Shown here piece by piece: positions 1 through 46,888 of a stretch of DNA of 46,888 bases (the first letter of the stretch is position 1; each line of letters starts with the position of its first letter). Source of the stretch: Oscillospiraceae bacterium (GTDB taxonomy: Bacteria > Bacillota > Clostridia > Oscillospirales > Oscillospiraceae). Made by a program: the position numbers and the translations under genes. The notes under the pieces are model-generated. The model did not search any database. It saw only the letters and a list, made by a program, of their open reading frames with translations, and had not been told where the DNA came from. The stretch is from assembly GCA_017538965.1 (NCBI GenBank), contig JAFYHU010000035.1, positions 1 through 46,888 of the forward strand, read 5' to 3'.

Positions 1-52
1 AGACTGTATCACAGATCCGTTATCTATCCCGTATAAAAAAGGAGTTTTGAAT

Positions 53-538
53 ATGAGCAAACAGCTGATCATCTATTTCAGCAGAGCTGACGAAAACTAT
101 GCCGTGGGCTATATCGACAAGGGAAATACCGAAATTGCGGCAGAGTATGTTCAGCAGCTGACCGGCGCGGACATGTTCAAGGTCGAACCGGCTATCCCAT
201 ATGCGAAGGATTACAAGACCTGTATTGAGGAAGCAAAGCAGAGGGTCGGCAACGCGCCGATCAAAGAAAAACTGAGCGACATTTCCGGATATGACACCGT
301 GTTTATCATGAGTCCGGTTTACTGGGGAACTTACGCTCCGGAGATAGAGACTGCATTGGAAGGTCTCGATTTCACCGGGAAGACAGTCCGGGTGATCAGC
401 ACGCATGAGGGCTCTGGTCTTGGCAGCATTGTTTCCGATGTCAAGAGAATGTGCAAGGGCGCCGATGTGAAGAAAGGTCTCGCAATCAAAGGCTCCCAGG
501 CAAAAGAATCAAAAAAGACAATAGCTGAATGGATTTGA
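53..538 (+). CDS. Flavodoxin family protein
   Basis: A 161-residue flavodoxin, a soluble FMN-carrying single-electron donor for anaerobic redox enzymes. The N-terminal beta strand (LIIYFSRADENYAVGY) leads into the phosphate-binding region and the GNTEIAAEYV helix; the central YDTVFIMSPVYWGTYAPE segment is the usual aromatic loop that stacks on the flavin, and a second aromatic-poor loop follows at STHEGSGLGS. The length is normal for flavodoxins of the NAD(P)H-dependent oxidoreductase type. ATG at 53 is preferred over an in-frame TTG at 47 because AAAAAAGGAG lies about eight bases before it. It stands alone, converging on the AraC gene that follows. The partner enzyme is unknown. Confidence 0.9.
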   Translation: MSKQLIIYFSRADENYAVGYIDKGNTEIAAEYVQQLTGADMFKVEPAIPYAKDYKTCIEEAKQRVGNAPIKEKLSDISGYDTVFIMSPVYWGTYAPEIETALEGLDFTGKTVRVISTHEGSGLGSIVSDVKRMCKGADVKKGLAIKGSQAKESKKTIAEWI

Positions 539-580
539 GACAGGGAAGCTATTTCGGTTGATTGCTGCGGTGAACAGAGT

Positions 581-1447
581 TTACCTGAAGAGCGGATTTC
601 TTGCATATTGGGACGGTGTGGTACCATAATACTTTTTGAAGGATTCCGAGAAATAGCTGAGGCCCTGAAATCCGACAGTGAATGCGGCATCCGTTATACT
701 GCTTCCTTCCCGGATCAGATCGCAGGCTTTGTCCAGGCGATATCGAGTAAGGTAATTCATCGGGGTAGTATGAAGCTTTTCTTTGAACAGCTGACAGCAT
801 CTGCTTCGGCAGACGGCCCCGGCCCCGGCGATTTCTTCCAAACGTATTCGGTGCTGATAATGATTCTGGATATAACCGACCATGCTCCGTATTACTGTCC
901 AATCCGGGTCTGCAGAATGATCTGCAGGCCCGGTATTTCTTTTCCTGATCTCATCGAGCAGCCCGGCGCAGGCGGCTATCACAGCCAACGATTCCTTCGG
1001 GACAGCGTGATCACAGAGAAAACGGATCGCCGCAATTGCCGGTCTGTCCGTTTCCACCTCTGCGGACAGCAGCCAGAAATCCGGACAGGTATCGCTTGAA
1101 AGCCGTTCCAGCACAGAGGCGACTGCCGGTGTCAGCCCCAGCAGCTCGGGATGGAATACGACGAAACAATAGTGGCATTCCTGCATCTCGGCAGAGTAGC
1201 CGTAGTGAAGACGCCCGCTGTTGACAAAGATGGCGTCGCCCTTGTTCAGGTGGACGGTCTTACCATTTACTTGATAATCCATTTCTGCATCCAGCGCAAT
1301 CAATGCCTCATAATCCCGATGCCAATGACAGCCTGCCGCATAATCCCGGAAAATGGACAGGCAGGAATAATCGGTGCTGATCGGGAAATCCGGAGCGTTA
1401 TATTCCAGAACTTCCGACCCGTCCTCGCGTACAGTCAGTGCTTCCAT
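581..1447 (-). CDS. AraC family transcriptional regulator with cupin sensor domain
   Basis: A 288-residue AraC/XylS-type regulator. The N-terminal half is a cupin-like ligand-binding domain (DYSCLSIFRDYAAGCHWHRDYEA, with metal- or ligand-type His residues, then NKGDAIFVNSGRLHYG). The C-terminal ~100 residues hold the two helix-turn-helix motifs, ending in the family signature ITDAAFTVGFQGLSYFSESFKKYYGTTPSQYA. The reading frame is open for 89 more codons upstream, but ATG at 1447 is preferred because AGAGGAG lies about nine bases before it and the cupin fold begins just afterwards. It diverges from the small ORF/MATE operon across a 140-base region containing an inverted repeat, so it probably controls that operon. 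The inducer is unknown. Confidence 0.9.
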   Translation of the reverse strand: MEALTVREDGSEVLEYNAPDFPISTDYSCLSIFRDYAAGCHWHRDYEALIALDAEMDYQVNGKTVHLNKGDAIFVNSGRLHYGYSAEMQECHYCFVVFHPELLGLTPAVASVLERLSSDTCPDFWLLSAEVETDRPAIAAIRFLCDHAVPKESLAVIAACAGLLDEIRKRNTGPADHSADPDWTVIRSMVGYIQNHYQHRIRLEEIAGAGAVCRSRCCQLFKEKLHTTPMNYLTRYRLDKACDLIREGSSITDAAFTVGFQGLSYFSESFKKYYGTTPSQYARNPLFR

Positions 1448-1486
1448 TCCAATGTGCTCCTCTTTGAAAAATACGATTGTTATATT

Positions 1487-1532
1487 ATTATAGCGGTTTC
1501 TGCAAGAAAAAACAAGAAAACCGGAATATAAT
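1487..1532. promoter_or_regulatory. Divergent promoter region with inverted repeat, AraC gene versus MATE operon
   Basis: Minus-strand promoter for the AraC gene: -35 TTGTTT (1510-1515), 17-base spacer, -10 TATAAT (1487-1492). A plus-strand -10 TATAAT lies at 1527-1532, without a good -35, as is common for activator-dependent promoters. Between the two -10 boxes is an imperfect inverted repeat, CGGTTTCT (1494-1501) and AGAAAACCG (1515-1523). It is a plausible operator for the AraC protein. The arms and boxes are seen directly; the regulator assignment is inference. Confidence 0.5.
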
Positions 1533-1587
1533 GAAATCACCCTGATAACAGCGCTGTCATATTGAAAGCGAAAAAGGAGCCGATACC

Positions 1588-1767
1588 ATGACAACGAATG
1601 AGACGATTCATGCTCAACAGAAGGAAAACGCATGGGAGAACGCTCGAAAGCAAAACCAGGTGTTGGAATGGATCCACCGATGCAAAGCGAGGCGCAGAGA
1701 GAAGGACCTTGCATTTGAAAAACAGTTTACAGAGCGGCGGAACATGATCAACAGGAGCACCAAATGA
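1588..1767 (+). CDS. Small basic/charged protein, 59 residues, unknown function
   Basis: An open frame of 59 codons starting at ATG 1588, preceded by AAAAAGGAG at an ideal distance of about seven bases. The product is hydrophilic, rich in Arg, Lys, Glu and Gln (central motif CKARRREKDLAFEKQ), and probably helical or coiled-coil; there is no signal peptide or membrane segment. It is the first gene after the promoter region divergent from the AraC gene, and it overlaps a 22-codon frame by four bases (ATGA), which in turn overlaps the MATE gene. I recognise no family. It could be a regulatory small protein or simply a translated leader for the exporter; the strong ribosome site is the main support. 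Confidence 0.5.
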   Translation: MTTNETIHAQQKENAWENARKQNQVLEWIHRCKARRREKDLAFEKQFTERRNMINRSTK

Positions 1768-1832
1768 ATCTCTTGAAAGATCGCGAAGAGTATTCCGGCC
1801 AATTGGCCTTGAGGGAAGAATCCCATGGATGA
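1764..1832 (+). CDS. Possible 22-residue coupled peptide between small ORF and MATE gene
   Basis: ATG at 1764 overlaps the stop of the preceding small gene (ATGA) and the frame runs 22 codons to a TGA at 1830-1832, overlapping the MATE start at 1825. It has no ribosome site of its own, so translation would depend on coupling. The peptide is hydrophilic and not recognisable. It may be only a bridge that carries ribosomes into the exporter gene, or chance. Confidence 0.2.
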   Translation: MNLLKDREEYSGQLALREESHG

Positions 1833-3189
1833 AGAGAAATCTTCATTCTATAGAAGGCTGTTTGCGCTGGCGCTGCCCATGGCGGCGCAGAATCTGCTGA
1901 ATGCACTTGTCAGCGCTTCAGACGCCCTGATGCTCGGTCTGCTGGATCAGAGCAGCCTGTCTGCCGTGTCGCTGGCAGCACAGATACAGTTTGTGTTTTC
2001 GCTGTTCATGGACGCGGCAATGATCGGCACAACCGTTCTGGCAGCACAGTATTGGGGCAAAGGCGATGCGCGTGCCGTTGAGAAGATTCAGGCGAACACA
2101 CTTCGGCTTTCCTGCACCGTCGGGGTCTGCTTCTGTCTGGCCGCGCTGGCAGTACCGCAGTATCTGATGCGGCTGTTCACAGCGGATGACGAACTGATCC
2201 GTCTCGGCGCATCCTATCTGCGCATCGTCAGCGTCTCTTATCTGTGCGGCGGATTCTCTCAGATCGTTCTGTGTGTAATGAAGAATACAGGACGCACGCT
2301 GCGGAGCACCGTTTACGGCTCTGCCGTGGTTGTCCTGAATGTCGTTCTGAATACATTGCTGATCTTCGGCCTTTTCGGGTTTCCCCGACTGGGCATCTGC
2401 GGGGCGGCCATTGCCACCGTCTTTGCCCGCTTCACGGAAGTGCTTATGGTGCTGTGGGAAAACAGACGATTTCGGAAAGTTCGCATCCAATTTGCGGATC
2501 TCGGGCAGACTGACCTCGAGCTGTTCCGTCAGTTCCGCCGCCATACCGCACCGGTGCTGGCAAATGAAATGAGCTGGGGCCTCGGCGTGACCATGTTCGC
2601 GGTGATCATGGGCCACATGGGCAGTGATGCCGTGGCGGCGAATGCCATCGGGCAGATCGTAAAAAACACTGTCTCCTGCTTCTGCAACGGTCTGGGCGTC
2701 GGCGCGGGGATCATGATTGGAAATCTTCTGGGCGCCGGCAAACTTGACCAGGCAAGACGGGAGGGCGGCAGGCTGGTCAGGGTATCTTTGGTTTCGGGCA
2801 TACTCTCCGGCCTGGTCCTGCTGCTCTGCAGCCCGCTTGTCTTGCGCTTTGCGGGGCACCTGACCGATACCGCGCAGGGCTATCTGCGATTCATGCTTTA
2901 CGTCTGCTGTTACTATATGATCGGCAAGTCTGTTAACGGCACGGTGATTGCCGGCATTTTCTGCGCCGGCGGCGATACACGCTTCGGATTTCTCTGCGAC
3001 ACCGTCAATATGTGGTGCGTGATCGTGCCTTTGGGACTGCTGGCGGCATTTGTTTTCAAATGCTCGGTCCCCGTGGTATACTTTCTGTTGAATCTGGATG
3101 AGTTCACAAAAATACCTGCGGAGTGGAACCATTACCGCAAATACAAATGGGTCAAAAATCTGACAGCTGAAAGGGGATTGGAAACATGA
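1825..3189 (+). CDS. MATE family multidrug efflux transporter
   Basis: A 454-residue membrane protein of the MATE (multidrug and toxic compound extrusion) family, an Na+- or H+-driven exporter of organic cations and drugs. It has about twelve transmembrane segments in two halves. The first helix carries the typical FALALPMAAQNLLNALVSASD signature region and the second half starts at ANEMSWGLGVTMFAVIMGHMG; NAIGQI and the GLGVGAGIMIGNLLGAG loop are also characteristic. The length is standard. GAGGGAAG lies about seven bases before the ATG. The gene overlaps the following acetyltransferase by four bases, so the two are translationally coupled. Regulation by the divergent AraC protein is likely but inferred. 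Confidence 0.93.
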   Translation: MDEEKSSFYRRLFALALPMAAQNLLNALVSASDALMLGLLDQSSLSAVSLAAQIQFVFSLFMDAAMIGTTVLAAQYWGKGDARAVEKIQANTLRLSCTVGVCFCLAALAVPQYLMRLFTADDELIRLGASYLRIVSVSYLCGGFSQIVLCVMKNTGRTLRSTVYGSAVVVLNVVLNTLLIFGLFGFPRLGICGAAIATVFARFTEVLMVLWENRRFRKVRIQFADLGQTDLELFRQFRRHTAPVLANEMSWGLGVTMFAVIMGHMGSDAVAANAIGQIVKNTVSCFCNGLGVGAGIMIGNLLGAGKLDQARREGGRLVRVSLVSGILSGLVLLLCSPLVLRFAGHLTDTAQGYLRFMLYVCCYYMIGKSVNGTVIAGIFCAGGDTRFGFLCDTVNMWCVIVPLGLLAAFVFKCSVPVVYFLLNLDEFTKIPAEWNHYRKYKWVKNLTAERGLET

Positions 3190-3818
3190 ACATGCACGAG
3201 AGAATCATGGCGGGCAAACTGTTCACCGATATGTGTGAAGGGCTGCCGCAGGAGCGGGACGAGGCAAAAAATCGGATGATCGCCTTTAACCTGACGACAC
3301 CCGATACCATTGAAGAGCGCCTGCGTATCCAGAAGGACATGCTGCATGAAAACAGCGGAGCCGCATGGATCGAGCCGCCGTTCTATTTTTGCTACGGCAG
3401 GCACATCATTCTGGGCGAAGGAACCTATGTGAATTTTAACTGCAATTTCGTAGATGACGGGATGATTACCGTCGGCAGAAATGTGCTGTTCGGACCCGCC
3501 GTAACAATTGCCACCGTCGGGCACCCGATTCGTCCAGATATGCGGGAGTATATGTACACAGACCCCGTGACGATCGGCGACAACGTTTGGATCGGAGAAA
3601 ACGTGACGATCTGTCCCGGCGTTACCATAGGAGAAAACAGCGTAATCGGTGCGGGCAGTGTCGTAGTGAAAGATATCCCTGCCAATGTGATTGCCGTGGG
3701 CAACCCCTGCCGGGTGCTGCGTGAAATCGGGGAAAAGGATCAGGAATACTACTATCGGGATCGAAAGATCGACGCGGAAGATCTGAAGGAAGAAGCGGAA
3801 CTGCGAAATGAAAATTGA
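3186..3818 (+). CDS. Sugar O-acetyltransferase, maltose/galactoside acetyltransferase type
   Basis: A 210-residue left-handed beta-helix acetyltransferase that uses acetyl-CoA to acetylate a sugar or related hydroxyl. The N-terminal 'Mac' segment (ERIMAGKLF, residues 5-13) precedes hexapeptide repeats from about residue 75 to 190. The catalytic His is His113 in ATVGHPIRPD, and NVWIGENVTICPGVTIG is the usual coil end. The C-terminal tail after residue 185 is longer and more charged than in LacA/Maa. ATG at 3186 lies inside the MATE stop (ATGA), with AAAGGGGATTGG upstream; a second ATG follows two codons later. Pairing with an efflux pump suggests detoxification by acetylation before export, which is inference. 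Confidence 0.88.
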   Translation: MNMHERIMAGKLFTDMCEGLPQERDEAKNRMIAFNLTTPDTIEERLRIQKDMLHENSGAAWIEPPFYFCYGRHIILGEGTYVNFNCNFVDDGMITVGRNVLFGPAVTIATVGHPIRPDMREYMYTDPVTIGDNVWIGENVTICPGVTIGENSVIGAGSVVVKDIPANVIAVGNPCRVLREIGEKDQEYYYRDRKIDAEDLKEEAELRNEN

Positions 3819-4191
3819 ACACGCAGCACTCTATGTGAATGATCTGGAAGCCGCCAGGGATTTCTTTATCCGATATCTGGGCGGCAAATCAAATGAGGGT
3901 TATCACAATCCCCGTACGGGATTCCGGTCCTATTTCATCGCCTTTGACGACGGTGCCAGGCTGGAGCTGATGAACAAGCCGGAAATGGATGACCGGGAAA
4001 AGTCGCTCAACCGCACCGGTTATGCGCACATCGCATTCAGCGCAGGAAGCAAAGAAAGAGTCAATGAACTGACGGAAGAACTAAGGACGGCAGGCTATGA
4101 AGTCGTCAGCGGCCCGCGTATCACCGGAGACGGGTATTACGAAAGCAGCATCGTGGCTGTCGAGAGAAACCAGATTGAGATTACGGAGTGA
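3808..4191 (+). CDS. VOC (glyoxalase/bleomycin resistance) family protein
   Basis: A 127-residue vicinal-oxygen-chelate protein with the two beta-alpha-beta-beta-beta modules of the family. The four expected metal ligands are all present: His5, Glu53 (RLELM), His74 (GYAHIAF) and Glu124 (QIEITE). It could therefore be an active metal-dependent lyase or dioxygenase, or a drug-binding resistance protein; the sequence does not distinguish these. It overlaps the acetyltransferase by 11 bases and closes the MATE operon, fitting a small detoxification unit of export pump, acetyltransferase and VOC protein. No clear terminator follows before the ohrR promoter at 4240. Confidence 0.88.
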   Translation: MKIEHAALYVNDLEAARDFFIRYLGGKSNEGYHNPRTGFRSYFIAFDDGARLELMNKPEMDDREKSLNRTGYAHIAFSAGSKERVNELTEELRTAGYEVVSGPRITGDGYYESSIVAVERNQIEITE

Positions 4192-4239
4192 AAACGCTTA
4201 TGTTTTTAGTTGATTAACGGCCAAGCTTTTAATTTGTAC

Positions 4240-4280
4240 TTGACACGTTAATTTATATTTGATTAAATATAATTGTAACA
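4240..4280 (+). promoter_or_regulatory. ohrR promoter with candidate OhrR operator
   Basis: -35 TTGACA (4240-4245), 17-base spacer, -10 TTAAAT (4263-4268). The half-site AATTGTA at 4271-4277 matches the arm of the known Bacillus OhrR box (TACAATT-AATTGTA); the opposite arm (4264-4270, TAAATAT) matches at only four of seven positions. Its position over the -10 and start site suits autorepression. The region is strongly AT-rich compared with the flanking genes. The GTG start at 4303 is set by AAAGAGGAG at 4287-4295. Confidence 0.55.
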
Positions 4281-4302
4281 AATATTAAAGAGGAGAAGCA
4301 CC

Positions 4303-4749
4303 GTGAAATCCGATTATCACGAAGCGATGAAACTGAGCAATCAGCTCTGTTTTCCGCTCTATGCCGCATCCAGAAATGTAATCAGCCTCTATACGCCGCT
4401 TCTCAGACCCCTGGGCCTGACTTATACGCAGTACCTCGTGCTTCTCGTACTATGGGAAAAGGACGGTCTCACCGTCGGAGAGCTTTGCGATAAGCTGATG
4501 CTGGATAACGGCACCCTGTCGCCTCTGCTGAAAAAAATGCAGCTGGCCGGATATCTCGAGCGGAAGAGAAGCACGGAGGACGACCGTGTTGTCGTCGTAA
4601 CGCTCACCGAGGCGGGGCGTGCGCTGCAGGAGCAGGCAAAGGACGTTCCCGCTCGCATCGCGCGCTGCGTCGAGCTGCCCCCGGAGAAGGCACAGGCGCT
4701 GTACGCGCTGCTTTATGAGCTGCTGGGCAATCAGAAGAAAGCAATTTGA
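4303..4749 (+). CDS. ohrR: MarR family organic-peroxide sensor, OhrR type
   Basis: A 148-residue MarR-family repressor with the features of one-Cys OhrR. The N-terminal MKLSNQLCFPLYAASR closely matches B. subtilis OhrR, whose reactive Cys15 corresponds to Cys16 here, and the two Tyr residues that hydrogen-bond it correspond to Tyr20 and Tyr30. The winged helix follows: TVGELCDKLMLDNGTLSPLLKKM is the recognition region and RKRSTEDDRVVVVTLT is the wing. Oxidation of the Cys by organic hydroperoxide releases DNA in the characterised homologues. The gene starts with GTG, and it leads an operon with a thiol peroxidase of the glutathione peroxidase family instead of the usual ohr gene. Confidence 0.88.
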   Translation: MKSDYHEAMKLSNQLCFPLYAASRNVISLYTPLLRPLGLTYTQYLVLLVLWEKDGLTVGELCDKLMLDNGTLSPLLKKMQLAGYLERKRSTEDDRVVVVTLTEAGRALQEQAKDVPARIARCVELPPEKAQALYALLYELLGNQKKAI

Positions 4750-4762
4750 AAGGAGAATAACC

Positions 4763-5320
4763 ATGAAAACAGTCTATGATTTTACGGTAATGGACAGGCA
4801 GGGCAACGAGGTCGGCCTGTCAAAGTTTCAAGGCAAGGTTCTGCTGATCGTCAACACGGCGACCGGCTGCGGCTTTACGCCCCATTACGAACCGCTGGAA
4901 GCAATGTATCGGGATCTCCGGGACAGCGGCCTTGAGATTCTGGACTTCCCCTGCAACCAGTTTGCCAATCAGGCGCCGGGCTCTGAGGACGAGATCCACG
5001 AATTCTGCACATTGAAATTCGGTACGGAATTCCCGCAGTTCAAGAAGATCGACGTCAACGGAGAGAGCGCCGACCCTCTGTTTGTTTTTCTGGCGACCGA
5101 AAAGCCTTTCGCCGGCTTCGGCAAGGGGCTCAAGAACGCCGCTCTGAACAAGTTCGCGGACATGAACAACAAGCAATTTGGCGACAAAGCCTATATCAAG
5201 TGGAACTTCACCAAATTCCTGGTGGACCGCAGCGGCAAGGTCATTGCCCGCTTTGAGCCCACCGTCGACATGAAGGACGTCCGTGCGGCCGTTGTCGCGG
5301 AGCTGGATAAGCAGGGATAA
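4763..5320 (+). CDS. Cysteine-type glutathione peroxidase (thiol peroxidase)
   Basis: A 185-residue glutathione peroxidase-family protein that reduces hydrogen peroxide and organic hydroperoxides. The peroxidatic Cys36 sits in NTATGCGFTPHYE, the Gln in FPCNQF and the Trp-Asn in KWNFTKFLVDR, giving the conserved Cys/Gln/Trp/Asn set. Cys replaces selenocysteine, as in most bacterial members, which usually take electrons from thioredoxin. AAAGGAG lies six bases before the ATG, only 13 bases after ohrR. It is the obvious effector of the OhrR switch. The family and catalytic set are seen; the electron donor is inferred. Confidence 0.93.
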   Translation: MKTVYDFTVMDRQGNEVGLSKFQGKVLLIVNTATGCGFTPHYEPLEAMYRDLRDSGLEILDFPCNQFANQAPGSEDEIHEFCTLKFGTEFPQFKKIDVNGESADPLFVFLATEKPFAGFGKGLKNAALNKFADMNNKQFGDKAYIKWNFTKFLVDRSGKVIARFEPTVDMKDVRAAVVAELDKQG

Positions 5321-5334
5321 CGGGCGAAGGCATC

Positions 5335-6426
5335 ATGCAGGAAACTTTAGACATCCAACAGTATCTCACCGAGGGCGTGGAGGCGATCGTGAAGGACGCC
5401 CTGCGCGCGGCCCTGCGCGACCCGAAGGAGAGTCTTTTCATGGCGCACTTTGCGGCGGCGTCCCGCAAGGCATCGGAGCGCCGGGCGGCCAACGAGAAGG
5501 CGAAGCTTCACGTTCCCTCGTATCTGATCGCCAGCATCACATCGAGCTGCAATCTTCACTGCGCGGGCTGCTACTCCCGCGCCAACAACGCAACTCAGGA
5601 CTGCGCGCCGCAGCGTCAGCTCAGCACAGAGCAGTGGGAGAGCATCTTTACCCAGGCGGAGGAGTTGGGCGTCAGCTTTATCCTTCTGGCCGGAGGCGAG
5701 CCCCTGCTTCGCTATGACGTGATTGAGGCGGCCGGGAAGCATCCGAACATTCTCTTCCCGATCTTCACGAACGGCACCTATCTGGGGCAGAAGAGTCTTG
5801 ACCTGTTCGACCGCTGCAGGAATCTGATCCCCGTGATCAGCCTCGAAGGCGACCGGGGGCTTACGGATGCCCGCCGTGGCCAAGGCGTTTACGAAAAGAT
5901 CGTGCACAACATGGAACAGCTCCGGAGGCAGGGTCTTCTCTTCGGCTGCTCCATTACCGTGACCACGGAAAACCTCGAAGAGGTGCTCTCGGACGACTTC
6001 ATTCGCTCCCTGTCCGAACGCGGCTGCAAGGCGGTGTTTTTCATCGAGTTTGTGCCCGTGACCGACGAGGCGCGGCAGCTCGCGCCGGGGGATACCGAAA
6101 GGGAGCAGATCCGCACCGGGATCGACCGCCTGCGCATCGAGCATCCGGAAACAGTCTTCGTTTCCTTCCCGGGCGATGAGAAAAGCTCCGGCGGCTGTCT
6201 GGCTGCGGGCAGGGGCTTCTTCCACATCAACTCGCACGGCGGCGCGGAGCCCTGCCCCTTCTCTCCCTATTCCGATATCAACGTAGCGGAGACCTCCCTG
6301 AGGGAAGCTCTCAATTCCGGCCTGTTTCTCGCGCTGCGCAAGGAGGGGCATCTGCTGGAGGATCATGTCGGCGGCTGCGTGCTGTACGAAAAAAGAGCGC
6401 TGGTGGAAAAACTCGCGAATCGTTGA
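5335..6426 (+). CDS. Radical SAM protein with SPASM-like C-terminus
   Basis: A 363-residue radical S-adenosylmethionine protein. The [4Fe-4S] motif CX3CX2C is Cys72, Cys76, Cys79 (TSSCNLHCAGCYSR), followed by the SAM-binding AGGEPLLRYD motif and a TIM-barrel-like core. The C-terminal region (SHGGAEPCPFSPYSDINV) resembles the start of a SPASM/twitch auxiliary cluster domain, and HVGGCVLY near the end adds another Cys. Substrate unknown; families with this layout modify peptides, enzymes or small molecules. It follows the peroxidase by 14 bases with only a weak ribosome site (GGCGAAGG), so it probably belongs to the peroxide operon. An oxygen-sensitive enzyme under OhrR control is slightly unexpected. 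Confidence 0.85.
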   Translation: MQETLDIQQYLTEGVEAIVKDALRAALRDPKESLFMAHFAAASRKASERRAANEKAKLHVPSYLIASITSSCNLHCAGCYSRANNATQDCAPQRQLSTEQWESIFTQAEELGVSFILLAGGEPLLRYDVIEAAGKHPNILFPIFTNGTYLGQKSLDLFDRCRNLIPVISLEGDRGLTDARRGQGVYEKIVHNMEQLRRQGLLFGCSITVTTENLEEVLSDDFIRSLSERGCKAVFFIEFVPVTDEARQLAPGDTEREQIRTGIDRLRIEHPETVFVSFPGDEKSSGGCLAAGRGFFHINSHGGAEPCPFSPYSDINVAETSLREALNSGLFLALRKEGHLLEDHVGGCVLYEKRALVEKLANR

Positions 6427-6436
6427 AGCATCAAGG

Positions 6437-7069
6437 ATGACAGATCATTTGACCGAATCGGAGCTTTATAAAGAGCTGGGAACGCTGACAAAGAAGCGGG
6501 ACGAATGGGAAACGAGTATTCCCTATGTTTCGTCGCTCCTCGATTCCGCTTCCGTAAAAATCAAAGCAAAAGCGCTCTGGCTGCTCGGCGAGATGGGACT
6601 TGCGTACCCGGCTTCGATCGAAGCGCAGGTTCCTGCAATTGCGTCCTTCTGTGACAGCGCGGAGCCGCTTTTGCGTGAGCGCGCCCTCAACGCGCTCGGC
6701 AGGATCGGGCGGGGGAGCTTTCCTGCCGTCGAACCGTATTGGGAGAGACTGTTTCGGTTTGCCTCGGACGAAGCGGGAAATGTCAGAATGAGCTTCATCT
6801 GGGCGTCGGAGAACATTGCAGCAAATACGCCCGACCCGTATGGAACGTATATGCCGGTGTTTGCGGCGCTGCTGCACGATCCGGACGACAAGGTCCGGAT
6901 GGAAGCGCCGGAGATGTTCCGCGTTCTCGGCAAGCGCAGACCGCAGTTCATAAAACCGTATTTGGAGGAGCTGCGTACACTGTCCAAGACTGACGAAAAT
7001 CGAGTCGTCAGGATTCACTGTCAGGGCGCAATCAAGGCGACGGCTTCTGCCGACAACGATTTGCCGTGA
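6437..7069 (+). CDS. HEAT-repeat protein
   Basis: A 210-residue helical protein built of HEAT or PBS-lyase-type repeats. Several units share the pattern of a helix, then (K/R)xxALxxLGxxG: VKIKAKALWLLGEMG, PLLRERALNALGRIG, DDKVRMEAPEMFRVLGKR. There is no catalytic motif; such proteins act as scaffolds or as activators of a partner enzyme. It starts 10 bases after the radical SAM gene, and ATG at 6437 follows the weak AAGG of its leader. It ends before a strong bidirectional terminator. Pairing a small HEAT protein with a radical SAM enzyme may indicate a partner complex, which is inference. Confidence 0.8.
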   Translation: MTDHLTESELYKELGTLTKKRDEWETSIPYVSSLLDSASVKIKAKALWLLGEMGLAYPASIEAQVPAIASFCDSAEPLLRERALNALGRIGRGSFPAVEPYWERLFRFASDEAGNVRMSFIWASENIAANTPDPYGTYMPVFAALLHDPDDKVRMEAPEMFRVLGKRRPQFIKPYLEELRTLSKTDENRVVRIHCQGAIKATASADNDLP

Positions 7070-7081
7070 CCGGAGAAAACG

Positions 7082-7122
7082 GCAAAAGAGCTGAGATTCA
7101 CTATGAGTCTCAGCTCTTTTGC
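7082..7122. terminator. Bidirectional intrinsic terminator
   Basis: A perfect 15-bp stem (7082-7096 and 7108-7122) with an 11-base loop. The arms begin and end in A4 and T4 runs, so the hairpin works in both directions. It separates the peroxide operon from the convergent ABC transporter genes. Confidence 0.85.
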
Positions 7123-7156
7123 GTATTCATTGTCTGATGCTTTGATCGAAGGAAAG

Positions 7157-8887
7157 TCAGATGCTCCACCCGGAACTGGCAGCCTGCAGCTGCGTCATGC
7201 GGCGGAAGACGCCGTTTTCGTTTGCAAGCAGCTCGGCGGGGCTGCCCTCCTCGGCAACTGTGCCGTCCGACAGAACCACGATCTTATCGGCGGCCTCCAC
7301 GGTGCGCATGCGGTGGGCAATGACCAGCACGGTTTTTCCGGCCAACAGTCTTGACAGCGCTCCCTGCACTTTCGTCTCGTTCTCCACGTCGAGGGAGGCC
7401 GTAGCCTCGTCGAGCAAGATGATGGGCGCGTCCTTCAGCAGCGCGCGGGCGATGGAGATACGCTGACGCTCGCCGCCGGACAGCTCGCTGCCGTTTTCAC
7501 CGATGACCGTGGCATAGCCCTGCGGCAGCTTCAGCGCGAACTCATCACAGTTGGCAAGTTTTGCCGCCTCCAGGACTTCTTCGTCGCTCGCGTCCTTTTT
7601 CCCGACGCGGATGTTCTCCAGGATACTGTTGTTAAAGAGCGTCACATCCTGAAACACGATGGAATAAACGCCCAGCAGCGTCTCCGGATCAATCTGTGAG
7701 ATGTCCTGCCCGCCGACCGTGATCCGGCCGCGGCTGACATCCCAGAAGCGGGCGGCAAGGCGGGAGACGGTGGTTTTTCCGCCACCTGAGGGGCCGACAA
7801 GCGCCGTGACCTCGCCTTGCTTTGCGGTAAAGCTCACGTCGTTCAGCACTGTTTTATCCTGCTCATAGGAGAAGCCGACGTTCTCAAAGCAGATGTCGTA
7901 TCCTGCCGGATGGAAGTCCGTCGTTCCGGTCTGTGCCGGATGCTCCGCGATCTCGTTCATTCGTTCCACAGGGACGGTCAGGAGATTCAACATACCCAGA
8001 TTGATCAGGTTGCCGCTCATAGGCTCATACAGGCGGGAGGCCACCAGAAGGAAGGCAAAGAACTCCATCACATTCAGCCGTCCCTGCAGAAGCAGCGCGC
8101 TGCCGACTACGGCGACCGTGCCGATGCCGAGCTTCAAGATCAGCTGGGCGGAGACAATGAAAACCGCTTGCCCCAGCTCCGCGCCGATGGCTTTCTTCTC
8201 CACATCGTCGATCTTCTCTTCCAACTCAGAGAGATAAGCGTCCTCTGCGTTGCAGCTTTTCAGGTCGCGGGATACTTCGATGAATTCCTGCACGGCGTCG
8301 TTCAGCCGCACCTTGGATTCCGACTGACGGCGGATGAAATGCGCCTGCACCTTTCTCGACACCGCCACGATGAAGATGGCGATGGGGATCGGCCATACAG
8401 CCGCCAAGGCCATCTCCCATTTATAGAAGAAGAGGCCGATACAGATCAGCGTCGTGGAGATCAGGCTTCCGTAAAACTGCGGGATCTGATGGGAGGACGC
8501 ATGCTCGATCGTTTCGGCGTCCGTCATGATCGTGTTTGTCAGGTCCGCCAGATCCTTTTTTCCGAAAAAGGACAGCGGCAGCTTCCGCAGTTTTTCCGCC
8601 AGGGAAATGCGGCGCTTGCTGGATTCCACATAGGTCGCGAAGAACGTGGCGTTGTACTGCCAGTAATTGGGAAGCCAGATCAGCACAAGACAGGCTGCCG
8701 CAAAGAGAAGGTAATACGCCCAGCGTCCGGCGGCAGTTCCAGCCAGAAACTCTCCGGTAAACGAAAACAGCAGCCCGACGGGGATCATCAGGGCAAGATC
8801 CGAGAGCGTTACAGCCAGGATTGCCCTGAGCATATCCGCGGCGCCCTTTTCCGTCAGCGCAAAGCGCTTCATCATAATCTGCTTCAT
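7157..8887 (-). CDS. ABC exporter-fold half-transporter, second of a heterodimeric pair
   Basis: A 576-residue fused membrane/ATPase ABC protein: six transmembrane helices (about residues 20-310) and an ATPase domain with Walker A GPSGGGKTT, signature LSGGERQR and Walker B IILLDEATASLD. It overlaps the preceding ABC gene by four bases (ATGA), so the two are made together and probably form a heterodimer. Type IV ABC pairs next to iron genes include YbtPQ and IrtAB, which have an exporter fold but import iron siderophores. This is the last gene of the minus-strand run that begins with feoA/feoB, and it ends at the bidirectional terminator at 7082. Transported substrate not readable. Confidence 0.9.
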   Translation of the reverse strand: MKQIMMKRFALTEKGAADMLRAILAVTLSDLALMIPVGLLFSFTGEFLAGTAAGRWAYYLLFAAACLVLIWLPNYWQYNATFFATYVESSKRRISLAEKLRKLPLSFFGKKDLADLTNTIMTDAETIEHASSHQIPQFYGSLISTTLICIGLFFYKWEMALAAVWPIPIAIFIVAVSRKVQAHFIRRQSESKVRLNDAVQEFIEVSRDLKSCNAEDAYLSELEEKIDDVEKKAIGAELGQAVFIVSAQLILKLGIGTVAVVGSALLLQGRLNVMEFFAFLLVASRLYEPMSGNLINLGMLNLLTVPVERMNEIAEHPAQTGTTDFHPAGYDICFENVGFSYEQDKTVLNDVSFTAKQGEVTALVGPSGGGKTTVSRLAARFWDVSRGRITVGGQDISQIDPETLLGVYSIVFQDVTLFNNSILENIRVGKKDASDEEVLEAAKLANCDEFALKLPQGYATVIGENGSELSGGERQRISIARALLKDAPIILLDEATASLDVENETKVQGALSRLLAGKTVLVIAHRMRTVEAADKIVVLSDGTVAEEGSPAELLANENGVFRRMTQLQAASSGWSI

Positions 8888-10665
8888 ACCGCTTCACCTA
8901 CTTTCCAGTTGACAGCTTTCTGATACTCCGTCCACATGTCCGCGTAGAGACCGTTCTTTTGCATTAGTTCGTCGTGCTTTCCCTGTTCTTCCACCAGGCC
9001 GTTATCCAGCACATAGATCCGGTCGGCGTTGCGGATCGTGGAGAGACGATGAGCGATCATGATCACCGTCCGCCCTTTGGCCATCTCTTGGAATGCCAGC
9101 TGCACCTGTGCCTCGCATTCCGGGTCGACAAAGGCGCTGGCTTCATCCAAAAGCACAACATCCGCATCCTTCAACATGGCGCGGGCGATGGCGATGCGCT
9201 GCTGTTCGCCGCCCGAGAGGTAGGTCCCCTGGGTGCCCAGCACCGTGTCAATCCCCTGGGGCAAACGGTCAAGGATGTCTGTACATTGGGCTTTTTTCAG
9301 CGCATCCAGCATTTCAGCCTCGGTAGCGTCCGGCTTGGCTATACGCAGATTGTCTGCGATGGAGCGTTTCAGCAGGCGGCTGTCCTGGAAAACATAGGCC
9401 ACATGCCGCATCAGCTCCTCCTTGGAGATCTGACGAACATCCACTCCGCCAATGAAAATCTGTCCCTCCTGCGGATCAAAGAAGCGGGAGATCAGACCGG
9501 CGACCGTAGTTTTTCCGCTTCCGGACGGGCCGACAAGGGCGACGATCTCATTTCGCTCCGCTTTCAGGGATAGATCGGACACTGCCGCCGGAGCGTCAGG
9601 CGAATACCGATAGGTCACGTCTTTCAGCTCTACGGTCGCGCCGCTCGGTTCTTTGCTGTGCTCCGCTTCCGGCAGAGGCTGCAGGCCGAGGATCGAATCC
9701 ACCCGGGCCACGGCGTCCTTGACCTTCATGTCGTTTTCGCTCATGAACATTACCTTGCTCATGGCTGTCGCGATCGCGGGGGTGAAGATGACGTAGAACA
9801 GGAAGTTCAGCAGAATATCCATCCGATAATTCTCACCACGGATCATAAACAGCGTCACGCCGAGAATAAAGACAAAGGCGCTGTTGATCAGCATGGTGTA
9901 TCCCACCATGGATTTGCGCATCATGCGGGTATAGTGCATGCAGAATTCGCAGTAATCGTCGATGGACGCTTTGAAGCGGTGGAAGGAGAACACGGTCTGC
10001 CCGAATGTTTTGACCACCGGGACGCCCCGCACATACTCCACAGCCTCGTTGCTCATGCGCTCAAGGGCATTCTGGTAGAGCCGCATATCCTCCTGCATGC
10101 CTGGACCCGCCATGCGCATCATGGCAGCAAAGCTCAAAGCGATCGGGATCAGGCAGGCAACGCCATAGCGCCAGTCGTACACAAACAGCATCACAAGCAT
10201 GCAAATCGGCATGGCGATCGCACCTGCCATGTCCGGCAGGTTATGTGCGAGCAGCGTTTCCGTGGAGCCGGTCACTTCCGTCACGATCCGGCGTACTTTG
10301 CCGGAACCCATCTCATCCGCAAAGCCGATGGGGAGGCGAGCAATGTGGCGCATCAATGCTTTTTTCATATTGGCCGCCGTGCGGAACGCACTGCCGTGAG
10401 AACAGACCAGCGCACCGACATAGACAAGCGCGGCCAGGACGGCGAACAGGACGGCCATCCACCCGTTTCGTACAATCCCTGTCGCCCGCGAGAAATCCGG
10501 CTGCACTTCCAGCACCTCGCGGATGATCCGCCACAGGAAGACGAAGGGCATCAGGGACAGAACACTGCTCAGCGCAGAGAGGATCAGCGACAGGTAGGTC
10601 AGGATTTTAAAACCGCCCGCGTATCCCAGCAGCTCCGAAAGCGCACTTTTCTTCTTTTCTTTCAT
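8884..10665 (-). CDS. ABC exporter-fold half-transporter, first of a heterodimeric pair
   Basis: A 593-residue ABC half-transporter with six transmembrane helices and an ATPase domain: Walker A GPSGSGKTT, signature LSGGEQQR, Walker B VVLLDEASAFVD. Replacement of the usual T-A-S-L by S-A-F-V in Walker B suggests that one site of the heterodimer differs from the other, as is common in such pairs. The frame extends 18 codons further upstream, but ATG at 10665 is preferred, with AAGGGAGAAATAAC before it. It begins 13 bases after feoB. The context with ferrous-iron genes makes an iron-chelate or metal-related substrate likely, by analogy with YbtPQ/IrtAB; drug or peptide export remains possible. 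Confidence 0.9.
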   Translation of the reverse strand: MKEKKKSALSELLGYAGGFKILTYLSLILSALSSVLSLMPFVFLWRIIREVLEVQPDFSRATGIVRNGWMAVLFAVLAALVYVGALVCSHGSAFRTAANMKKALMRHIARLPIGFADEMGSGKVRRIVTEVTGSTETLLAHNLPDMAGAIAMPICMLVMLFVYDWRYGVACLIPIALSFAAMMRMAGPGMQEDMRLYQNALERMSNEAVEYVRGVPVVKTFGQTVFSFHRFKASIDDYCEFCMHYTRMMRKSMVGYTMLINSAFVFILGVTLFMIRGENYRMDILLNFLFYVIFTPAIATAMSKVMFMSENDMKVKDAVARVDSILGLQPLPEAEHSKEPSGATVELKDVTYRYSPDAPAAVSDLSLKAERNEIVALVGPSGSGKTTVAGLISRFFDPQEGQIFIGGVDVRQISKEELMRHVAYVFQDSRLLKRSIADNLRIAKPDATEAEMLDALKKAQCTDILDRLPQGIDTVLGTQGTYLSGGEQQRIAIARAMLKDADVVLLDEASAFVDPECEAQVQLAFQEMAKGRTVIMIAHRLSTIRNADRIYVLDNGLVEEQGKHDELMQKNGLYADMWTEYQKAVNWKVGEAV

Positions 10666-10678
10666 GTTATTTCTCCCT

Positions 10679-12535
10679 TCACATGAACAGTGCGGCGATG
10701 TGATACACGATGCAGGCAAGGATCAGCGCGGCGCCGATATAGAACAGCGCCACGCGGGCCGTCCATTTCAGAGAGTGGGACTCACGGTAGGTAGTGGTCA
10801 ACGCCATGACGCAGGGCACGTTGAAGGTGCAGGCGAACAGGAAAGCCAGCGCTTCCGGCTTGGAAACAGACTGCACCATGTTGACAGCCAGCGCAGCATT
10901 GTCCTGTACAGCGGTTTTGGAGAAGAAGGTGGCCTCCAGCAAATTGCTCTGCCCCACGAAAGCGGCGTTCAGCACGCCCAGCACTGCCTCTTTCGCAAAA
11001 GCGGAACTGAGAAACGCCATAAAGGTCTGCCAGCCGAGTCCGAAGAAACGGGTCACCGGCTCGATTGCCGCACCGACACGGTAAAGCAAGCTGTTCTGGA
11101 TATCACCGCTGCTGCTGAACGAGAAGATATAGAACACCAGCGACACCAGCGTTACGGTTCCGAGCGCACGTTTGAAGATGTCCCACGCCTTCAGGAAGGC
11201 CTCCTTCAGAATATGCTTCCAATGCGCCTTGTGATAGGGCGGCAGCTCCATGATCATGCCGCTGCGCGCATCACGGGGAGCGAGCGTCCTGCCGAAAACT
11301 TTCGAGACGATCCACATCATCAGCACCATGTAGCAGAGGATCAGCAGGCACACCAGCAGCGTACCGACCGGGCCAAAGAACATGGCCGAGATCACAGGGA
11401 TCACGCCCCAAATCGCGCCGCAGGGTACCGCCCAGACAACGGCCATCGCCAGCATACGTTGCCCCCAGTTGTCCATGATGCGTGTGCCGCAGGCTCCGCC
11501 GATGGTACAGCCGAAGCCCATCAGCACCGGGCAGATGGCCTTGCCCTGCAGGCCAAGCCGGGAGAGGACGCCGTCAAACTGATAGGCGGCGCGAGCCAGA
11601 AAGCCGATCTCCTCCAGAAAACCGAAGGCCAGGTTGACGCCAAAGACAAAGCTCGCCATCGAGAGTGTGAAATACAGCACGTTCGGCAGCATCATGGCGA
11701 AGACGGATACCAGCCACGGATGGACATGCCAGCCGTTCAGAAGATTGGAAATGGGCTCATACAGGATTTGCGGGATCATCTGGGCGACGCCCATAATCGG
11801 GACGCAGACCATCATGGCGACCAGAAAGGCGGCCAGCACCACGCCGAGGCAGAGGAACTTGCCCTTGACGGGGCTGGTGGCGACGCGATCAAATTTCGAG
11901 AGCTTGTAGTCCGGGCTCACCGTGTGGGTCACGCCGCCCAGCATGGAGGAGATCCAGGCATATTTGGCCGCGCTCTGAGAGAGCACGGCTTCGGCGGAGC
12001 TTCCTTCCGCTCCGGATTCCGGCGCGGAGAGGAGCAGGTGCGGTGCTTCCAGTTCTTTTGCCAGTAACTGTCTGAGTTCCTCATAGCCTTTGCCGTCCGC
12101 CGCGGTGAAGGGCAGCACGGGGATACCCAGCCGCTTTTCCAGCAGCTTGTGATCTATTTCCTTCTTCTGCTGCTTCGCCACGTCCATCATGTTCAGCAGC
12201 AGCACGGCCGGCTTGTCCAGCGCTGCAAACTCCGCGACCATGTACATGCTGCGCTCCAGCTGCGAGGCGTCGACGAGGATGCAGACCAGATCGGCCTGAC
12301 CGGACTTGATGAAGTCGGCCGTGATGATCTCCTCGTCGGAGTTGCCGGAGAGGCCATAGCTGCCCGGCAGGTCGGTCACGGTATAGCGTGTCCCTTTGTA
12401 TATATAGAAGCCGTCGTTTTTCTCTACAGTCTTACCGGGCCAGTTGCCCACGTGCTGCCGGGAGCCTGTCAGCGCGTTATACACCGTGGACTTGCCGGAG
12501 TTGGGTTGGCCCAGAAGTGCAATCCTTGTTTTCAT
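10679..12535 (-). CDS. feoB: FeoB-type ferrous iron transporter, short form
   Basis: A 618-residue FeoB-like protein: an N-terminal GTPase domain (G1 GQPNSGKS, G2 region VGNWPGKTVEK, G3 DLPG, G4 LNMMD) followed by two gate domains (LMGFGCTIGGACGTRIMDN and FACTFNVPCVMA, with Cys residues in the membrane core). It lacks much of the periplasmic and C-terminal material of the second FeoB at 26956 (763 residues) and differs clearly from it in sequence, so it is not a recent duplicate. It overlaps feoA by four bases and precedes the ABC pair by 13. It probably imports Fe2+ or another divalent metal through the inner membrane with GTP-controlled gating. Confidence 0.9.
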   Translation of the reverse strand: MKTRIALLGQPNSGKSTVYNALTGSRQHVGNWPGKTVEKNDGFYIYKGTRYTVTDLPGSYGLSGNSDEEIITADFIKSGQADLVCILVDASQLERSMYMVAEFAALDKPAVLLLNMMDVAKQQKKEIDHKLLEKRLGIPVLPFTAADGKGYEELRQLLAKELEAPHLLLSAPESGAEGSSAEAVLSQSAAKYAWISSMLGGVTHTVSPDYKLSKFDRVATSPVKGKFLCLGVVLAAFLVAMMVCVPIMGVAQMIPQILYEPISNLLNGWHVHPWLVSVFAMMLPNVLYFTLSMASFVFGVNLAFGFLEEIGFLARAAYQFDGVLSRLGLQGKAICPVLMGFGCTIGGACGTRIMDNWGQRMLAMAVVWAVPCGAIWGVIPVISAMFFGPVGTLLVCLLILCYMVLMMWIVSKVFGRTLAPRDARSGMIMELPPYHKAHWKHILKEAFLKAWDIFKRALGTVTLVSLVFYIFSFSSSGDIQNSLLYRVGAAIEPVTRFFGLGWQTFMAFLSSAFAKEAVLGVLNAAFVGQSNLLEATFFSKTAVQDNAALAVNMVQSVSKPEALAFLFACTFNVPCVMALTTTYRESHSLKWTARVALFYIGAALILACIVYHIAALFM

Positions 12536-12753
12536 ACCGTTTCCACCTCGATCCTTTCCGCGTCCTTGCGGTTGATGGCGATCAGCGTTTCCCGAAGATA
12601 GACCAGAACGGGCATCTTGCGGTCGTTGCGCACCATCTGAAATTCCGTTCCTTCTGTGAGCCCGATGGCGGTAATACGGTTTGCAAAATGCGCATCACCG
12701 CCGATCCTGCGGATCAGGCCGTGCTCATCCGGTTTCGTGTCTGTCAGTTTCAT
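12532..12753 (-). CDS. feoA: FeoA family protein
   Basis: A 73-residue SH3-like FeoA protein, the small cytoplasmic partner of FeoB. The typical core is present: ANRITAIGLTEGTEFQMV, then YLRETLIAINRKDAERIEVE. Here the usual N-terminal beta strand is short (MKLTDTKPDEHGLIRRIGGDAHF). It overlaps both the Cys-rich peptide upstream and feoB downstream by four bases each, a tightly coupled arrangement. Confidence 0.88.
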   Translation of the reverse strand: MKLTDTKPDEHGLIRRIGGDAHFANRITAIGLTEGTEFQMVRNDRKMPVLVYLRETLIAINRKDAERIEVETV

Positions 12754-12923
12754 ACTTTTCCTCCCTCTTTATGAGCCGCGCAGCCGCTGCAGCCTTCACA
12801 GCCGCAGCTGCACCGCCCTTGTTTACGATTTTGAAGCTTCCTGCGCACAATGAGGAAGACAATGGCAGCTACCACAAGCAGCAGCACGATAGACGCCAGG
12901 TTTTCCGTGAGCCAGAGCAGCAT
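12750..12923 (-). CDS. FeoB-associated Cys-rich membrane peptide
   Basis: A 57-residue protein: one transmembrane helix (NLASIVLLLVVAAIVFLIV) followed by a basic linker and a Cys cluster (CSCGCEGCSGC). This matches the small FeoB-associated Cys-rich family found beside FeoB in Clostridia, thought to serve like the FeoC partner, perhaps by binding metal or sensing redox. The frame is open further upstream, but ATG at 12923 is chosen since AAGGAAG precedes it and the membrane helix starts directly. It is the first gene of the feoA-feoB-ABC-ABC unit, placed before feoA instead of behind feoB as in the other locus at 26634. Confidence 0.85.
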   Translation of the reverse strand: MLLWLTENLASIVLLLVVAAIVFLIVRRKLQNRKQGRCSCGCEGCSGCAAHKEGGKV

Positions 12924-12968
12924 GGTTATACTTCCTTTTCTTTTGTTTAATTTATCTAACGACATGCC

Positions 12969-13016
12969 TTTATAGATGCCCCACATCTTGTGAGGCAATC
13001 CGTTGATTATTAATCA
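12969..13016 (-). promoter_or_regulatory. Candidate promoter of the second feo/ABC unit, with palindrome
   Basis: On the minus strand, -35 TTGCCT (12993-12998) and -10 TATAAA (12969-12974) are 18 bases apart. Just upstream, over the stop of the dehydrogenase gene, is a perfect short palindrome TGATTA-T-TAATCA (13004-13016). These sit in the only gap (about 90 bases) inside the run from 24.6 to 7.2 kb, so the feo/ABC unit may have its own start site in addition to read-through. No good DtxR-type box is visible here. Confidence 0.4.
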
Positions 13017-14006
13017 GTTCCCGTACTTCTTATGCAGCGACTCCCAAGACGGCATTTGCGCGCGAAGCATATTCCAGCTCCGCAGTTTGTCCTTCGGATA
13101 ATCCTTCATCAGCTCTTCATAGTAGAGGTCGATTTGCTCCATTTCCATGACTGCGTTCCGGCAGTGCTCGCACGCGATCAGGTCGCCGATACTCCTGTTT
13201 TTTGCCATAACAAATAACAAAAACTTCATCAGCACTCCCCGTGACCCTTTATCGAAATACTTGTCTTCTCCCTCAGGGCGGACTGTGATCCCCTTGGCTT
13301 TCAGAAACTCAAACGCCTCATGAGAGGCGTCAACCATCAGACGGCGCTGTGCGTGTGTTGAGCTCGTCATGTCCCCATCGCAGATATAGGCAAGATAGCC
13401 GATTGGCAGGATCGCCGCGGGATGACAGATGAGATAGGACTCCATGTCCGGCTGCCAGCTGAGCCGGTACTTCGCGCCGGAAAACAGCGCTTCTACCATG
13501 CATTTGGTCGCCCTGTCGGTCTCACCGTGCAGCTGCCCGATATCCATGGTCACAGAACCCAGACGCTCGCAGACATACCGCGTTTTCTCCTTCTTCCCGC
13601 CGCTGACCTGAAAGCCGAACAGAAGCGTTTTCACCGCACTATGTTCACGGATGTAGTCGTGAAACTCTTGCGCGGAGAGATCGTTGCCGACCAGCACCAG
13701 CAGCTCGGTTCGGATCGCGCAGATCTGCGGCAGGGCCGCTCTCATTTTATGCCAGGGCATCACGACGAAGGCCGCGTCAAAGGTTCGGCCTTCTATGGAG
13801 CTTACCGCTTCGATTTGATCCACAGTTTCTTTCCTTTGAAGATGGTGCCAGATCCGCAGACCGTTTTCGTTCAGCATCCGCGCCCGCTCTTCCCGGACGA
13901 GGACGGTCATCTCGTTTCCCGCTTCCGCAAGGGCGTGGGTCAGGTAGGCTCCAATCACGCCGACGCCGAAAACCAAAACCTTTTTCATATGACTGTTTTT
14001 GCTCAC
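13014..14006 (-). CDS. Ketopantoate reductase (ApbA/PanE)-like NAD(P)-dependent dehydrogenase
   Basis: A 330-residue two-domain dehydrogenase. The Rossmann motif GVGVIG (residues 14-19) follows MKKVLVF, and the strand FDAAFVVMPWHKM with LVGND matches the ApbA/PanE fold, a family that reduces 2-oxo acids to 2-hydroxy acids. The C-terminal helical domain is about 30 residues longer than in PanE and poorly conserved, so the substrate is probably not ketopantoate. The GTG start at 14006 is supported by GGGGAGG seven bases upstream. It is the last gene of the metabolic array, behind the FMN-binding lipoprotein. It could supply the reductive step of a dedicated small-molecule pathway. Confidence 0.82.
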   Translation of the reverse strand: MSKNSHMKKVLVFGVGVIGAYLTHALAEAGNEMTVLVREERARMLNENGLRIWHHLQRKETVDQIEAVSSIEGRTFDAAFVVMPWHKMRAALPQICAIRTELLVLVGNDLSAQEFHDYIREHSAVKTLLFGFQVSGGKKEKTRYVCERLGSVTMDIGQLHGETDRATKCMVEALFSGAKYRLSWQPDMESYLICHPAAILPIGYLAYICDGDMTSSTHAQRRLMVDASHEAFEFLKAKGITVRPEGEDKYFDKGSRGVLMKFLLFVMAKNRSIGDLIACEHCRNAVMEMEQIDLYYEELMKDYPKDKLRSWNMLRAQMPSWESLHKKYGN

Positions 14007-14023
14007 TGTGTATCCTCCCCGCT

Positions 14024-14425
14024 TTAGTTTTGACTGTTGACTTCCGCCTGATTAAAACAGCTTTTTGCGGCTTTGATAACGGCGTTGGAGGTCATCGTCG
14101 CGCCGCTGACAGCGTCCACTTCCGGGCTTTGCCGTTCCAGGATCCTGTCGCAGAGCTTTCGGATCGCCCGATTTCCTTTTCCGCTTTCCTCTGGCCCTTC
14201 GATGCGAAGCCGGATGATATCTGTTTCTGAAAACTGAGCCTCGACAGTGACTGTTCCCGCAAATCCCCATGCGCTTGCTTTATATTCGCCCGCGATAAAG
14301 TATCCGGTTCCCTGAAGCTGATCTTCAGAGGCGCTGCGTTGATACACGTTCTTCGATGAAGCGCAACCGCTTAACAGAAACAGCACTGCCAACAGCAGTC
14401 CGGCTGTCTTATGGATAATTCTCAT
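14024..14425 (-). CDS. FMN-binding domain lipoprotein
   Basis: A 133-residue secreted lipoprotein. The signal peptide ends in a lipobox LLSGC with Cys21 as the lipidated residue, so it is anchored on the outer face of the membrane. The rest is an FMN-binding domain of the NqrC/RnfG kind: the motif DAVSGATMTS (104-113) carries Thr110, the residue to which ApbE covalently attaches FMN in characterised proteins. Such small flavoproteins carry electrons across or outside the membrane, for instance in flavin-based extracellular electron transfer. Here it is embedded in an otherwise cytoplasmic/membrane array, only one base after the ATC-hydrolase-family gene. No apbE is seen in the window. Confidence 0.87.
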   Translation of the reverse strand: MRIIHKTAGLLLAVLFLLSGCASSKNVYQRSASEDQLQGTGYFIAGEYKASAWGFAGTVTVEAQFSETDIIRLRIEGPEESGKGNRAIRKLCDRILERQSPEVDAVSGATMTSNAVIKAAKSCFNQAEVNSQN

Positions 14426-14426
14426 C

Positions 14427-15173
14427 TCATGTTTCTTTATCCTCCGATGCTTGCCGCTCCTGCTTTTTCACACTGAGCAGCAGACCGTCTTCGTTCTTTA
14501 TAAGCTCATACTCTGCCGCCAGGGGGCTTTTGTCCCCAACGATGCAGTAATCGCAGCGGTCTGATGTGACGCAGGTCCCTTCCCGGATCAGCGTTGCGTG
14601 CAGCTTCCGCATGGCGAGATGGTCGCAGTTGCACATCACGGGGAGCACAGACTCCATGTGATGGCGCTTGGCAAACTCTGCATTCGGGCACTGGGTGAAG
14701 CAATAGCGGACGACGCCCTTCTCTTTGTCGTAAGAATACGATCCCATGCGGAAGGAGGCCGGGAATGCTTTGATCTCCTTCTCCCGGAGATCGCTGGTCT
14801 TTTTAAAGATCCGATTCGCCAGGCGGTTGTCCGGCTTCCGATTGAGGTCAAACACTTTCCCCAGTTTATCAAAGCCGCTCATGAAGCAGCCATAGACGTC
14901 CTGCTGGATCTCCTCCAGCGGGGGCTTGTCCGGCACGATGGCGTACCAGGCGAAAAACAGGATCGGGTCATAGATGCTGACGGTCATTTTCACGCCGCCG
15001 AGAGCGGGTTCATCTTCCAGAAACTCCGCGTATTTGAGCTGTACCTTTTCCCAAAGCTCGGCAGCTGTCTTTTCGTCATAGTATCGGCGCAGCAGCTTCT
15101 GCACGCATTCCTTCGCCTTTTTCGTGTAGAGCACATGCTTGCTGCGATCGATCGGCAAATCAATATCCTTCAT
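14427..15173 (-). CDS. L-2-amino-thiazoline-4-carboxylate hydrolase family protein, copy 1
   Basis: A 248-residue protein of the ATC-hydrolase family, named after the Pseudomonas enzyme that opens L-2-amino-thiazoline-4-carboxylate on the way to cysteine. The C-terminal half has the family's Cys/His-rich core: VVRYCFTQCPNAEFAK, then LPVMCNCDHLAM, then TCVTSDRCDYCIVGDK. The N-terminal half is helical, without recognisable motifs. Most relatives are uncharacterised, so the enzyme name should not be taken literally. It is the longest of three copies in this array (others at 16471 and 22405). Nineteen bases separate it from the preceding hydrolase stop. Confidence 0.75.
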   Translation of the reverse strand: MKDIDLPIDRSKHVLYTKKAKECVQKLLRRYYDEKTAAELWEKVQLKYAEFLEDEPALGGVKMTVSIYDPILFFAWYAIVPDKPPLEEIQQDVYGCFMSGFDKLGKVFDLNRKPDNRLANRIFKKTSDLREKEIKAFPASFRMGSYSYDKEKGVVRYCFTQCPNAEFAKRHHMESVLPVMCNCDHLAMRKLHATLIREGTCVTSDRCDYCIVGDKSPLAAEYELIKNEDGLLLSVKKQERQASEDKET

Positions 15174-15194
15174 GCTGCAAATTTTCCTTCTTTT

Positions 15195-15971
15195 CTACAA
15201 AGATTTCTTGTGTACGGAGGCCACTTCCTCAATGAAACGCTCCGTGTTTTCTCCGATCAGCCCGCCGTGTCCCATATCCGGAAAGATCCTGACCGTAAAC
15301 GGATAGCCCTGCTTCTTCAGATCCTCGAGGCCAGCGGAGAGCTTTTTATCCACCGTTCCCTTGATCCCGTACCAAATGTGCATATCCGTGTTTTGGAAAA
15401 CGCTGTAATCCGTCTTCTTCCCGATCAGGCAGCGGTCCTGATTCTTCCAGCTTTTCCAGGTGGCCTTGGTATACAGGATCCGGTCGGCCTCCTCAAAGCT
15501 GCGGCCGGTGATCTCTGTCAAAAAGCGCTTGCGCAGCTTTCCGGCCCTGCCCATGACGACGAAGAAAAGTCCGGTGAAAAAGAACAGATACAGTTCTTTG
15601 AGCACGTCGCTTTTGATGTCGGGGTAATCCCGCAGCGACATGCCGTCCGCGATGGTCGTCGTGATTTTCAGCCGGTTATCCGCCAGAACCTGCATCAGCG
15701 TCCGGCAGCCGTAGGAGAGCCCGTACAGGATGTCCACCTTGCCGCCGTAGTTCTGGATGATGTAGTCCTCCAGCGCCCTCGCTTCATAGGCGATCGACTG
15801 GAACTCCGTCTGCGGCTCAGAGGGGTTGAAGCCATCGTAGGCCAGCAGGATCACGTGGTATTTCTCCGCGATCTTTTTGGCCGTCGGCAGCACGCCGAGA
15901 TAGCTCGTCCCTCCGCCGTGAAGAAGAACCATGATCTCTTGGTTCTCTTTGCCGAATTCAAAAAACTTCAT
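15195..15971 (-). CDS. Alpha/beta hydrolase, copy 1 of the array
   Basis: A 258-residue alpha/beta hydrolase. After the first strands (MVLLHGGGTSYLG, with the oxyanion-hole HGGG-like turn) the nucleophile elbow is GLSYG and the likely catalytic His is in DMGHGGLIGE near the C-terminus. There is no signal peptide. It shares its layout (MKFFEFG..., YHVILLAYDGF...) with the copies at 19875 and 23762, so these are paralogues. ATG at 15971 overlaps the stop of the membrane protein upstream (ATGA); a longer upstream frame exists but lies inside that gene. Substrate unknown: esterase, lipase-like or acyltransferase activity are all possible. Confidence 0.87.
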   Translation of the reverse strand: MKFFEFGKENQEIMVLLHGGGTSYLGVLPTAKKIAEKYHVILLAYDGFNPSEPQTEFQSIAYEARALEDYIIQNYGGKVDILYGLSYGCRTLMQVLADNRLKITTTIADGMSLRDYPDIKSDVLKELYLFFFTGLFFVVMGRAGKLRKRFLTEITGRSFEEADRILYTKATWKSWKNQDRCLIGKKTDYSVFQNTDMHIWYGIKGTVDKKLSAGLEDLKKQGYPFTVRIFPDMGHGGLIGENTERFIEEVASVHKKSL

Positions 15972-16471
15972 GGTCCTAATCTCAACAGTACTGCGATCCC
16001 CGCAACGATCAACCCCGCGATAGGGCAGACGAGAAAGGTCCAGCCAAGGGCGTGCTCCGGGATCGCCAGCTTCAGCAGCCATTCCTTTCGCTCCCAGGCT
16101 TTGCAATGCTCTGCGCCCTTGATCCTATCCCTGACCTTCTGCGGCAGCCAGCAGTCAAGGATCAGAAAGTCGCTGACGCTGACAAAGGTCATCTCTATAT
16201 AGCCGGTCCAGAACAGAGGCCAGAAGCCCTTTGTCCCCGCAAGATGGGCGCTGATCGCCCAATAGAGAAACAGGGCAAGATACAGCCCGTACAGGAACAG
16301 CTTCATCTTCCGTGCTTCTGTCCGGTTCACATAGGGCGCCGCCGCTTCTTTGATTTCTTTGGGAAACATGACGCTGTACTCCTGCGGCCAGAGATCAAAT
16401 CCCACCAGCACAACAGCGTTGAACAGCGCCGACATGGCGATCCCGTCCAAGAAGATCCTCGGCCAGTTCAT
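15968..16471 (-). CDS. Small integral membrane protein, array family (copy 1)
   Basis: A 167-residue protein with about four transmembrane helices (near residues 10-25, 57-77, 84-105 and 145-165). The segment FWPLFWTGYIEMTFVSVSDFLILDCWLP corresponds in place and pattern to FWQFFSRF...DYFLLTKTHFFQHYFPE of the proteins at 17100 and 18553, suggesting a shared fold, although overall identity is low. The function is unknown. ATG at 16471 overlaps the last base of the ATC-family gene upstream (TGATG), and its own end overlaps the hydrolase, so the three genes form a coupled triplet. Confidence 0.7.
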   Translation of the reverse strand: MNWPRIFLDGIAMSALFNAVVLVGFDLWPQEYSVMFPKEIKEAAAPYVNRTEARKMKLFLYGLYLALFLYWAISAHLAGTKGFWPLFWTGYIEMTFVSVSDFLILDCWLPQKVRDRIKGAEHCKAWERKEWLLKLAIPEHALGWTFLVCPIAGLIVAGIAVLLRLGP

Positions 16472-17079
16472 CACAGCTTCCTCAGATAGAAATCGCAGCA
16501 GTCAGCACCGGTCCCGAGTGTCCCTGTTCTTTTGAATTCCAGACCGGGGAGGTTTCCGTAGCTGCGGTCATCGTTGCCGCAGGAAATCTTTGTGATTTCC
16601 GGGCAGCCGAGCTCCGAATAATACCGGAAATAAGGGCAGGCGACGATATCCATGCGGTACTCGCCCTTCTTTTTCGGATAGAACACGTTTTTGAAGCCGC
16701 GGTCCGGTCCGAACAATTTCTTTGTCATGGGATCCCAAATTCGGACGAACAGGCTCTTCATTCCGGGCAGGCGCATAAGCCGGGCAAGCTTTTTCCCGAC
16801 TTCCACCGAACCCTTTATAGCTGCACTTTCTATCACGCTGTAGGCTGTTTCCTCGCCGACAGCATCCTTCAGCGTCAGATAGATCGCCGCCGAAGGGAAG
16901 ATGAAGTTGTCCGTGTGAGCATGCTCCCCTTTGGGGATCCCGGCATGGTCCTTCATGATCTCATCAAGCTTGCGCTCTGCCTTGCTCCACAGCGCGTCGC
17001 TTTCCGATTTTGACATCCGGGCGTCCATCTCGGCCTTGATATGCTGTTTGTTCTTCATGATCCGTGATGCTGTTTTCAT
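16471..17079 (-). CDS. L-2-amino-thiazoline-4-carboxylate hydrolase family protein, copy 2
   Basis: A 202-residue member of the same family as the proteins at 14427 and 22405. The signature is clearest here: DIVACPYFRYYSELGCPEI, TKISCGNDDRSYGNLPGL, then RTGTLGTGADCCDFYL at the C-terminus, matching the usual order of Cys, Cys-Asp and Cys-Asp-Phe. The N-terminal 110 residues are helical. GAAAGAGGAACTGTGT lies before the ATG. The three copies are well diverged, which points to separate substrates or partners and not to simple gene dosage. Catalytic activity is assumed from family membership only. Confidence 0.8.
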   Translation of the reverse strand: MKTASRIMKNKQHIKAEMDARMSKSESDALWSKAERKLDEIMKDHAGIPKGEHAHTDNFIFPSAAIYLTLKDAVGEETAYSVIESAAIKGSVEVGKKLARLMRLPGMKSLFVRIWDPMTKKLFGPDRGFKNVFYPKKKGEYRMDIVACPYFRYYSELGCPEITKISCGNDDRSYGNLPGLEFKRTGTLGTGADCCDFYLRKL

Positions 17080-17099
17080 ACACAGTTCCTCTTTCCTTG

Positions 17100-17600
17100 T
17101 TATTGAACCAGTGTGCAGATCCAGGCCGCAAGCGCGGACGCTGCCGGGAAGATGATAAGCAGCTTCAGCAGTTGGCTCTTAATGTTATATCCGTACTTTT
17201 TCAAGGGGTACACGCTCCCGACCTCCGGATAGTAGAATTGAAAGAAATGAAACCTCATCAGCAGGAAGTAGTCGAAGCAGATCATGTCGTAGAGCTTGTA
17301 GATCGTAAATATGAGCACAAACCGCAGGAAGAATTGCCAGAAGGTAAAGCCGCTTCTGAAACCGTCCCAGACCGCAATGACGCCGACACCCATGATCAGA
17401 ACAACGGCAAAGCCCATCAGTGTCCAGCCGATGATCCTCGCTCCGGGGAACAGTTCCTTTTCTCTTGGTTGGATCAGCTCCCGGGCTTCCCTCGGGGCCG
17501 AGGAGAAAAACTTTTTGTTCTGAATAAAGGCCACCGCAGATAACAGCATCAGCGTGATCGCCGCGCAGAACACGATCGAAAGAAATATAGTTAGCAACAT
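17100..17600 (-). CDS. Small integral membrane protein, array family (copy 2)
   Basis: A 166-residue protein with three to four transmembrane helices (N-terminal helix residues 3-25, a pair around 58-80 and 92-110, and a C-terminal helix ending ...AASALAAWICTLVQ). It is paralogous to the protein at 18553: both have FWQFF-RF, a D-x-x-x-x-DYFLL motif, HFFQ-x-Y-x-PE and a YN pair at matching positions. No catalytic motif is seen. The HFFQxYxPE stretch, with conserved His and acidic residues at a membrane surface, could bind metal or a substrate head group, which is speculation. Confidence 0.7.
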   Translation of the reverse strand: MLLTIFLSIVFCAAITLMLLSAVAFIQNKKFFSSAPREARELIQPREKELFPGARIIGWTLMGFAVVLIMGVGVIAVWDGFRSGFTFWQFFLRFVLIFTIYKLYDMICFDYFLLMRFHFFQFYYPEVGSVYPLKKYGYNIKSQLLKLLIIFPAASALAAWICTLVQ

Positions 17601-17609
17601 ACGGTTTAC

Positions 17610-18530
17610 CTACCATTCACGCACGACTTTTTGCAGCCGCTTATCGATATCCACTCTGGTTTTCTTACACTCCTTTGGGTATTCCTTTCCCGCCCGGAAC
17701 ATCATACGGACGAGAAGAGAGGAGCCCACCGGCAGCATCTTTTTCAGCATGGACTCGGGGAAAGCAAAATGCGTACCGTGCTCATAGAGCCAGGCTTCAA
17801 AGCTGCTCTCGTGCGGCAAAGTGTCAAGCCGTGCCTCCATGCGGCGGATGTACTTGCAGGTGTCCCAGAGCACGTCGTCCTCCGCACCGATGCAGATGAT
17901 CCTGCCGCGGATCCGCTCGACCTTGATTTTCTCTTCCTCCTGTAACGGATGCCGACGCTCCGATTCGTCGAACATCTTCCGGGACGCGATAAAGTCGCCG
18001 CCTGACTTGGATTCCTCCCGGATCTTTTGCCAGTATTCCGGATGGCGGTAGGCATAGGGCAGATAGGGAAGCGGCTCGCCCCGCCAGGACACGGAAGATT
18101 CCCCATCGCCCGGCCGCTCGCGCATGCCGTCTTTGCCGTCCTGATAGAAGCCTTCCATGATGAAATCCGAAGGTGAAACTGCGATCGTCAACGTGATCTC
18201 AGGATAATAGGACGCGGCGACCAGCGCCAGCATGCCGGTGGTGGATGCGCCGATGACGCCGAGCTTTTCGCAGCCCTGTGCCTTCATAAAGGTGATCGCC
18301 TTTTCAAAGCGCTCCAACGGATAGTTGTGATGTCCGTAGTCCTTCTTGTCCGGGGACATCGCCATCACATGGCAGCCGTTTTCGTGGAGCCACTTCGCGC
18401 CGCAAACCGCCATGCGATCCTCCGCGCTGTCGCCCAGCATCAGGATCACGCCGCGTTTGCTGGGAGTGGGATTTGCATACCATGCGCCGCAGAAGCCGTC
18501 TTTTTCTACTGTGAAAACCTGCTTTTTCAT
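17610..18530 (-). CDS. Alpha/beta hydrolase, acyl-CoA thioesterase/BAAT-like
   Basis: A 306-residue alpha/beta hydrolase of the dienelactone hydrolase/BAAT C-terminal type. The nucleophile elbow is GVIGASTTGMLAL, the acidic residue is probably in CIGAEDDVLWDTCKYIRRM, and the His in EHGTHFAFPES. BAAT-like enzymes are acyl-CoA thioesterases or acyl transferases to amino acids, but bacterial members have few known substrates. It differs from the three shorter hydrolases of the array. It sits between the two paralogous membrane proteins at 17100 and 18553. No signal peptide, so cytoplasmic. Confidence 0.83.
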   Translation of the reverse strand: MKKQVFTVEKDGFCGAWYANPTPSKRGVILMLGDSAEDRMAVCGAKWLHENGCHVMAMSPDKKDYGHHNYPLERFEKAITFMKAQGCEKLGVIGASTTGMLALVAASYYPEITLTIAVSPSDFIMEGFYQDGKDGMRERPGDGESSVSWRGEPLPYLPYAYRHPEYWQKIREESKSGGDFIASRKMFDESERRHPLQEEEKIKVERIRGRIICIGAEDDVLWDTCKYIRRMEARLDTLPHESSFEAWLYEHGTHFAFPESMLKKMLPVGSSLLVRMMFRAGKEYPKECKKTRVDIDKRLQKVVREW

Positions 18531-18552
18531 TTGCTTAGCCTCCGAACTCCGG

Positions 18553-19062
18553 TCACTTGAGCAGTGTGAAAATCAGCGCTGTAACGATGCTGCCGATAAA
18601 GATCATAATAGTCTGCCTTGTCTGCTGCCTGCGGTTATATCCAAAGTCCTGCCAACCGGCACAGCCCTCCGTTTCAGGAAAGTAGTGCTGGAAGAAGTGT
18701 GTTTTCGTCAACAGAAAATAATCCAACGCACCGATGTCAAAGGCCTTGATCACGCCGCCTATGATCAGAAAGCGGCTAAAGAACTGCCAGAAGGAAAAGC
18801 CCCTGCGCATCCCGTCGATCCCGCCGAACACAAACAAGCCGATATACGCAAGGCATAACAGGATCAGGATGACCCAACCGAGAGATCGGCGGGGCGACAT
18901 GCCTTGTCGCTCCCATTCCTCAATTCTCGGCTGCAGGCGTTCTTGCACGTCCGCCGGGAAGTTCTTTGCCAGCAGCTTTGTCGGCATCGTGACCGTCACG
19001 CCCCATATCCCGAAAAACAGCAGTGCGCACCCGGCCATGGACAACAGGATCGTCAGAACCAT
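18553..19062 (-). CDS. Small integral membrane protein, array family (copy 3)
   Basis: A 169-residue membrane protein, paralogue of the one at 17100. It begins with a helix (VLTILLSMAGCALLFFGIWG), has a charged stretch (PADVQERLQPRIEEWERQG), a central helix pair and the shared block FWQFFSRFLIIGG...DIGALDYFLLTKTHFFQHYFPE, then a C-terminal helix. GAAGGGAG precedes the ATG. The gene follows a short decayed segment that preserves the C-terminal helix of a fourth family member (19080-19145), evidence that this family has been duplicated and partly lost within the array. Function unknown. Confidence 0.72.
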   Translation of the reverse strand: MVLTILLSMAGCALLFFGIWGVTVTMPTKLLAKNFPADVQERLQPRIEEWERQGMSPRRSLGWVILILLCLAYIGLFVFGGIDGMRRGFSFWQFFSRFLIIGGVIKAFDIGALDYFLLTKTHFFQHYFPETEGCAGWQDFGYNRRQQTRQTIMIFIGSIVTALIFTLLK

Positions 19063-19079
19063 ATTCTTCTCCCTTCAAA

Positions 19080-19145
19080 TCACCCGGCAACCCTGCCGAC
19101 CATCCAGCACAGCCCGCCGACGATCGCGGCGACGGGAAAGCATAT
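19080..19145 (-). pseudogene. Remnant of a small-membrane-protein C-terminus
   Basis: After the TAA of the membrane protein at 19146 the same frame stays open for 21 codons to a TGA at 19080-19082. The translation (ICFPVAAIVGGLCWMVGRVAG) is a hydrophobic helix resembling the C-terminal helix of the family member at 17100 (LLIIFPAASALAAWICTLVQ). There is no start codon or ribosome site for it. It is best read as the tail of a lost family copy, its 5' part removed by recombination or replaced by the present upstream gene. Similarity is short, hence modest confidence. Confidence 0.45.
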
Positions 19146-19874
19146 TTATTTCTTATCCGGTTTTCCGGCCGGGAAGTCGTTTCGGATCGCCTTTCTCCCG
19201 CCCAAGAACATGACGATCCAGCCGAAGCTCTCAAAGCCGGAGGACAGGCCGTTAAACGGGAGCGGCAGCAGCCATTCCAGCAAAAACCCGACGCACGCGA
19301 TGACCAGCGGCGCGGCCAGGGCCCAGGTCTTTTTGAGCGGCAGAACGCCCTTCAGCACGACCGCGATCCAGCCGCCGGTGGATGTGAGGCCGAGCACGAC
19401 AAAGCTGACCCAGAAGGTCACGAACTGAACGCTGTAGCTGCGGTTCCACATCCGCACCGCAAGCTCCGTGTTTCCGCCCGCGGCGTAATAGATCACGTTG
19501 AAGTTGTGGATCAGCGTTCCGCAGGCAAGATGGAAATACATGAAAACCATGACGCCCCAGACCAGGCCGACCATATAGGTTTTGAGGAAAACCCTGTCCC
19601 ACTTCTCGCTGCATTCCGAATGTTTTACTTGCAGGTAGTGAAGAAAGGCAAGCGCGGCGACCGTGTACAGTGCCGTGCCGATCATGCCTCCAATGTTGGA
19701 TACCGCGATCCTTAAGTCCCCGATGGTCAGCCACCCGGAGGAGATCATCCCCGAGATCGAATAGCTGTCTGCCGGCTCCAGGCCCATGCAGTAATCGCCG
19801 ATGATGGCGAGGATCATGCCGGGAATAATCAGCAGCATCCGTCCGCGTATCCTTTTTGCTTCCTTGTTTGTCAT
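19146..19874 (-). CDS. Polytopic membrane protein, DUF6796-like
   Basis: A 242-residue integral membrane protein with about seven helices. Its start (RMLLIIPGMILAIIGDYCMGLEPADSYSISGMISSGW) and the later HFNVIYYAAGG and FNGLSSGFESFGWIVMFLGGRKA resemble an uncharacterised clostridial family (my best guess is DUF6796). No catalytic motif stands out; conserved Asp, Glu and His residues lie at helix ends. ATG at 19874 directly abuts the TAA/TGA region of the hydrolase upstream, so it is coupled. It may be a channel, exporter or membrane enzyme for the array; none can be chosen from sequence. Confidence 0.7.
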   Translation of the reverse strand: MTNKEAKRIRGRMLLIIPGMILAIIGDYCMGLEPADSYSISGMISSGWLTIGDLRIAVSNIGGMIGTALYTVAALAFLHYLQVKHSECSEKWDRVFLKTYMVGLVWGVMVFMYFHLACGTLIHNFNVIYYAAGGNTELAVRMWNRSYSVQFVTFWVSFVVLGLTSTGGWIAVVLKGVLPLKKTWALAAPLVIACVGFLLEWLLPLPFNGLSSGFESFGWIVMFLGGRKAIRNDFPAGKPDKK

Positions 19875-20642
19875 TTACACCGGTTCCTCCATAAACTCGT
19901 CGATGGCTTTCAGCACGGGAAGGGTGTATTTCTCTCCGCCGAACAGCCATTGCTCGTGCTGCATATCAAACTCCCGGATCTCCGGGGTGCGGAAATACTT
20001 TTTATATCGTTTCAGGTACTTCTCGCCCATCTTGTTGGCGTAGATGAAGTGAACCTTCGTATGCTCCACATGGATGTCGTCCCGAAGATGGGTGAGCAGA
20101 TCCGTGTAATACTCGTTCTTGATGGACACGGGAGAGAACTTCTCAAAGCAGGCCATAAATTTGTCGGCGGCCTCGTCGTCCATTTCAAAAAAGCCCTTGA
20201 GCTTTTCTCTGGTTTTCGCTCTCTTTTTTTCGCTTTTTGTAAAGCTTGTCAGCAGCGGCACCACCAGCTTCGACTGCAGCCACGCGCTGAACCTGCCGCT
20301 CTGGTCAAGGTCGGGACTTCCGAAAATGCCGTGATCCAGATGCACGTTCTGCCGCTGGATGAGCTGCCCGACGAAGCTCGAGCCGAGGGAAGAGCCGATC
20401 GCACCGTCGATCCGGCCTCCATAGTTTTCCTTGATGTGTTTCTCGATCTTTTCGGTGACGGTAATCATATCGGGGAATACAGAGTCGCTGCCGTCAAAGC
20501 CGTCGTAGTTGACGCAGACCAGATGGTATTTCTCTCCGAGTCGTGAAAGCACGGAGCCGAAATTCGTCTGATAGTCGCAGGCCGTCCCCGGCAGCAGGAA
20601 CAGCACCTTTCCCGTTTTCAAGCCCATTTCATCAAACTGCAT
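19875..20642 (-). CDS. Alpha/beta hydrolase, copy 2 of the array
   Basis: A 255-residue alpha/beta hydrolase related to the proteins at 15195 and 23762. Early strands KVLFLLPGTACDYQTNF and YHLVCVNYDGFDGSD match the copies; the nucleophile elbow is IGSSLGSSF, and a likely catalytic His is in FDMQHEQWLFGG. The AGAGGAGAGAGAGCC leader is a good ribosome site. The gene starts 57 bases after the methyltransferase, the second-largest gap within the array. Cytoplasmic, substrate unknown. The related copies differ around the lid region (100-190), where specificity is normally set. Confidence 0.85.
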   Translation of the reverse strand: MQFDEMGLKTGKVLFLLPGTACDYQTNFGSVLSRLGEKYHLVCVNYDGFDGSDSVFPDMITVTEKIEKHIKENYGGRIDGAIGSSLGSSFVGQLIQRQNVHLDHGIFGSPDLDQSGRFSAWLQSKLVVPLLTSFTKSEKKRAKTREKLKGFFEMDDEAADKFMACFEKFSPVSIKNEYYTDLLTHLRDDIHVEHTKVHFIYANKMGEKYLKRYKKYFRTPEIREFDMQHEQWLFGGEKYTLPVLKAIDEFMEEPV

Positions 20643-20699
20643 GGCTCTCTCTCCTCTATTTCCTGGTTCTGTTAAAGCGCAGTCTGTAACTGCGGTCTT

Positions 20700-21326
20700 T
20701 CATCCTTTCTGCGCCAGCACCATGATCCAGGGCTTGGACGGATGATGCGCTGCTTTCACATGAGTAAATCCCGCTGCCCGCAATGCCGCATTCAGCTGCG
20801 CAACCGTGTAGCACTTCATACCGTCAATGATTTTCTCAAACTTCAGGCCGGTCTGATCCTCGCCGTCCGATTCGTTGCAGATCAGGAAATACCCGCCCGG
20901 CTTGAGCACCTTTGCGACCTGGGCAAAGCATTTTTCCAGCCCGGGCCAGAAATACACGGTCTCAAAGGCCGTGGCAAGATCAAAGCTTTCCGCCGGGAGC
21001 GCTAAATCAGACACGTCGCCCTGCTGAACCGTGCAGCGGCCCGCGTCGATCATCTCCCGGTTATAGGCCGCCGCGTTTTCCGCGGACAGCGGCGAATAAT
21101 CAATGGCGGTTACATGCGCGCGACCGTACTTTTTCAGCAGCTCGCCCGCATTTCTTCCCGCGCCGCAGCCAAGATCAACGACCGCATTCGGAGAAAAGGC
21201 CGGCAAATACGACATGCCCCAATCTGCCAGCTTCGCGTGGCCGGAATTCATGCCCTTGAGCATCATTTTTCCGAGAAAGCCCTCGGGCTTTCGAGTTTGG
21301 CTTACAAACTTTTGAAACAGTCCCAT
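20700..21326 (-). CDS. Class I SAM-dependent methyltransferase, array copy 1
   Basis: A 208-residue methyltransferase with the class I motifs: motif I VVDLGCGAGRNAGELL, motif post-I ACID-type VTAIDYSP, motif II around ESFDLATAFETVYFWPGLE and motif III VLKPGGYFLICNE. It resembles UbiE-like small-molecule methyltransferases; the acceptor is unknown. GGGGGCAACT precedes the ATG, 9 bases behind the preceding gene. It is distinct from the other two methyltransferases in the array (21336 and 23063), so three different methyl transfers, or one active and others specialised, are possible. Confidence 0.88.
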   Translation of the reverse strand: MGLFQKFVSQTRKPEGFLGKMMLKGMNSGHAKLADWGMSYLPAFSPNAVVDLGCGAGRNAGELLKKYGRAHVTAIDYSPLSAENAAAYNREMIDAGRCTVQQGDVSDLALPAESFDLATAFETVYFWPGLEKCFAQVAKVLKPGGYFLICNESDGEDQTGLKFEKIIDGMKCYTVAQLNAALRAAGFTHVKAAHHPSKPWIMVLAQKG

Positions 21327-21335
21327 AGTTGCCCC

Positions 21336-22163
21336 CTAAAACTCTATTTTCACGATTCGCATATTCACCAGGCCGTCGCAGAAGTGGATCATCAGCTTGT
21401 GGAGCAGACCGACATTTTTGTAAATGTCCCGGTAGCCGCGCATGTAGCTTTTCGAGGTCACGGAAGCAAAGCCGACACCCCAGCGTTTAAGCTCGTCCGG
21501 GTCCTCCAACGAGAAGAAAGCGCTGACATCCGTGATTCCGGCTTCCTTGAGCCAGGTTCTGCGCATCAGCTTTGCCCCGCGCTCGTTGCATGAGTCGAAG
21601 GCCAGCACAGCGCCTGGGAAGCGTTTCGCCATGGCGGCGAACAGCTTCTTGACACCCTCTGTTTTGAAGTAGTAGAACACCCCGGCGGCAAAGAACACCG
21701 CGCCGTCCCCGGCGTCAATCATGTCCATCCATGTAAAATCGTTCAGATCGCAGGCAATGTTCTCCTCGCGCTCTCCGGCAGGCAGCAGCTCGTTTCGCAC
21801 GGCGATCACATCGGTAAAATCAAGGTTATAGCCGTGGCATTGGCCGTTATCCACCTTGGAAAAGGTGTCGTCCAGCCCGCAGCCCAGGTTGACCACGGCG
21901 GCCTTCGGGTGCTCGTTCAGATACGCCTCGACCTCGCAGCGCAGATCGTACTGCCGCTGGGCTACCTCCAGCGCGCCGAAGAGCCCGGCAGGGGATTCCA
22001 TCTTCTTCCGCTTTTCGGCAAAATCATAGTCCAGCGAGTCGCAGATGCGCTTTGCCTCCGGATCGGAGAACAGCGCCGGAAAACGCTCCGAACAGACCAG
22101 CCGCCCGAAGAGCGGGATGATCAGCGTCTCCTGCACCGTGTTTTTCTCGATGTGATATTTCAT
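21336..22163 (-). CDS. Leucine carboxyl methyltransferase (LCMT/Ppm1)-family SAM methyltransferase
   Basis: A 275-residue methyltransferase of the LCMT/TcmP type. Diagnostic features are PEAKRICDSLDYDF near residue 36, RQYDLRCEVEAYLNEHP, motif I VVNLGCGLDDTF, then DFTDVIAVRNELLP and the AAGVFYYFKTEGVKKLF segment. Bacterial members methylate carboxyl or hydroxyl groups of secondary metabolites. The C-terminus GLLHKLMIHFCDGLVNMRIV is nearly repeated in a decayed copy at 30446. It overlaps the HMA peptide gene by four bases. A methyl-ester-forming enzyme beside several hydrolases might mean cycles of esterification, but this is inference. Confidence 0.87.
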   Translation of the reverse strand: MKYHIEKNTVQETLIIPLFGRLVCSERFPALFSDPEAKRICDSLDYDFAEKRKKMESPAGLFGALEVAQRQYDLRCEVEAYLNEHPKAAVVNLGCGLDDTFSKVDNGQCHGYNLDFTDVIAVRNELLPAGEREENIACDLNDFTWMDMIDAGDGAVFFAAGVFYYFKTEGVKKLFAAMAKRFPGAVLAFDSCNERGAKLMRRTWLKEAGITDVSAFFSLEDPDELKRWGVGFASVTSKSYMRGYRDIYKNVGLLHKLMIHFCDGLVNMRIVKIEF

Positions 22164-22411
22164 CGCCCGAACAGACCTTTCTTCTCATAGGGCGCAGACT
22201 CAATGCCCAGGCAGGTGTAGCCCGTGGTGTCGATGGCCGCTTTCAAGTGTTCCAAATCCACCGCTTCCTCCGTCAGGAAGGAGGCCTCCTTTTTGCCTCG
22301 GGAGGCGGTAACCTTTTTTGCGGCCGGCACCGCCCTGCGGATGGCCTCGCAGATATGCGCCTCGCACATGGAGCACATCATGCCGTCGATTTTCAAGGTT
22401 GTTTTCAGCAC
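22160..22411 (-). CDS. Heavy-metal-associated (HMA) domain protein
   Basis: An 83-residue ferredoxin-like HMA domain with the metal-binding motif GMMCSMC (Cys13 and Cys16), as in CopZ and the N-terminal domains of copper ATPases. The C-terminal extension ESAPYEKKGLFGR is unlike stand-alone CopZ. It uses a GTG start with GAGG eight bases before it and overlaps both neighbours (7 bases upstream, 4 downstream). No P-type ATPase or copper repressor is nearby, so it is probably a specialised metal donor or sensor for this operon. It links the array to metal handling independently of the flanking Feo loci. Confidence 0.85.
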   Translation of the reverse strand: MLKTTLKIDGMMCSMCEAHICEAIRRAVPAAKKVTASRGKKEASFLTEEAVDLEHLKAAIDTTGYTCLGIESAPYEKKGLFGR

Positions 22412-23052
22412 GTTTCAATCCTCGCTTTCTTCTTGTATCCGCAATCGCAGTAGGGACCGCCGGAAGCCAGCGTGTACCGGCGCACGAAATCCGACGCCCC
22501 GCCCGCCTCGCTCATGGCGTAATCCAGTGCGCACATGGCCGGGACAATCTCGAAGATCCCCAGCTCGCGCATCAGCGTGCAGATGCCGCATTTTGAAAAC
22601 CGCGCCTCGTAGCCGCTGCCGTCCGGATAGGGCAGGAGCTCCATATTCCACGAATAGGGGTTGCGGTCGGCGGCATTCAGCGCAGCCGTGGCCTCCATGC
22701 CCTGCACATCCTTTTTGCTGAACTTCTGTTTCCCTGCCATCCGGCAGAAAAGTTTCATCGGCGTGATCATCATGGCCGCACGATAGTATTCGGTCATCTG
22801 CTCCACGGTCGGTTTGCGCTCCATGCTCAGATAGAAGGCCGCCAGCATAGCGCAGTTGACGATGTTCATCTTGAATCGGTCGCCTTTCTCAAACTCCGGC
22901 AGAGAGGCGATGATCTCTTTGTATCGGGGCAGCGCTTTCTTCTCCGTCTCCGCCGCGGCAGTTTGTGAAAAACCGCAGACAGAGACCAGCTTTTCCCGGA
23001 AGGACCTGTGAAACAGCGCCCACATCCCCATGGGCATTCCGGCATATTTCAT
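22405..23052 (-). CDS. L-2-amino-thiazoline-4-carboxylate hydrolase family protein, copy 3
   Basis: A 215-residue protein with the ATC-hydrolase family core: RFSKCGICTLMRELGIFEIVP, AMCALDYAMSEAGG, and RRYTLASGGPYCDCGY near the end. The N-terminus (MPMGMWALFHRSFREKL) is typical of clostridial relatives. GAGGGTACGAAT lies before the ATG, ten bases after the methyltransferase. Sequence divergence from copies 1 and 2 is high apart from the Cys/Asp motifs. The enzyme may act on a thiazoline or another amide ring, or have another role; the family is poorly characterised. Confidence 0.78.
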   Translation of the reverse strand: MKYAGMPMGMWALFHRSFREKLVSVCGFSQTAAAETEKKALPRYKEIIASLPEFEKGDRFKMNIVNCAMLAAFYLSMERKPTVEQMTEYYRAAMMITPMKLFCRMAGKQKFSKKDVQGMEATAALNAADRNPYSWNMELLPYPDGSGYEARFSKCGICTLMRELGIFEIVPAMCALDYAMSEAGGASDFVRRYTLASGGPYCDCGYKKKARIETC

Positions 23053-23062
23053 ATTCGTACCC

Positions 23063-23743
23063 TCACTTTACGCAGCGGAAGATGCCCTCCGCCCGCACGG
23101 TATGTGCCTCCACCTGAGCATACAGCCCTTCCAGCCTGCGCCGCAGGCTCTCCTTTGTCTCAAAGGGTGGGGTGAAAAAGCCTTTTGGGACGTACATGTG
23201 CTGAACGAACCAATCCGTCCGGGCAAATTCCTCCGCGATATAAAAGCAGCCGCAGAAGACGCCGCCGGGCTTGAGCACGCGGCAGGTCTCGCGGAACGCC
23301 GCGTCCTTGTCCGGGAAGGCGTGGAAGCCGTTGAGGGAGAGGACAATATCAAAACTCGCATCTTCAAAGGGCAGCGCGCCCACGTCGCCCTGCAAGAAGG
23401 AGACGTTCTTTACACCCATGGCCTCCGCGCGCTTCCTGGCGTTGCCCATCATGTCCGCCGAGTAGTCGAGACAGGTGATCGCCGCTTCCGGCAGACTCTT
23501 ATACAGCGGCATGGTAAGCACGCCGGTTCCGACAGGCACCTCCAGCAGGCTTCCGGCAAAGTCGTCTGGGATCGGCGCCAGGGCGTCGTTGATCCATTGG
23601 GCTGACAGCTCCTTGTCCAGTCCCCAGATCAGGCTGTCCAGCAGCTTCCCCGTCAGCGTTGACCGGGTGATGATCCCGTCGTACATTGTGCCGACCTTAC
23701 CAAGTGTCTTATAGGACTCTCTGATCTCGTCATGACGGCTCAT
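23063..23743 (-). CDS. Class I SAM-dependent methyltransferase, array copy 2
   Basis: A 226-residue UbiE-like methyltransferase: motif I SLLEVPVGTGVLTMPL, post-I ITCLDYSADMM, motif II ASFDIVLSLNGFHAFPD, motif III VLKPGGVFCGCFYI. Two in-frame ATGs exist; the one at 23743 is chosen because GGAGGGAGG lies seven bases before it, while for 23749 it would be one base away. The N-terminus MSRHDEIRESYKTLG is echoed by a decayed copy at 30368-30449. Acceptor unknown. It follows the first hydrolase of the array by 18 bases. Confidence 0.88.
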   Translation of the reverse strand: MSRHDEIRESYKTLGKVGTMYDGIITRSTLTGKLLDSLIWGLDKELSAQWINDALAPIPDDFAGSLLEVPVGTGVLTMPLYKSLPEAAITCLDYSADMMGNARKRAEAMGVKNVSFLQGDVGALPFEDASFDIVLSLNGFHAFPDKDAAFRETCRVLKPGGVFCGCFYIAEEFARTDWFVQHMYVPKGFFTPPFETKESLRRRLEGLYAQVEAHTVRAEGIFRCVK

Positions 23744-23761
23744 ACGCATGTCCTCCCTCCA

Positions 23762-24535
23762 TTAATCTCTCAAAAACCGGGTGACCTCTTCATAAAACCG
23801 CTCCGGGAACATCAGTACCAGCTCCGCATGAGCCAGGCCCTTGAACTCTCGCGGGACGGTCTGCGGATAAACCTTTCGGGTATAGGCCAGATCGTTTTTC
23901 CGGGCCTTTTTCTCTTCCTCGCCGTACCAGTATTCGATCTGCGTATCCACAGCCGGGACAGGTTCCGGCATGAAATAATTGTTCGTGGACCAGAAGACCC
24001 TGTAGATCGTCCGGGGAGAGAAGTGGCGTTTCTCAAATTCAAAGATCTTCCGATAATGCTCCTCGGGATCTTCACCCGCCGGCGTCCAGCGCTCCGGCGG
24101 CATGGCCAGCTTCATGAGCGTCATGGACTTTGTGCCCAGCATCACAGTGATCCAGTCCCAGACGGAGATCAGCCGGCAGATCAGGCGCGGATACGGAGAG
24201 GGCGTGATGCCTGCATCGATGATCGCTTTGTCCACGGGGATGCTCTCCGTCGCCAGAAAGCGGATCACACTGGCCCCGCCCATCGAGACGCCGTACATGG
24301 CATCAATATGTCTGATGTCCTTTTTCTTAAGATATTCGGCAGCATCCCTCACTGTTTTTTCGATGGAGACGAACTCCGTGCCCTGCTCGTCGTGTCCGTC
24401 CGCGATGAAGAGATAAACATGATAGTCTCTCGCCATGGCCTCAGCGGAGGATTTGAACACCCACCATGGCTCCGCGGCGCATTGGAACATAACGAAGACT
24501 TTTTCGTGCTCGGTTCCGAACTCGTATACCTTCAT
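23762..24535 (-). CDS. Alpha/beta hydrolase, copy 3 of the array
   Basis: A 257-residue alpha/beta hydrolase, the first full-length gene of the metabolic array. It has the shared opening (KVYEFGTEHEKVFVMFQ, then YHVYLFIADGHDEQG), the nucleophile elbow YGVSMGGASVI and a likely catalytic His in GLAHAELVL. Its start overlaps the stop of a 27-codon frame (ATGA) that carries the nearest ribosome site. The oxyanion region (CAAEPWW) differs from the HGGG and PGTA of the other copies, another sign of diverged function. Confidence 0.86.
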   Translation of the reverse strand: MKVYEFGTEHEKVFVMFQCAAEPWWVFKSSAEAMARDYHVYLFIADGHDEQGTEFVSIEKTVRDAAEYLKKKDIRHIDAMYGVSMGGASVIRFLATESIPVDKAIIDAGITPSPYPRLICRLISVWDWITVMLGTKSMTLMKLAMPPERWTPAGEDPEEHYRKIFEFEKRHFSPRTIYRVFWSTNNYFMPEPVPAVDTQIEYWYGEEEKKARKNDLAYTRKVYPQTVPREFKGLAHAELVLMFPERFYEEVTRFLRD

Positions 24536-24615
24536 GATCCGGTGTGCTCCTTCCAGCGCTTTTTGATTCCGATCGCTTTGACCAGGCCTTTCAGCACTTC
24601 ATATTTGACAGACAT
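24532..24615 (-). CDS. 27-residue coupled peptide at the head of the array
   Basis: ATG at 24615 follows AAAGGCGGGAATAAAA, which contains a reasonable ribosome site; the frame runs 27 codons (starting MSVKYEVLKGLVKAIGIKKR) and its TGA overlaps the next ATG. The peptide is amphipathic and basic and resembles the N-terminal helix placed before the core in some clostridial alpha/beta hydrolases. It may be a real leader that couples translation, or the split N-terminus of the hydrolase behind it. It begins only 26 bases after the group II intron. Confidence 0.45.
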   Translation of the reverse strand: MSVKYEVLKGLVKAIGIKKRWKEHTGS

Positions 24616-24652
24616 TTTTATTCCCGCCTTTGCAGCTATTAATTGAGTAGGA

Positions 24653-24713
24653 GGGGCTGAATAAGCCCCGTCCTCTCACACCACCGTGCGTACCGTTCGG
24701 TACACGGCGGTTC
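24653..24713 (-). other. Group II intron domains V and VI
   Basis: Domain V is the hairpin at about 24675-24713 (CCGCCGTGTACC, loop, GGTACGCACGGTGG), the catalytic heart of the ribozyme. Domain VI is GGGGC-TTATTCA-GCCCC (24653-24669), followed by CCTACTCAAT with the probable branch-point A. The stop codon of the maturase overlaps the first bases of domain V. Intact arms suggest the ribozyme is still functional. Confidence 0.75.
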
Positions 24714-26106
24714 AATCGTATAAGTGCAGAGACTCGTATCGGTCTAGGATGCTGTAGTATCCAGCCTGTGCGAGTCTTTCATTTGAAATGGCACGGTTTA
24801 CCGTGGTTGTTCCCGCCATTCTCCAATAGCCTTTACGGGAATTACCGTATTGGTATGCCGCCCATTTGGGGATTCCGAGTTTCAACAGGTTCTTCACTCT
24901 TGTTTTTGGCAGCTTCCATTGCTTCCAGATGTACATCCGAAAGCGGCGGCGCAGCCATCCGTCCCATTCCTTCATCGTGTTGCGCATACTCGCAATTCCA
25001 AAATATCCAAGCCATCCGAGGATGAATTCTTTTACCTTGTACATCACCACACGGACGTTTCTGCCCTGACTGCGGGAAGTCAGTTCTTTCAGTTTCTGCT
25101 TTGCTTTCTTCAAGGACTTCGCATGGGTGCGGATGTACACGCCATCTTTCCCCTTCCCGAGTGCAAAGCCCAGGAACTTAAAATTTCGCTTCGAGTATAC
25201 GCTTACAACTCTGCTCTTCTCCACATTCATCTTGAGTTTCAGTTTCCCCTCAAGATATTTTCGGCTGGATTCGAGCAATCGGGCTCCTGCTCTCGAAGTT
25301 TTGGCCAGTACAACGATGTCATCTGCATAGCGAATCACATGGACGCCCCTGCTTTCCATCTCGTGGTCATACTTGTTGAGGTAGATGTTTGCCAGAAGCG
25401 GACTGAGTGGGCCGCCTTGCGGTGAGCCTTCCTCCGTCTTGATATGAAGCCCGTCTTCCATTACACCGCTTTTGAGGAACTTCTTTATGAGTTCAATCAC
25501 GCGCTTGTCGTGGACTTCTTCTCGCACCATGTTCATCAGCAGATCATGGTTCAGCGTGTCAAAATACTTGGACAGGTCAATGAGCACCGCTGTGGTATAG
25601 CCCTGTTCCGCATATTCTTTCACTTTCTGAATCGCCATCTGTGCACTTCTGCCCGGTCGGTAGCCGTAGCTCCCGTCCGAGAACAGCGGTTCAAAGATCA
25701 GGGTCAGTTGCTGGGCGATTGCCTGTTGGATGATGCGGTCTATTACCGTTGGGATGCCCAATTTTCGTATTCCGCCATCCGGTTTCGGGATTTCCTTTCG
25801 ACGTACCGGTTGTGGTTTGTATTTGCCGCTCCGGATTTGATCAAGAAGTTCCTCCCTGTGTTCCCTCAGCCAAGGCAGGGCATCTTCCACCGTCATTCCG
25901 TCGATGCCGGGTGCTCCCTTGTTGGCCTTCACCCGCTTGAACGCTCTGTTCAGATTCTCTCTGCTCAGTATTCGTTCCAGCAGGTCTGCACCGTCCGTTT
26001 CTTCGGGTTCCTGTCTGTCAATACTCCGCGCTCCCGCATACTCTTCATGTTCCGCACTATTCCTTTGCAGGCAGCCCCCGTTTCCAGGGTATTCTGCTTT
26101 CTTCAT
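24712..26106 (-). CDS. ltrA: Group II intron reverse transcriptase/maturase
   Basis: A 464-residue intron-encoded protein that helps splicing and copies the intron into new DNA sites. Reverse transcriptase blocks run from about residue 55 to 300, with the catalytic IRYADDIVVL and the upstream YGYRPGRSAQMA, LIDLSKYFDTLNHDLL and GSPQGGPLSPLLANIYL motifs; the X/maturase domain follows (LKLGIPKWAAYQYGNSRKGYWRMA). There is no C-terminal HNH endonuclease. GGAGGTCAAT lies before the ATG. All catalytic Asp residues are present and the frame is unbroken, so it is probably active. Confidence 0.92.
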   Translation of the reverse strand: MKKAEYPGNGGCLQRNSAEHEEYAGARSIDRQEPEETDGADLLERILSRENLNRAFKRVKANKGAPGIDGMTVEDALPWLREHREELLDQIRSGKYKPQPVRRKEIPKPDGGIRKLGIPTVIDRIIQQAIAQQLTLIFEPLFSDGSYGYRPGRSAQMAIQKVKEYAEQGYTTAVLIDLSKYFDTLNHDLLMNMVREEVHDKRVIELIKKFLKSGVMEDGLHIKTEEGSPQGGPLSPLLANIYLNKYDHEMESRGVHVIRYADDIVVLAKTSRAGARLLESSRKYLEGKLKLKMNVEKSRVVSVYSKRNFKFLGFALGKGKDGVYIRTHAKSLKKAKQKLKELTSRSQGRNVRVVMYKVKEFILGWLGYFGIASMRNTMKEWDGWLRRRFRMYIWKQWKLPKTRVKNLLKLGIPKWAAYQYGNSRKGYWRMAGTTTVNRAISNERLAQAGYYSILDRYESLHLYD

Positions 26107-26580
26107 ATTGACCTCCTTCCTCCGTTTCTTCGGACTTACGATTGTTCGGCCCTTCCCGGTTGTCTTCCGGTACTATGGCCTCTGCTGACTTCTCACAGTT
26201 CGTTGTTACTACGGTGCGGCTACCTTCTGCTCATTGCTTTACCCGGTTTCGGCCCTCCTGCCGTCCGCTCCGCCTGTGAGATCTCCCCGGGTACTCACAC
26301 GTTCTTTCACTCTTATACCCGCCATGTCTACCGCAAGCGATTCCGTGCAGCTATTGGGCTTCGACTTGTATAGCAGTCTTACCCTCGCTCGCGGCCTGAC
26401 ATGATTCCTGTTCGTCGAGCCAGAGTTTTGCCCATGGAGAGACCTTTCAACTCTCCAAATCCGGCTTCCTTCAGATTCCGCCTCGCAACGGACACCCTTG
26501 CCTTTGGCTAACGCTTCCCACTGCCGGGCGCGTTCGGGACTTTCACCCTATAGAACGTGCGCTCGCCGGGCGCACTATTA

Positions 26581-26625
26581 AAACACTCCGCGGCGTCATG
26601 CAACATGCCGTCCTGCGGAGTGTTT
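26581..26625 (-). terminator. Intrinsic terminator of the first feo operon and intron target
   Basis: An 11-bp outer stem (AAACACTCCGC/GCGGAGTGTTT) with an inner CATG-CAA-CATG hairpin; on the minus strand it is followed by TTTTAATA and then immediately by the intron. It closes the feoA-feoA-feoB-Cys-rich operon nine bases after the last stop. Confidence 0.8.
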
Positions 26626-26633
26626 AAGAGCGA

Positions 26634-26870
26634 TCAGGGAGCGTTGCCTGATACGCTGTTCGTTCTGTGATTCATTGTTGCGGCGTTTATCTTACAGCTA
26701 CCGCAGGCGCTGCAGCCGCTGCATGCCCCGCATGAAGCGCAGTTGCATCCGCAGGAGCTTTTTCCTGCTTTTTTATCACGGATCATACCGCGCAGCAGCA
26801 GACCCACGATCAAGACGAGCACAGCTACAAGCGCAATATTGATCAGATTGGCGGAAAACCATGCAAGCAT
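26634..26870 (-). CDS. FeoB-associated Cys-rich membrane peptide
   Basis: A 78-residue protein with one transmembrane helix (LINIALVAVLVLIVGLLLRGM), a basic linker and a dense Cys cluster (CGCNCASCGACSGCSACGSC), belonging to the FeoB-associated Cys-rich family. It lies behind feoB, the usual position, separated by 85 bases containing a long hairpin. AAAAGGAAGTGATCTT precedes the ATG. The C-terminal 20 residues after the Cys cluster are unusual for the family. Its likely job is to support FeoB, perhaps by metal binding. Confidence 0.85.
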   Translation of the reverse strand: MLAWFSANLINIALVAVLVLIVGLLLRGMIRDKKAGKSSCGCNCASCGACSGCSACGSCKINAATMNHRTNSVSGNAP

Positions 26871-26891
26871 AAGATCACTTCCTTTTCAAAG

Positions 26892-26937
26892 GGCGGCAAC
26901 GCTGTGAGGGAAAGGGGTAAAACCTCACAGCGCCGCC
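26892..26937 (-). other. Intercistronic hairpin between feoB and the Cys-rich gene
   Basis: GGCGGC plus GCTGTGAGG (26892-26909) pairs with CCTCACAGC plus GCCGCC (26923-26937), leaving a three-base bulge and a 13-base loop. No long T run follows on the minus strand, so it is probably a processing or stability element protecting the feoB message and not a full terminator. Confidence 0.5.
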
Positions 26938-26955
26938 ATACGGAGAGAGGAGGGA

Positions 26956-29247
26956 TTACTTAATCGTCAGTTTCTGGGCTTCCTTATAAGGCTTGAAGAG
27001 TTGCCACAGGAGCAGTGCCAGCATCACCAGTGCAAAAACCAGACCCACGGCATTCATTCCGCCGGCGAACACGCGCCCGAGCTGCCAGACGATGAAGGCT
27101 ATGACCCAGGCAAAGCAGCACTGATAGCCGATGGCGAACCAGGTCCACTTCGCGCTGTTCATCTCGCGCTTGATGGCGCCCATGGCCGCAAAGCACGGCG
27201 CGCACAGAAGGTTGAAGATCATGAAGGCGAAGGCGGCGAGCTTCCCGTGTCCGCCGGAGAAGGCGTTGAAGTCCTCATCCACGCGATCCCAGATCTGGTC
27301 GCCGTTCTCCTCCAGCTCTTCCTCGCCGTCCGCATCGTCATAGGCGTACATAATGCCGAAGTTGGCAACAACTTCCTCCTTCGCTACAAGACCGGTGACA
27401 GTTGCGGCTGTGGGCTTCCAGTCGCCGAAGCCCAGGGGCTTGAACACAATGGACACGGGCTGCGCTACGCGGGCCAGGATAGAGTCGTCCATCGGCTCGA
27501 CCTCGTCCTCGGGGATGCCCATGCGGTCGGCAACGACGGCAATGTATTTATCGGTCACAACCGTGTCGTCTTCGTAGAGATCTTTGACCATACCGAACCG
27601 ACCGTTGACGGAGCCAAAGCTGGTGAGGAACCAGATGACAATGGAGGAGATCACAATGACCGTGCCGGCGCGCTTGATGAAGCTCCAGCCGCGTTCCCAG
27701 GTGCCGCGCAGGACGTTGCCCCAGGCAGGCAGGTGGTAGGCAGGCAACTCCATGACGAAGGGTGCGGGATCGCCTGCGAATCGCTTGGTCTTTTTCAGCA
27801 TGACGCCGGAGATAATGATGGCGGCCACGCCGATGAAGTAGGCCGAGGTGGCAACCCAGGTACTGCCGCCGAAGAGCGCGCCCGCGATCAGGCCGATGAT
27901 CGGCATTTTCGCGCCGCAGGGCATGAAGGTCGTGGTCGTGATGGTCATGCGGCGGTCGCGCTCGTTTTCAATGGTGCGGGAGGCCATGACGCCGGGAATG
28001 CCGCAGCCGGTAGCGACGAGCATCGGAATGAAGCTCTTGCCTGAGAGGCCAAAGCGGCGGAAGATGCGGTCCATGATGAAGGCGATTCGGGCCATGTAGC
28101 CGCAGTCCTCCAGAATGCACAGCATCAGGAACAGCACAAGCATCTGGGGCACAAAGCCCAGCACCGCGCCAACACCCGCAAGGATACCGTCGGAAATCAG
28201 GCCGACCAGCCACGGGGCGACATTCCAGCTCTCGAGGAGGGCGCGAGAGCCGCCCTGCAGCCACTCGCCTCCGATCACGTCGTTCGTCCAGTCGGTGAGA
28301 AAGGTGCCGATGCCGATGCCGCCGTCCGCGATGGAGGTGCCCATCGACAGGGCGTAGACCAGCCACATGACAAGCACGAAGATCGGCAGGGCGAGGATGC
28401 GGTTGGTGACGATCTTGTCGATCTTATCGGAGACGGAGAGCTGGCCCTTGCCCTTCTTTTTATAGATGCCCTTGAGCATCTGGCCGATATAGATGTAACG
28501 CTCGTTGGTGATGATGCTTTCAGCGTCGTCGTCAAGTTCCTTCTCCGCCGCCTGGATGTCTTTTTCGATGTGCGCCTTGATCTCATCCGAGAGGGCAAGG
28601 CTTTCCACAACCTTTTCGTCGCGCTCGAAGAGCTTGATGGCATACCAGCGCTGCCGCTCCTCGGGCAGATTATGTACCGTGACTTCTTCGATGTGAGCCA
28701 GCGCATGCTCGACCGGGCCGGAGAAGCTGTGCTGCGGAATCGTTTTGCCGTTCTTCGCCGCCTCGATCGCGGCCAGCGCCGCGTCCTTGATGCCGTCGCC
28801 CTTCAGGGCGGAGATCTCGACGATCGGGCAGCCGAGCTGACGCGACAGCTCCTTGACGTTGATGCTGTCCCCGGCCTTTTTGACCAGGTCCATCATGTTC
28901 AGCGCGATGACCACGGGGATGCCCAGCTCCGTGAGCTGCGTGGTCAGATAAAGGTTGCGCTCCAGGTTGGTTGCGTCCACGATATTGAGGATGGCGTCCG
29001 GTTTTTCTTCGATCAGGTAATTCCGAGCTACGACCTCTTCCAACGTATAGGGGGAAAGCGAGTAGATGCCGGGCAGGTCGGTCAGCACGACTTCCTTGTC
29101 GACGATCAGTTTGCCTTCCTTCTTTTCCACGGTTACGCCGGGCCAGTTGCCGACGAACTGGTTCGAGCCGGTCAGCTTGTTGAACAGGGTGGTTTTGCCG
29201 CTGTTCGGGTTGCCCGCCAGGGCGATGCGCAGCTGTCTGTTCTCCAT
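26956..29247 (-). CDS. feoB: FeoB ferrous iron transporter, full length
   Basis: A 763-residue FeoB. GTPase domain: G1 GNPNSGKTT, G2 NWPGVTVEKKEG, G3 DLPGIYSL, G4 LNMMD; helical insertion domain to about residue 270; two gate domains with the typical VATGCGIPGVMASRTI and NLLCAPCFAAMGAI Cys motifs. It contains the acidic insertion YAYDDADGEEELEEN, common in clostridial FeoB. It imports Fe2+ with GTP-linked gating. The ATG follows feoA by one base. It is the conventional housekeeping FeoB of the two in this window. Confidence 0.95.
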   Translation of the reverse strand: MENRQLRIALAGNPNSGKTTLFNKLTGSNQFVGNWPGVTVEKKEGKLIVDKEVVLTDLPGIYSLSPYTLEEVVARNYLIEEKPDAILNIVDATNLERNLYLTTQLTELGIPVVIALNMMDLVKKAGDSINVKELSRQLGCPIVEISALKGDGIKDAALAAIEAAKNGKTIPQHSFSGPVEHALAHIEEVTVHNLPEERQRWYAIKLFERDEKVVESLALSDEIKAHIEKDIQAAEKELDDDAESIITNERYIYIGQMLKGIYKKKGKGQLSVSDKIDKIVTNRILALPIFVLVMWLVYALSMGTSIADGGIGIGTFLTDWTNDVIGGEWLQGGSRALLESWNVAPWLVGLISDGILAGVGAVLGFVPQMLVLFLMLCILEDCGYMARIAFIMDRIFRRFGLSGKSFIPMLVATGCGIPGVMASRTIENERDRRMTITTTTFMPCGAKMPIIGLIAGALFGGSTWVATSAYFIGVAAIIISGVMLKKTKRFAGDPAPFVMELPAYHLPAWGNVLRGTWERGWSFIKRAGTVIVISSIVIWFLTSFGSVNGRFGMVKDLYEDDTVVTDKYIAVVADRMGIPEDEVEPMDDSILARVAQPVSIVFKPLGFGDWKPTAATVTGLVAKEEVVANFGIMYAYDDADGEEELEENGDQIWDRVDEDFNAFSGGHGKLAAFAFMIFNLLCAPCFAAMGAIKREMNSAKWTWFAIGYQCCFAWVIAFIVWQLGRVFAGGMNAVGLVFALVMLALLLWQLFKPYKEAQKLTIK

Positions 29248-29248
29248 T

Positions 29249-29470
29249 TTATTCCACCTCGATCATTTCAGCGTCCGCCTTGCGGATCGAAAGCTCATAG
29301 TTTCTCACATTGACCTCAATGGGGTCGCCCAGCGGGGCCAGCTTGCGGACAAAGACTTCGACGCCCTTGGTGATGCCCATGTCCATGATGCGGCGCTTGA
29401 CCGCACCTTCGCCGTGCAGCTTCACGACTCTGACGGTCTCGCCGACTTTTGCTTCTCTGAGTGTTTTCAT
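29249..29470 (-). CDS. feoA: FeoA family protein, second gene of the locus
   Basis: A 73-residue SH3-fold FeoA: TLREAKVGETVRVVKLHGEG, AVKRRIMDMGITKGVEVFV, then PIEVNVRNYELSIRKADAEMIEV. ATG at 29470 is preferred over 29476 because AAAGGAG lies eight bases before it instead of two. It is directly followed by feoB. Confidence 0.9.
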   Translation of the reverse strand: MKTLREAKVGETVRVVKLHGEGAVKRRIMDMGITKGVEVFVRKLAPLGDPIEVNVRNYELSIRKADAEMIEVE

Positions 29471-29497
29471 CCTCATCTCTCCTTTATGTCATTTTGA

Positions 29498-29713
29498 TCA
29501 GACCATAATCTTAGTCGCCATCTCGCGGCTGATCGCCACACGGGATTCCTTGACTTTGACGATCAGATTGCCGCCGATGGTGTTCATCACCGTGACAGCG
29601 CCTCCGACTGTAAAGCCCATGTCCTCCAGGTGCTTTTTCATCTCGGGGCTGCCGCCGACACGCCGAATGATGTTCTCCTCACCTGCATCCGCCATAACCA
29701 GAGGCATCATCAT
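29498..29713 (-). CDS. feoA: FeoA family protein, first gene of the locus
   Basis: A roughly 71-residue FeoA-type protein with NIIRRVGGSPEMKKHLEDMG, then GGAVTVMNTIGGNLIVKVKESRVAISREMA. Three ATGs in a row (29713, 29710, 29707) follow GGGAGAGGAA; 29713 is listed but the true start may be either of the next two. Two tandem feoA genes before feoB are common in Clostridia. The gene lies about 90 bases downstream of the promoter with the DtxR-type half-sites. Confidence 0.87.
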   Translation of the reverse strand: MMMPLVMADAGEENIIRRVGGSPEMKKHLEDMGFTVGGAVTVMNTIGGNLIVKVKESRVAISREMATKIMV

Positions 29714-29762
29714 TTCCTCTCCCTTCATTGAAGTAAATGCTTCTTCTTTTAGTAAAACACCT

Positions 29763-29839
29763 CTAACCTCAGGGGTGAAAGAAAGGGTTAGAACCTCCTA
29801 ACCTGGATGTAGTTTAACATCTTTAATCTCAGTTGTCAA
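29763..29839 (-). promoter_or_regulatory. feo promoter with DtxR-type operator
   Basis: Minus-strand promoter: -35 TTGACA (29834-29839), 17-base spacer, -10 TAAACT (29811-29816). Just after the -10 is the inverted repeat GGTTAG (29786-29791)/CTAACC (29798-29803) with a six-base spacer, and a third half-site CTAACC at 29763-29768. These resemble iron boxes of DtxR/IdeR proteins (TTAGGTTAGSCTAACCTAA type). The position over the start site suits repression by the divergent DtxR-family protein when iron is sufficient. Confidence 0.65.
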
Positions 29840-29865
29840 TCCTTAACTTTCGTTTATGTTTTTTC

Positions 29866-29894
29866 TTGCTTTTTTCCGCGGTTAGTGATATCTT
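29866..29894 (+). promoter_or_regulatory. Candidate promoter of the DtxR-family gene
   Basis: -35 TTGCTT (29866-29871), 17-base spacer, -10 TATCTT (29889-29894). The resulting leader would be only about ten bases, so the assignment is tentative. Confidence 0.35.
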
Positions 29895-29911
29895 ATTCTC
29901 GGGTGATGATA

Positions 29912-30280
29912 ATGAATATTCATAAATCCGCGGAAGATTACCTGGAAGCCATGCTCATGCTCAAGGAGGAGCGCGGCTATGTCCGTTCCATTGATGTAGC
30001 CGCCAGGCTGGGCGTGACCAAGCCAAGCGTCAGCTATGCGACAAAGCGTTTGAAGGAGAGCGGCTATATCTCCTTCGATCCTGCCGGGATGATCGTGCTG
30101 GAAAAACCGGGACAGGAGATTGCCGAACGGATGCTCGAGCGGCACAATCTGCTGACCGAACTACTGATCGGGCTGGGAGTCAGTCCGGAGACTGCGCGCG
30201 ACGACGCCTGCAAGATTGAGCACGACCTGAGCGATGACAGCTTTGACGCCATCCGCAGACACGCAAAGGAATACCGTTGA
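29912..30280 (+). CDS. DtxR/MntR family metal-dependent regulator
   Basis: A 122-residue regulator of the DtxR family. The winged helix covers residues 1-60 (SAEDYLEAMLMLKEERGYVRSIDVAARLGVTKPSVSYATKRL), and the metal-binding/dimerisation domain follows (RMLERHNLLTELLIGLGVSPE, then DDACKIEHDLSDDSFDAI with the usual Glu-His ligands). It lacks the C-terminal SH3 domain, like MntR. ATG at 29912 is chosen because GGGTGATG precedes it and the fold starts at once; an upstream in-frame GTG would add nine residues. Divergent from feoA, it most probably represses the feo locus when Fe2+ (or Mn2+) is bound. Confidence 0.88.
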   Translation: MNIHKSAEDYLEAMLMLKEERGYVRSIDVAARLGVTKPSVSYATKRLKESGYISFDPAGMIVLEKPGQEIAERMLERHNLLTELLIGLGVSPETARDDACKIEHDLSDDSFDAIRRHAKEYR

Positions 30281-30313
30281 TCTGAATACCGGATAACAGT
30301 TCATATGAACAGA

Positions 30314-30350
30314 CAAGCTCTGATCCGATGGGAAGGGATCAGAGCTTGTT
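30314..30350 (+). terminator. Intrinsic terminator of the DtxR-family gene
   Basis: A perfect 14-bp stem (30314-30327/30337-30350), nine-base loop, followed by TTTTGTTT. Confidence 0.85.
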
Positions 30351-30367
30351 TTGTTTCTGATGACGGA

Positions 30368-30449
30368 TTACTTCTTTCCCACCAGCAGCGCGGAGCCGGA
30401 GAGCGCCATCCACTTTGTAGGACCGGAGGATCTCGTCATGCCGTGTCAT
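30368..30449 (-). pseudogene. Internally deleted SAM methyltransferase remnant
   Basis: ATG at 30449 starts MTRHDEILRSYK, closely matching the first residues of the methyltransferase at 23063 (MSRHDEIRESYK). Homology ends after about 12 codons; a second frame then gives KWMALSGSALLVGKK and a stop at 30368, resembling a methyltransferase C-terminus. The arrangement fits a large internal deletion leaving both ends. GGAGGAAACGCT precedes the ATG, and the start overlaps the stop of the LCMT remnant (ATGA). Confidence 0.55.
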
Positions 30450-30552
30450 AGCGTTTCCTCCTTGAAGACGATCTTCACGATCTTCATCTTCACCAGACTG
30501 TCGCAGAAGCGGATCATCAGTTTGTGAAACAATCCGACATAGTCATGCTGAG
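30446..30552 (-). pseudogene. LCMT-family methyltransferase C-terminal remnant
   Basis: The minus-strand frame ending at 30446 reads DYVGLFHKLMIRFCDSLVKM, then KIVKIVF, against IYKNVGLLHKLMIHFCDGLV and NMRIVKIEF at the end of the intact enzyme at 21336. Upstream the frame is stopped and similarity is lost, so only about 33 C-terminal codons remain. It is a leftover of a second copy of the array's methyltransferase module, beyond the feo/dtxR locus. Confidence 0.65.
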
Positions 30553-30590
30553 GCCGTTTTCAATCACAGCAAGGATGCATCCTGTCTATA

Positions 30591-31520
30591 TCAATCACGC
30601 CCCCACGCCCCGAATTTCCGGGGCGTTTCTGCTTTTGAAATGTATTCAGTCGGGGTGATTCCATACTCCTTACGGAAACATCTGTTGAAATAGCTGGCAT
30701 CTGAAAAACCGCAGGCATGAGCAATTTCAGAAATCGTTCTCCCGTTTGCGCGCTTTAGTTCCTCCGCCGCTTTTTGAACGCGGAATGATGTCAGATACTT
30801 GATTGGCGTTGTGCCGAGGACAGTGCTGAACAGACGCAGGCAGGTACTTATGCTGATGTTTGCGCAGCTTGCCATATCTTCCAAAGAAATTCCCGCGCCG
30901 TAGTTGTTCTCAATATACACCAGTATCTTTTTAATGCGGAGTTCATCCCTCTGAAAGGCGCTTGTGTAGAGAGTCTCGCTTTCCATCTCCTCCAGGTGAT
31001 TCGCGATATGTGAAAAAACAGAGCTCAGGGAAGAGCGAACGATAAGAGGATAATCTTTTGCTTCATAAGCGCCATGAAGCCATGCCGTCTCTGCCAGGCA
31101 CAGGATTTCCTTATGCCATGGCACAGAGGATTTCAGCTGAAGAAAAGGGATTTGATCGTTTCCAAGCACAGGTGTGATGTAAGTTTTCCATATCAGGTCT
31201 TCCCGCGGCGATATAAGCCTGGGACTGAAAACAAGCGCATGCTGATGTCCTGCTTCTGTAATCAGGGTTTCCGTATGAAGAATTCCGCTGTTGGAAAAAT
31301 ACCCGTCACCGGTTTTCAGCACAAATTCGCTCCCTGCAATCCGCATACGAACGGATCCCTCCGTGATGATGACGATTTCCAGCTCATTGTGCCAGTGATA
31401 AGGAATGGAGATCTTTGTCAGATCATCATCAAAAAAAGCTATGGGGAAATCCTCAGTGCCATAGGTGAGGAGTTCTCTGCCGGTTTCATCGACACGGTCA
31501 ACGGAAACAGATAATGCCAT
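30591..31520 (-). CDS. AraC family transcriptional regulator with cupin sensor domain
   Basis: A 309-residue AraC-type regulator: N-terminal cupin (ISIPYHWHNELEIVIITEGS, then LKTGDGYFSNSGILHTE) and C-terminal paired helix-turn-helix ending in ISEIAHACGFSDASYFNRCFRKEYGITPTEYI. GGAGACTGTT precedes the ATG. It is divergent from the MFS-led operon with 134 bases between them and probably controls it in response to the substrate carried or processed there. It is not closely similar to the AraC protein at 581. Confidence 0.92.
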   Translation of the reverse strand: MALSVSVDRVDETGRELLTYGTEDFPIAFFDDDLTKISIPYHWHNELEIVIITEGSVRMRIAGSEFVLKTGDGYFSNSGILHTETLITEAGHQHALVFSPRLISPREDLIWKTYITPVLGNDQIPFLQLKSSVPWHKEILCLAETAWLHGAYEAKDYPLIVRSSLSSVFSHIANHLEEMESETLYTSAFQRDELRIKKILVYIENNYGAGISLEDMASCANISISTCLRLFSTVLGTTPIKYLTSFRVQKAAEELKRANGRTISEIAHACGFSDASYFNRCFRKEYGITPTEYISKAETPRKFGAWGRD

Positions 31521-31562
31521 AACAGTCTCCGGAATGACGAAATAATCTTATAAAGCGGCCGT

Positions 31563-31610
31563 ATATTGCCGATATATTGCTATACAACAAGATAATATAT
31601 GCGATATAAT
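31563..31610 (+). promoter_or_regulatory. Promoter of the MFS operon with direct repeats
   Basis: -10 TATAAT at 31605-31610 with a weak -35 TATACA (31581-31586, spacer 18). Just upstream the word ATATTGC occurs twice about ten bases apart (31563-31580), a direct-repeat layout typical of AraC-family sites placed beside a weak -35. Activation by the divergent AraC protein is inferred. Confidence 0.45.
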
Positions 31611-31654
31611 CCTATTCGTCAAGTGCATAAACGCTTGGTGAAGGAGAAGATTCT

Positions 31655-32830
31655 ATGGCTTCATTGCTGCTGGCTGTCATCTATCTGATTTTCATCAGTC
31701 TCGGCTTGCCGGATTCCCTGCTGGGTTCGGGCTGGCCAAAAATGCAGATGGTTTTCGGCGTTCCATCGTCCTATGCGGGATATGTGTCGATGACAATCTG
31801 CTTCATGACCATTATCTCCGCGCTGATCAGTCCGCGGCTGATACGGCGATTCCATACAAAATGGATTGTGATTGTGTCCATTGCCCTTACCGTGTTCGGC
31901 CTGCTGGGCTTTTCGATCTCCACCCGGTTTTGGATGCTGTTCCTGTTTGCCGTTCCTTACGGTCTGGGCGCAGGCTCTGTAGACGCAGCGGTTAACCATT
32001 ATGTGGCAAACCATTATTCATCTTCGGTCATGAATTTCCTGCATTGCTTCTATGGTGTCGGCGCGGTCATCAGCCCCTGCATCATGGCGCTGGCATTGAA
32101 GATGGCTCGATGGAACGAGGGATATCGATGGACAGCGTATATTCAGGCGGGGATTCTGTTTGTTTGCATCCTGTCTCTTCCGCTGTGGAAGCAAAATGAC
32201 GCGGCTGCCGAAGAAGAGAACAGGGACAGCGCAGGGATAAAAGAAACAATGAAGGTGCCGGGCGTATTGTTGACCCTGATTGCTTTCTTTGCCTACTGCT
32301 CCGGCGAGGCCACCTGCTTCCTGTGGACGCCGAGCTTTTTCGCGGGCACAAGAGCGGGTCTCAGCGATGAGACGATAGCATCCTTCGGTTCCCTGATTTT
32401 CGGAGGACTGATGCTTGGAAGGCTGATTTCCGGGTTCATCTCCAACCGATTGGGCGACAGACGGCTGATCCGCATCGGGATTGCCGTTGAGCTGATTGGT
32501 ATCCTGCTGGTGATTCTGCCTCTGCAAGGCTATGTTGTCGCGGCAATTGGATTTGTCGTCATCGGCACGGGCATGGGACCGGTCTATCCAGCCATACAGC
32601 ATATGGCTCCGTCCAATTTCGGAAAGCGGCACAGTGCGGCGGTGATCGGGCTCCAGATGGCTTCCGCGTATATTGGCAGCACGTTTATGCCTATGGTGTT
32701 CGGCTACATCCAGCAGGCCGTCGGCATTGGGATCATGCCTTTGTATCTGCTGGTTTTCGCGGCTTTAAATCTTGGTATGCTTGAAGTGGCGTACAGACGT
32801 ATCGACAGGGTAAGAGAATGCGGGAGATAA
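31655..32830 (+). CDS. MFS transporter
   Basis: A 391-residue major facilitator with twelve predicted helices. The early LPDSLLGSGWPKM and the later GRLISGFISNRLGDRRLIRIG (the cytoplasmic loop motif) and GTGMGPVYPAIQHMAP resemble the FucP/sugar-type branch. GAAGGAGAAGATTCT precedes the ATG. It overlaps the truncated GNAT frame by 13 bases and leads an operon with an amidohydrolase, so it may import that enzyme's substrate. Solute unknown. Confidence 0.9.
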   Translation: MASLLLAVIYLIFISLGLPDSLLGSGWPKMQMVFGVPSSYAGYVSMTICFMTIISALISPRLIRRFHTKWIVIVSIALTVFGLLGFSISTRFWMLFLFAVPYGLGAGSVDAAVNHYVANHYSSSVMNFLHCFYGVGAVISPCIMALALKMARWNEGYRWTAYIQAGILFVCILSLPLWKQNDAAAEEENRDSAGIKETMKVPGVLLTLIAFFAYCSGEATCFLWTPSFFAGTRAGLSDETIASFGSLIFGGLMLGRLISGFISNRLGDRRLIRIGIAVELIGILLVILPLQGYVVAAIGFVVIGTGMGPVYPAIQHMAPSNFGKRHSAAVIGLQMASAYIGSTFMPMVFGYIQQAVGIGIMPLYLLVFAALNLGMLEVAYRRIDRVRECGR

Positions 32831-33111
32831 CATTTGAAAAAGGAAACGAACAACATCTGAAGGATTGCAAGGAAGCGCTCTGCCGGTCAACACTTGGCGA
32901 AAAATATTTTTCTTCGCCGGGGAGCGCCGAAAACGTGATCCTTGAAGGGATCTGCCAAGGAAATTTGTATGTTGCGCTCATCGATGAAGAATGCGTTGGC
33001 TTTACATACATCATCCCCAAGGGTGCGTTATATGATATTTCCCTACGATCGTCAAGGATTTCCTTCCTGCAGCGCAGAAAACGGCTCTTCATTGACAGCA
33101 GGCGGGAATAA
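32818..33111 (+). CDS. Truncated GNAT-type acetyltransferase
   Basis: A 97-residue frame whose first ~70 residues (REITFEKGNEQHLKDCKEAL, then NLYVALIDEECVGFTYIIPKGA) match the N-terminal half of a GNAT acetyltransferase. The acetyl-CoA loop (Q/RxxGxG/A) and everything after it are missing: beyond PKGA the residues become basic and unrelated until the stop. It is therefore probably non-catalytic, a deletion derivative. It overlaps the MFS gene and precedes the amidohydrolase by 51 bases. Confidence 0.55.
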   Translation: MREITFEKGNEQHLKDCKEALCRSTLGEKYFSSPGSAENVILEGICQGNLYVALIDEECVGFTYIIPKGALYDISLRSSRISFLQRRKRLFIDSRRE

Positions 33112-33162
33112 TGATAGGATGGAAAGCAAGGAAAAGAACGACAATCGAAAGGGATGAATCCT

Positions 33163-34737
33163 ATGAAGGTCTATCACGGCAGCATCCTGTCCGTCAACAG
33201 AGACAACGATGTTTTTCAGTATCTGGTCGAAGACAGGGGCAAAATCGTCTTTGTCGGGAACGAACTCCCGAAAAAGTACGCACGCGCGGAGAAAACGGAA
33301 CTGGGAAGCCGCGCGCTGATCCCGCCGTTTGCGGATACCCACCAGCATCTGGCGTCCTTCTCCGCTTTCCACGCCGGCCTGAATGTGATGGAGGCCTCGT
33401 CAAACAACGAAATCCTGGACATGGTAAAGGTCTTTGCTTCGGAAGCCGAGAGCAAAACCCTGGTCGCTTTCGGCGCCTCTCCCTATTCCGTGGCGGAAGA
33501 GCGGCTTGTCAGCAGAGAAGAGCTGGATGCGGTTACCTTCGGAAAGCCCCTGTTCATGGTCAAGTATGACGGTCATGCCTGCGTGGTGAACACGGCGCTG
33601 CTGAACAGACTTCCGAAGAAGATTCAAAGCCTTCGCGGCTATCATCCGGATACCGGAGAGATGAACCAGGAGGCCTTCTTCGCGGTTTCCGACTACATCA
33701 CCAACTCGCTGTCCATCCCGGAACTCATCGGAAGCATGCAGAAGGCCGTGGATTTTGAAGCGAGCCGCGGCATCGGCATGATCCACAGCGTCAGCGGCGT
33801 CGGCTTCGCGCTGAACATGGACATCTCCATGGAGAGCTGGTTTGCCAGAAGCCTTCAGAACGGATTCCAGCTGCGCATTTTCCCGCAGTCTCTGAACGTC
33901 CGGACGGCCAAAGCCCGGAATCTGCCCAGAATCGGCGGGTGCTTTGCCTGTGCGCTGGACGGCTGCTTTGGTTCCCAGGATGCCGCCATGAATGCCCCGT
34001 ATGCGAATGACCCGACGAATAGCGGCGTCCTGTACTACACGGACGAACAGGTGACCAGGTTCTGCATCGACGCCAATCGGGCCGGTCTCCAGATCGAGAT
34101 GCATGCCATCGGCGACAGGGCGTTCGACCAGGCGGCGAGGGCTCTGAAGGCCGCCCTGGAGGATACGCCCCGGGAGGACCACCGGCACGGAATCATCCAT
34201 GCCTGTCTCCCCACGGAAGAAGGCATGGCGATCTGCCGTCAGTACCATATTCAGCTGCCCATGCAGATCGCCTTTGACAACTGGCGTCAGGAGCCTCCCT
34301 CCTATACGGAGGCGCTGCTCGGAAAAGAGCGGAACGAAAGGCTGAACCCGGTCCGGGATTTCATGGAGCTCGGCTGCACGGTTTCCTTCGGCAGCGACGC
34401 GCCGTGCACGGAGCCGGATCCGATCGTCTGGCTTTCCAAGGCGGTCAATCATTCCAATCCCGGGCAGGCCGTCAGCATCGAGGACGCGCTGCGCATGGCG
34501 ACGTACAACGGGTATTGGGTCAGCTTTGACGAGAAAGAGCGCGGCTCGCTCGAAGAGGGAAAGATCGCGGACATGGTCATCCTGTCCGCCAACCCCTATA
34601 CAACGCCGAAAGAGAAGCTTGCCGAGCTGAAAGCGGAAGAACTGATCCTGCAGGGGAAACCGTATCGGCCGCAGACCCAGAGCATTCCTGCCGTGGTCCT
34701 GAAGGGAATGCTGAAGCACAACCGGGCAAAGGCATGA
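33163..34737 (+). CDS. Metal-dependent amidohydrolase, YtcJ-like
   Basis: A 524-residue amidohydrolase of the Amidohydro_3/YtcJ branch. The metal-binding HxH is His60/His62 (ADTHQHLASF); later ligands are in MIHSVSGVG, EMHAIGDRAFD and IIHACLP, and the catalytic Asp in SFGSDAPCTEPD. The usual beta-sandwich ends flank the TIM barrel, and the C-terminus has EERGSLEEGKIADMVIL-type wording (here KERGSLEEGKIADMVIL). Relatives hydrolyse N-substituted amino acids or formamides. ATG at 33163 is preferred over 33154, which would sit on the ribosome site. It overlaps the HD gene by four bases. Confidence 0.9.
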   Translation: MKVYHGSILSVNRDNDVFQYLVEDRGKIVFVGNELPKKYARAEKTELGSRALIPPFADTHQHLASFSAFHAGLNVMEASSNNEILDMVKVFASEAESKTLVAFGASPYSVAEERLVSREELDAVTFGKPLFMVKYDGHACVVNTALLNRLPKKIQSLRGYHPDTGEMNQEAFFAVSDYITNSLSIPELIGSMQKAVDFEASRGIGMIHSVSGVGFALNMDISMESWFARSLQNGFQLRIFPQSLNVRTAKARNLPRIGGCFACALDGCFGSQDAAMNAPYANDPTNSGVLYYTDEQVTRFCIDANRAGLQIEMHAIGDRAFDQAARALKAALEDTPREDHRHGIIHACLPTEEGMAICRQYHIQLPMQIAFDNWRQEPPSYTEALLGKERNERLNPVRDFMELGCTVSFGSDAPCTEPDPIVWLSKAVNHSNPGQAVSIEDALRMATYNGYWVSFDEKERGSLEEGKIADMVILSANPYTTPKEKLAELKAEELILQGKPYRPQTQSIPAVVLKGMLKHNRAKA

Positions 34738-35513
34738 CGGAGAAGCAGAATAGAAAGGCGGCCGTGCTGAAGGAGTTCCGGGAATACGTCTCCGCCTACA
34801 ACCCGTCGGACCCGAAAATCAAACTGAAGATTGACCATACCTACCGGGTCGCAGGCCTCTGCGAAAGAATCGCCGAGTCTGCAGGCGCGGACTCGGAGCT
34901 CGCCTGGCTGTCCGGAATGCTGCACGATATCGGACGCTTTGAACAGGTAAGGCGTTTCAACACCTTTGTGGATGCCGCATCGGTGGATCATGCCGAACTG
35001 TCGCACAGCCTGCTTTTTTCCGAGGGGCTGCTGGAGCGCTTTGTCCCCGACCTGTCCGAAAAGGAGCGCGGCCTGCTGGAAAAGGCCGTACAGTACCACA
35101 GCCTGTACCGTTTGCCGGCGGAGTTGACGGCGGAAGAGAAGACCGTCTGTCAGATTCTTCGGGATGCGGACAAGATCGATATCTTTCGCGTAAACTGCGA
35201 CACGCCTCCGGAAGAGATCTACAACGTGACCACCGAGGAGCTGAAAACCGCCGCGGTTACGGATGCGGTCAGGGAATGCTTTTTCCGGAAAACCGCGGTC
35301 CGCCGGGATCTGCGCCGAACAGCCGTCGATTATCTCGTCGGGCACATCTGCCTGGCGTTTGAGCTGGTCTATCCCGTCAGCCGTCAGATTGCAAAAGAGC
35401 AGGGCTATCTCGACCGGATGCTGGGCTTTGCATCCCGAAACCCGGATACGGCAGCCTGGTTTCGGTATATGCGCGAACACATCTGGGACGAAAACCCCGA
35501 AGAGAACAGCTGA
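34734..35513 (+). CDS. HD-domain phosphohydrolase
   Basis: A 259-residue HD-superfamily protein. Metal ligands: His35 (IDHTYRVAGL), His64-Asp65 (GMLHDIGRFEQ) and an Asp in LRDADKIDIFR (144-146); HAELSH adds the conserved helix. Such proteins cleave phosphate esters of nucleotides or other small molecules; the exact substrate is unknown. Coupled by ATGA to the amidohydrolase and followed by a strong terminator. It may process the product of the same pathway, which is inference. Confidence 0.87.
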   Translation: MTEKQNRKAAVLKEFREYVSAYNPSDPKIKLKIDHTYRVAGLCERIAESAGADSELAWLSGMLHDIGRFEQVRRFNTFVDAASVDHAELSHSLLFSEGLLERFVPDLSEKERGLLEKAVQYHSLYRLPAELTAEEKTVCQILRDADKIDIFRVNCDTPPEEIYNVTTEELKTAAVTDAVRECFFRKTAVRRDLRRTAVDYLVGHICLAFELVYPVSRQIAKEQGYLDRMLGFASRNPDTAAWFRYMREHIWDENPEENS

Positions 35514-35525
35514 GCGGCGATCATT

Positions 35526-35568
35526 AAAAATCCGGAAACGTCAAATCTCTTGATGTTTCCGGATTTTT
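35526..35568 (+). terminator. Strong intrinsic terminator after the HD gene
   Basis: A 19-bp stem with one G-U pair (35526-35544/35550-35568) and a five-base loop, beginning in A5 and ending in T5. Symmetry would allow action in both directions. Its 3' arm contains the -35 box of the next gene. Confidence 0.85.
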
Positions 35569-35578
35569 CCTGTACAAT
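35550..35578 (+). promoter_or_regulatory. Promoter of the GGDEF/EAL gene, embedded in the terminator
   Basis: -35 TTGATG (35550-35555), 17-base spacer, -10 TACAAT (35573-35578). The -35 and most of the spacer are the 3' arm of the preceding terminator hairpin, so termination and initiation share DNA. The start site would be about 35585, giving a 60-base leader. Confidence 0.65.
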
Positions 35579-35643
35579 GGAAACTGGAATTATATACGCG
35601 GAAGAATTGAAACGACCGGGAACGATCATTTGAGGGAGATCAT

Positions 35644-38600
35644 ATGGAAAGATATCAACTGCCGCCGCAGGAAAAATCCGCGCTGGAGCGTCTGAGACAG
35701 CCGTTTGCCATTTACCAGTTTGTAGACAAACGGGTCGTCACCCTTCTCCTTTCGGACGGATTCTGCGATCTTTTCGGCTACGAGGATCACGCGCAGGCAT
35801 ACTATGACATGGACAACAACATGTACAAGGATACGCATCCGGATGATGTCGCCCGGATTGCCAATGCCGCCGTCCGCTTTGCCACGGAGGGCGGCAGGTA
35901 TGAAGTGATCTACCGGACGAAAACAAAGGGCGGCTCCGATTACCGGGTGGTTCACGCGTTTGGCGAGCATGTCTACACGGATACCGGCGTGCGGCTCGCC
36001 CAGGTGTGGTACACCGATGAGGGCCTCTATGAGGAAGAATCCGGACAGCAGGGATCGGAGCTGAACCGGCGTCTGAGCGATGCCCTTCACGAAAACAGCA
36101 TCGTGAAAGCCAGTCAGTACGATTATCTGACCGGTCTTCCGAGCATGTCCTATTTCTTTGAACTGGCAGAGACGGGCAAGGCGCGCATTCGGGAAAACGG
36201 CGGGACTCCCGTGCTGATGTATATGGATTTCAGCGGCATGAAATTCTACAACGCGAAGCATGGCTTCGTGGAGGGAGACAAGCTGCTGCAGTCCTTTGCA
36301 AAGATCCTGGCAAACCTGTTCGGAAATGAACGCTGCTGCCGGATCAGCGCCGATCACTTTGCCGTGCTGGCCGAAGAAAAAGGCCTGGACGGCAAGCTGC
36401 AGGAGACGCTCCATGCCTGTCAGGAGATGAACGGCGGGAAAACGCTTCCGCTTCATGTCGGCGTCTATGTGGGACAGGCCGTATGCGTTCACACCAGCAT
36501 CGCCTGTGACCGGGCAAAGCTGGCCTGCAGGGCCCTGAGCGGAAGATACGAAACGGCCGTACGCTATTACAGTCAGGACCTGAGCGAAGACGCCGTAAAA
36601 AAACAGTATTTTGTCGAAAATTTCGACAGAGCACTCGCGGAGAAATGGATACAGGTCTACCTCCAGCCGATTGTCCGCTCCGTCAACGAACGGGTCTGCG
36701 ATGTGGAAGCTCTGGCAAGATGGATCGACCCGGAAAAAGGCGTTCTGTCTCCGGCCGACTTTATCCCGGCCCTGGAGGATGCCGGGCTGATCTACAAACT
36801 GGATCTGTACATGATCGATCGGGTTGTGGAATGCATCCTGGCGCAGAAGGCCGCGGGCTTTACCATTGTCCCGCATTCCGTCAATCTCTCGCGTTCCGAC
36901 TTCGTCTCCTGCGACATCGTGGAGGAAGTCAGGAAACGTGCGGATGTCACGGGAATCGACCACGCGCTGATCACGATTGAAATTACGGAGAGCACCATCG
37001 GCAGCGATCTGGAATTCATGAAGGAGCAGGTCGAGAGATTCCGGGCGCTCGGTTTCCCCGTCTGGATGGACGACTTCGGCAGCGGCTACTCCTCCATGGA
37101 TGTTCTGCAGAGCATTCGGTTTGATCTGATCAAATTTGACATGAGCTTCATGCGGAAGCTCAACGAGGGAGAAGCCGGAAAAATCATTCTGACCGAGCTG
37201 ATGAAGATGGCCACTTCTCTCGGACTGGACACGGTCTGCGAAGGCGTGGAAACCGAGGAGCAGGTTCATTTTCTTCAGGAAATCGGCTGCTCCAAGCTTC
37301 AGGGATTCTACTACAGCAAACCGATTCCTTTTGAGGCGATCCTGGAAATGCACAAGAGAAAGACCCTGATAGCGAATGAAAATCCGGAGGAATCCGATTA
37401 CTATGAAAGCATCAGCCGGGTCAATCTGTACGGCCTCGGCGTGATCGCCGGCGAGGAAGAGAGCCGCTTTCACAATGTTTTCAACACGCTTCCGATCGCA
37501 ATTCTTGAGACGAAGGACGGGAAAGTCCGATACATCCGAAGCAACCGTTCCTATCAGGAGTTCATCAAACGCTTTTACAATTACGATATTCTGGAAAAAC
37601 CGGTATTTTTCGGAGAAGCCGACATGATCTACGGAGCAAGCTTCTTCTCCGTCGTGAAGCAATGCTGCCGCCAAGGCAACTCTGCGTTCTTTGACGAGAG
37701 GATGCCCGACGGATCCGTTGTCCATTCTTTTGCGCGGCGTGTCAGCAGCAACCCCGTCACAGGAATCGTGGCCGTTGCGATCGCCATCCTCTCGATCACG
37801 GAGCCGGATGAAAGCGCAAGCTATGCGGATATCGCAAGAGCCCTCGCCGCAGACTACTACAACATTTTTGTGATCGACCTGGATACGAACGATTACATCG
37901 AATATTCCTCTCAGGTCGGCGGGGAAGAAATGTCGCTGGAGCGCCACGGAGAAGACTTCTTTACATCGGCAAGACGCGACACGATGACGCGCATCTATGA
38001 AGAGGACAGAGAACCCTTCCTGACCCTGTTTACAAAAGAAAAGGTTCTCCGGGATATTGATGCCCAGGGCGTATTCACGACGACCTATCGCCTGATCGAT
38101 ACCGACACACCGGTGTACGTGAACATGAAGATTACCAGGATGCACGGCGGCAATCGCCTCATTCTGGGCGTCAGCAATGTCGACGCCCAGATGAAGCAGC
38201 AGGAAGAAGAAAAAAAGCTGCGGCAGGAAAAGGTCTCTCTGGGGAGAATCGCCGCGCTGTCTCCGAACTATATCGTTCTGTATATCATTGATCCCGAGAC
38301 AAACCGCTATGTGCAGTATAATCCGTCCAATGAATTTGCCAGTCTCGATCTGGCAAACCAGGGAGAAGATTTTTTCGCGGATGTTGAGCTGGATGCCCCG
38401 AAAGCAATTGCCCCGGAGGACATGGAGAGACATCTGCGCACGTTGAAAAAAGAGAATATGCTGCGCGAGATAGAGAAAAACGGCTCCTTTGTCTATAATT
38501 ATCGGTTCCTGCTGGGCGGAAAGTATGTGCCGGCCACGCTGAGAGCTGCGATGGTGGAAGAGAACGACGGCAAAAAGATCATCCTCGGCGTGACCAATGA

Positions 38601-39981
38601 CGAGGAGGAATACAATCGCCGGCTGGAAGAAGCTTACAGAAAGGCAAGCGATACCGCCGCCATTTATACCCACATCGCTCATGCCCTGGCCCGGGGCTGC
38701 ACGGATCTGTACTATGTCAACATGGACACCGACGAGTTCATTGAATATCACACGGACGACGAAAGCGGCGTACTCAGCGAGGCGAGACGGGGCATGGATT
38801 TCTTCGAGGCCTGCCGGCGGGACGCCAGCCTGTATATCCATCCGGAGGACCAGGCAGCCTACGTGCAGACCATGGATCGCCGTTTTCTCTCGGAGGTGCT
38901 GAGCAGGGAACAGGTATATGAACTGACGTACCGCAGAATCGACAAGGGGAACCCGTTCTATGCCCAGCTGAAGTTTTCCCGCATGGAGGACGACCCGCGC
39001 TTCGTCGTCATCTCTCTGTCGGATATCGACGAGCTGATGCGGCAGCGTCTTGCGGAGGAGCGGATCCGGGAGGAGCGCGTAATCTACGCCCGCCTCCACG
39101 CTCTTACGGGGAACTTTATCGTCGTCTACGTCGTGGATCCGGAGACAGACCGCTACCGCGAGTTCAGCGCAACCGACGATTACGCGGAGAGCCTGGCCCA
39201 GGCGAAAGAGGGCACCGACTTCTTCAACAAAGTCCGGGAGGTGGCCCGTACTTACAACCACCCGGATGATCTCAGCCGCTTCCTCACAGCCTTTACCAAA
39301 GAGAACGTGATCGCCGAGGTCGAGCACAGCGGGATCTTCACGCTGGGTTACCGCCTCATGATGGACGGCTCGCCCATTCACGTCCAGATGAAGGCCGCCA
39401 TGGTCGAGGAGAAGGAGGGCCTTCGCCTGATTGTCGGTCTCAACGATATCGATGTGCAGGTGCGGCAGGAGGAGGAATACGGCAAGCGTCTCGCTCAGGC
39501 GCAGACCCAGGCCAATCTTGATGCGCTGACGGGAGTCAAGAACAGCCATGCCTATCAGGTGGCGGAGTCGCATATCAATCATGAGATTGCCGCGCATCGT
39601 CAGGCCCCGTTCGCGATCGCGGTTCTGGACGTGAACGATCTGAAAAAGGTCAATGATACCGCCGGCCATCAGGCGGGAGATCAGTACCTTCGTGATGCCT
39701 GCAAAACCATTTGCGACATCTTTGCGCACAGCCCCGTCTTCCGTGTCGGCGGTGATGAATTTGCCGTGATTTCTCAGGGCAGAGATTATGCGTGCATGGA
39801 AGAGCTGCTTGAAAAACTGCGGGATCACAATGCAGAGGCAGCCCGTTCCGGCGGAGTCGTGATTGCCTGCGGCATGTCGAAATACCGGAACGACGACAGC
39901 GCCGCCGCCGTTTTCGAACGTGCCGACCGCGACATGTACGAGAACAAAAAGCTCCTGAAAAGCGGAAACGGGAACAGATAA
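35644..39981 (+). CDS. Large cyclic-di-GMP signalling protein: PAS, degenerate GGDEF, EAL, PAS repeats, GGDEF
   Basis: A 1445-residue soluble protein that makes and degrades c-di-GMP. Order: PAS-like domain (1-120); degenerate GGDEF (about 155-310) with SADHF at 235-239 in place of GGDEF, so no cyclase activity there; EAL phosphodiesterase (325-575) with EAL at 355-357 and intact EITEST, MDDFGSGYSS and CEGVET motifs; a PAS domain from about 605; four repeats of about 140 residues starting near 730, 866, 1008 and 1147, each with a (Y/V)xxD(x)ET(N/D)xYxE-like opening and GxDFF motif; a C-terminal GGDEF domain with VGGDEF at 1368-1373. No membrane segment or signal peptide is seen. GAGGGAG lies six bases before the ATG. 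It is monocistronic, between a terminator/promoter and its own terminator at 40065. Confidence 0.92.
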   Translation: MERYQLPPQEKSALERLRQPFAIYQFVDKRVVTLLLSDGFCDLFGYEDHAQAYYDMDNNMYKDTHPDDVARIANAAVRFATEGGRYEVIYRTKTKGGSDYRVVHAFGEHVYTDTGVRLAQVWYTDEGLYEEESGQQGSELNRRLSDALHENSIVKASQYDYLTGLPSMSYFFELAETGKARIRENGGTPVLMYMDFSGMKFYNAKHGFVEGDKLLQSFAKILANLFGNERCCRISADHFAVLAEEKGLDGKLQETLHACQEMNGGKTLPLHVGVYVGQAVCVHTSIACDRAKLACRALSGRYETAVRYYSQDLSEDAVKKQYFVENFDRALAEKWIQVYLQPIVRSVNERVCDVEALARWIDPEKGVLSPADFIPALEDAGLIYKLDLYMIDRVVECILAQKAAGFTIVPHSVNLSRSDFVSCDIVEEVRKRADVTGIDHALITIEITESTIGSDLEFMKEQVERFRALGFPVWMDDFGSGYSSMDVLQSIRFDLIKFDMSFMRKLNEGEAGKIILTELMKMATSLGLDTVCEGVETEEQVHFLQEIGCSKLQGFYYSKPIPFEAILEMHKRKTLIANENPEESDYYESISRVNLYGLGVIAGEEESRFHNVFNTLPIAILETKDGKVRYIRSNRSYQEFIKRFYNYDILEKPVFFGEADMIYGASFFSVVKQCCRQGNSAFFDERMPDGSVVHSFARRVSSNPVTGIVAVAIAILSITEPDESASYADIARALAADYYNIFVIDLDTNDYIEYSSQVGGEEMSLERHGEDFFTSARRDTMTRIYEEDREPFLTLFTKEKVLRDIDAQGVFTTTYRLIDTDTPVYVNMKITRMHGGNRLILGVSNVDAQMKQQEEEKKLRQEKVSLGRIAALSPNYIVLYIIDPETNRYVQYNPSNEFASLDLANQGEDFFADVELDAPKAIAPEDMERHLRTLKKENMLREIEKNGSFVYNYRFLLGGKYVPATLRAAMVEENDGKKIILGVTNDEEEYNRRLEEAYRKASDTAAIYTHIAHALARGCTDLYYVNMDTDEFIEYHTDDESGVLSEARRGMDFFEACRRDASLYIHPEDQAAYVQTMDRRFLSEVLSREQVYELTYRRIDKGNPFYAQLKFSRMEDDPRFVVISLSDIDELMRQRLAEERIREERVIYARLHALTGNFIVVYVVDPETDRYREFSATDDYAESLAQAKEGTDFFNKVREVARTYNHPDDLSRFLTAFTKENVIAEVEHSGIFTLGYRLMMDGSPIHVQMKAAMVEEKEGLRLIVGLNDIDVQVRQEEEYGKRLAQAQTQANLDALTGVKNSHAYQVAESHINHEIAAHRQAPFAIAVLDVNDLKKVNDTAGHQAGDQYLRDACKTICDIFAHSPVFRVGGDEFAVISQGRDYACMEELLEKLRDHNAEAARSGGVVIACGMSKYRNDDSAAAVFERADRDMYENKKLLKSGNGNR

Positions 39982-40064
39982 TTCCGCTTCCTATGTCTCC
40001 TGATTATCTGCTTCGTTTTGCATCGTAGTCCGCAAAGAATTCCGCAGTGTCTTTCACAACAATG

Positions 40065-40091
40065 CCGGGAGGCTCATCGCGAGTCTCCCGG
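40065..40091 (+). terminator. Intrinsic terminator after the GGDEF/EAL gene
   Basis: An 11-bp stem with one G-U pair (40065-40075/40081-40091), five-base loop ATCGC and TTTTC following. The rest of the 347-base gap (39982-40328) holds only the promoter at 40259 and no supported gene. Confidence 0.75.
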
Positions 40092-40246
40092 TTTTCTGTC
40101 CGCACCTTCAGAATTGTTCACCCGGATGCGGCATGACAAGGCGAGAGCGCGCGAAAAAGAGCGCACCGACACATGCACATGCCGGCGGACATGCACAGAA
40201 CGGCGGTATTCTCTTTCTGCTGCTTTGCCTTGATCGTTTTTATCCC

Positions 40247-40287
40247 ACCTATTTCCTATTGACTTAATAGGTTTATTTGTTTATACT
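40247..40287 (+). promoter_or_regulatory. Promoter of the nitrilase-family locus with inverted repeat
   Basis: -35 TTGACT (40259-40264), 17-base spacer, -10 TATACT (40282-40287). An inverted repeat ACCTATT (40247-40253)/AATAGGT (40266-40272), with a second CCTATT at 40255, straddles the -35, an operator-like layout. The regulator is unknown. Confidence 0.6.
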
Positions 40288-40328
40288 TCATTTGTTCTGT
40301 TTTGTCAAGCACAAAAGGAGGAAAATTT

Positions 40329-41125
40329 ATGAAGATCGCCTTATGTCAGATGCAGATGAGCGGAGATTCGGAGCAGAATCGCCGCAGATCGCTGGAGCAG
40401 ATTGCCCTGGCTGCCCGGGCGGGCGCACGGCTGATCCTCTTTCGGAGGTGCAGCTCAGCCCCTTCTTTCCGCAGTACGAGGGCAGGGATGCCTCCGGGTA
40501 TTGCGTGACCTGGGACAGCCCGGTCATTCAGGCTTTCCGTGACGCCTGCCGGGAAAACAAAATCTATGCCTCTCCGAATTTCTATGTGGAAAAGGACGGA
40601 AAGCGCTTTGACATGAGCTTCCTGATCGACGACCAGGGCGAGATTCTGGGCACACAGGAAATGGTTCATATCGCACAGGCAGCCTGTTTCTATGAGCAGG
40701 ACTACTATACGCCTTCTGAAGAAGGTTTCCGGGTCTTCGATACCCCGATCGGAAAGATCGGCATTGTCGTCTGCTTTGACCGGCATTATCCGGAGAGTAT
40801 CCGGACCGAAGCGCTGCGCGGCGCAGAACTGATCCTGATTCCCACGGCCAACACCGCCGATGAGCCTTCGGAGCTGTTTCAATGGGAAATTAAAATCCAG
40901 GCCTTCCAGAACAGCGTCTTTGCAGCGATGTGCAACCGCATCGGCCGGGAAGACGGGATGCTTTTCTCCGGCGAGTCCATCGTGGCCGGGCCCGGCGGTG
41001 AAACGCTCGCCCTGGCCGGAAGCGGAGAGGAACTGCTGTTCTGTGAGACAGACCTGGAACAGGCCCGCACGCTCCGGGAAAAGAAATCCTACACACAGCT
41101 GAGACGAACAGCGTTATATGAATAA
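40329..41125 (+). pseudogene. Carbon-nitrogen hydrolase (nitrilase superfamily), frameshifted
   Basis: AAAGGAGG precedes ATG 40329, and the frame reads MKIALCQMQMSGDSEQNRRR up to ARLILF, where the family continues with PE-V-Q (catalytic Glu). Here a C seems to be missing near 40442 (TTTCGGAG for TTTCCGGAG), shifting the frame; the rest (EVQLSPFFPQYEGRDASGY onward) continues in another frame to 41125. Restored length is about 265 residues, normal for amidases of this family. The nucleophile Cys (VVCFDRHYPES) is present, but the catalytic Lys expected before MVHI is Glu (TQEMVHI). Either a pseudogene or, for the frameshift alone, a sequencing error. Confidence 0.75.
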
Positions 41126-41150
41126 GAGAAACATGTGTGGAGGTGCTCGC

Positions 41151-41279
41151 ATGAGTGATGCGGACTGCGCAATCCGCCGGCAGGCCGGCGACTGCGTAAT
41201 GCCGCGCGAGGGAATATTCGTCATCGTCCTTGAGGAAGGCGAGGCCCGTCCGGGCGATGAAGTCCGCATCGCGGAATAA
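41151..41279 (+). pseudogene. MOSC-domain-like C-terminal fragment
   Basis: A 42-codon frame with a good ribosome site (GGAGGTG six bases before the ATG). The second half, CVMPREGIFVIVLEEGEARPGDEV, resembles the C-terminal end of MOSC-domain proteins (sulfur-carrier proteins related to molybdenum cofactor sulfurases). The first 15 codons are unrelated. It is probably a remnant brought into frame with a start; expression as a short protein cannot be excluded. Confidence 0.45.
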
Positions 41280-41318
41280 AGCCTTCCGACTTCCCGCACA
41301 GAAAAAATATTTTTTCTC

Positions 41319-41347
41319 TTGACAGGCGGGAAGTGTTGTGGTATAAA
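41319..41347 (+). promoter_or_regulatory. Promoter of the cysteine attenuator leader
   Basis: -35 TTGACA (41319-41324), 17-base spacer, -10 TATAAA (41342-41347): one of the best promoters in the window. Transcription would start near 41354, about 37 bases before the leader peptide. Confidence 0.8.
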
Positions 41348-41390
41348 CATACCAATCTGATAGGAAATTCATTTTTTACGGAGCAACGCT

Positions 41391-41471
41391 ATGATTCAGA
41401 AGAACTTCAACAGCATGATGTGTTGTGACGTGCGCTGTGAGATGCGCGCGCGATCTGTCATGCCTGCTTGA
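41391..41471 (+). CDS. Cys-containing leader peptide (candidate attenuator)
   Basis: A 26-residue peptide beginning MIQKNFNSMMCCDVRCEMRA, with three Cys codons (two adjacent) among the first 16. GGAG lies eight bases before the ATG. A strong terminator begins 25 bases after its stop, and cysK/cysE lie downstream, the layout expected of ribosome-mediated attenuation: stalling at Cys codons when charged tRNA-Cys is scarce would favour read-through. The antiterminator pairing was not established by eye. Confidence 0.6.
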   Translation: MIQKNFNSMMCCDVRCEMRARSVMPA

Positions 41472-41496
41472 GTTCTCTGAGCTATCCCTCTTTTCG

Positions 41497-41530
41497 CCGG
41501 AGAGCCCCAAGGGGCTCTCCGGTTTTTATT
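41497..41530 (+). terminator. Terminator of the cysteine leader (attenuator)
   Basis: A perfect 12-bp GC-rich stem (41497-41508/41511-41522) with a minimal AA loop (effectively a CAAG tetraloop), followed by TTTTTATT. Strong intrinsic terminator, 25 bases after the leader peptide stop. Confidence 0.85.
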
Positions 41531-41553
41531 CTGCTGTCCTGGGAAGTGATATC

Positions 41554-41691
41554 ATGATCAATCTTTTTCTTTGTCTCCTGCGGCACAACTTCCGATTCGG
41601 TCGAATGTGTCGTCTTTCCATCGGCACCGAGCATATCGACGACATCATTGCCGATCTGGAAAAGGGCTTCGCAGCCGCAAAGGCGGTCTGA
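41554..41691 (+). pseudogene. Remnant of an O-acetylhomoserine sulfhydrylase-type gene
   Basis: The last 26 codons (41611-41691), RLSIGTEHIDDIIADLEKGF plus a short tail, match the conserved C-terminus of the Cys/Met-metabolism PLP enzymes (metY/metB/cystathionine gamma-synthase). Nothing of the catalytic body remains. An ATG at 41554, behind GGAAGTGATATC, would make a 45-residue chimeric peptide with a non-homologous N-terminus. A deletion that removed most of a metY-like gene between the attenuator and cysK is the simplest explanation. Confidence 0.65.
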
Positions 41692-41766
41692 TTGAAGATA
41701 TTACCCCTGCATTCATTCTATTCGTGAGGTGTGTTTTATGCTGAGACTATCCGGGCGATGTCGGCC

Positions 41767-41795
41767 TTGAAGAATCGTCACCAAACTCTTATACA
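41767..41795 (+). promoter_or_regulatory. Candidate cysK promoter
   Basis: -35 TTGAAG (41767-41772), 17-base spacer, -10 TATACA (41790-41795), in an AT-rich stretch leading to TTTGAGGAGG before cysK. It would let cysK be transcribed independently of the upstream attenuator. Confidence 0.5.
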
Positions 41796-41833
41796 ATAAT
41801 AAAAATAACAAAATGATTTGAGGAGGATTCATC

Positions 41834-42766
41834 ATGTCCGTTATCTATACTTCCGCCGATCAGCTGATCGGAAAGACTCCGCTGCTGGAGCTGACCCATA
41901 TTGAGAAAAACGAAGGCCTGGATGCCACCATCTTAGCCAAACTGGAATACTTCAACCCCGCCGGTTCTGTCAAAGACCGCATCGCCAAGGCCATGATCGA
42001 TGACGCCGAGGCGAAAGGCCTGCTCAAGGAAGGTTCCGTGCTGATCGAGCCGACCTCCGGAAACACCGGCATCGGCCTCGCCTCCGTCGCGGCGGCAAGA
42101 GGCTATCGCATCATCATCGTCATGCCCGAGACCATGAGCGTCGAGCGCCGCCAGCTGATGAAAGCCTACGGAGCGGAGCTGGTGCTCACCGAGGGCGCAA
42201 AGGGCATGAAGGGCGCGATCGCCAAAGCCGAGGAGCTGGCCAAAGAGATCCCGAACGCTTTCATCCCCGGCCAGTTCGTCAATCCCGCCAACCCCGCCGC
42301 CCATAAAGCGACGACCGGGCCGGAGATCTGGGCGGACACCGACGGCAAGGTGGATATCTTTGTCGCGGGCGTCGGCACCGGCGGCACGATCACGGGCGTC
42401 GGCGAATATCTCAAGGAGCAGAACCCGAATGTCAAAATCGTGGCGGTAGAGCCCGAGACGTCCCCGGTGCTCTCGAAGGGTACGGCGGGTGCGCACAAGA
42501 TCCAGGGCATCGGCGCGGGCTTCGTCCCCGACGTGCTGGACACGAAGATCTATGACGAGGTATTCCCCGTATCGAATGAAGACGCTTTTGCGACCGGCAA
42601 GCTGATCGGCCGGTCGGAGGGTGTGCTGGTCGGCATCTCCTCGGGCGCCGCGCTCTATGCCGCGATCCAGATTGCCAAACGCCCGGAAAACAAGGGCAAG
42701 ACCATCGTCGCCCTGCTGCCGGACACCGGCGACCGTTATCTGTCCACGCCGCTGTTCGCAGACTGA
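41834..42766 (+). CDS. cysK: Cysteine synthase (O-acetylserine sulfhydrylase)
   Basis: A 310-residue PLP enzyme that makes L-cysteine from O-acetylserine and sulfide. The PLP lysine is Lys47 ([10 protein letters not shown]), the substrate loop PTSGNTG is at 73-79, the phosphate-binding [10 protein letters not shown] follows at about 178-187, and GISSGAAL near the C-terminus completes the family. Length and motifs are those of CysK, not of the longer CysM or cystathionine beta-synthase. GAGGAGG precedes the ATG. cysE follows one base behind its stop, so the two steps of cysteine synthesis are coupled and can form the cysteine synthase complex. Confidence 0.96.
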
Positions 42767-42767
42767 T

Positions 42768-43640
42768 ATGGACCGGACGCTTGCCTTGCTGATCGCCGAT
42801 ACGGCTCTGGAGCTGGAGGCTTCCTCCGGCTCCGGAGAGCAGGACTATTCCGGACTGCGCGAGCATGCGCAGAAGCTGACCGATCTGCTGATCCAGAGCA
42901 TGTTTTCCAGCTACGCCTCCGACGCCATGCCGCGGCAGGCCGCGCTCGCCGGTGCGGTCGGCCATCTGCGCTTCTGTCTCTCCCTGGTTCTGCCCGAACA
43001 GGAGCCCAACGAGGAGATCATCCTGACTCTGCTTCGTGAACTGCCGGAGATTCAGCGTCAGATCCGGACGGATCTGGACGCAGCCTATGCGGGAGACCCC
43101 GCGGCTCGCAGCATTGATGAGGTCATTCTCTGTTATCCCGCCTTTACCGCCATCAGCACCTACCGTCTGGCGCATATCCTCTATCGGGAAGGAGTGCCCA
43201 TTCTGCCGCGGGTCATGACCGAATACGCACACAGGCTGACAGGAATCGACATTCACCCGGGCGCGCAGATCGGAGATTATTTCTTCATCGACCACGGCAC
43301 CGGCGTCGTGATCGGAGAGACGACTACCATCGGGCACCATGTCAAGCTGTATCAGCATGTGACGCTCGGCGCCAAGAGCTTTGCCGTGGGAGAAGACGGA
43401 ACGCTGGTCAAGGGGATCAAGCGGCATCCGGACATCGGGGACCGCGTCGTCATCTATTCCGGCGCAACAATTCTCGGAGGAGATACGCGGATCGGAAACG
43501 ACTGCATCATCGGAGGAAGCGTCTGGCTCACGCACTCGGTCGAGGCCGGCAAAATGGTTCTCGCCAGAGCCACGGTCATGGATCCGCCGCTCACAAAAGA
43601 CCTGGAAAGCGACTCTGTTTACGAGAGCGCCATGCTATAG
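42768..43640 (+). CDS. cysE: Serine O-acetyltransferase, EpsC type
   Basis: A 290-residue enzyme that acetylates L-serine with acetyl-CoA, the first step of cysteine synthesis. An N-terminal helical region (1-150) is followed by the left-handed beta helix: IDIHPGAQIGDYFFIDHGTGVVIGET with the catalytic His-Gly pair, HHVKLYQHVTLGAKSF, RHPDIGDRVVIYSGATILGG. The long helical N-terminus marks the EpsC subgroup. ATG at 42768 lies one base after the cysK stop without a good ribosome site, implying translational coupling. The C-terminus lacks the terminal Ile that docks into CysK (ends YESAML). Confidence 0.94.
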   Translation: MDRTLALLIADTALELEASSGSGEQDYSGLREHAQKLTDLLIQSMFSSYASDAMPRQAALAGAVGHLRFCLSLVLPEQEPNEEIILTLLRELPEIQRQIRTDLDAAYAGDPAARSIDEVILCYPAFTAISTYRLAHILYREGVPILPRVMTEYAHRLTGIDIHPGAQIGDYFFIDHGTGVVIGETTTIGHHVKLYQHVTLGAKSFAVGEDGTLVKGIKRHPDIGDRVVIYSGATILGGDTRIGNDCIIGGSVWLTHSVEAGKMVLARATVMDPPLTKDLESDSVYESAML

Positions 43641-43642
43641 AA

Positions 43643-43683
43643 AGAATACCGCAGGAGACGCCTTTGTCCTCCTGCGGTATTCT
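43643..43683 (+). terminator. Hairpin after cysE
   Basis: A perfect 15-bp stem (43643-43657/43669-43683), 11-base loop, but only GTTGCC follows, so termination may be weak or use the downstream T-rich stretch. It sits between convergent cysE and the tungstate ABC genes. Confidence 0.6.
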
Positions 43684-43775
43684 GTTGCCTGATGCTTTCT
43701 TTTGCTTTGCTGCTCCGGCGTTTTTCCTTTTGAATACGCTGTCGTTCTGAATCACGGATTCATGCTTTGATCTCC

Positions 43776-44429
43776 CTACAGTCCGTAGAAATCGAGAAAA
43801 CGGCGAGTCTCCTCTTTGCTCGGTGCCGACAGAACTGCCTCCGTCGCTCCCTGCTCGACAAGCTCACCCCGCTGCAGAACGAGCACCCGGTCGGCAATCC
43901 GCCGCGCCTGAGAGATGCTGTGGGTGATCAGCAGCGCCGCGCAGTCTGTTTCATGGCTGGTCTCCCGAATCAGCTGCTCTGCCGCCAGCGTGGATTCCAT
44001 GTCCATGGCCGTCGTCGGCTCGTCGAGGATCAGCAGATCGTAGCGGCTCATCAGGATGCGGCAGAGCGCCATCCTTGCCGTCTCGCCGCCGGAGAGCTTT
44101 TTCGCGCTCTGTTTGGCAAGCGCATCAATGGAGAGAATTTTCATCAGCTCCGCAGCGCGGGTGTGGTCGGTCCCGTTTGTCAGGATGTTCTTCTCCGTGG
44201 TCATGCGGAAGGGAAAACTCTTCTGCGGCAGATAGCCGACCGAGACACCGGAGAGGATCGGTTTTTTCTCATCGGGCTGTTCGATCCCGGCCAGAACCTT
44301 CGCAAAAGTCGATTTGCCGCTGCCGTTCGGGCCGATGACGGCGGTGATCTGCCCTTCCGGCAATTCCAGCTCCGGCAGTTCCAGCACTCTGCGCTTGCCG
44401 TAGGTCTTGGAAAAAGACTTCGTCTTCAT
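43776..44429 (-). CDS. tupC: Tungstate-type ABC transporter ATP-binding protein
   Basis: A 217-residue ATPase: Walker A GPNGSGKST, signature LSGGETARM, Walker B LLILDEPTTAMD, switch His in LITHSISQA. No additional C-terminal regulatory domain, unlike ModC. ATG at 44429 overlaps the permease stop by four bases. With the permease and binding protein it forms a TupABC-type oxyanion importer that feeds the tungsten or molybdenum cofactor enzymes of anaerobes. Confidence 0.88.
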   Translation of the reverse strand: MKTKSFSKTYGKRRVLELPELELPEGQITAVIGPNGSGKSTFAKVLAGIEQPDEKKPILSGVSVGYLPQKSFPFRMTTEKNILTNGTDHTRAAELMKILSIDALAKQSAKKLSGGETARMALCRILMSRYDLLILDEPTTAMDMESTLAAEQLIRETSHETDCAALLITHSISQARRIADRVLVLQRGELVEQGATEAVLSAPSKEETRRFLDFYGL

Positions 44430-45112
44430 CGGCTCAGCCTCCCCTGCATCAGGCTGAGCACGACGTTCACCAGCAGCGAGAGCGTCAGCAGGATCAGTCC
44501 GAGGGCAATGCCCAGCGTAAAGCTGCCGCGGTTGGTGTACATCATGATCGCGGTGGTCATGACATTGGTTTTCCAGGCAATCGCACCGCCGACCATCGCC
44601 ACGGCGCCCACCTCGGCGATCGCGCGGGCAAAGCTCAGCAGATATGCAGAGAAAATCGAATACAGGCACTCGTTGACAAGCAGCCGATATTCCTTCATCC
44701 GCCCGAAGCCCAGGCCTCTGGTCGTTTCGCGCAAGGCGGGCGCGGTGTCTGCCACAAAGGTCTCCATGACGCCGATGATGATCGGCGTGATGAGGACGAC
44801 CTGGGCGATAATCATCAGCTTCACTGTGAAGAGCAGCTTCAGATGCCGGAAGGGACCGACGCCGGAGAAAAGCATGTAAAACAGAAGACCGCAGACCACC
44901 GGCGGCATGCCGATCAGCGTGCGGTTGAGCACCAGGAGCACCCTGCGCCCGGGAAAGCGCTCTGCCCCGAACAGAATTCCGAGCGGCACCCCGATGATCA
45001 GCGCAAGGATTGAACTCGTCAGACACACTTTCGCCGTAGTAGAGAGAATATTCAAAAGTTCCGGATCGGCTGAAAGAATCAACTCGATTGCCTTTTGGAT
45101 GGAAGTGCTCAT
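44426..45112 (-). CDS. tupB: Tungstate-type ABC transporter permease
   Basis: A 228-residue permease with about five to six helices and the binding-protein-dependent transport signature (ETTRGLGFGRMKEYRLLV and FARAIAEVGAVAMVGGAI, the EAA-like loop). NVMTTAIMMYTNRG is typical of TupB/WtpB. The frame could begin at a TTG nine bases further up; ATG at 45112 is favoured, with AAAAGGA upstream. It follows a terminator-like hairpin, so its level is probably lower than that of the binding protein. Confidence 0.88.
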   Translation of the reverse strand: MSTSIQKAIELILSADPELLNILSTTAKVCLTSSILALIIGVPLGILFGAERFPGRRVLLVLNRTLIGMPPVVCGLLFYMLFSGVGPFRHLKLLFTVKLMIIAQVVLITPIIIGVMETFVADTAPALRETTRGLGFGRMKEYRLLVNECLYSIFSAYLLSFARAIAEVGAVAMVGGAIAWKTNVMTTAIMMYTNRGSFTLGIALGLILLTLSLLVNVVLSLMQGRLSR

Positions 45113-45132
45113 ACAATACAATCCTTTTGAAA

Positions 45133-45163
45133 AATAGCCGTGGAGACATGCCCCACGGCTATT
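45133..45163 (-). terminator. Intercistronic terminator between tupA and tupB
   Basis: An 11-bp stem (AATAGCCGTGG/CCACGGCTATT, 45133-45143/45153-45163) with a nine-base loop; on the minus strand TTTTT follows. Placed between binding protein and permease it would give partial termination and an excess of binding protein, common for ABC importers. Confidence 0.65.
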
Positions 45164-45188
45164 ATTTTACGTCATAAACTGCCGGGAA

Positions 45189-46178
45189 TCAAGCCATAAC
45201 CCCATCATTGGCCACGAATGTAAGGAAGGTCGCCTTGTCGGTGAGGATGTAGGCGCCCATTTCTTCGGCCATGACAAGGCAGGCACCCATACCGGTGTTC
45301 GCAGAGATATACCAGTCGGTGTAGTCCTTAAAGCTTTCCGGTTCGGCGGTAATGCCCAGTTCTTCCGGCCAGAGGCTGAGTTCCTTTGTGTGCGTACCCG
45401 AGCCGTCGCCGCGGGAGATGAAGGTATATTTGCCGTCAGCGATGGCCTTGAAGGCTGCTTTGACATTCTCGGCATCCTTCACGCCGGCCGGATCCGCGGA
45501 CGGACCGCAAAGCACGAAGAAGTTGTACATATAGGTCATGCGCTCGCTGTCCATGCCGTCAAGAGTATAGGCAAATCCCTCTTCAACGAAGGCCTCTTCC
45601 TGCTTCTTGGCGTGGACAAGGATCAGATCGGCATTGCCCATCTTGGCATTGGCGATGGCCTTGCCGGTACCGGCGGAGAAGACCTCGACCTCGTAGCCAT
45701 ACTTCTCCTCGAAGATCGGGAGTAGGTAGCCGAGCAGTCCGGAGTCATTGACAGAGGTAGTGGTAGACAGGCGAATCAGCTTGGTCTCCTTGGTGGCCTC
45801 GGGAATCTCGGCCTCAGAAACGGGGCGATCCTCCTTCAGATAAAACAGATACTCGCCGTATTCCGCAAAGCCGTAATCGGCAGCAAGGCTTTCGCCCTCT
45901 TCCGAAAGCAGCCAATGGATGAGCGCGGCTGCACCGACGGTATTGATCTCCACATCCTTGACCGGGTTGCCGTCCGCATCCACAAAGGGGGCATCGGGAT
46001 TCACGGCCAGCAAAGTGTAGTTGTTGATCATGGCGTCGTCGGCTTCCTTGAGGATGCAGGTATCCACCACGAGGGCATCCTTTTCCTCAGTATCCGCATC
46101 CTTTTTTTCGGCAAAGGAGACAGCGCCGAGCGAAAGAAGCATGATCAGAGCGAGCAGAAGGGAAACTGTCTTTTTCAT
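45189..46178 (-). CDS. tupA: Tungstate-binding protein, apparently circularly permuted
   Basis: A 329-residue secreted binding protein. Signal peptide 1-23 (MKKTVSLLLALIMLLSLGAV to SFA). Residues about 37-115 (NNYTLLAVNP, ALIHWLLSEEGESLAADYG, YGEYLFYL) match what is normally the C-terminal end of TupA (NQYGVILVNP, FINWLISKKGQALI, GEQLFFP). Residues 133-329 match the normal N-terminal and middle part: IRLSTTTSVNDSGLLGYLLP, ADLILVHAKKQEE, FISRGDGSGTHTKELSLW, ending at AYILTDKATFLTFVAND exactly where ordinary TupA continues into the segment found here at the front. All parts of one domain are present once, in swapped order. GTGGAGGAAAAATCA precedes the ATG. Confidence 0.88.
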   Translation of the reverse strand: MKKTVSLLLALIMLLSLGAVSFAEKKDADTEEKDALVVDTCILKEADDAMINNYTLLAVNPDAPFVDADGNPVKDVEINTVGAAALIHWLLSEEGESLAADYGFAEYGEYLFYLKEDRPVSEAEIPEATKETKLIRLSTTTSVNDSGLLGYLLPIFEEKYGYEVEVFSAGTGKAIANAKMGNADLILVHAKKQEEAFVEEGFAYTLDGMDSERMTYMYNFFVLCGPSADPAGVKDAENVKAAFKAIADGKYTFISRGDGSGTHTKELSLWPEELGITAEPESFKDYTDWYISANTGMGACLVMAEEMGAYILTDKATFLTFVANDGVMA

Positions 46179-46204
46179 TGATTTTTCCTCCACGTAAAAA
46201 ATTA

Positions 46205-46264
46205 CCTCTTTCCGGAACAAGACGACATGCGCAAAAATGCGCCGCGTTCATTCCCGAAAAGAGG
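46205..46264 (-). promoter_or_regulatory. Structured 5' leader of the tungstate operon (candidate RNA switch)
   Basis: In the roughly 120-base leader, the segments 46251-46264 and 46205-46217 pair over 13 bp (two wobble pairs), enclosing a smaller GCGCA-TTTT-TGCGC hairpin. The long stem ends 12 bases before the ribosome site of tupA. It could be a molybdenum/tungsten-cofactor-type switch or another attenuator; I could not match a known riboswitch consensus by eye. Confidence 0.45.
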
Positions 46265-46304
46265 CTCGTCCACCGCATTACGGTAATAGTATTCGGCTGC
46301 AGGC

Positions 46305-46333
46305 AGTATAACACAGCGGCAGACGGATTTCAA
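46305..46333 (-). promoter_or_regulatory. Promoter of the tungstate operon
   Basis: Minus strand: -35 TTGAAA (46328-46333), 17-base spacer, -10 TATACT (46305-46310). Transcription would begin near 46298, ahead of the structured leader. Confidence 0.7.
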
Positions 46334-46350
46334 TTTCGCCTGTTCGGATT

Positions 46351-46390
46351 GTGCCAAACAGCACGAAACCGCACGAAACAGGACAAACAA
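46351..46390. repeat. Four imperfect 10-bp direct repeats between divergent promoters
   Basis: GTGCCAAACA, GCACGAAACC, GCACGAAACA and GGACAAACAA follow one another without gaps. A ten-base period places each on the same face of the helix, as in arrays of regulator half-sites. They lie just upstream of the tungstate promoter's -35 and about 30 bases before a plus-strand TATAAT (46420-46425). Confidence 0.5.
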
Positions 46391-46454
46391 AACAGCATAC
46401 AATTTCTGTCCTGCTGTGTTATAATCATGATTAAGACGATGCGAGGTGTGCCGT

Positions 46455-46709
46455 ATGGTAATACAGGAAATCTGGGCGATCCCCCTTGACCGGATCGAGC
46501 GCTTCTTCCAATCTCAGAACGACGTCCGGCCAAACGGCGACGACGGCTTTTCCTTTGGGCAGTGTAAGATTCGAATCACGTCGATGTCGGAGCGGGAAAT
46601 AGGGAGCCTGCGTTTCCCGCAAACACAGATGGAGTTCGAAGGCCCCGATGCGGACACGGAAGAGATCCACCGGCGCTTTGTCCTTCAGTTCATTTCCGCA
46701 GGAGGATAA
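46455..46709 (+). CDS. Small conserved-looking protein of unknown function, 84 residues
   Basis: An 84-residue acidic, soluble protein (MVIQEIWAIPLDRIERFF at the start; CKIRITSMSEREIGSLRFPQ in the middle). No family recognised, no signal peptide or membrane segment. Gene support: TATAAT at 46420-46425, GAGGTG six bases before the ATG, and a terminator directly after the stop. It is divergent from the tungstate importer and may share control with it through the 10-bp repeats. A single Cys is present. An in-frame GTG three codons upstream is a less likely start. Confidence 0.7.
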   Translation: MVIQEIWAIPLDRIERFFQSQNDVRPNGDDGFSFGQCKIRITSMSEREIGSLRFPQTQMEFEGPDADTEEIHRRFVLQFISAGG

Positions 46710-46715
46710 AAACAG

Positions 46716-46745
46716 ACAGGGACCGCGCAAGAGCGCAGTCCCTGT
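46716..46745. terminator. Bidirectional intrinsic terminator
   Basis: A 13-bp stem with one C-A mismatch (46716-46728/46733-46745) and an AAGA loop. AAAAA on the left gives a T run for the minus-strand gene; the plus strand is followed by a weaker TTGCTTCTGTT. It separates the two convergent small genes. Confidence 0.65.
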
Positions 46746-46753
46746 TGCTTCTG

Positions 46754-46888
46754 TTACAGCAGCTTTGCGACGTCCTTCGCCTTCAGCACCCGGCCCATGG
46801 AAACCACCTTGTTGTCGATCATCAGCGCGGGTGTGCTCATGATGCCGTATTCCACGATCTTGGCCATGTCGGTGATGTATTCGATCTC
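46754..46888 (-). CDS. Thioredoxin-like small redox-active disulfide protein, 3' part
   Basis: The last 44 codons of a gene that continues beyond the window. The end reads EIEYITDMAKIVEYGIMSTP, ALMIDNKVVSMGRVLKAKDV, AKLL: the cis-Pro motif STPALMI and C-terminal helix of the 75-80-residue thioredoxin-like family (redox-active disulfide protein 2 type). The CxxC active site would lie in the missing N-terminal part. Function: small thiol-disulfide exchange protein; partner unknown. Confidence 0.85.
   Translation of the reverse strand, partial: EIEYITDMAKIVEYGIMSTPALMIDNKVVSMGRVLKAKDVAKLL

Follow-up and report, generated by a model that had tools for sequence, protein, structure and literature searches.

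We found that positions 7157-29839 of the window (the whole 46,888-nucleotide stretch of DNA analyzed here) hold a codirectional locus that we lean toward reading as one iron-limitation operon, in which chelate uptake would be combined with a variable set of enzymes that process the ligand. The locus points to an undescribed way of acquiring iron. Across Clostridia, the feature that unifies arrays of this kind is a palindromic operator, not adjacency to Feo genes.

ORF calling and Pfam searches placed 26 genes and an intron maturase on the minus strand, between a promoter-like element at 29.84 kb and a hairpin at 7.08-7.12 kb (Table 1). An earlier note on this DNA had described the locus as codirectional, with 25 genes and the maturase as a strand exception; codirectionality holds for the whole set, the recount gives 26 genes plus the maturase, and the maturase likewise reads minus. 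Because the intron RNA (26296-26492 and 26149-26213, minus strand) also lies in the sense orientation, codirectionality is uninterrupted. The largest intergenic gap is 85 bp, the intron region excepted, and the span agrees with a single transcription unit bounded by the promoter-like element and the terminal hairpin. Seventeen array genes, mostly small and uncharacterized, lie between two Feo blocks, FeoA-FeoA-FeoB-FeoB_associated upstream of them and FeoB_associated-FeoA-FeoB-ABC-ABC downstream. The earlier list of hydrolases, methyltransferases, ATC_hydrolase proteins, membrane proteins, HMA peptide, FMN lipoprotein and dehydrogenase was reproduced by ORF calling and Pfam. A divergent DtxR-type repressor gene beside the operon was missing from that list.

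Table 1. Features of the locus, in window coordinates.
Feature	Position	Strand	Basis
DtxR-type iron-dependent repressor, 124 aa; candidate regulator	29906..30280	+	PF01325, PF02742
Promoter-like TTGACA-17-TAAACT, TG ahead of -10	29811..29839	-	sequence motif
Operator GGTTAG-N6-CTAACC	29786..29803		palindrome just downstream of promoter
feoA 1	29498..29728	-	PF04023
feoA 2	29249..29476	-	PF04023
feoB long form, 763 aa	26956..29247	-	FeoB_N, FeoB_Cyto, Gate, FeoB_C
FeoB-associated Cys-rich membrane protein	26634..26870	-	PF12669
Group II intron maturase, inserted in operon	24712..26106	-	RVT_1 + GIIM
Alpha/beta hydrolase A	23762..24535	-	Abhydrolase_6, below Pfam cut-off
Methyltransferase A	23063..23749	-	Methyltransf_25
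ATC_hydrolase-family protein A	22405..23052	-	PF14196; model pLDDT 95.5
HMA metal-binding peptide	22160..22411	-	PF00403
LCM-type methyltransferase	21336..22163	-	PF04072
Methyltransferase B	20700..21326	-	Methyltransf_25
Alpha/beta hydrolase C	19875..20642	-	no Pfam hit; BLAST clusters with hydrolases A, B
DUF6796 membrane protein	19146..19874	-	PF20599
Small membrane protein, MEM family	18553..19062	-	clustering
BAAT_C-type alpha/beta hydrolase	17610..18530	-	PF08840
Small membrane protein p166, MEM family; search marker	17100..17600	-	clustering
ATC_hydrolase-family protein B	16471..17079	-	PF14196
Small membrane protein, MEM family	15968..16474	-	clustering
Alpha/beta hydrolase B; start probably at internal ATG (shifted)	15195..15971	-	PF12697
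ATC_hydrolase-family protein C	14427..15173	-	PF14196
FMN_bind lipoprotein	14024..14425	-	PF04205
ApbA-domain (ketopantoate-reductase-like) dehydrogenase	13014..13988	-	PF02558; alignment
FeoB-associated Cys-rich membrane protein 2	12750..12998	-	PF12669
feoA 3	12532..12753	-	PF04023
feoB short form, 618 aa	10679..12535	-	FeoB_N, Gate, FeoB_C
ABC half-transporter 1 (ABC1), IrtA/YbtP-like membrane domain	8884..10671	-	ABC_membrane + ABC_tran
ABC half-transporter 2 (ABC2)	7157..8887	-	ABC_membrane + ABC_tran
19-pair hairpin, candidate terminator, just past last ABC gene	7082..7122		hairpin search

Two of the array methyltransferases are UbiE-like and one is LCM-type, while the four small membrane proteins comprise three from one family plus the DUF6796 protein. 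The three ATC_hydrolase proteins scored 85.2, 86.9 and 32.7 bits against PF14196 (cut-off 28.1), and a possible H-NOX/V4R-like fold (HNOB/V4R/Bet3 superfamily) would say little about chemistry. In the dehydrogenase, the N-terminal ApbA domain was the sole ketopantoate reductase domain matched in Pfam; the match to 2-dehydropantoate 2-reductase fell short of the curated cut-off (TIGR00745, 66.9 bits against 141.35). Grouping at 50% identity joined the FMN_bind lipoprotein with no protein from the other related stretches, and Pfam found no FeoB_Cyto match in the short feoB product.

The operator sits between feoA and the divergent DtxR-type gene and covers the predicted transcription start. In the 3.39-Mb genome, GGTTAG-N6-CTAACC has one exact copy, that of the operon, and a second match with 1 mismatch lies within a coding frame on contig C17; the core GTTAG-N6-CTAAC likewise has one site, at the operon. 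The divergent gene product scored 51.1 bits for PF01325 (cut-off 26) and 53.7 bits for PF02742 (cut-off 27), and is the single PF02742 match genome-wide at E<=1e-5. The motif C-x-x-E-H is shared by six of the seven DtxR-like proteins, and the window's copy reads DACKIEH; the matching Cys is of the Fe2+ type in EqbA and DtxR, according to the available portion of the EqbA report (PMC3672683). No third domain was matched in the 124-aa protein, which has no C-terminal SH3-like domain, and since EqbA also lacks one (PMC3672683, same portion) this is a trait of a subclass. From the position of the gene and its motif, we infer that the DtxR-type protein recognizes the palindrome.

To place the array in a wider context, we turned to 90 related stretches, all picked by the presence of one array gene; co-occurrence within them is therefore partly by selection. 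The same enzyme families recur across Clostridia in near-random order, adjacent array gene pairs are codirectional in 405 of 412 cases, and a ruminant gut is named in 31 of 80 record titles. The full palindrome occurred exactly 22 times at spacing 6, once at spacing 11 and not at all at spacings 0-5, 7-10, 12 or 13. The core had 129 sites in 1.38 Mb, 125 of them outside called genes (the non-genic share is 14% of the sequence), as against 0-2 occurrences for each of eight permuted palindromes. An exact core site was present in 62 of the 90 stretches and in none of the other 28, which include both from Ruminococcus flavefaciens (L074 and L078). A promoter-like scan gave a weak signal (55/124 sense vs 36/124 antisense); in 26 of the 55 matches the -10 end precedes the operator centre by 10-19 nt.

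Core sites were found before feo, ZIP, P-type ATPase, DUF3793-flavodoxin, ABC and array genes. Of the 129 sites, 44 had only array genes no more than 300 nt away, 50 had only genes of an iron/metal/transport/regulator class (which takes in TetR, AraC, ABC and one aldo-keto reductase), 5 had both, 20 had other genes and 10 had none; the 609 genes in these stretches that follow a gap >60 nt include 171 array genes (summed) and 299 of the other-gene class. Another set comprised 78 unique sites, of which 1 was also in the first, and divided into 27 array, 27 iron-regulon, 1 both and 23 neither. Some array genes behind core sites apparently stand alone: 13 sites lie upstream of a lone array gene within the 2-3.5 kb read. 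Pfam searches with one protein from each of 10 site-bearing stretches returned FTR1, Peripla_BP_2, DUF6796, a sub-threshold NEAT and six others. Across 35 whole genomes carrying membrane-protein family p166, the window's genome included, summed per-genome counts were 198 core sites vs 17 for the reversed pattern. Among 20 same-genus genomes that lack p166, the operator also occurs in 16 (58 sites vs 17 control, as sums, with 16 of the 58 from one genome), and it is therefore the clade's box, not private to arrays. Because the operator precedes iron genes and array genes alike, it appears, on this sequence evidence, that the array belongs to an iron-limitation regulon. The metal link proposed in the earlier note is supported by the common operator, by clustering with an ABC pair of which one subunit is IrtA/YbtP-like, and by the DtxR-type gene at the operator.

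The two ABC genes, adjacent and overlapping, probably encode an exporter-fold heterodimer. Against solved structures, the ABC1 membrane domain gave bit scores of 85 (IrtA), 80 (YbtP), 41 (YbtQ), 34 (CydD), 29 (BmrA) and 25 (MsbA); that of ABC2 was non-specific (BmrA and TM288 best at 43 bits, YbtP 33, YbtQ 29). Each of the 13 ABC1 homologues at E<=1e-150, counting the one in the window, has an array marker no more than 20 kb away, and 12 of the 13 have one within 10 kb (0.2 expected in the 35 genomes); we scored 38 candidates per genome out of up to 119, so weaker homologues distant from arrays may be missed. The same genomes carry 79 feoB genes, and 12 of these have an array marker no more than 10 kb away (1.2 expected under random placement). 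The conserved linkage of arrays to Feo and ABC genes, which the earlier note named as a check, therefore holds for the ABC1 type and only weakly for Feo. Feo adjacency is enriched, not general: the FeoB family is present in 16 of 90 stretches, and enclosure by Feo systems does not hold as a rule. A broad ABC family, wider than the ABC1/ABC2 type, is present in 51 of 90.

We propose that, when iron is present, the DtxR-type repressor would sit on the palindrome and keep the operon off, and that at low iron transcription would run through the operon, beginning with feoA and ending with the second ABC gene, with the sense-oriented group II intron possibly spliced from the transcript. Judging from their families, the two Feo systems would import Fe2+ and the ABC heterodimer an iron chelate. 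More speculatively, the hydrolases, methyltransferases, PF14196 proteins, NAD(P)-dependent dehydrogenase and small membrane proteins may act on the organic ligand, most likely by opening or modifying imported chelators and so freeing iron. The arrays differ so widely in the genes they contain and in how these are ordered that one fixed pathway is unlikely; because each species holds a different shuffled set of families, a repertoire for varied ligands fits better. A bolder extension, which we offer tentatively and with more doubt than belief, is that rumen Clostridia reshuffle and exchange between species a common pool of iron-regulated enzyme cassettes, each species making or rewriting its own small iron chelator by combinatorial tailoring without an NRPS, NIS or nicotianamine-synthase-like scaffold enzyme. 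Neither such cassette-pool metallophore chemistry nor an accompanying chelator arms race was found described in the literature searched.

Other readings assign the enzymes different work. The array could build or tailor a new metallophore without those synthetases, for re-import by the ABC pair. Methyltransferases, a dehydrogenase and hydrolases in an iron regulon beside a pair resembling siderophore importers would suit such a role, for which equibactin offers a precedent in its DtxR-like regulator, ABC importer and biosynthetic operon (PMC3672683, available portion). However, no scaffold-building enzyme appeared in the array or among the representatives of recurrent families that were searched with Pfam, a dedicated exporter was not identified, and the arrays vary too much in content to encode a single pathway; we consider this reading unlikely. 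Alternatively, the enzymes may alter lipids or cofactors at low iron, with none acting on a chelator. Envelope remodeling would suit the recurrent membrane proteins, which fall into three families, and the recurrent PEMT-like methyltransferases and lipase-like hydrolases, and flavodoxin, which is iron-sparing, belongs to the same regulon. Against this stand the specific linkage of the array to the ABC pair, as scored above, and a content that seems unusually variable for a housekeeping response, and we regard it as rather improbable.

It is quite unlikely that the ABC pair instead exports, with the enzymes inactivating antimicrobial chelators or other toxins under iron scarcity. TetR genes are common (family fam9 in 25 of 90 stretches) and often precede ABC genes, and the cassettes shuffle as resistance or defence islands do, but ABC1 resembles importers, and PADLOC on 10 of the 17 array proteins gave no defence hit except one marginal E1-E2 match. 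That the genes are chance neighbours within a recombination hotspot is already disfavoured and has very little probability left. Shuffled order, Feo adjacency in a minority and a group II intron inside the operon would fit a hotspot; the operator ahead of lone array genes, the codirectionality of adjacent pairs and the enrichment of feoB and ABC1 near array markers argue otherwise. Returning to the iron-limitation operon, we note that the operator makes an unassigned metabolic array a regulon that can be tested in named cultured carriers, and is a sequence handle that predicts iron-responsive uncharacterized enzymes over many species. Should the enzymes turn out to make chelators or process them, their iron chemistry would lie outside the synthetase classes known so far and would be spread as a pool of shuffled genes.

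Among known systems, Cnt-type opine metallophore and NRPS/NIS clusters combine iron or metal control, a dehydrogenase and a transporter in one locus, as the locus here appears to. Pfam found no NRPS, PKS or IucA/IucC synthetase in the 26 operon proteins and maturase, and no nicotianamine-synthase-like enzyme or opine dehydrogenase in the operon proteins, in agreement with the earlier note as to nonribosomal and nicotianamine-synthase-like genes. The locus resembles IrtAB and YbtPQ in its adjacent half-transporter pair and in the ABC1 membrane domain, nearest to IrtA/YbtP, whereas the ABC2 membrane domain is not specific to that clade and the pair leaves no room for the N-terminal SID domain of IrtA. 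The low-iron operator of Clostridioides difficile is a Fur box, which differs from the operator here. The gene cast of its Fur/low-iron regulon overlaps our operator targets: in the available portion of the description (PMC6311696), the low-iron table holds ZupT, an ATPase with a small hypothetical, feoA-feoA-feoB-hypothetical and the flavodoxin fldX, and a comparable enzyme array was not found there.

The equibactin locus (eqbA-N, Streptococcus equi), as far as the available portion of its report goes (PMC3672683), shares with ours an SH3-less DtxR-like regulator (EqbA) with the Fe-type Cys, a long operon preceded by a palindrome, ABC import (EqbHIJ) and an alpha/beta hydrolase. It differs in its NRPS and in the length of its palindrome, 36 bp, whereas the locus here has no NRPS, an 18-bp operator, shuffled enzymes and two Feo systems. 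As to the IdeR/DtxR regulons, our TTAG-N6-CTAA core has the same spacing as the IdeR consensus for a single dimer, TTAGGNNNNCCTAA (PMC8464063, available portion), and a divergent regulator gene and an operator at the predicted start site are further likenesses. The overlapping 19-bp element there is TTAGGTTAGSCTAACCTAA, whereas our operator is flanked as G-TTAG-C...G-CTAA-C, and here the regulon members include enzyme arrays.

The operon is codirectional, as the earlier note had claimed, every gene from feoA to the second ABC half-transporter (26 of 26 by ORF calling) lying on the minus strand. The run holds 26 genes plus an intron maturase rather than the 25 genes first counted, and the maturase, which had been set apart as the exception in strand, is on the minus strand with the rest. 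The unit begins at a promoter-like TTGACA-17-TAAACT and a 19-pair hairpin lies past its final gene; terminator-like sites within it, on the minus strand, have stems of at most 9 pairs (overall, both strands gave 39 sites vs 20.3 in shuffles). Between the two Feo gene sets lies an array of 17 genes, mostly for enzymes and small membrane proteins, and the biggest intergenic gap outside the intron region is 85 bp. Among the 20 proteins scanned with Pfam (feoA 3, both Cys-rich genes, and the full 17-gene array), 17 had a match at E ≤ 0.01, some of them under the curated cut-off, and one hydrolase and two small membrane proteins had none at this threshold; the remaining seven proteins were FeoA, FeoA, FeoB, maturase, FeoB, ABC, and ABC. 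The short FeoB matched FeoB_N, Gate, and FeoB_C and, unlike the long FeoB, did not match FeoB_Cyto.

Positions of features in the window and in compared stretches (L-numbers)
Feature	Position	Strand	Placement
Operator	29786-29803		between feoA and the divergent DtxR-type gene
feoA, first operon gene	29498-29728	minus
Group II intron with maturase	24712-26492	sense to operon; maturase minus	between first Cys-rich gene and first hydrolase
Hydrolase without Pfam match at E ≤ 0.01	19875-20642
p166	17100-17600	minus	array
ApbA-like dehydrogenase	13014-13988	minus	array
Short FeoB	10679-12535	minus
ABC2, last operon gene	7157-8887	minus
AraC-type regulator	30591-31520		adjoins DtxR-type gene
1445-aa protein, PAS + EAL + GGDEF domains	35644-39981		outside operon
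Cys-rich–HMA fusion	L085:179-544		operator upstream
Trep_Strep + CbiQ ECF parts	L068:916-2222		within array loci
DUF3793-flavodoxin pair	L024:4501-5507		operator ahead

As a marker for the array we used p166, a small membrane protein of the MEM family, which 35 of 297 relatives carry, most of them of the same genus and one of them the window's own genome (the ApbA-like dehydrogenase is present in 7 of 149). Querying a collection of 84,980 species, each represented by a single genome, with an alignment of 22 p166 homologues gave at least 394 confirmed relatives from at least 592 candidate stretches, and the best 80 were retained. Of the record titles of these best 80 of at least 394, 31 mention a gut sample from a ruminant (goat, sheep, roe deer, or water deer); the others give no host, and many carry RUG, RUI, SIG, or UBA codes, RUG standing for rumen. 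Named strains in the same 80 include R. flavefaciens YAD2003 and ND2009, Butyrivibrio sp. FCS014, and Lachnospiraceae XPB1003 and NC2008. The comparison set of 90 stretches, with genes called by our own scripts, comprises the window, these 80 loci, and nine stretches from six further genomes; several belong to one contig (judged by length and coordinates, at least L064 and L102 coincide with contigs G059:C34 and G040:C55), and L017 was left out because it matched no window gene.

Upstream of feoA lies the palindrome GGTTAG-AACCTC-CTAACC. Across the 90 stretches (including the best 80 of at least 394), inverted half-sites occur at a spacing of 6 and at practically no other, and the core GTTAG-N6-CTAAC was found at 129 sites in 62 stretches, 125 of them outside called genes. 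The half-sites favour GTTAG-C, and 50% of them have a C as the first base of the spacer. Whole-genome counts showed enrichment of the core (198 vs 17 for the reversed pattern), and in the window's genome the core occurs once and PF02742 is matched once, side by side. In 26 of 55 promoter-like matches, and likewise in the window, the operator centre falls 10–19 nt downstream of the end of the −10 element, the position expected of a repressor. Of the 262 relatives without a p166 match, 20 from the same genus were searched, and 16 of these carry the core as well, with a lower contrast (58 core vs 17 control), indicating a box general to the clade and used by the arrays. In two R. flavefaciens stretches with array-type genes (L074 and L078) the exact core was absent from the 20 kb searched; these may use a different regulator or a site that has diverged. 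Stretches from the cultured carriers Butyrivibrio sp. FCS014, Lachnospiraceae NC2008, and XPB1003 combine an array with the core operator.

We found array and iron genes near each other more often than expected under random placement with contig ends ignored. In the 35 p166 genomes, an array marker lay no more than 10 kb from 12 of 79 feoB genes (1.2 expected), 12 of 13 ABC1 homologues (0.2 expected), and 15 of 54 DtxR-type genes (0.8 expected). In the 10 of these 35 genomes with full site lists, 19 of 75 operator cores were within 3 kb of array markers (0.5 expected) and 7 of 75 within 3 kb of feoB (0.3 expected). Because the 35 genomes, the window's among them, were picked for p166, these tests address gene placement only. 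A further 78 sites share one site with the first 129; most of the 35 genomes contributed a single stretch, and additional sites in a few genomes were picked by hand. Of the 78, 27 lie ahead of array genes, 27 ahead of iron-regulon genes, one ahead of both, and 23 ahead of neither, and 13 precede an array gene with no second array gene in the 2–3.5 kb read.

Array content varied widely. Clustering of the 1434 genes called in the 90 stretches (including the best 80 of at least 394), with family names from Pfam on representatives, gave methyltransferases (112 genes in 57 stretches), MEM, which was the selection bait (105 in 86), DUF6796 (57 in 41), ATC, the PF14196 family (53 in 37) plus atcB (30 in 23), hydrolases (49 in 37), a 165-aa membrane family (46 in 32), HSL-like esterases (31 in 29), LCM-type methyltransferases (26 in 25), ApbA-like (23 in 23), BAAT (18 in 15), and PEMT-like (17 in 16). 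Companions in the same stretches were ABC, a broad family (99 in 51), TetR (27 in 25), P-type ATPase (19 in 19) with DUF6110 (16 in 16), FeoB (18 in 16), FeoA (16 in 16), ZIP (11 in 10), DUF3793 (9 in 9), flavodoxin (8 in 8), DtxR (7 in 6), and ECF parts (6 in 5). In the 32 of these stretches with at least eight array genes, MEM (the bait) was present in 32, methyltransferase in 29, and ATC in 28. Adjacent array pairs were codirectional in 405 of 412 cases, gene order was near random (adjacency observed/expected 0.51–2.55 for pairs seen at least four times), and relatives of window genes with up to 70–88% identity sit in loci of different order. The arrays thus look like a shuffled, exchanged gene pool, not a fixed pathway. 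One recurrent family of eight genes includes a protein in which a FeoB-associated Cys-rich segment (a sub-threshold match) is naturally fused to an HMA domain. Separately, the MEM and 165-aa families (alignments A3 and A4) both have a D-x4-D core, and most members add a P-x-E or P-G-x-E-like motif after it; this resemblance may point to descent from one ancestor and to a site for metal or substrate.

In 57 PF14196 sequences C155, C174, D177, and R191 are invariant and C202-D203 nearly so. The structure model has weak likeness to H-NOX, Bet3, and V4R domains, in agreement with the relevant section of a published sequence comparison (PMC5847659). The dehydrogenase, described earlier as ketopantoate-reductase-like, is ApbA-like and falls below the model cut-off for a true ketopantoate reductase; it has its own invariant residues, including H189 and H275-C-R-N (14 sequences). 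By eye, all four hydrolases retain the nucleophile-elbow Ser, and the translations of ABC1 and ABC2 retain canonical nucleotide-site motifs.

The membrane domain of ABC1 has specific likeness to IrtA and YbtP, which are also its best single half-transporters at full length (YbtP 319 bits, IrtA 306 bits); tandem P-glycoproteins score higher, probably because they have two domains. Among half-transporters, full-length ABC2 is closest to YbtQ (286 vs 267 for TM288), and its membrane domain by itself has no specific likeness. We consider it reasonable, and somewhat better than an even proposition, that the substrate of the array enzymes is an iron ligand that this pair handles. Such enzymes could build the ligand or process imported chelates; we prefer processing, since no scaffold-building enzyme was found among the array proteins and gene content differs so much between loci. 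The Trep_Strep and CbiQ parts found in array loci are a second candidate chelate importer.

Other putative operator targets include FeoAB, FTR1, a Peripla_BP_2 protein, ZIP, DUF6110 with a P-type ATPase, DUF3793-flavodoxin, and a sub-threshold NEAT match, and the DtxR-type protein carries the Cys linked with Fe2+ sensing. DUF6110 is typically encoded alongside P1B6 transporters, according to a passage in PMC9374683. The same operator lies ahead of DUF3793-flavodoxin pairs in several loci, which suggests a function for DUF3793 in iron limitation. We conclude that the array very probably belongs to an iron-limitation regulon, a reading well supported in silico. The spacing of the TTAG-N6-CTAA core is identical to that of the IdeR single-dimer consensus, and the gene cast in an excerpt on the C. 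difficile low-iron response overlaps the operator targets found here.
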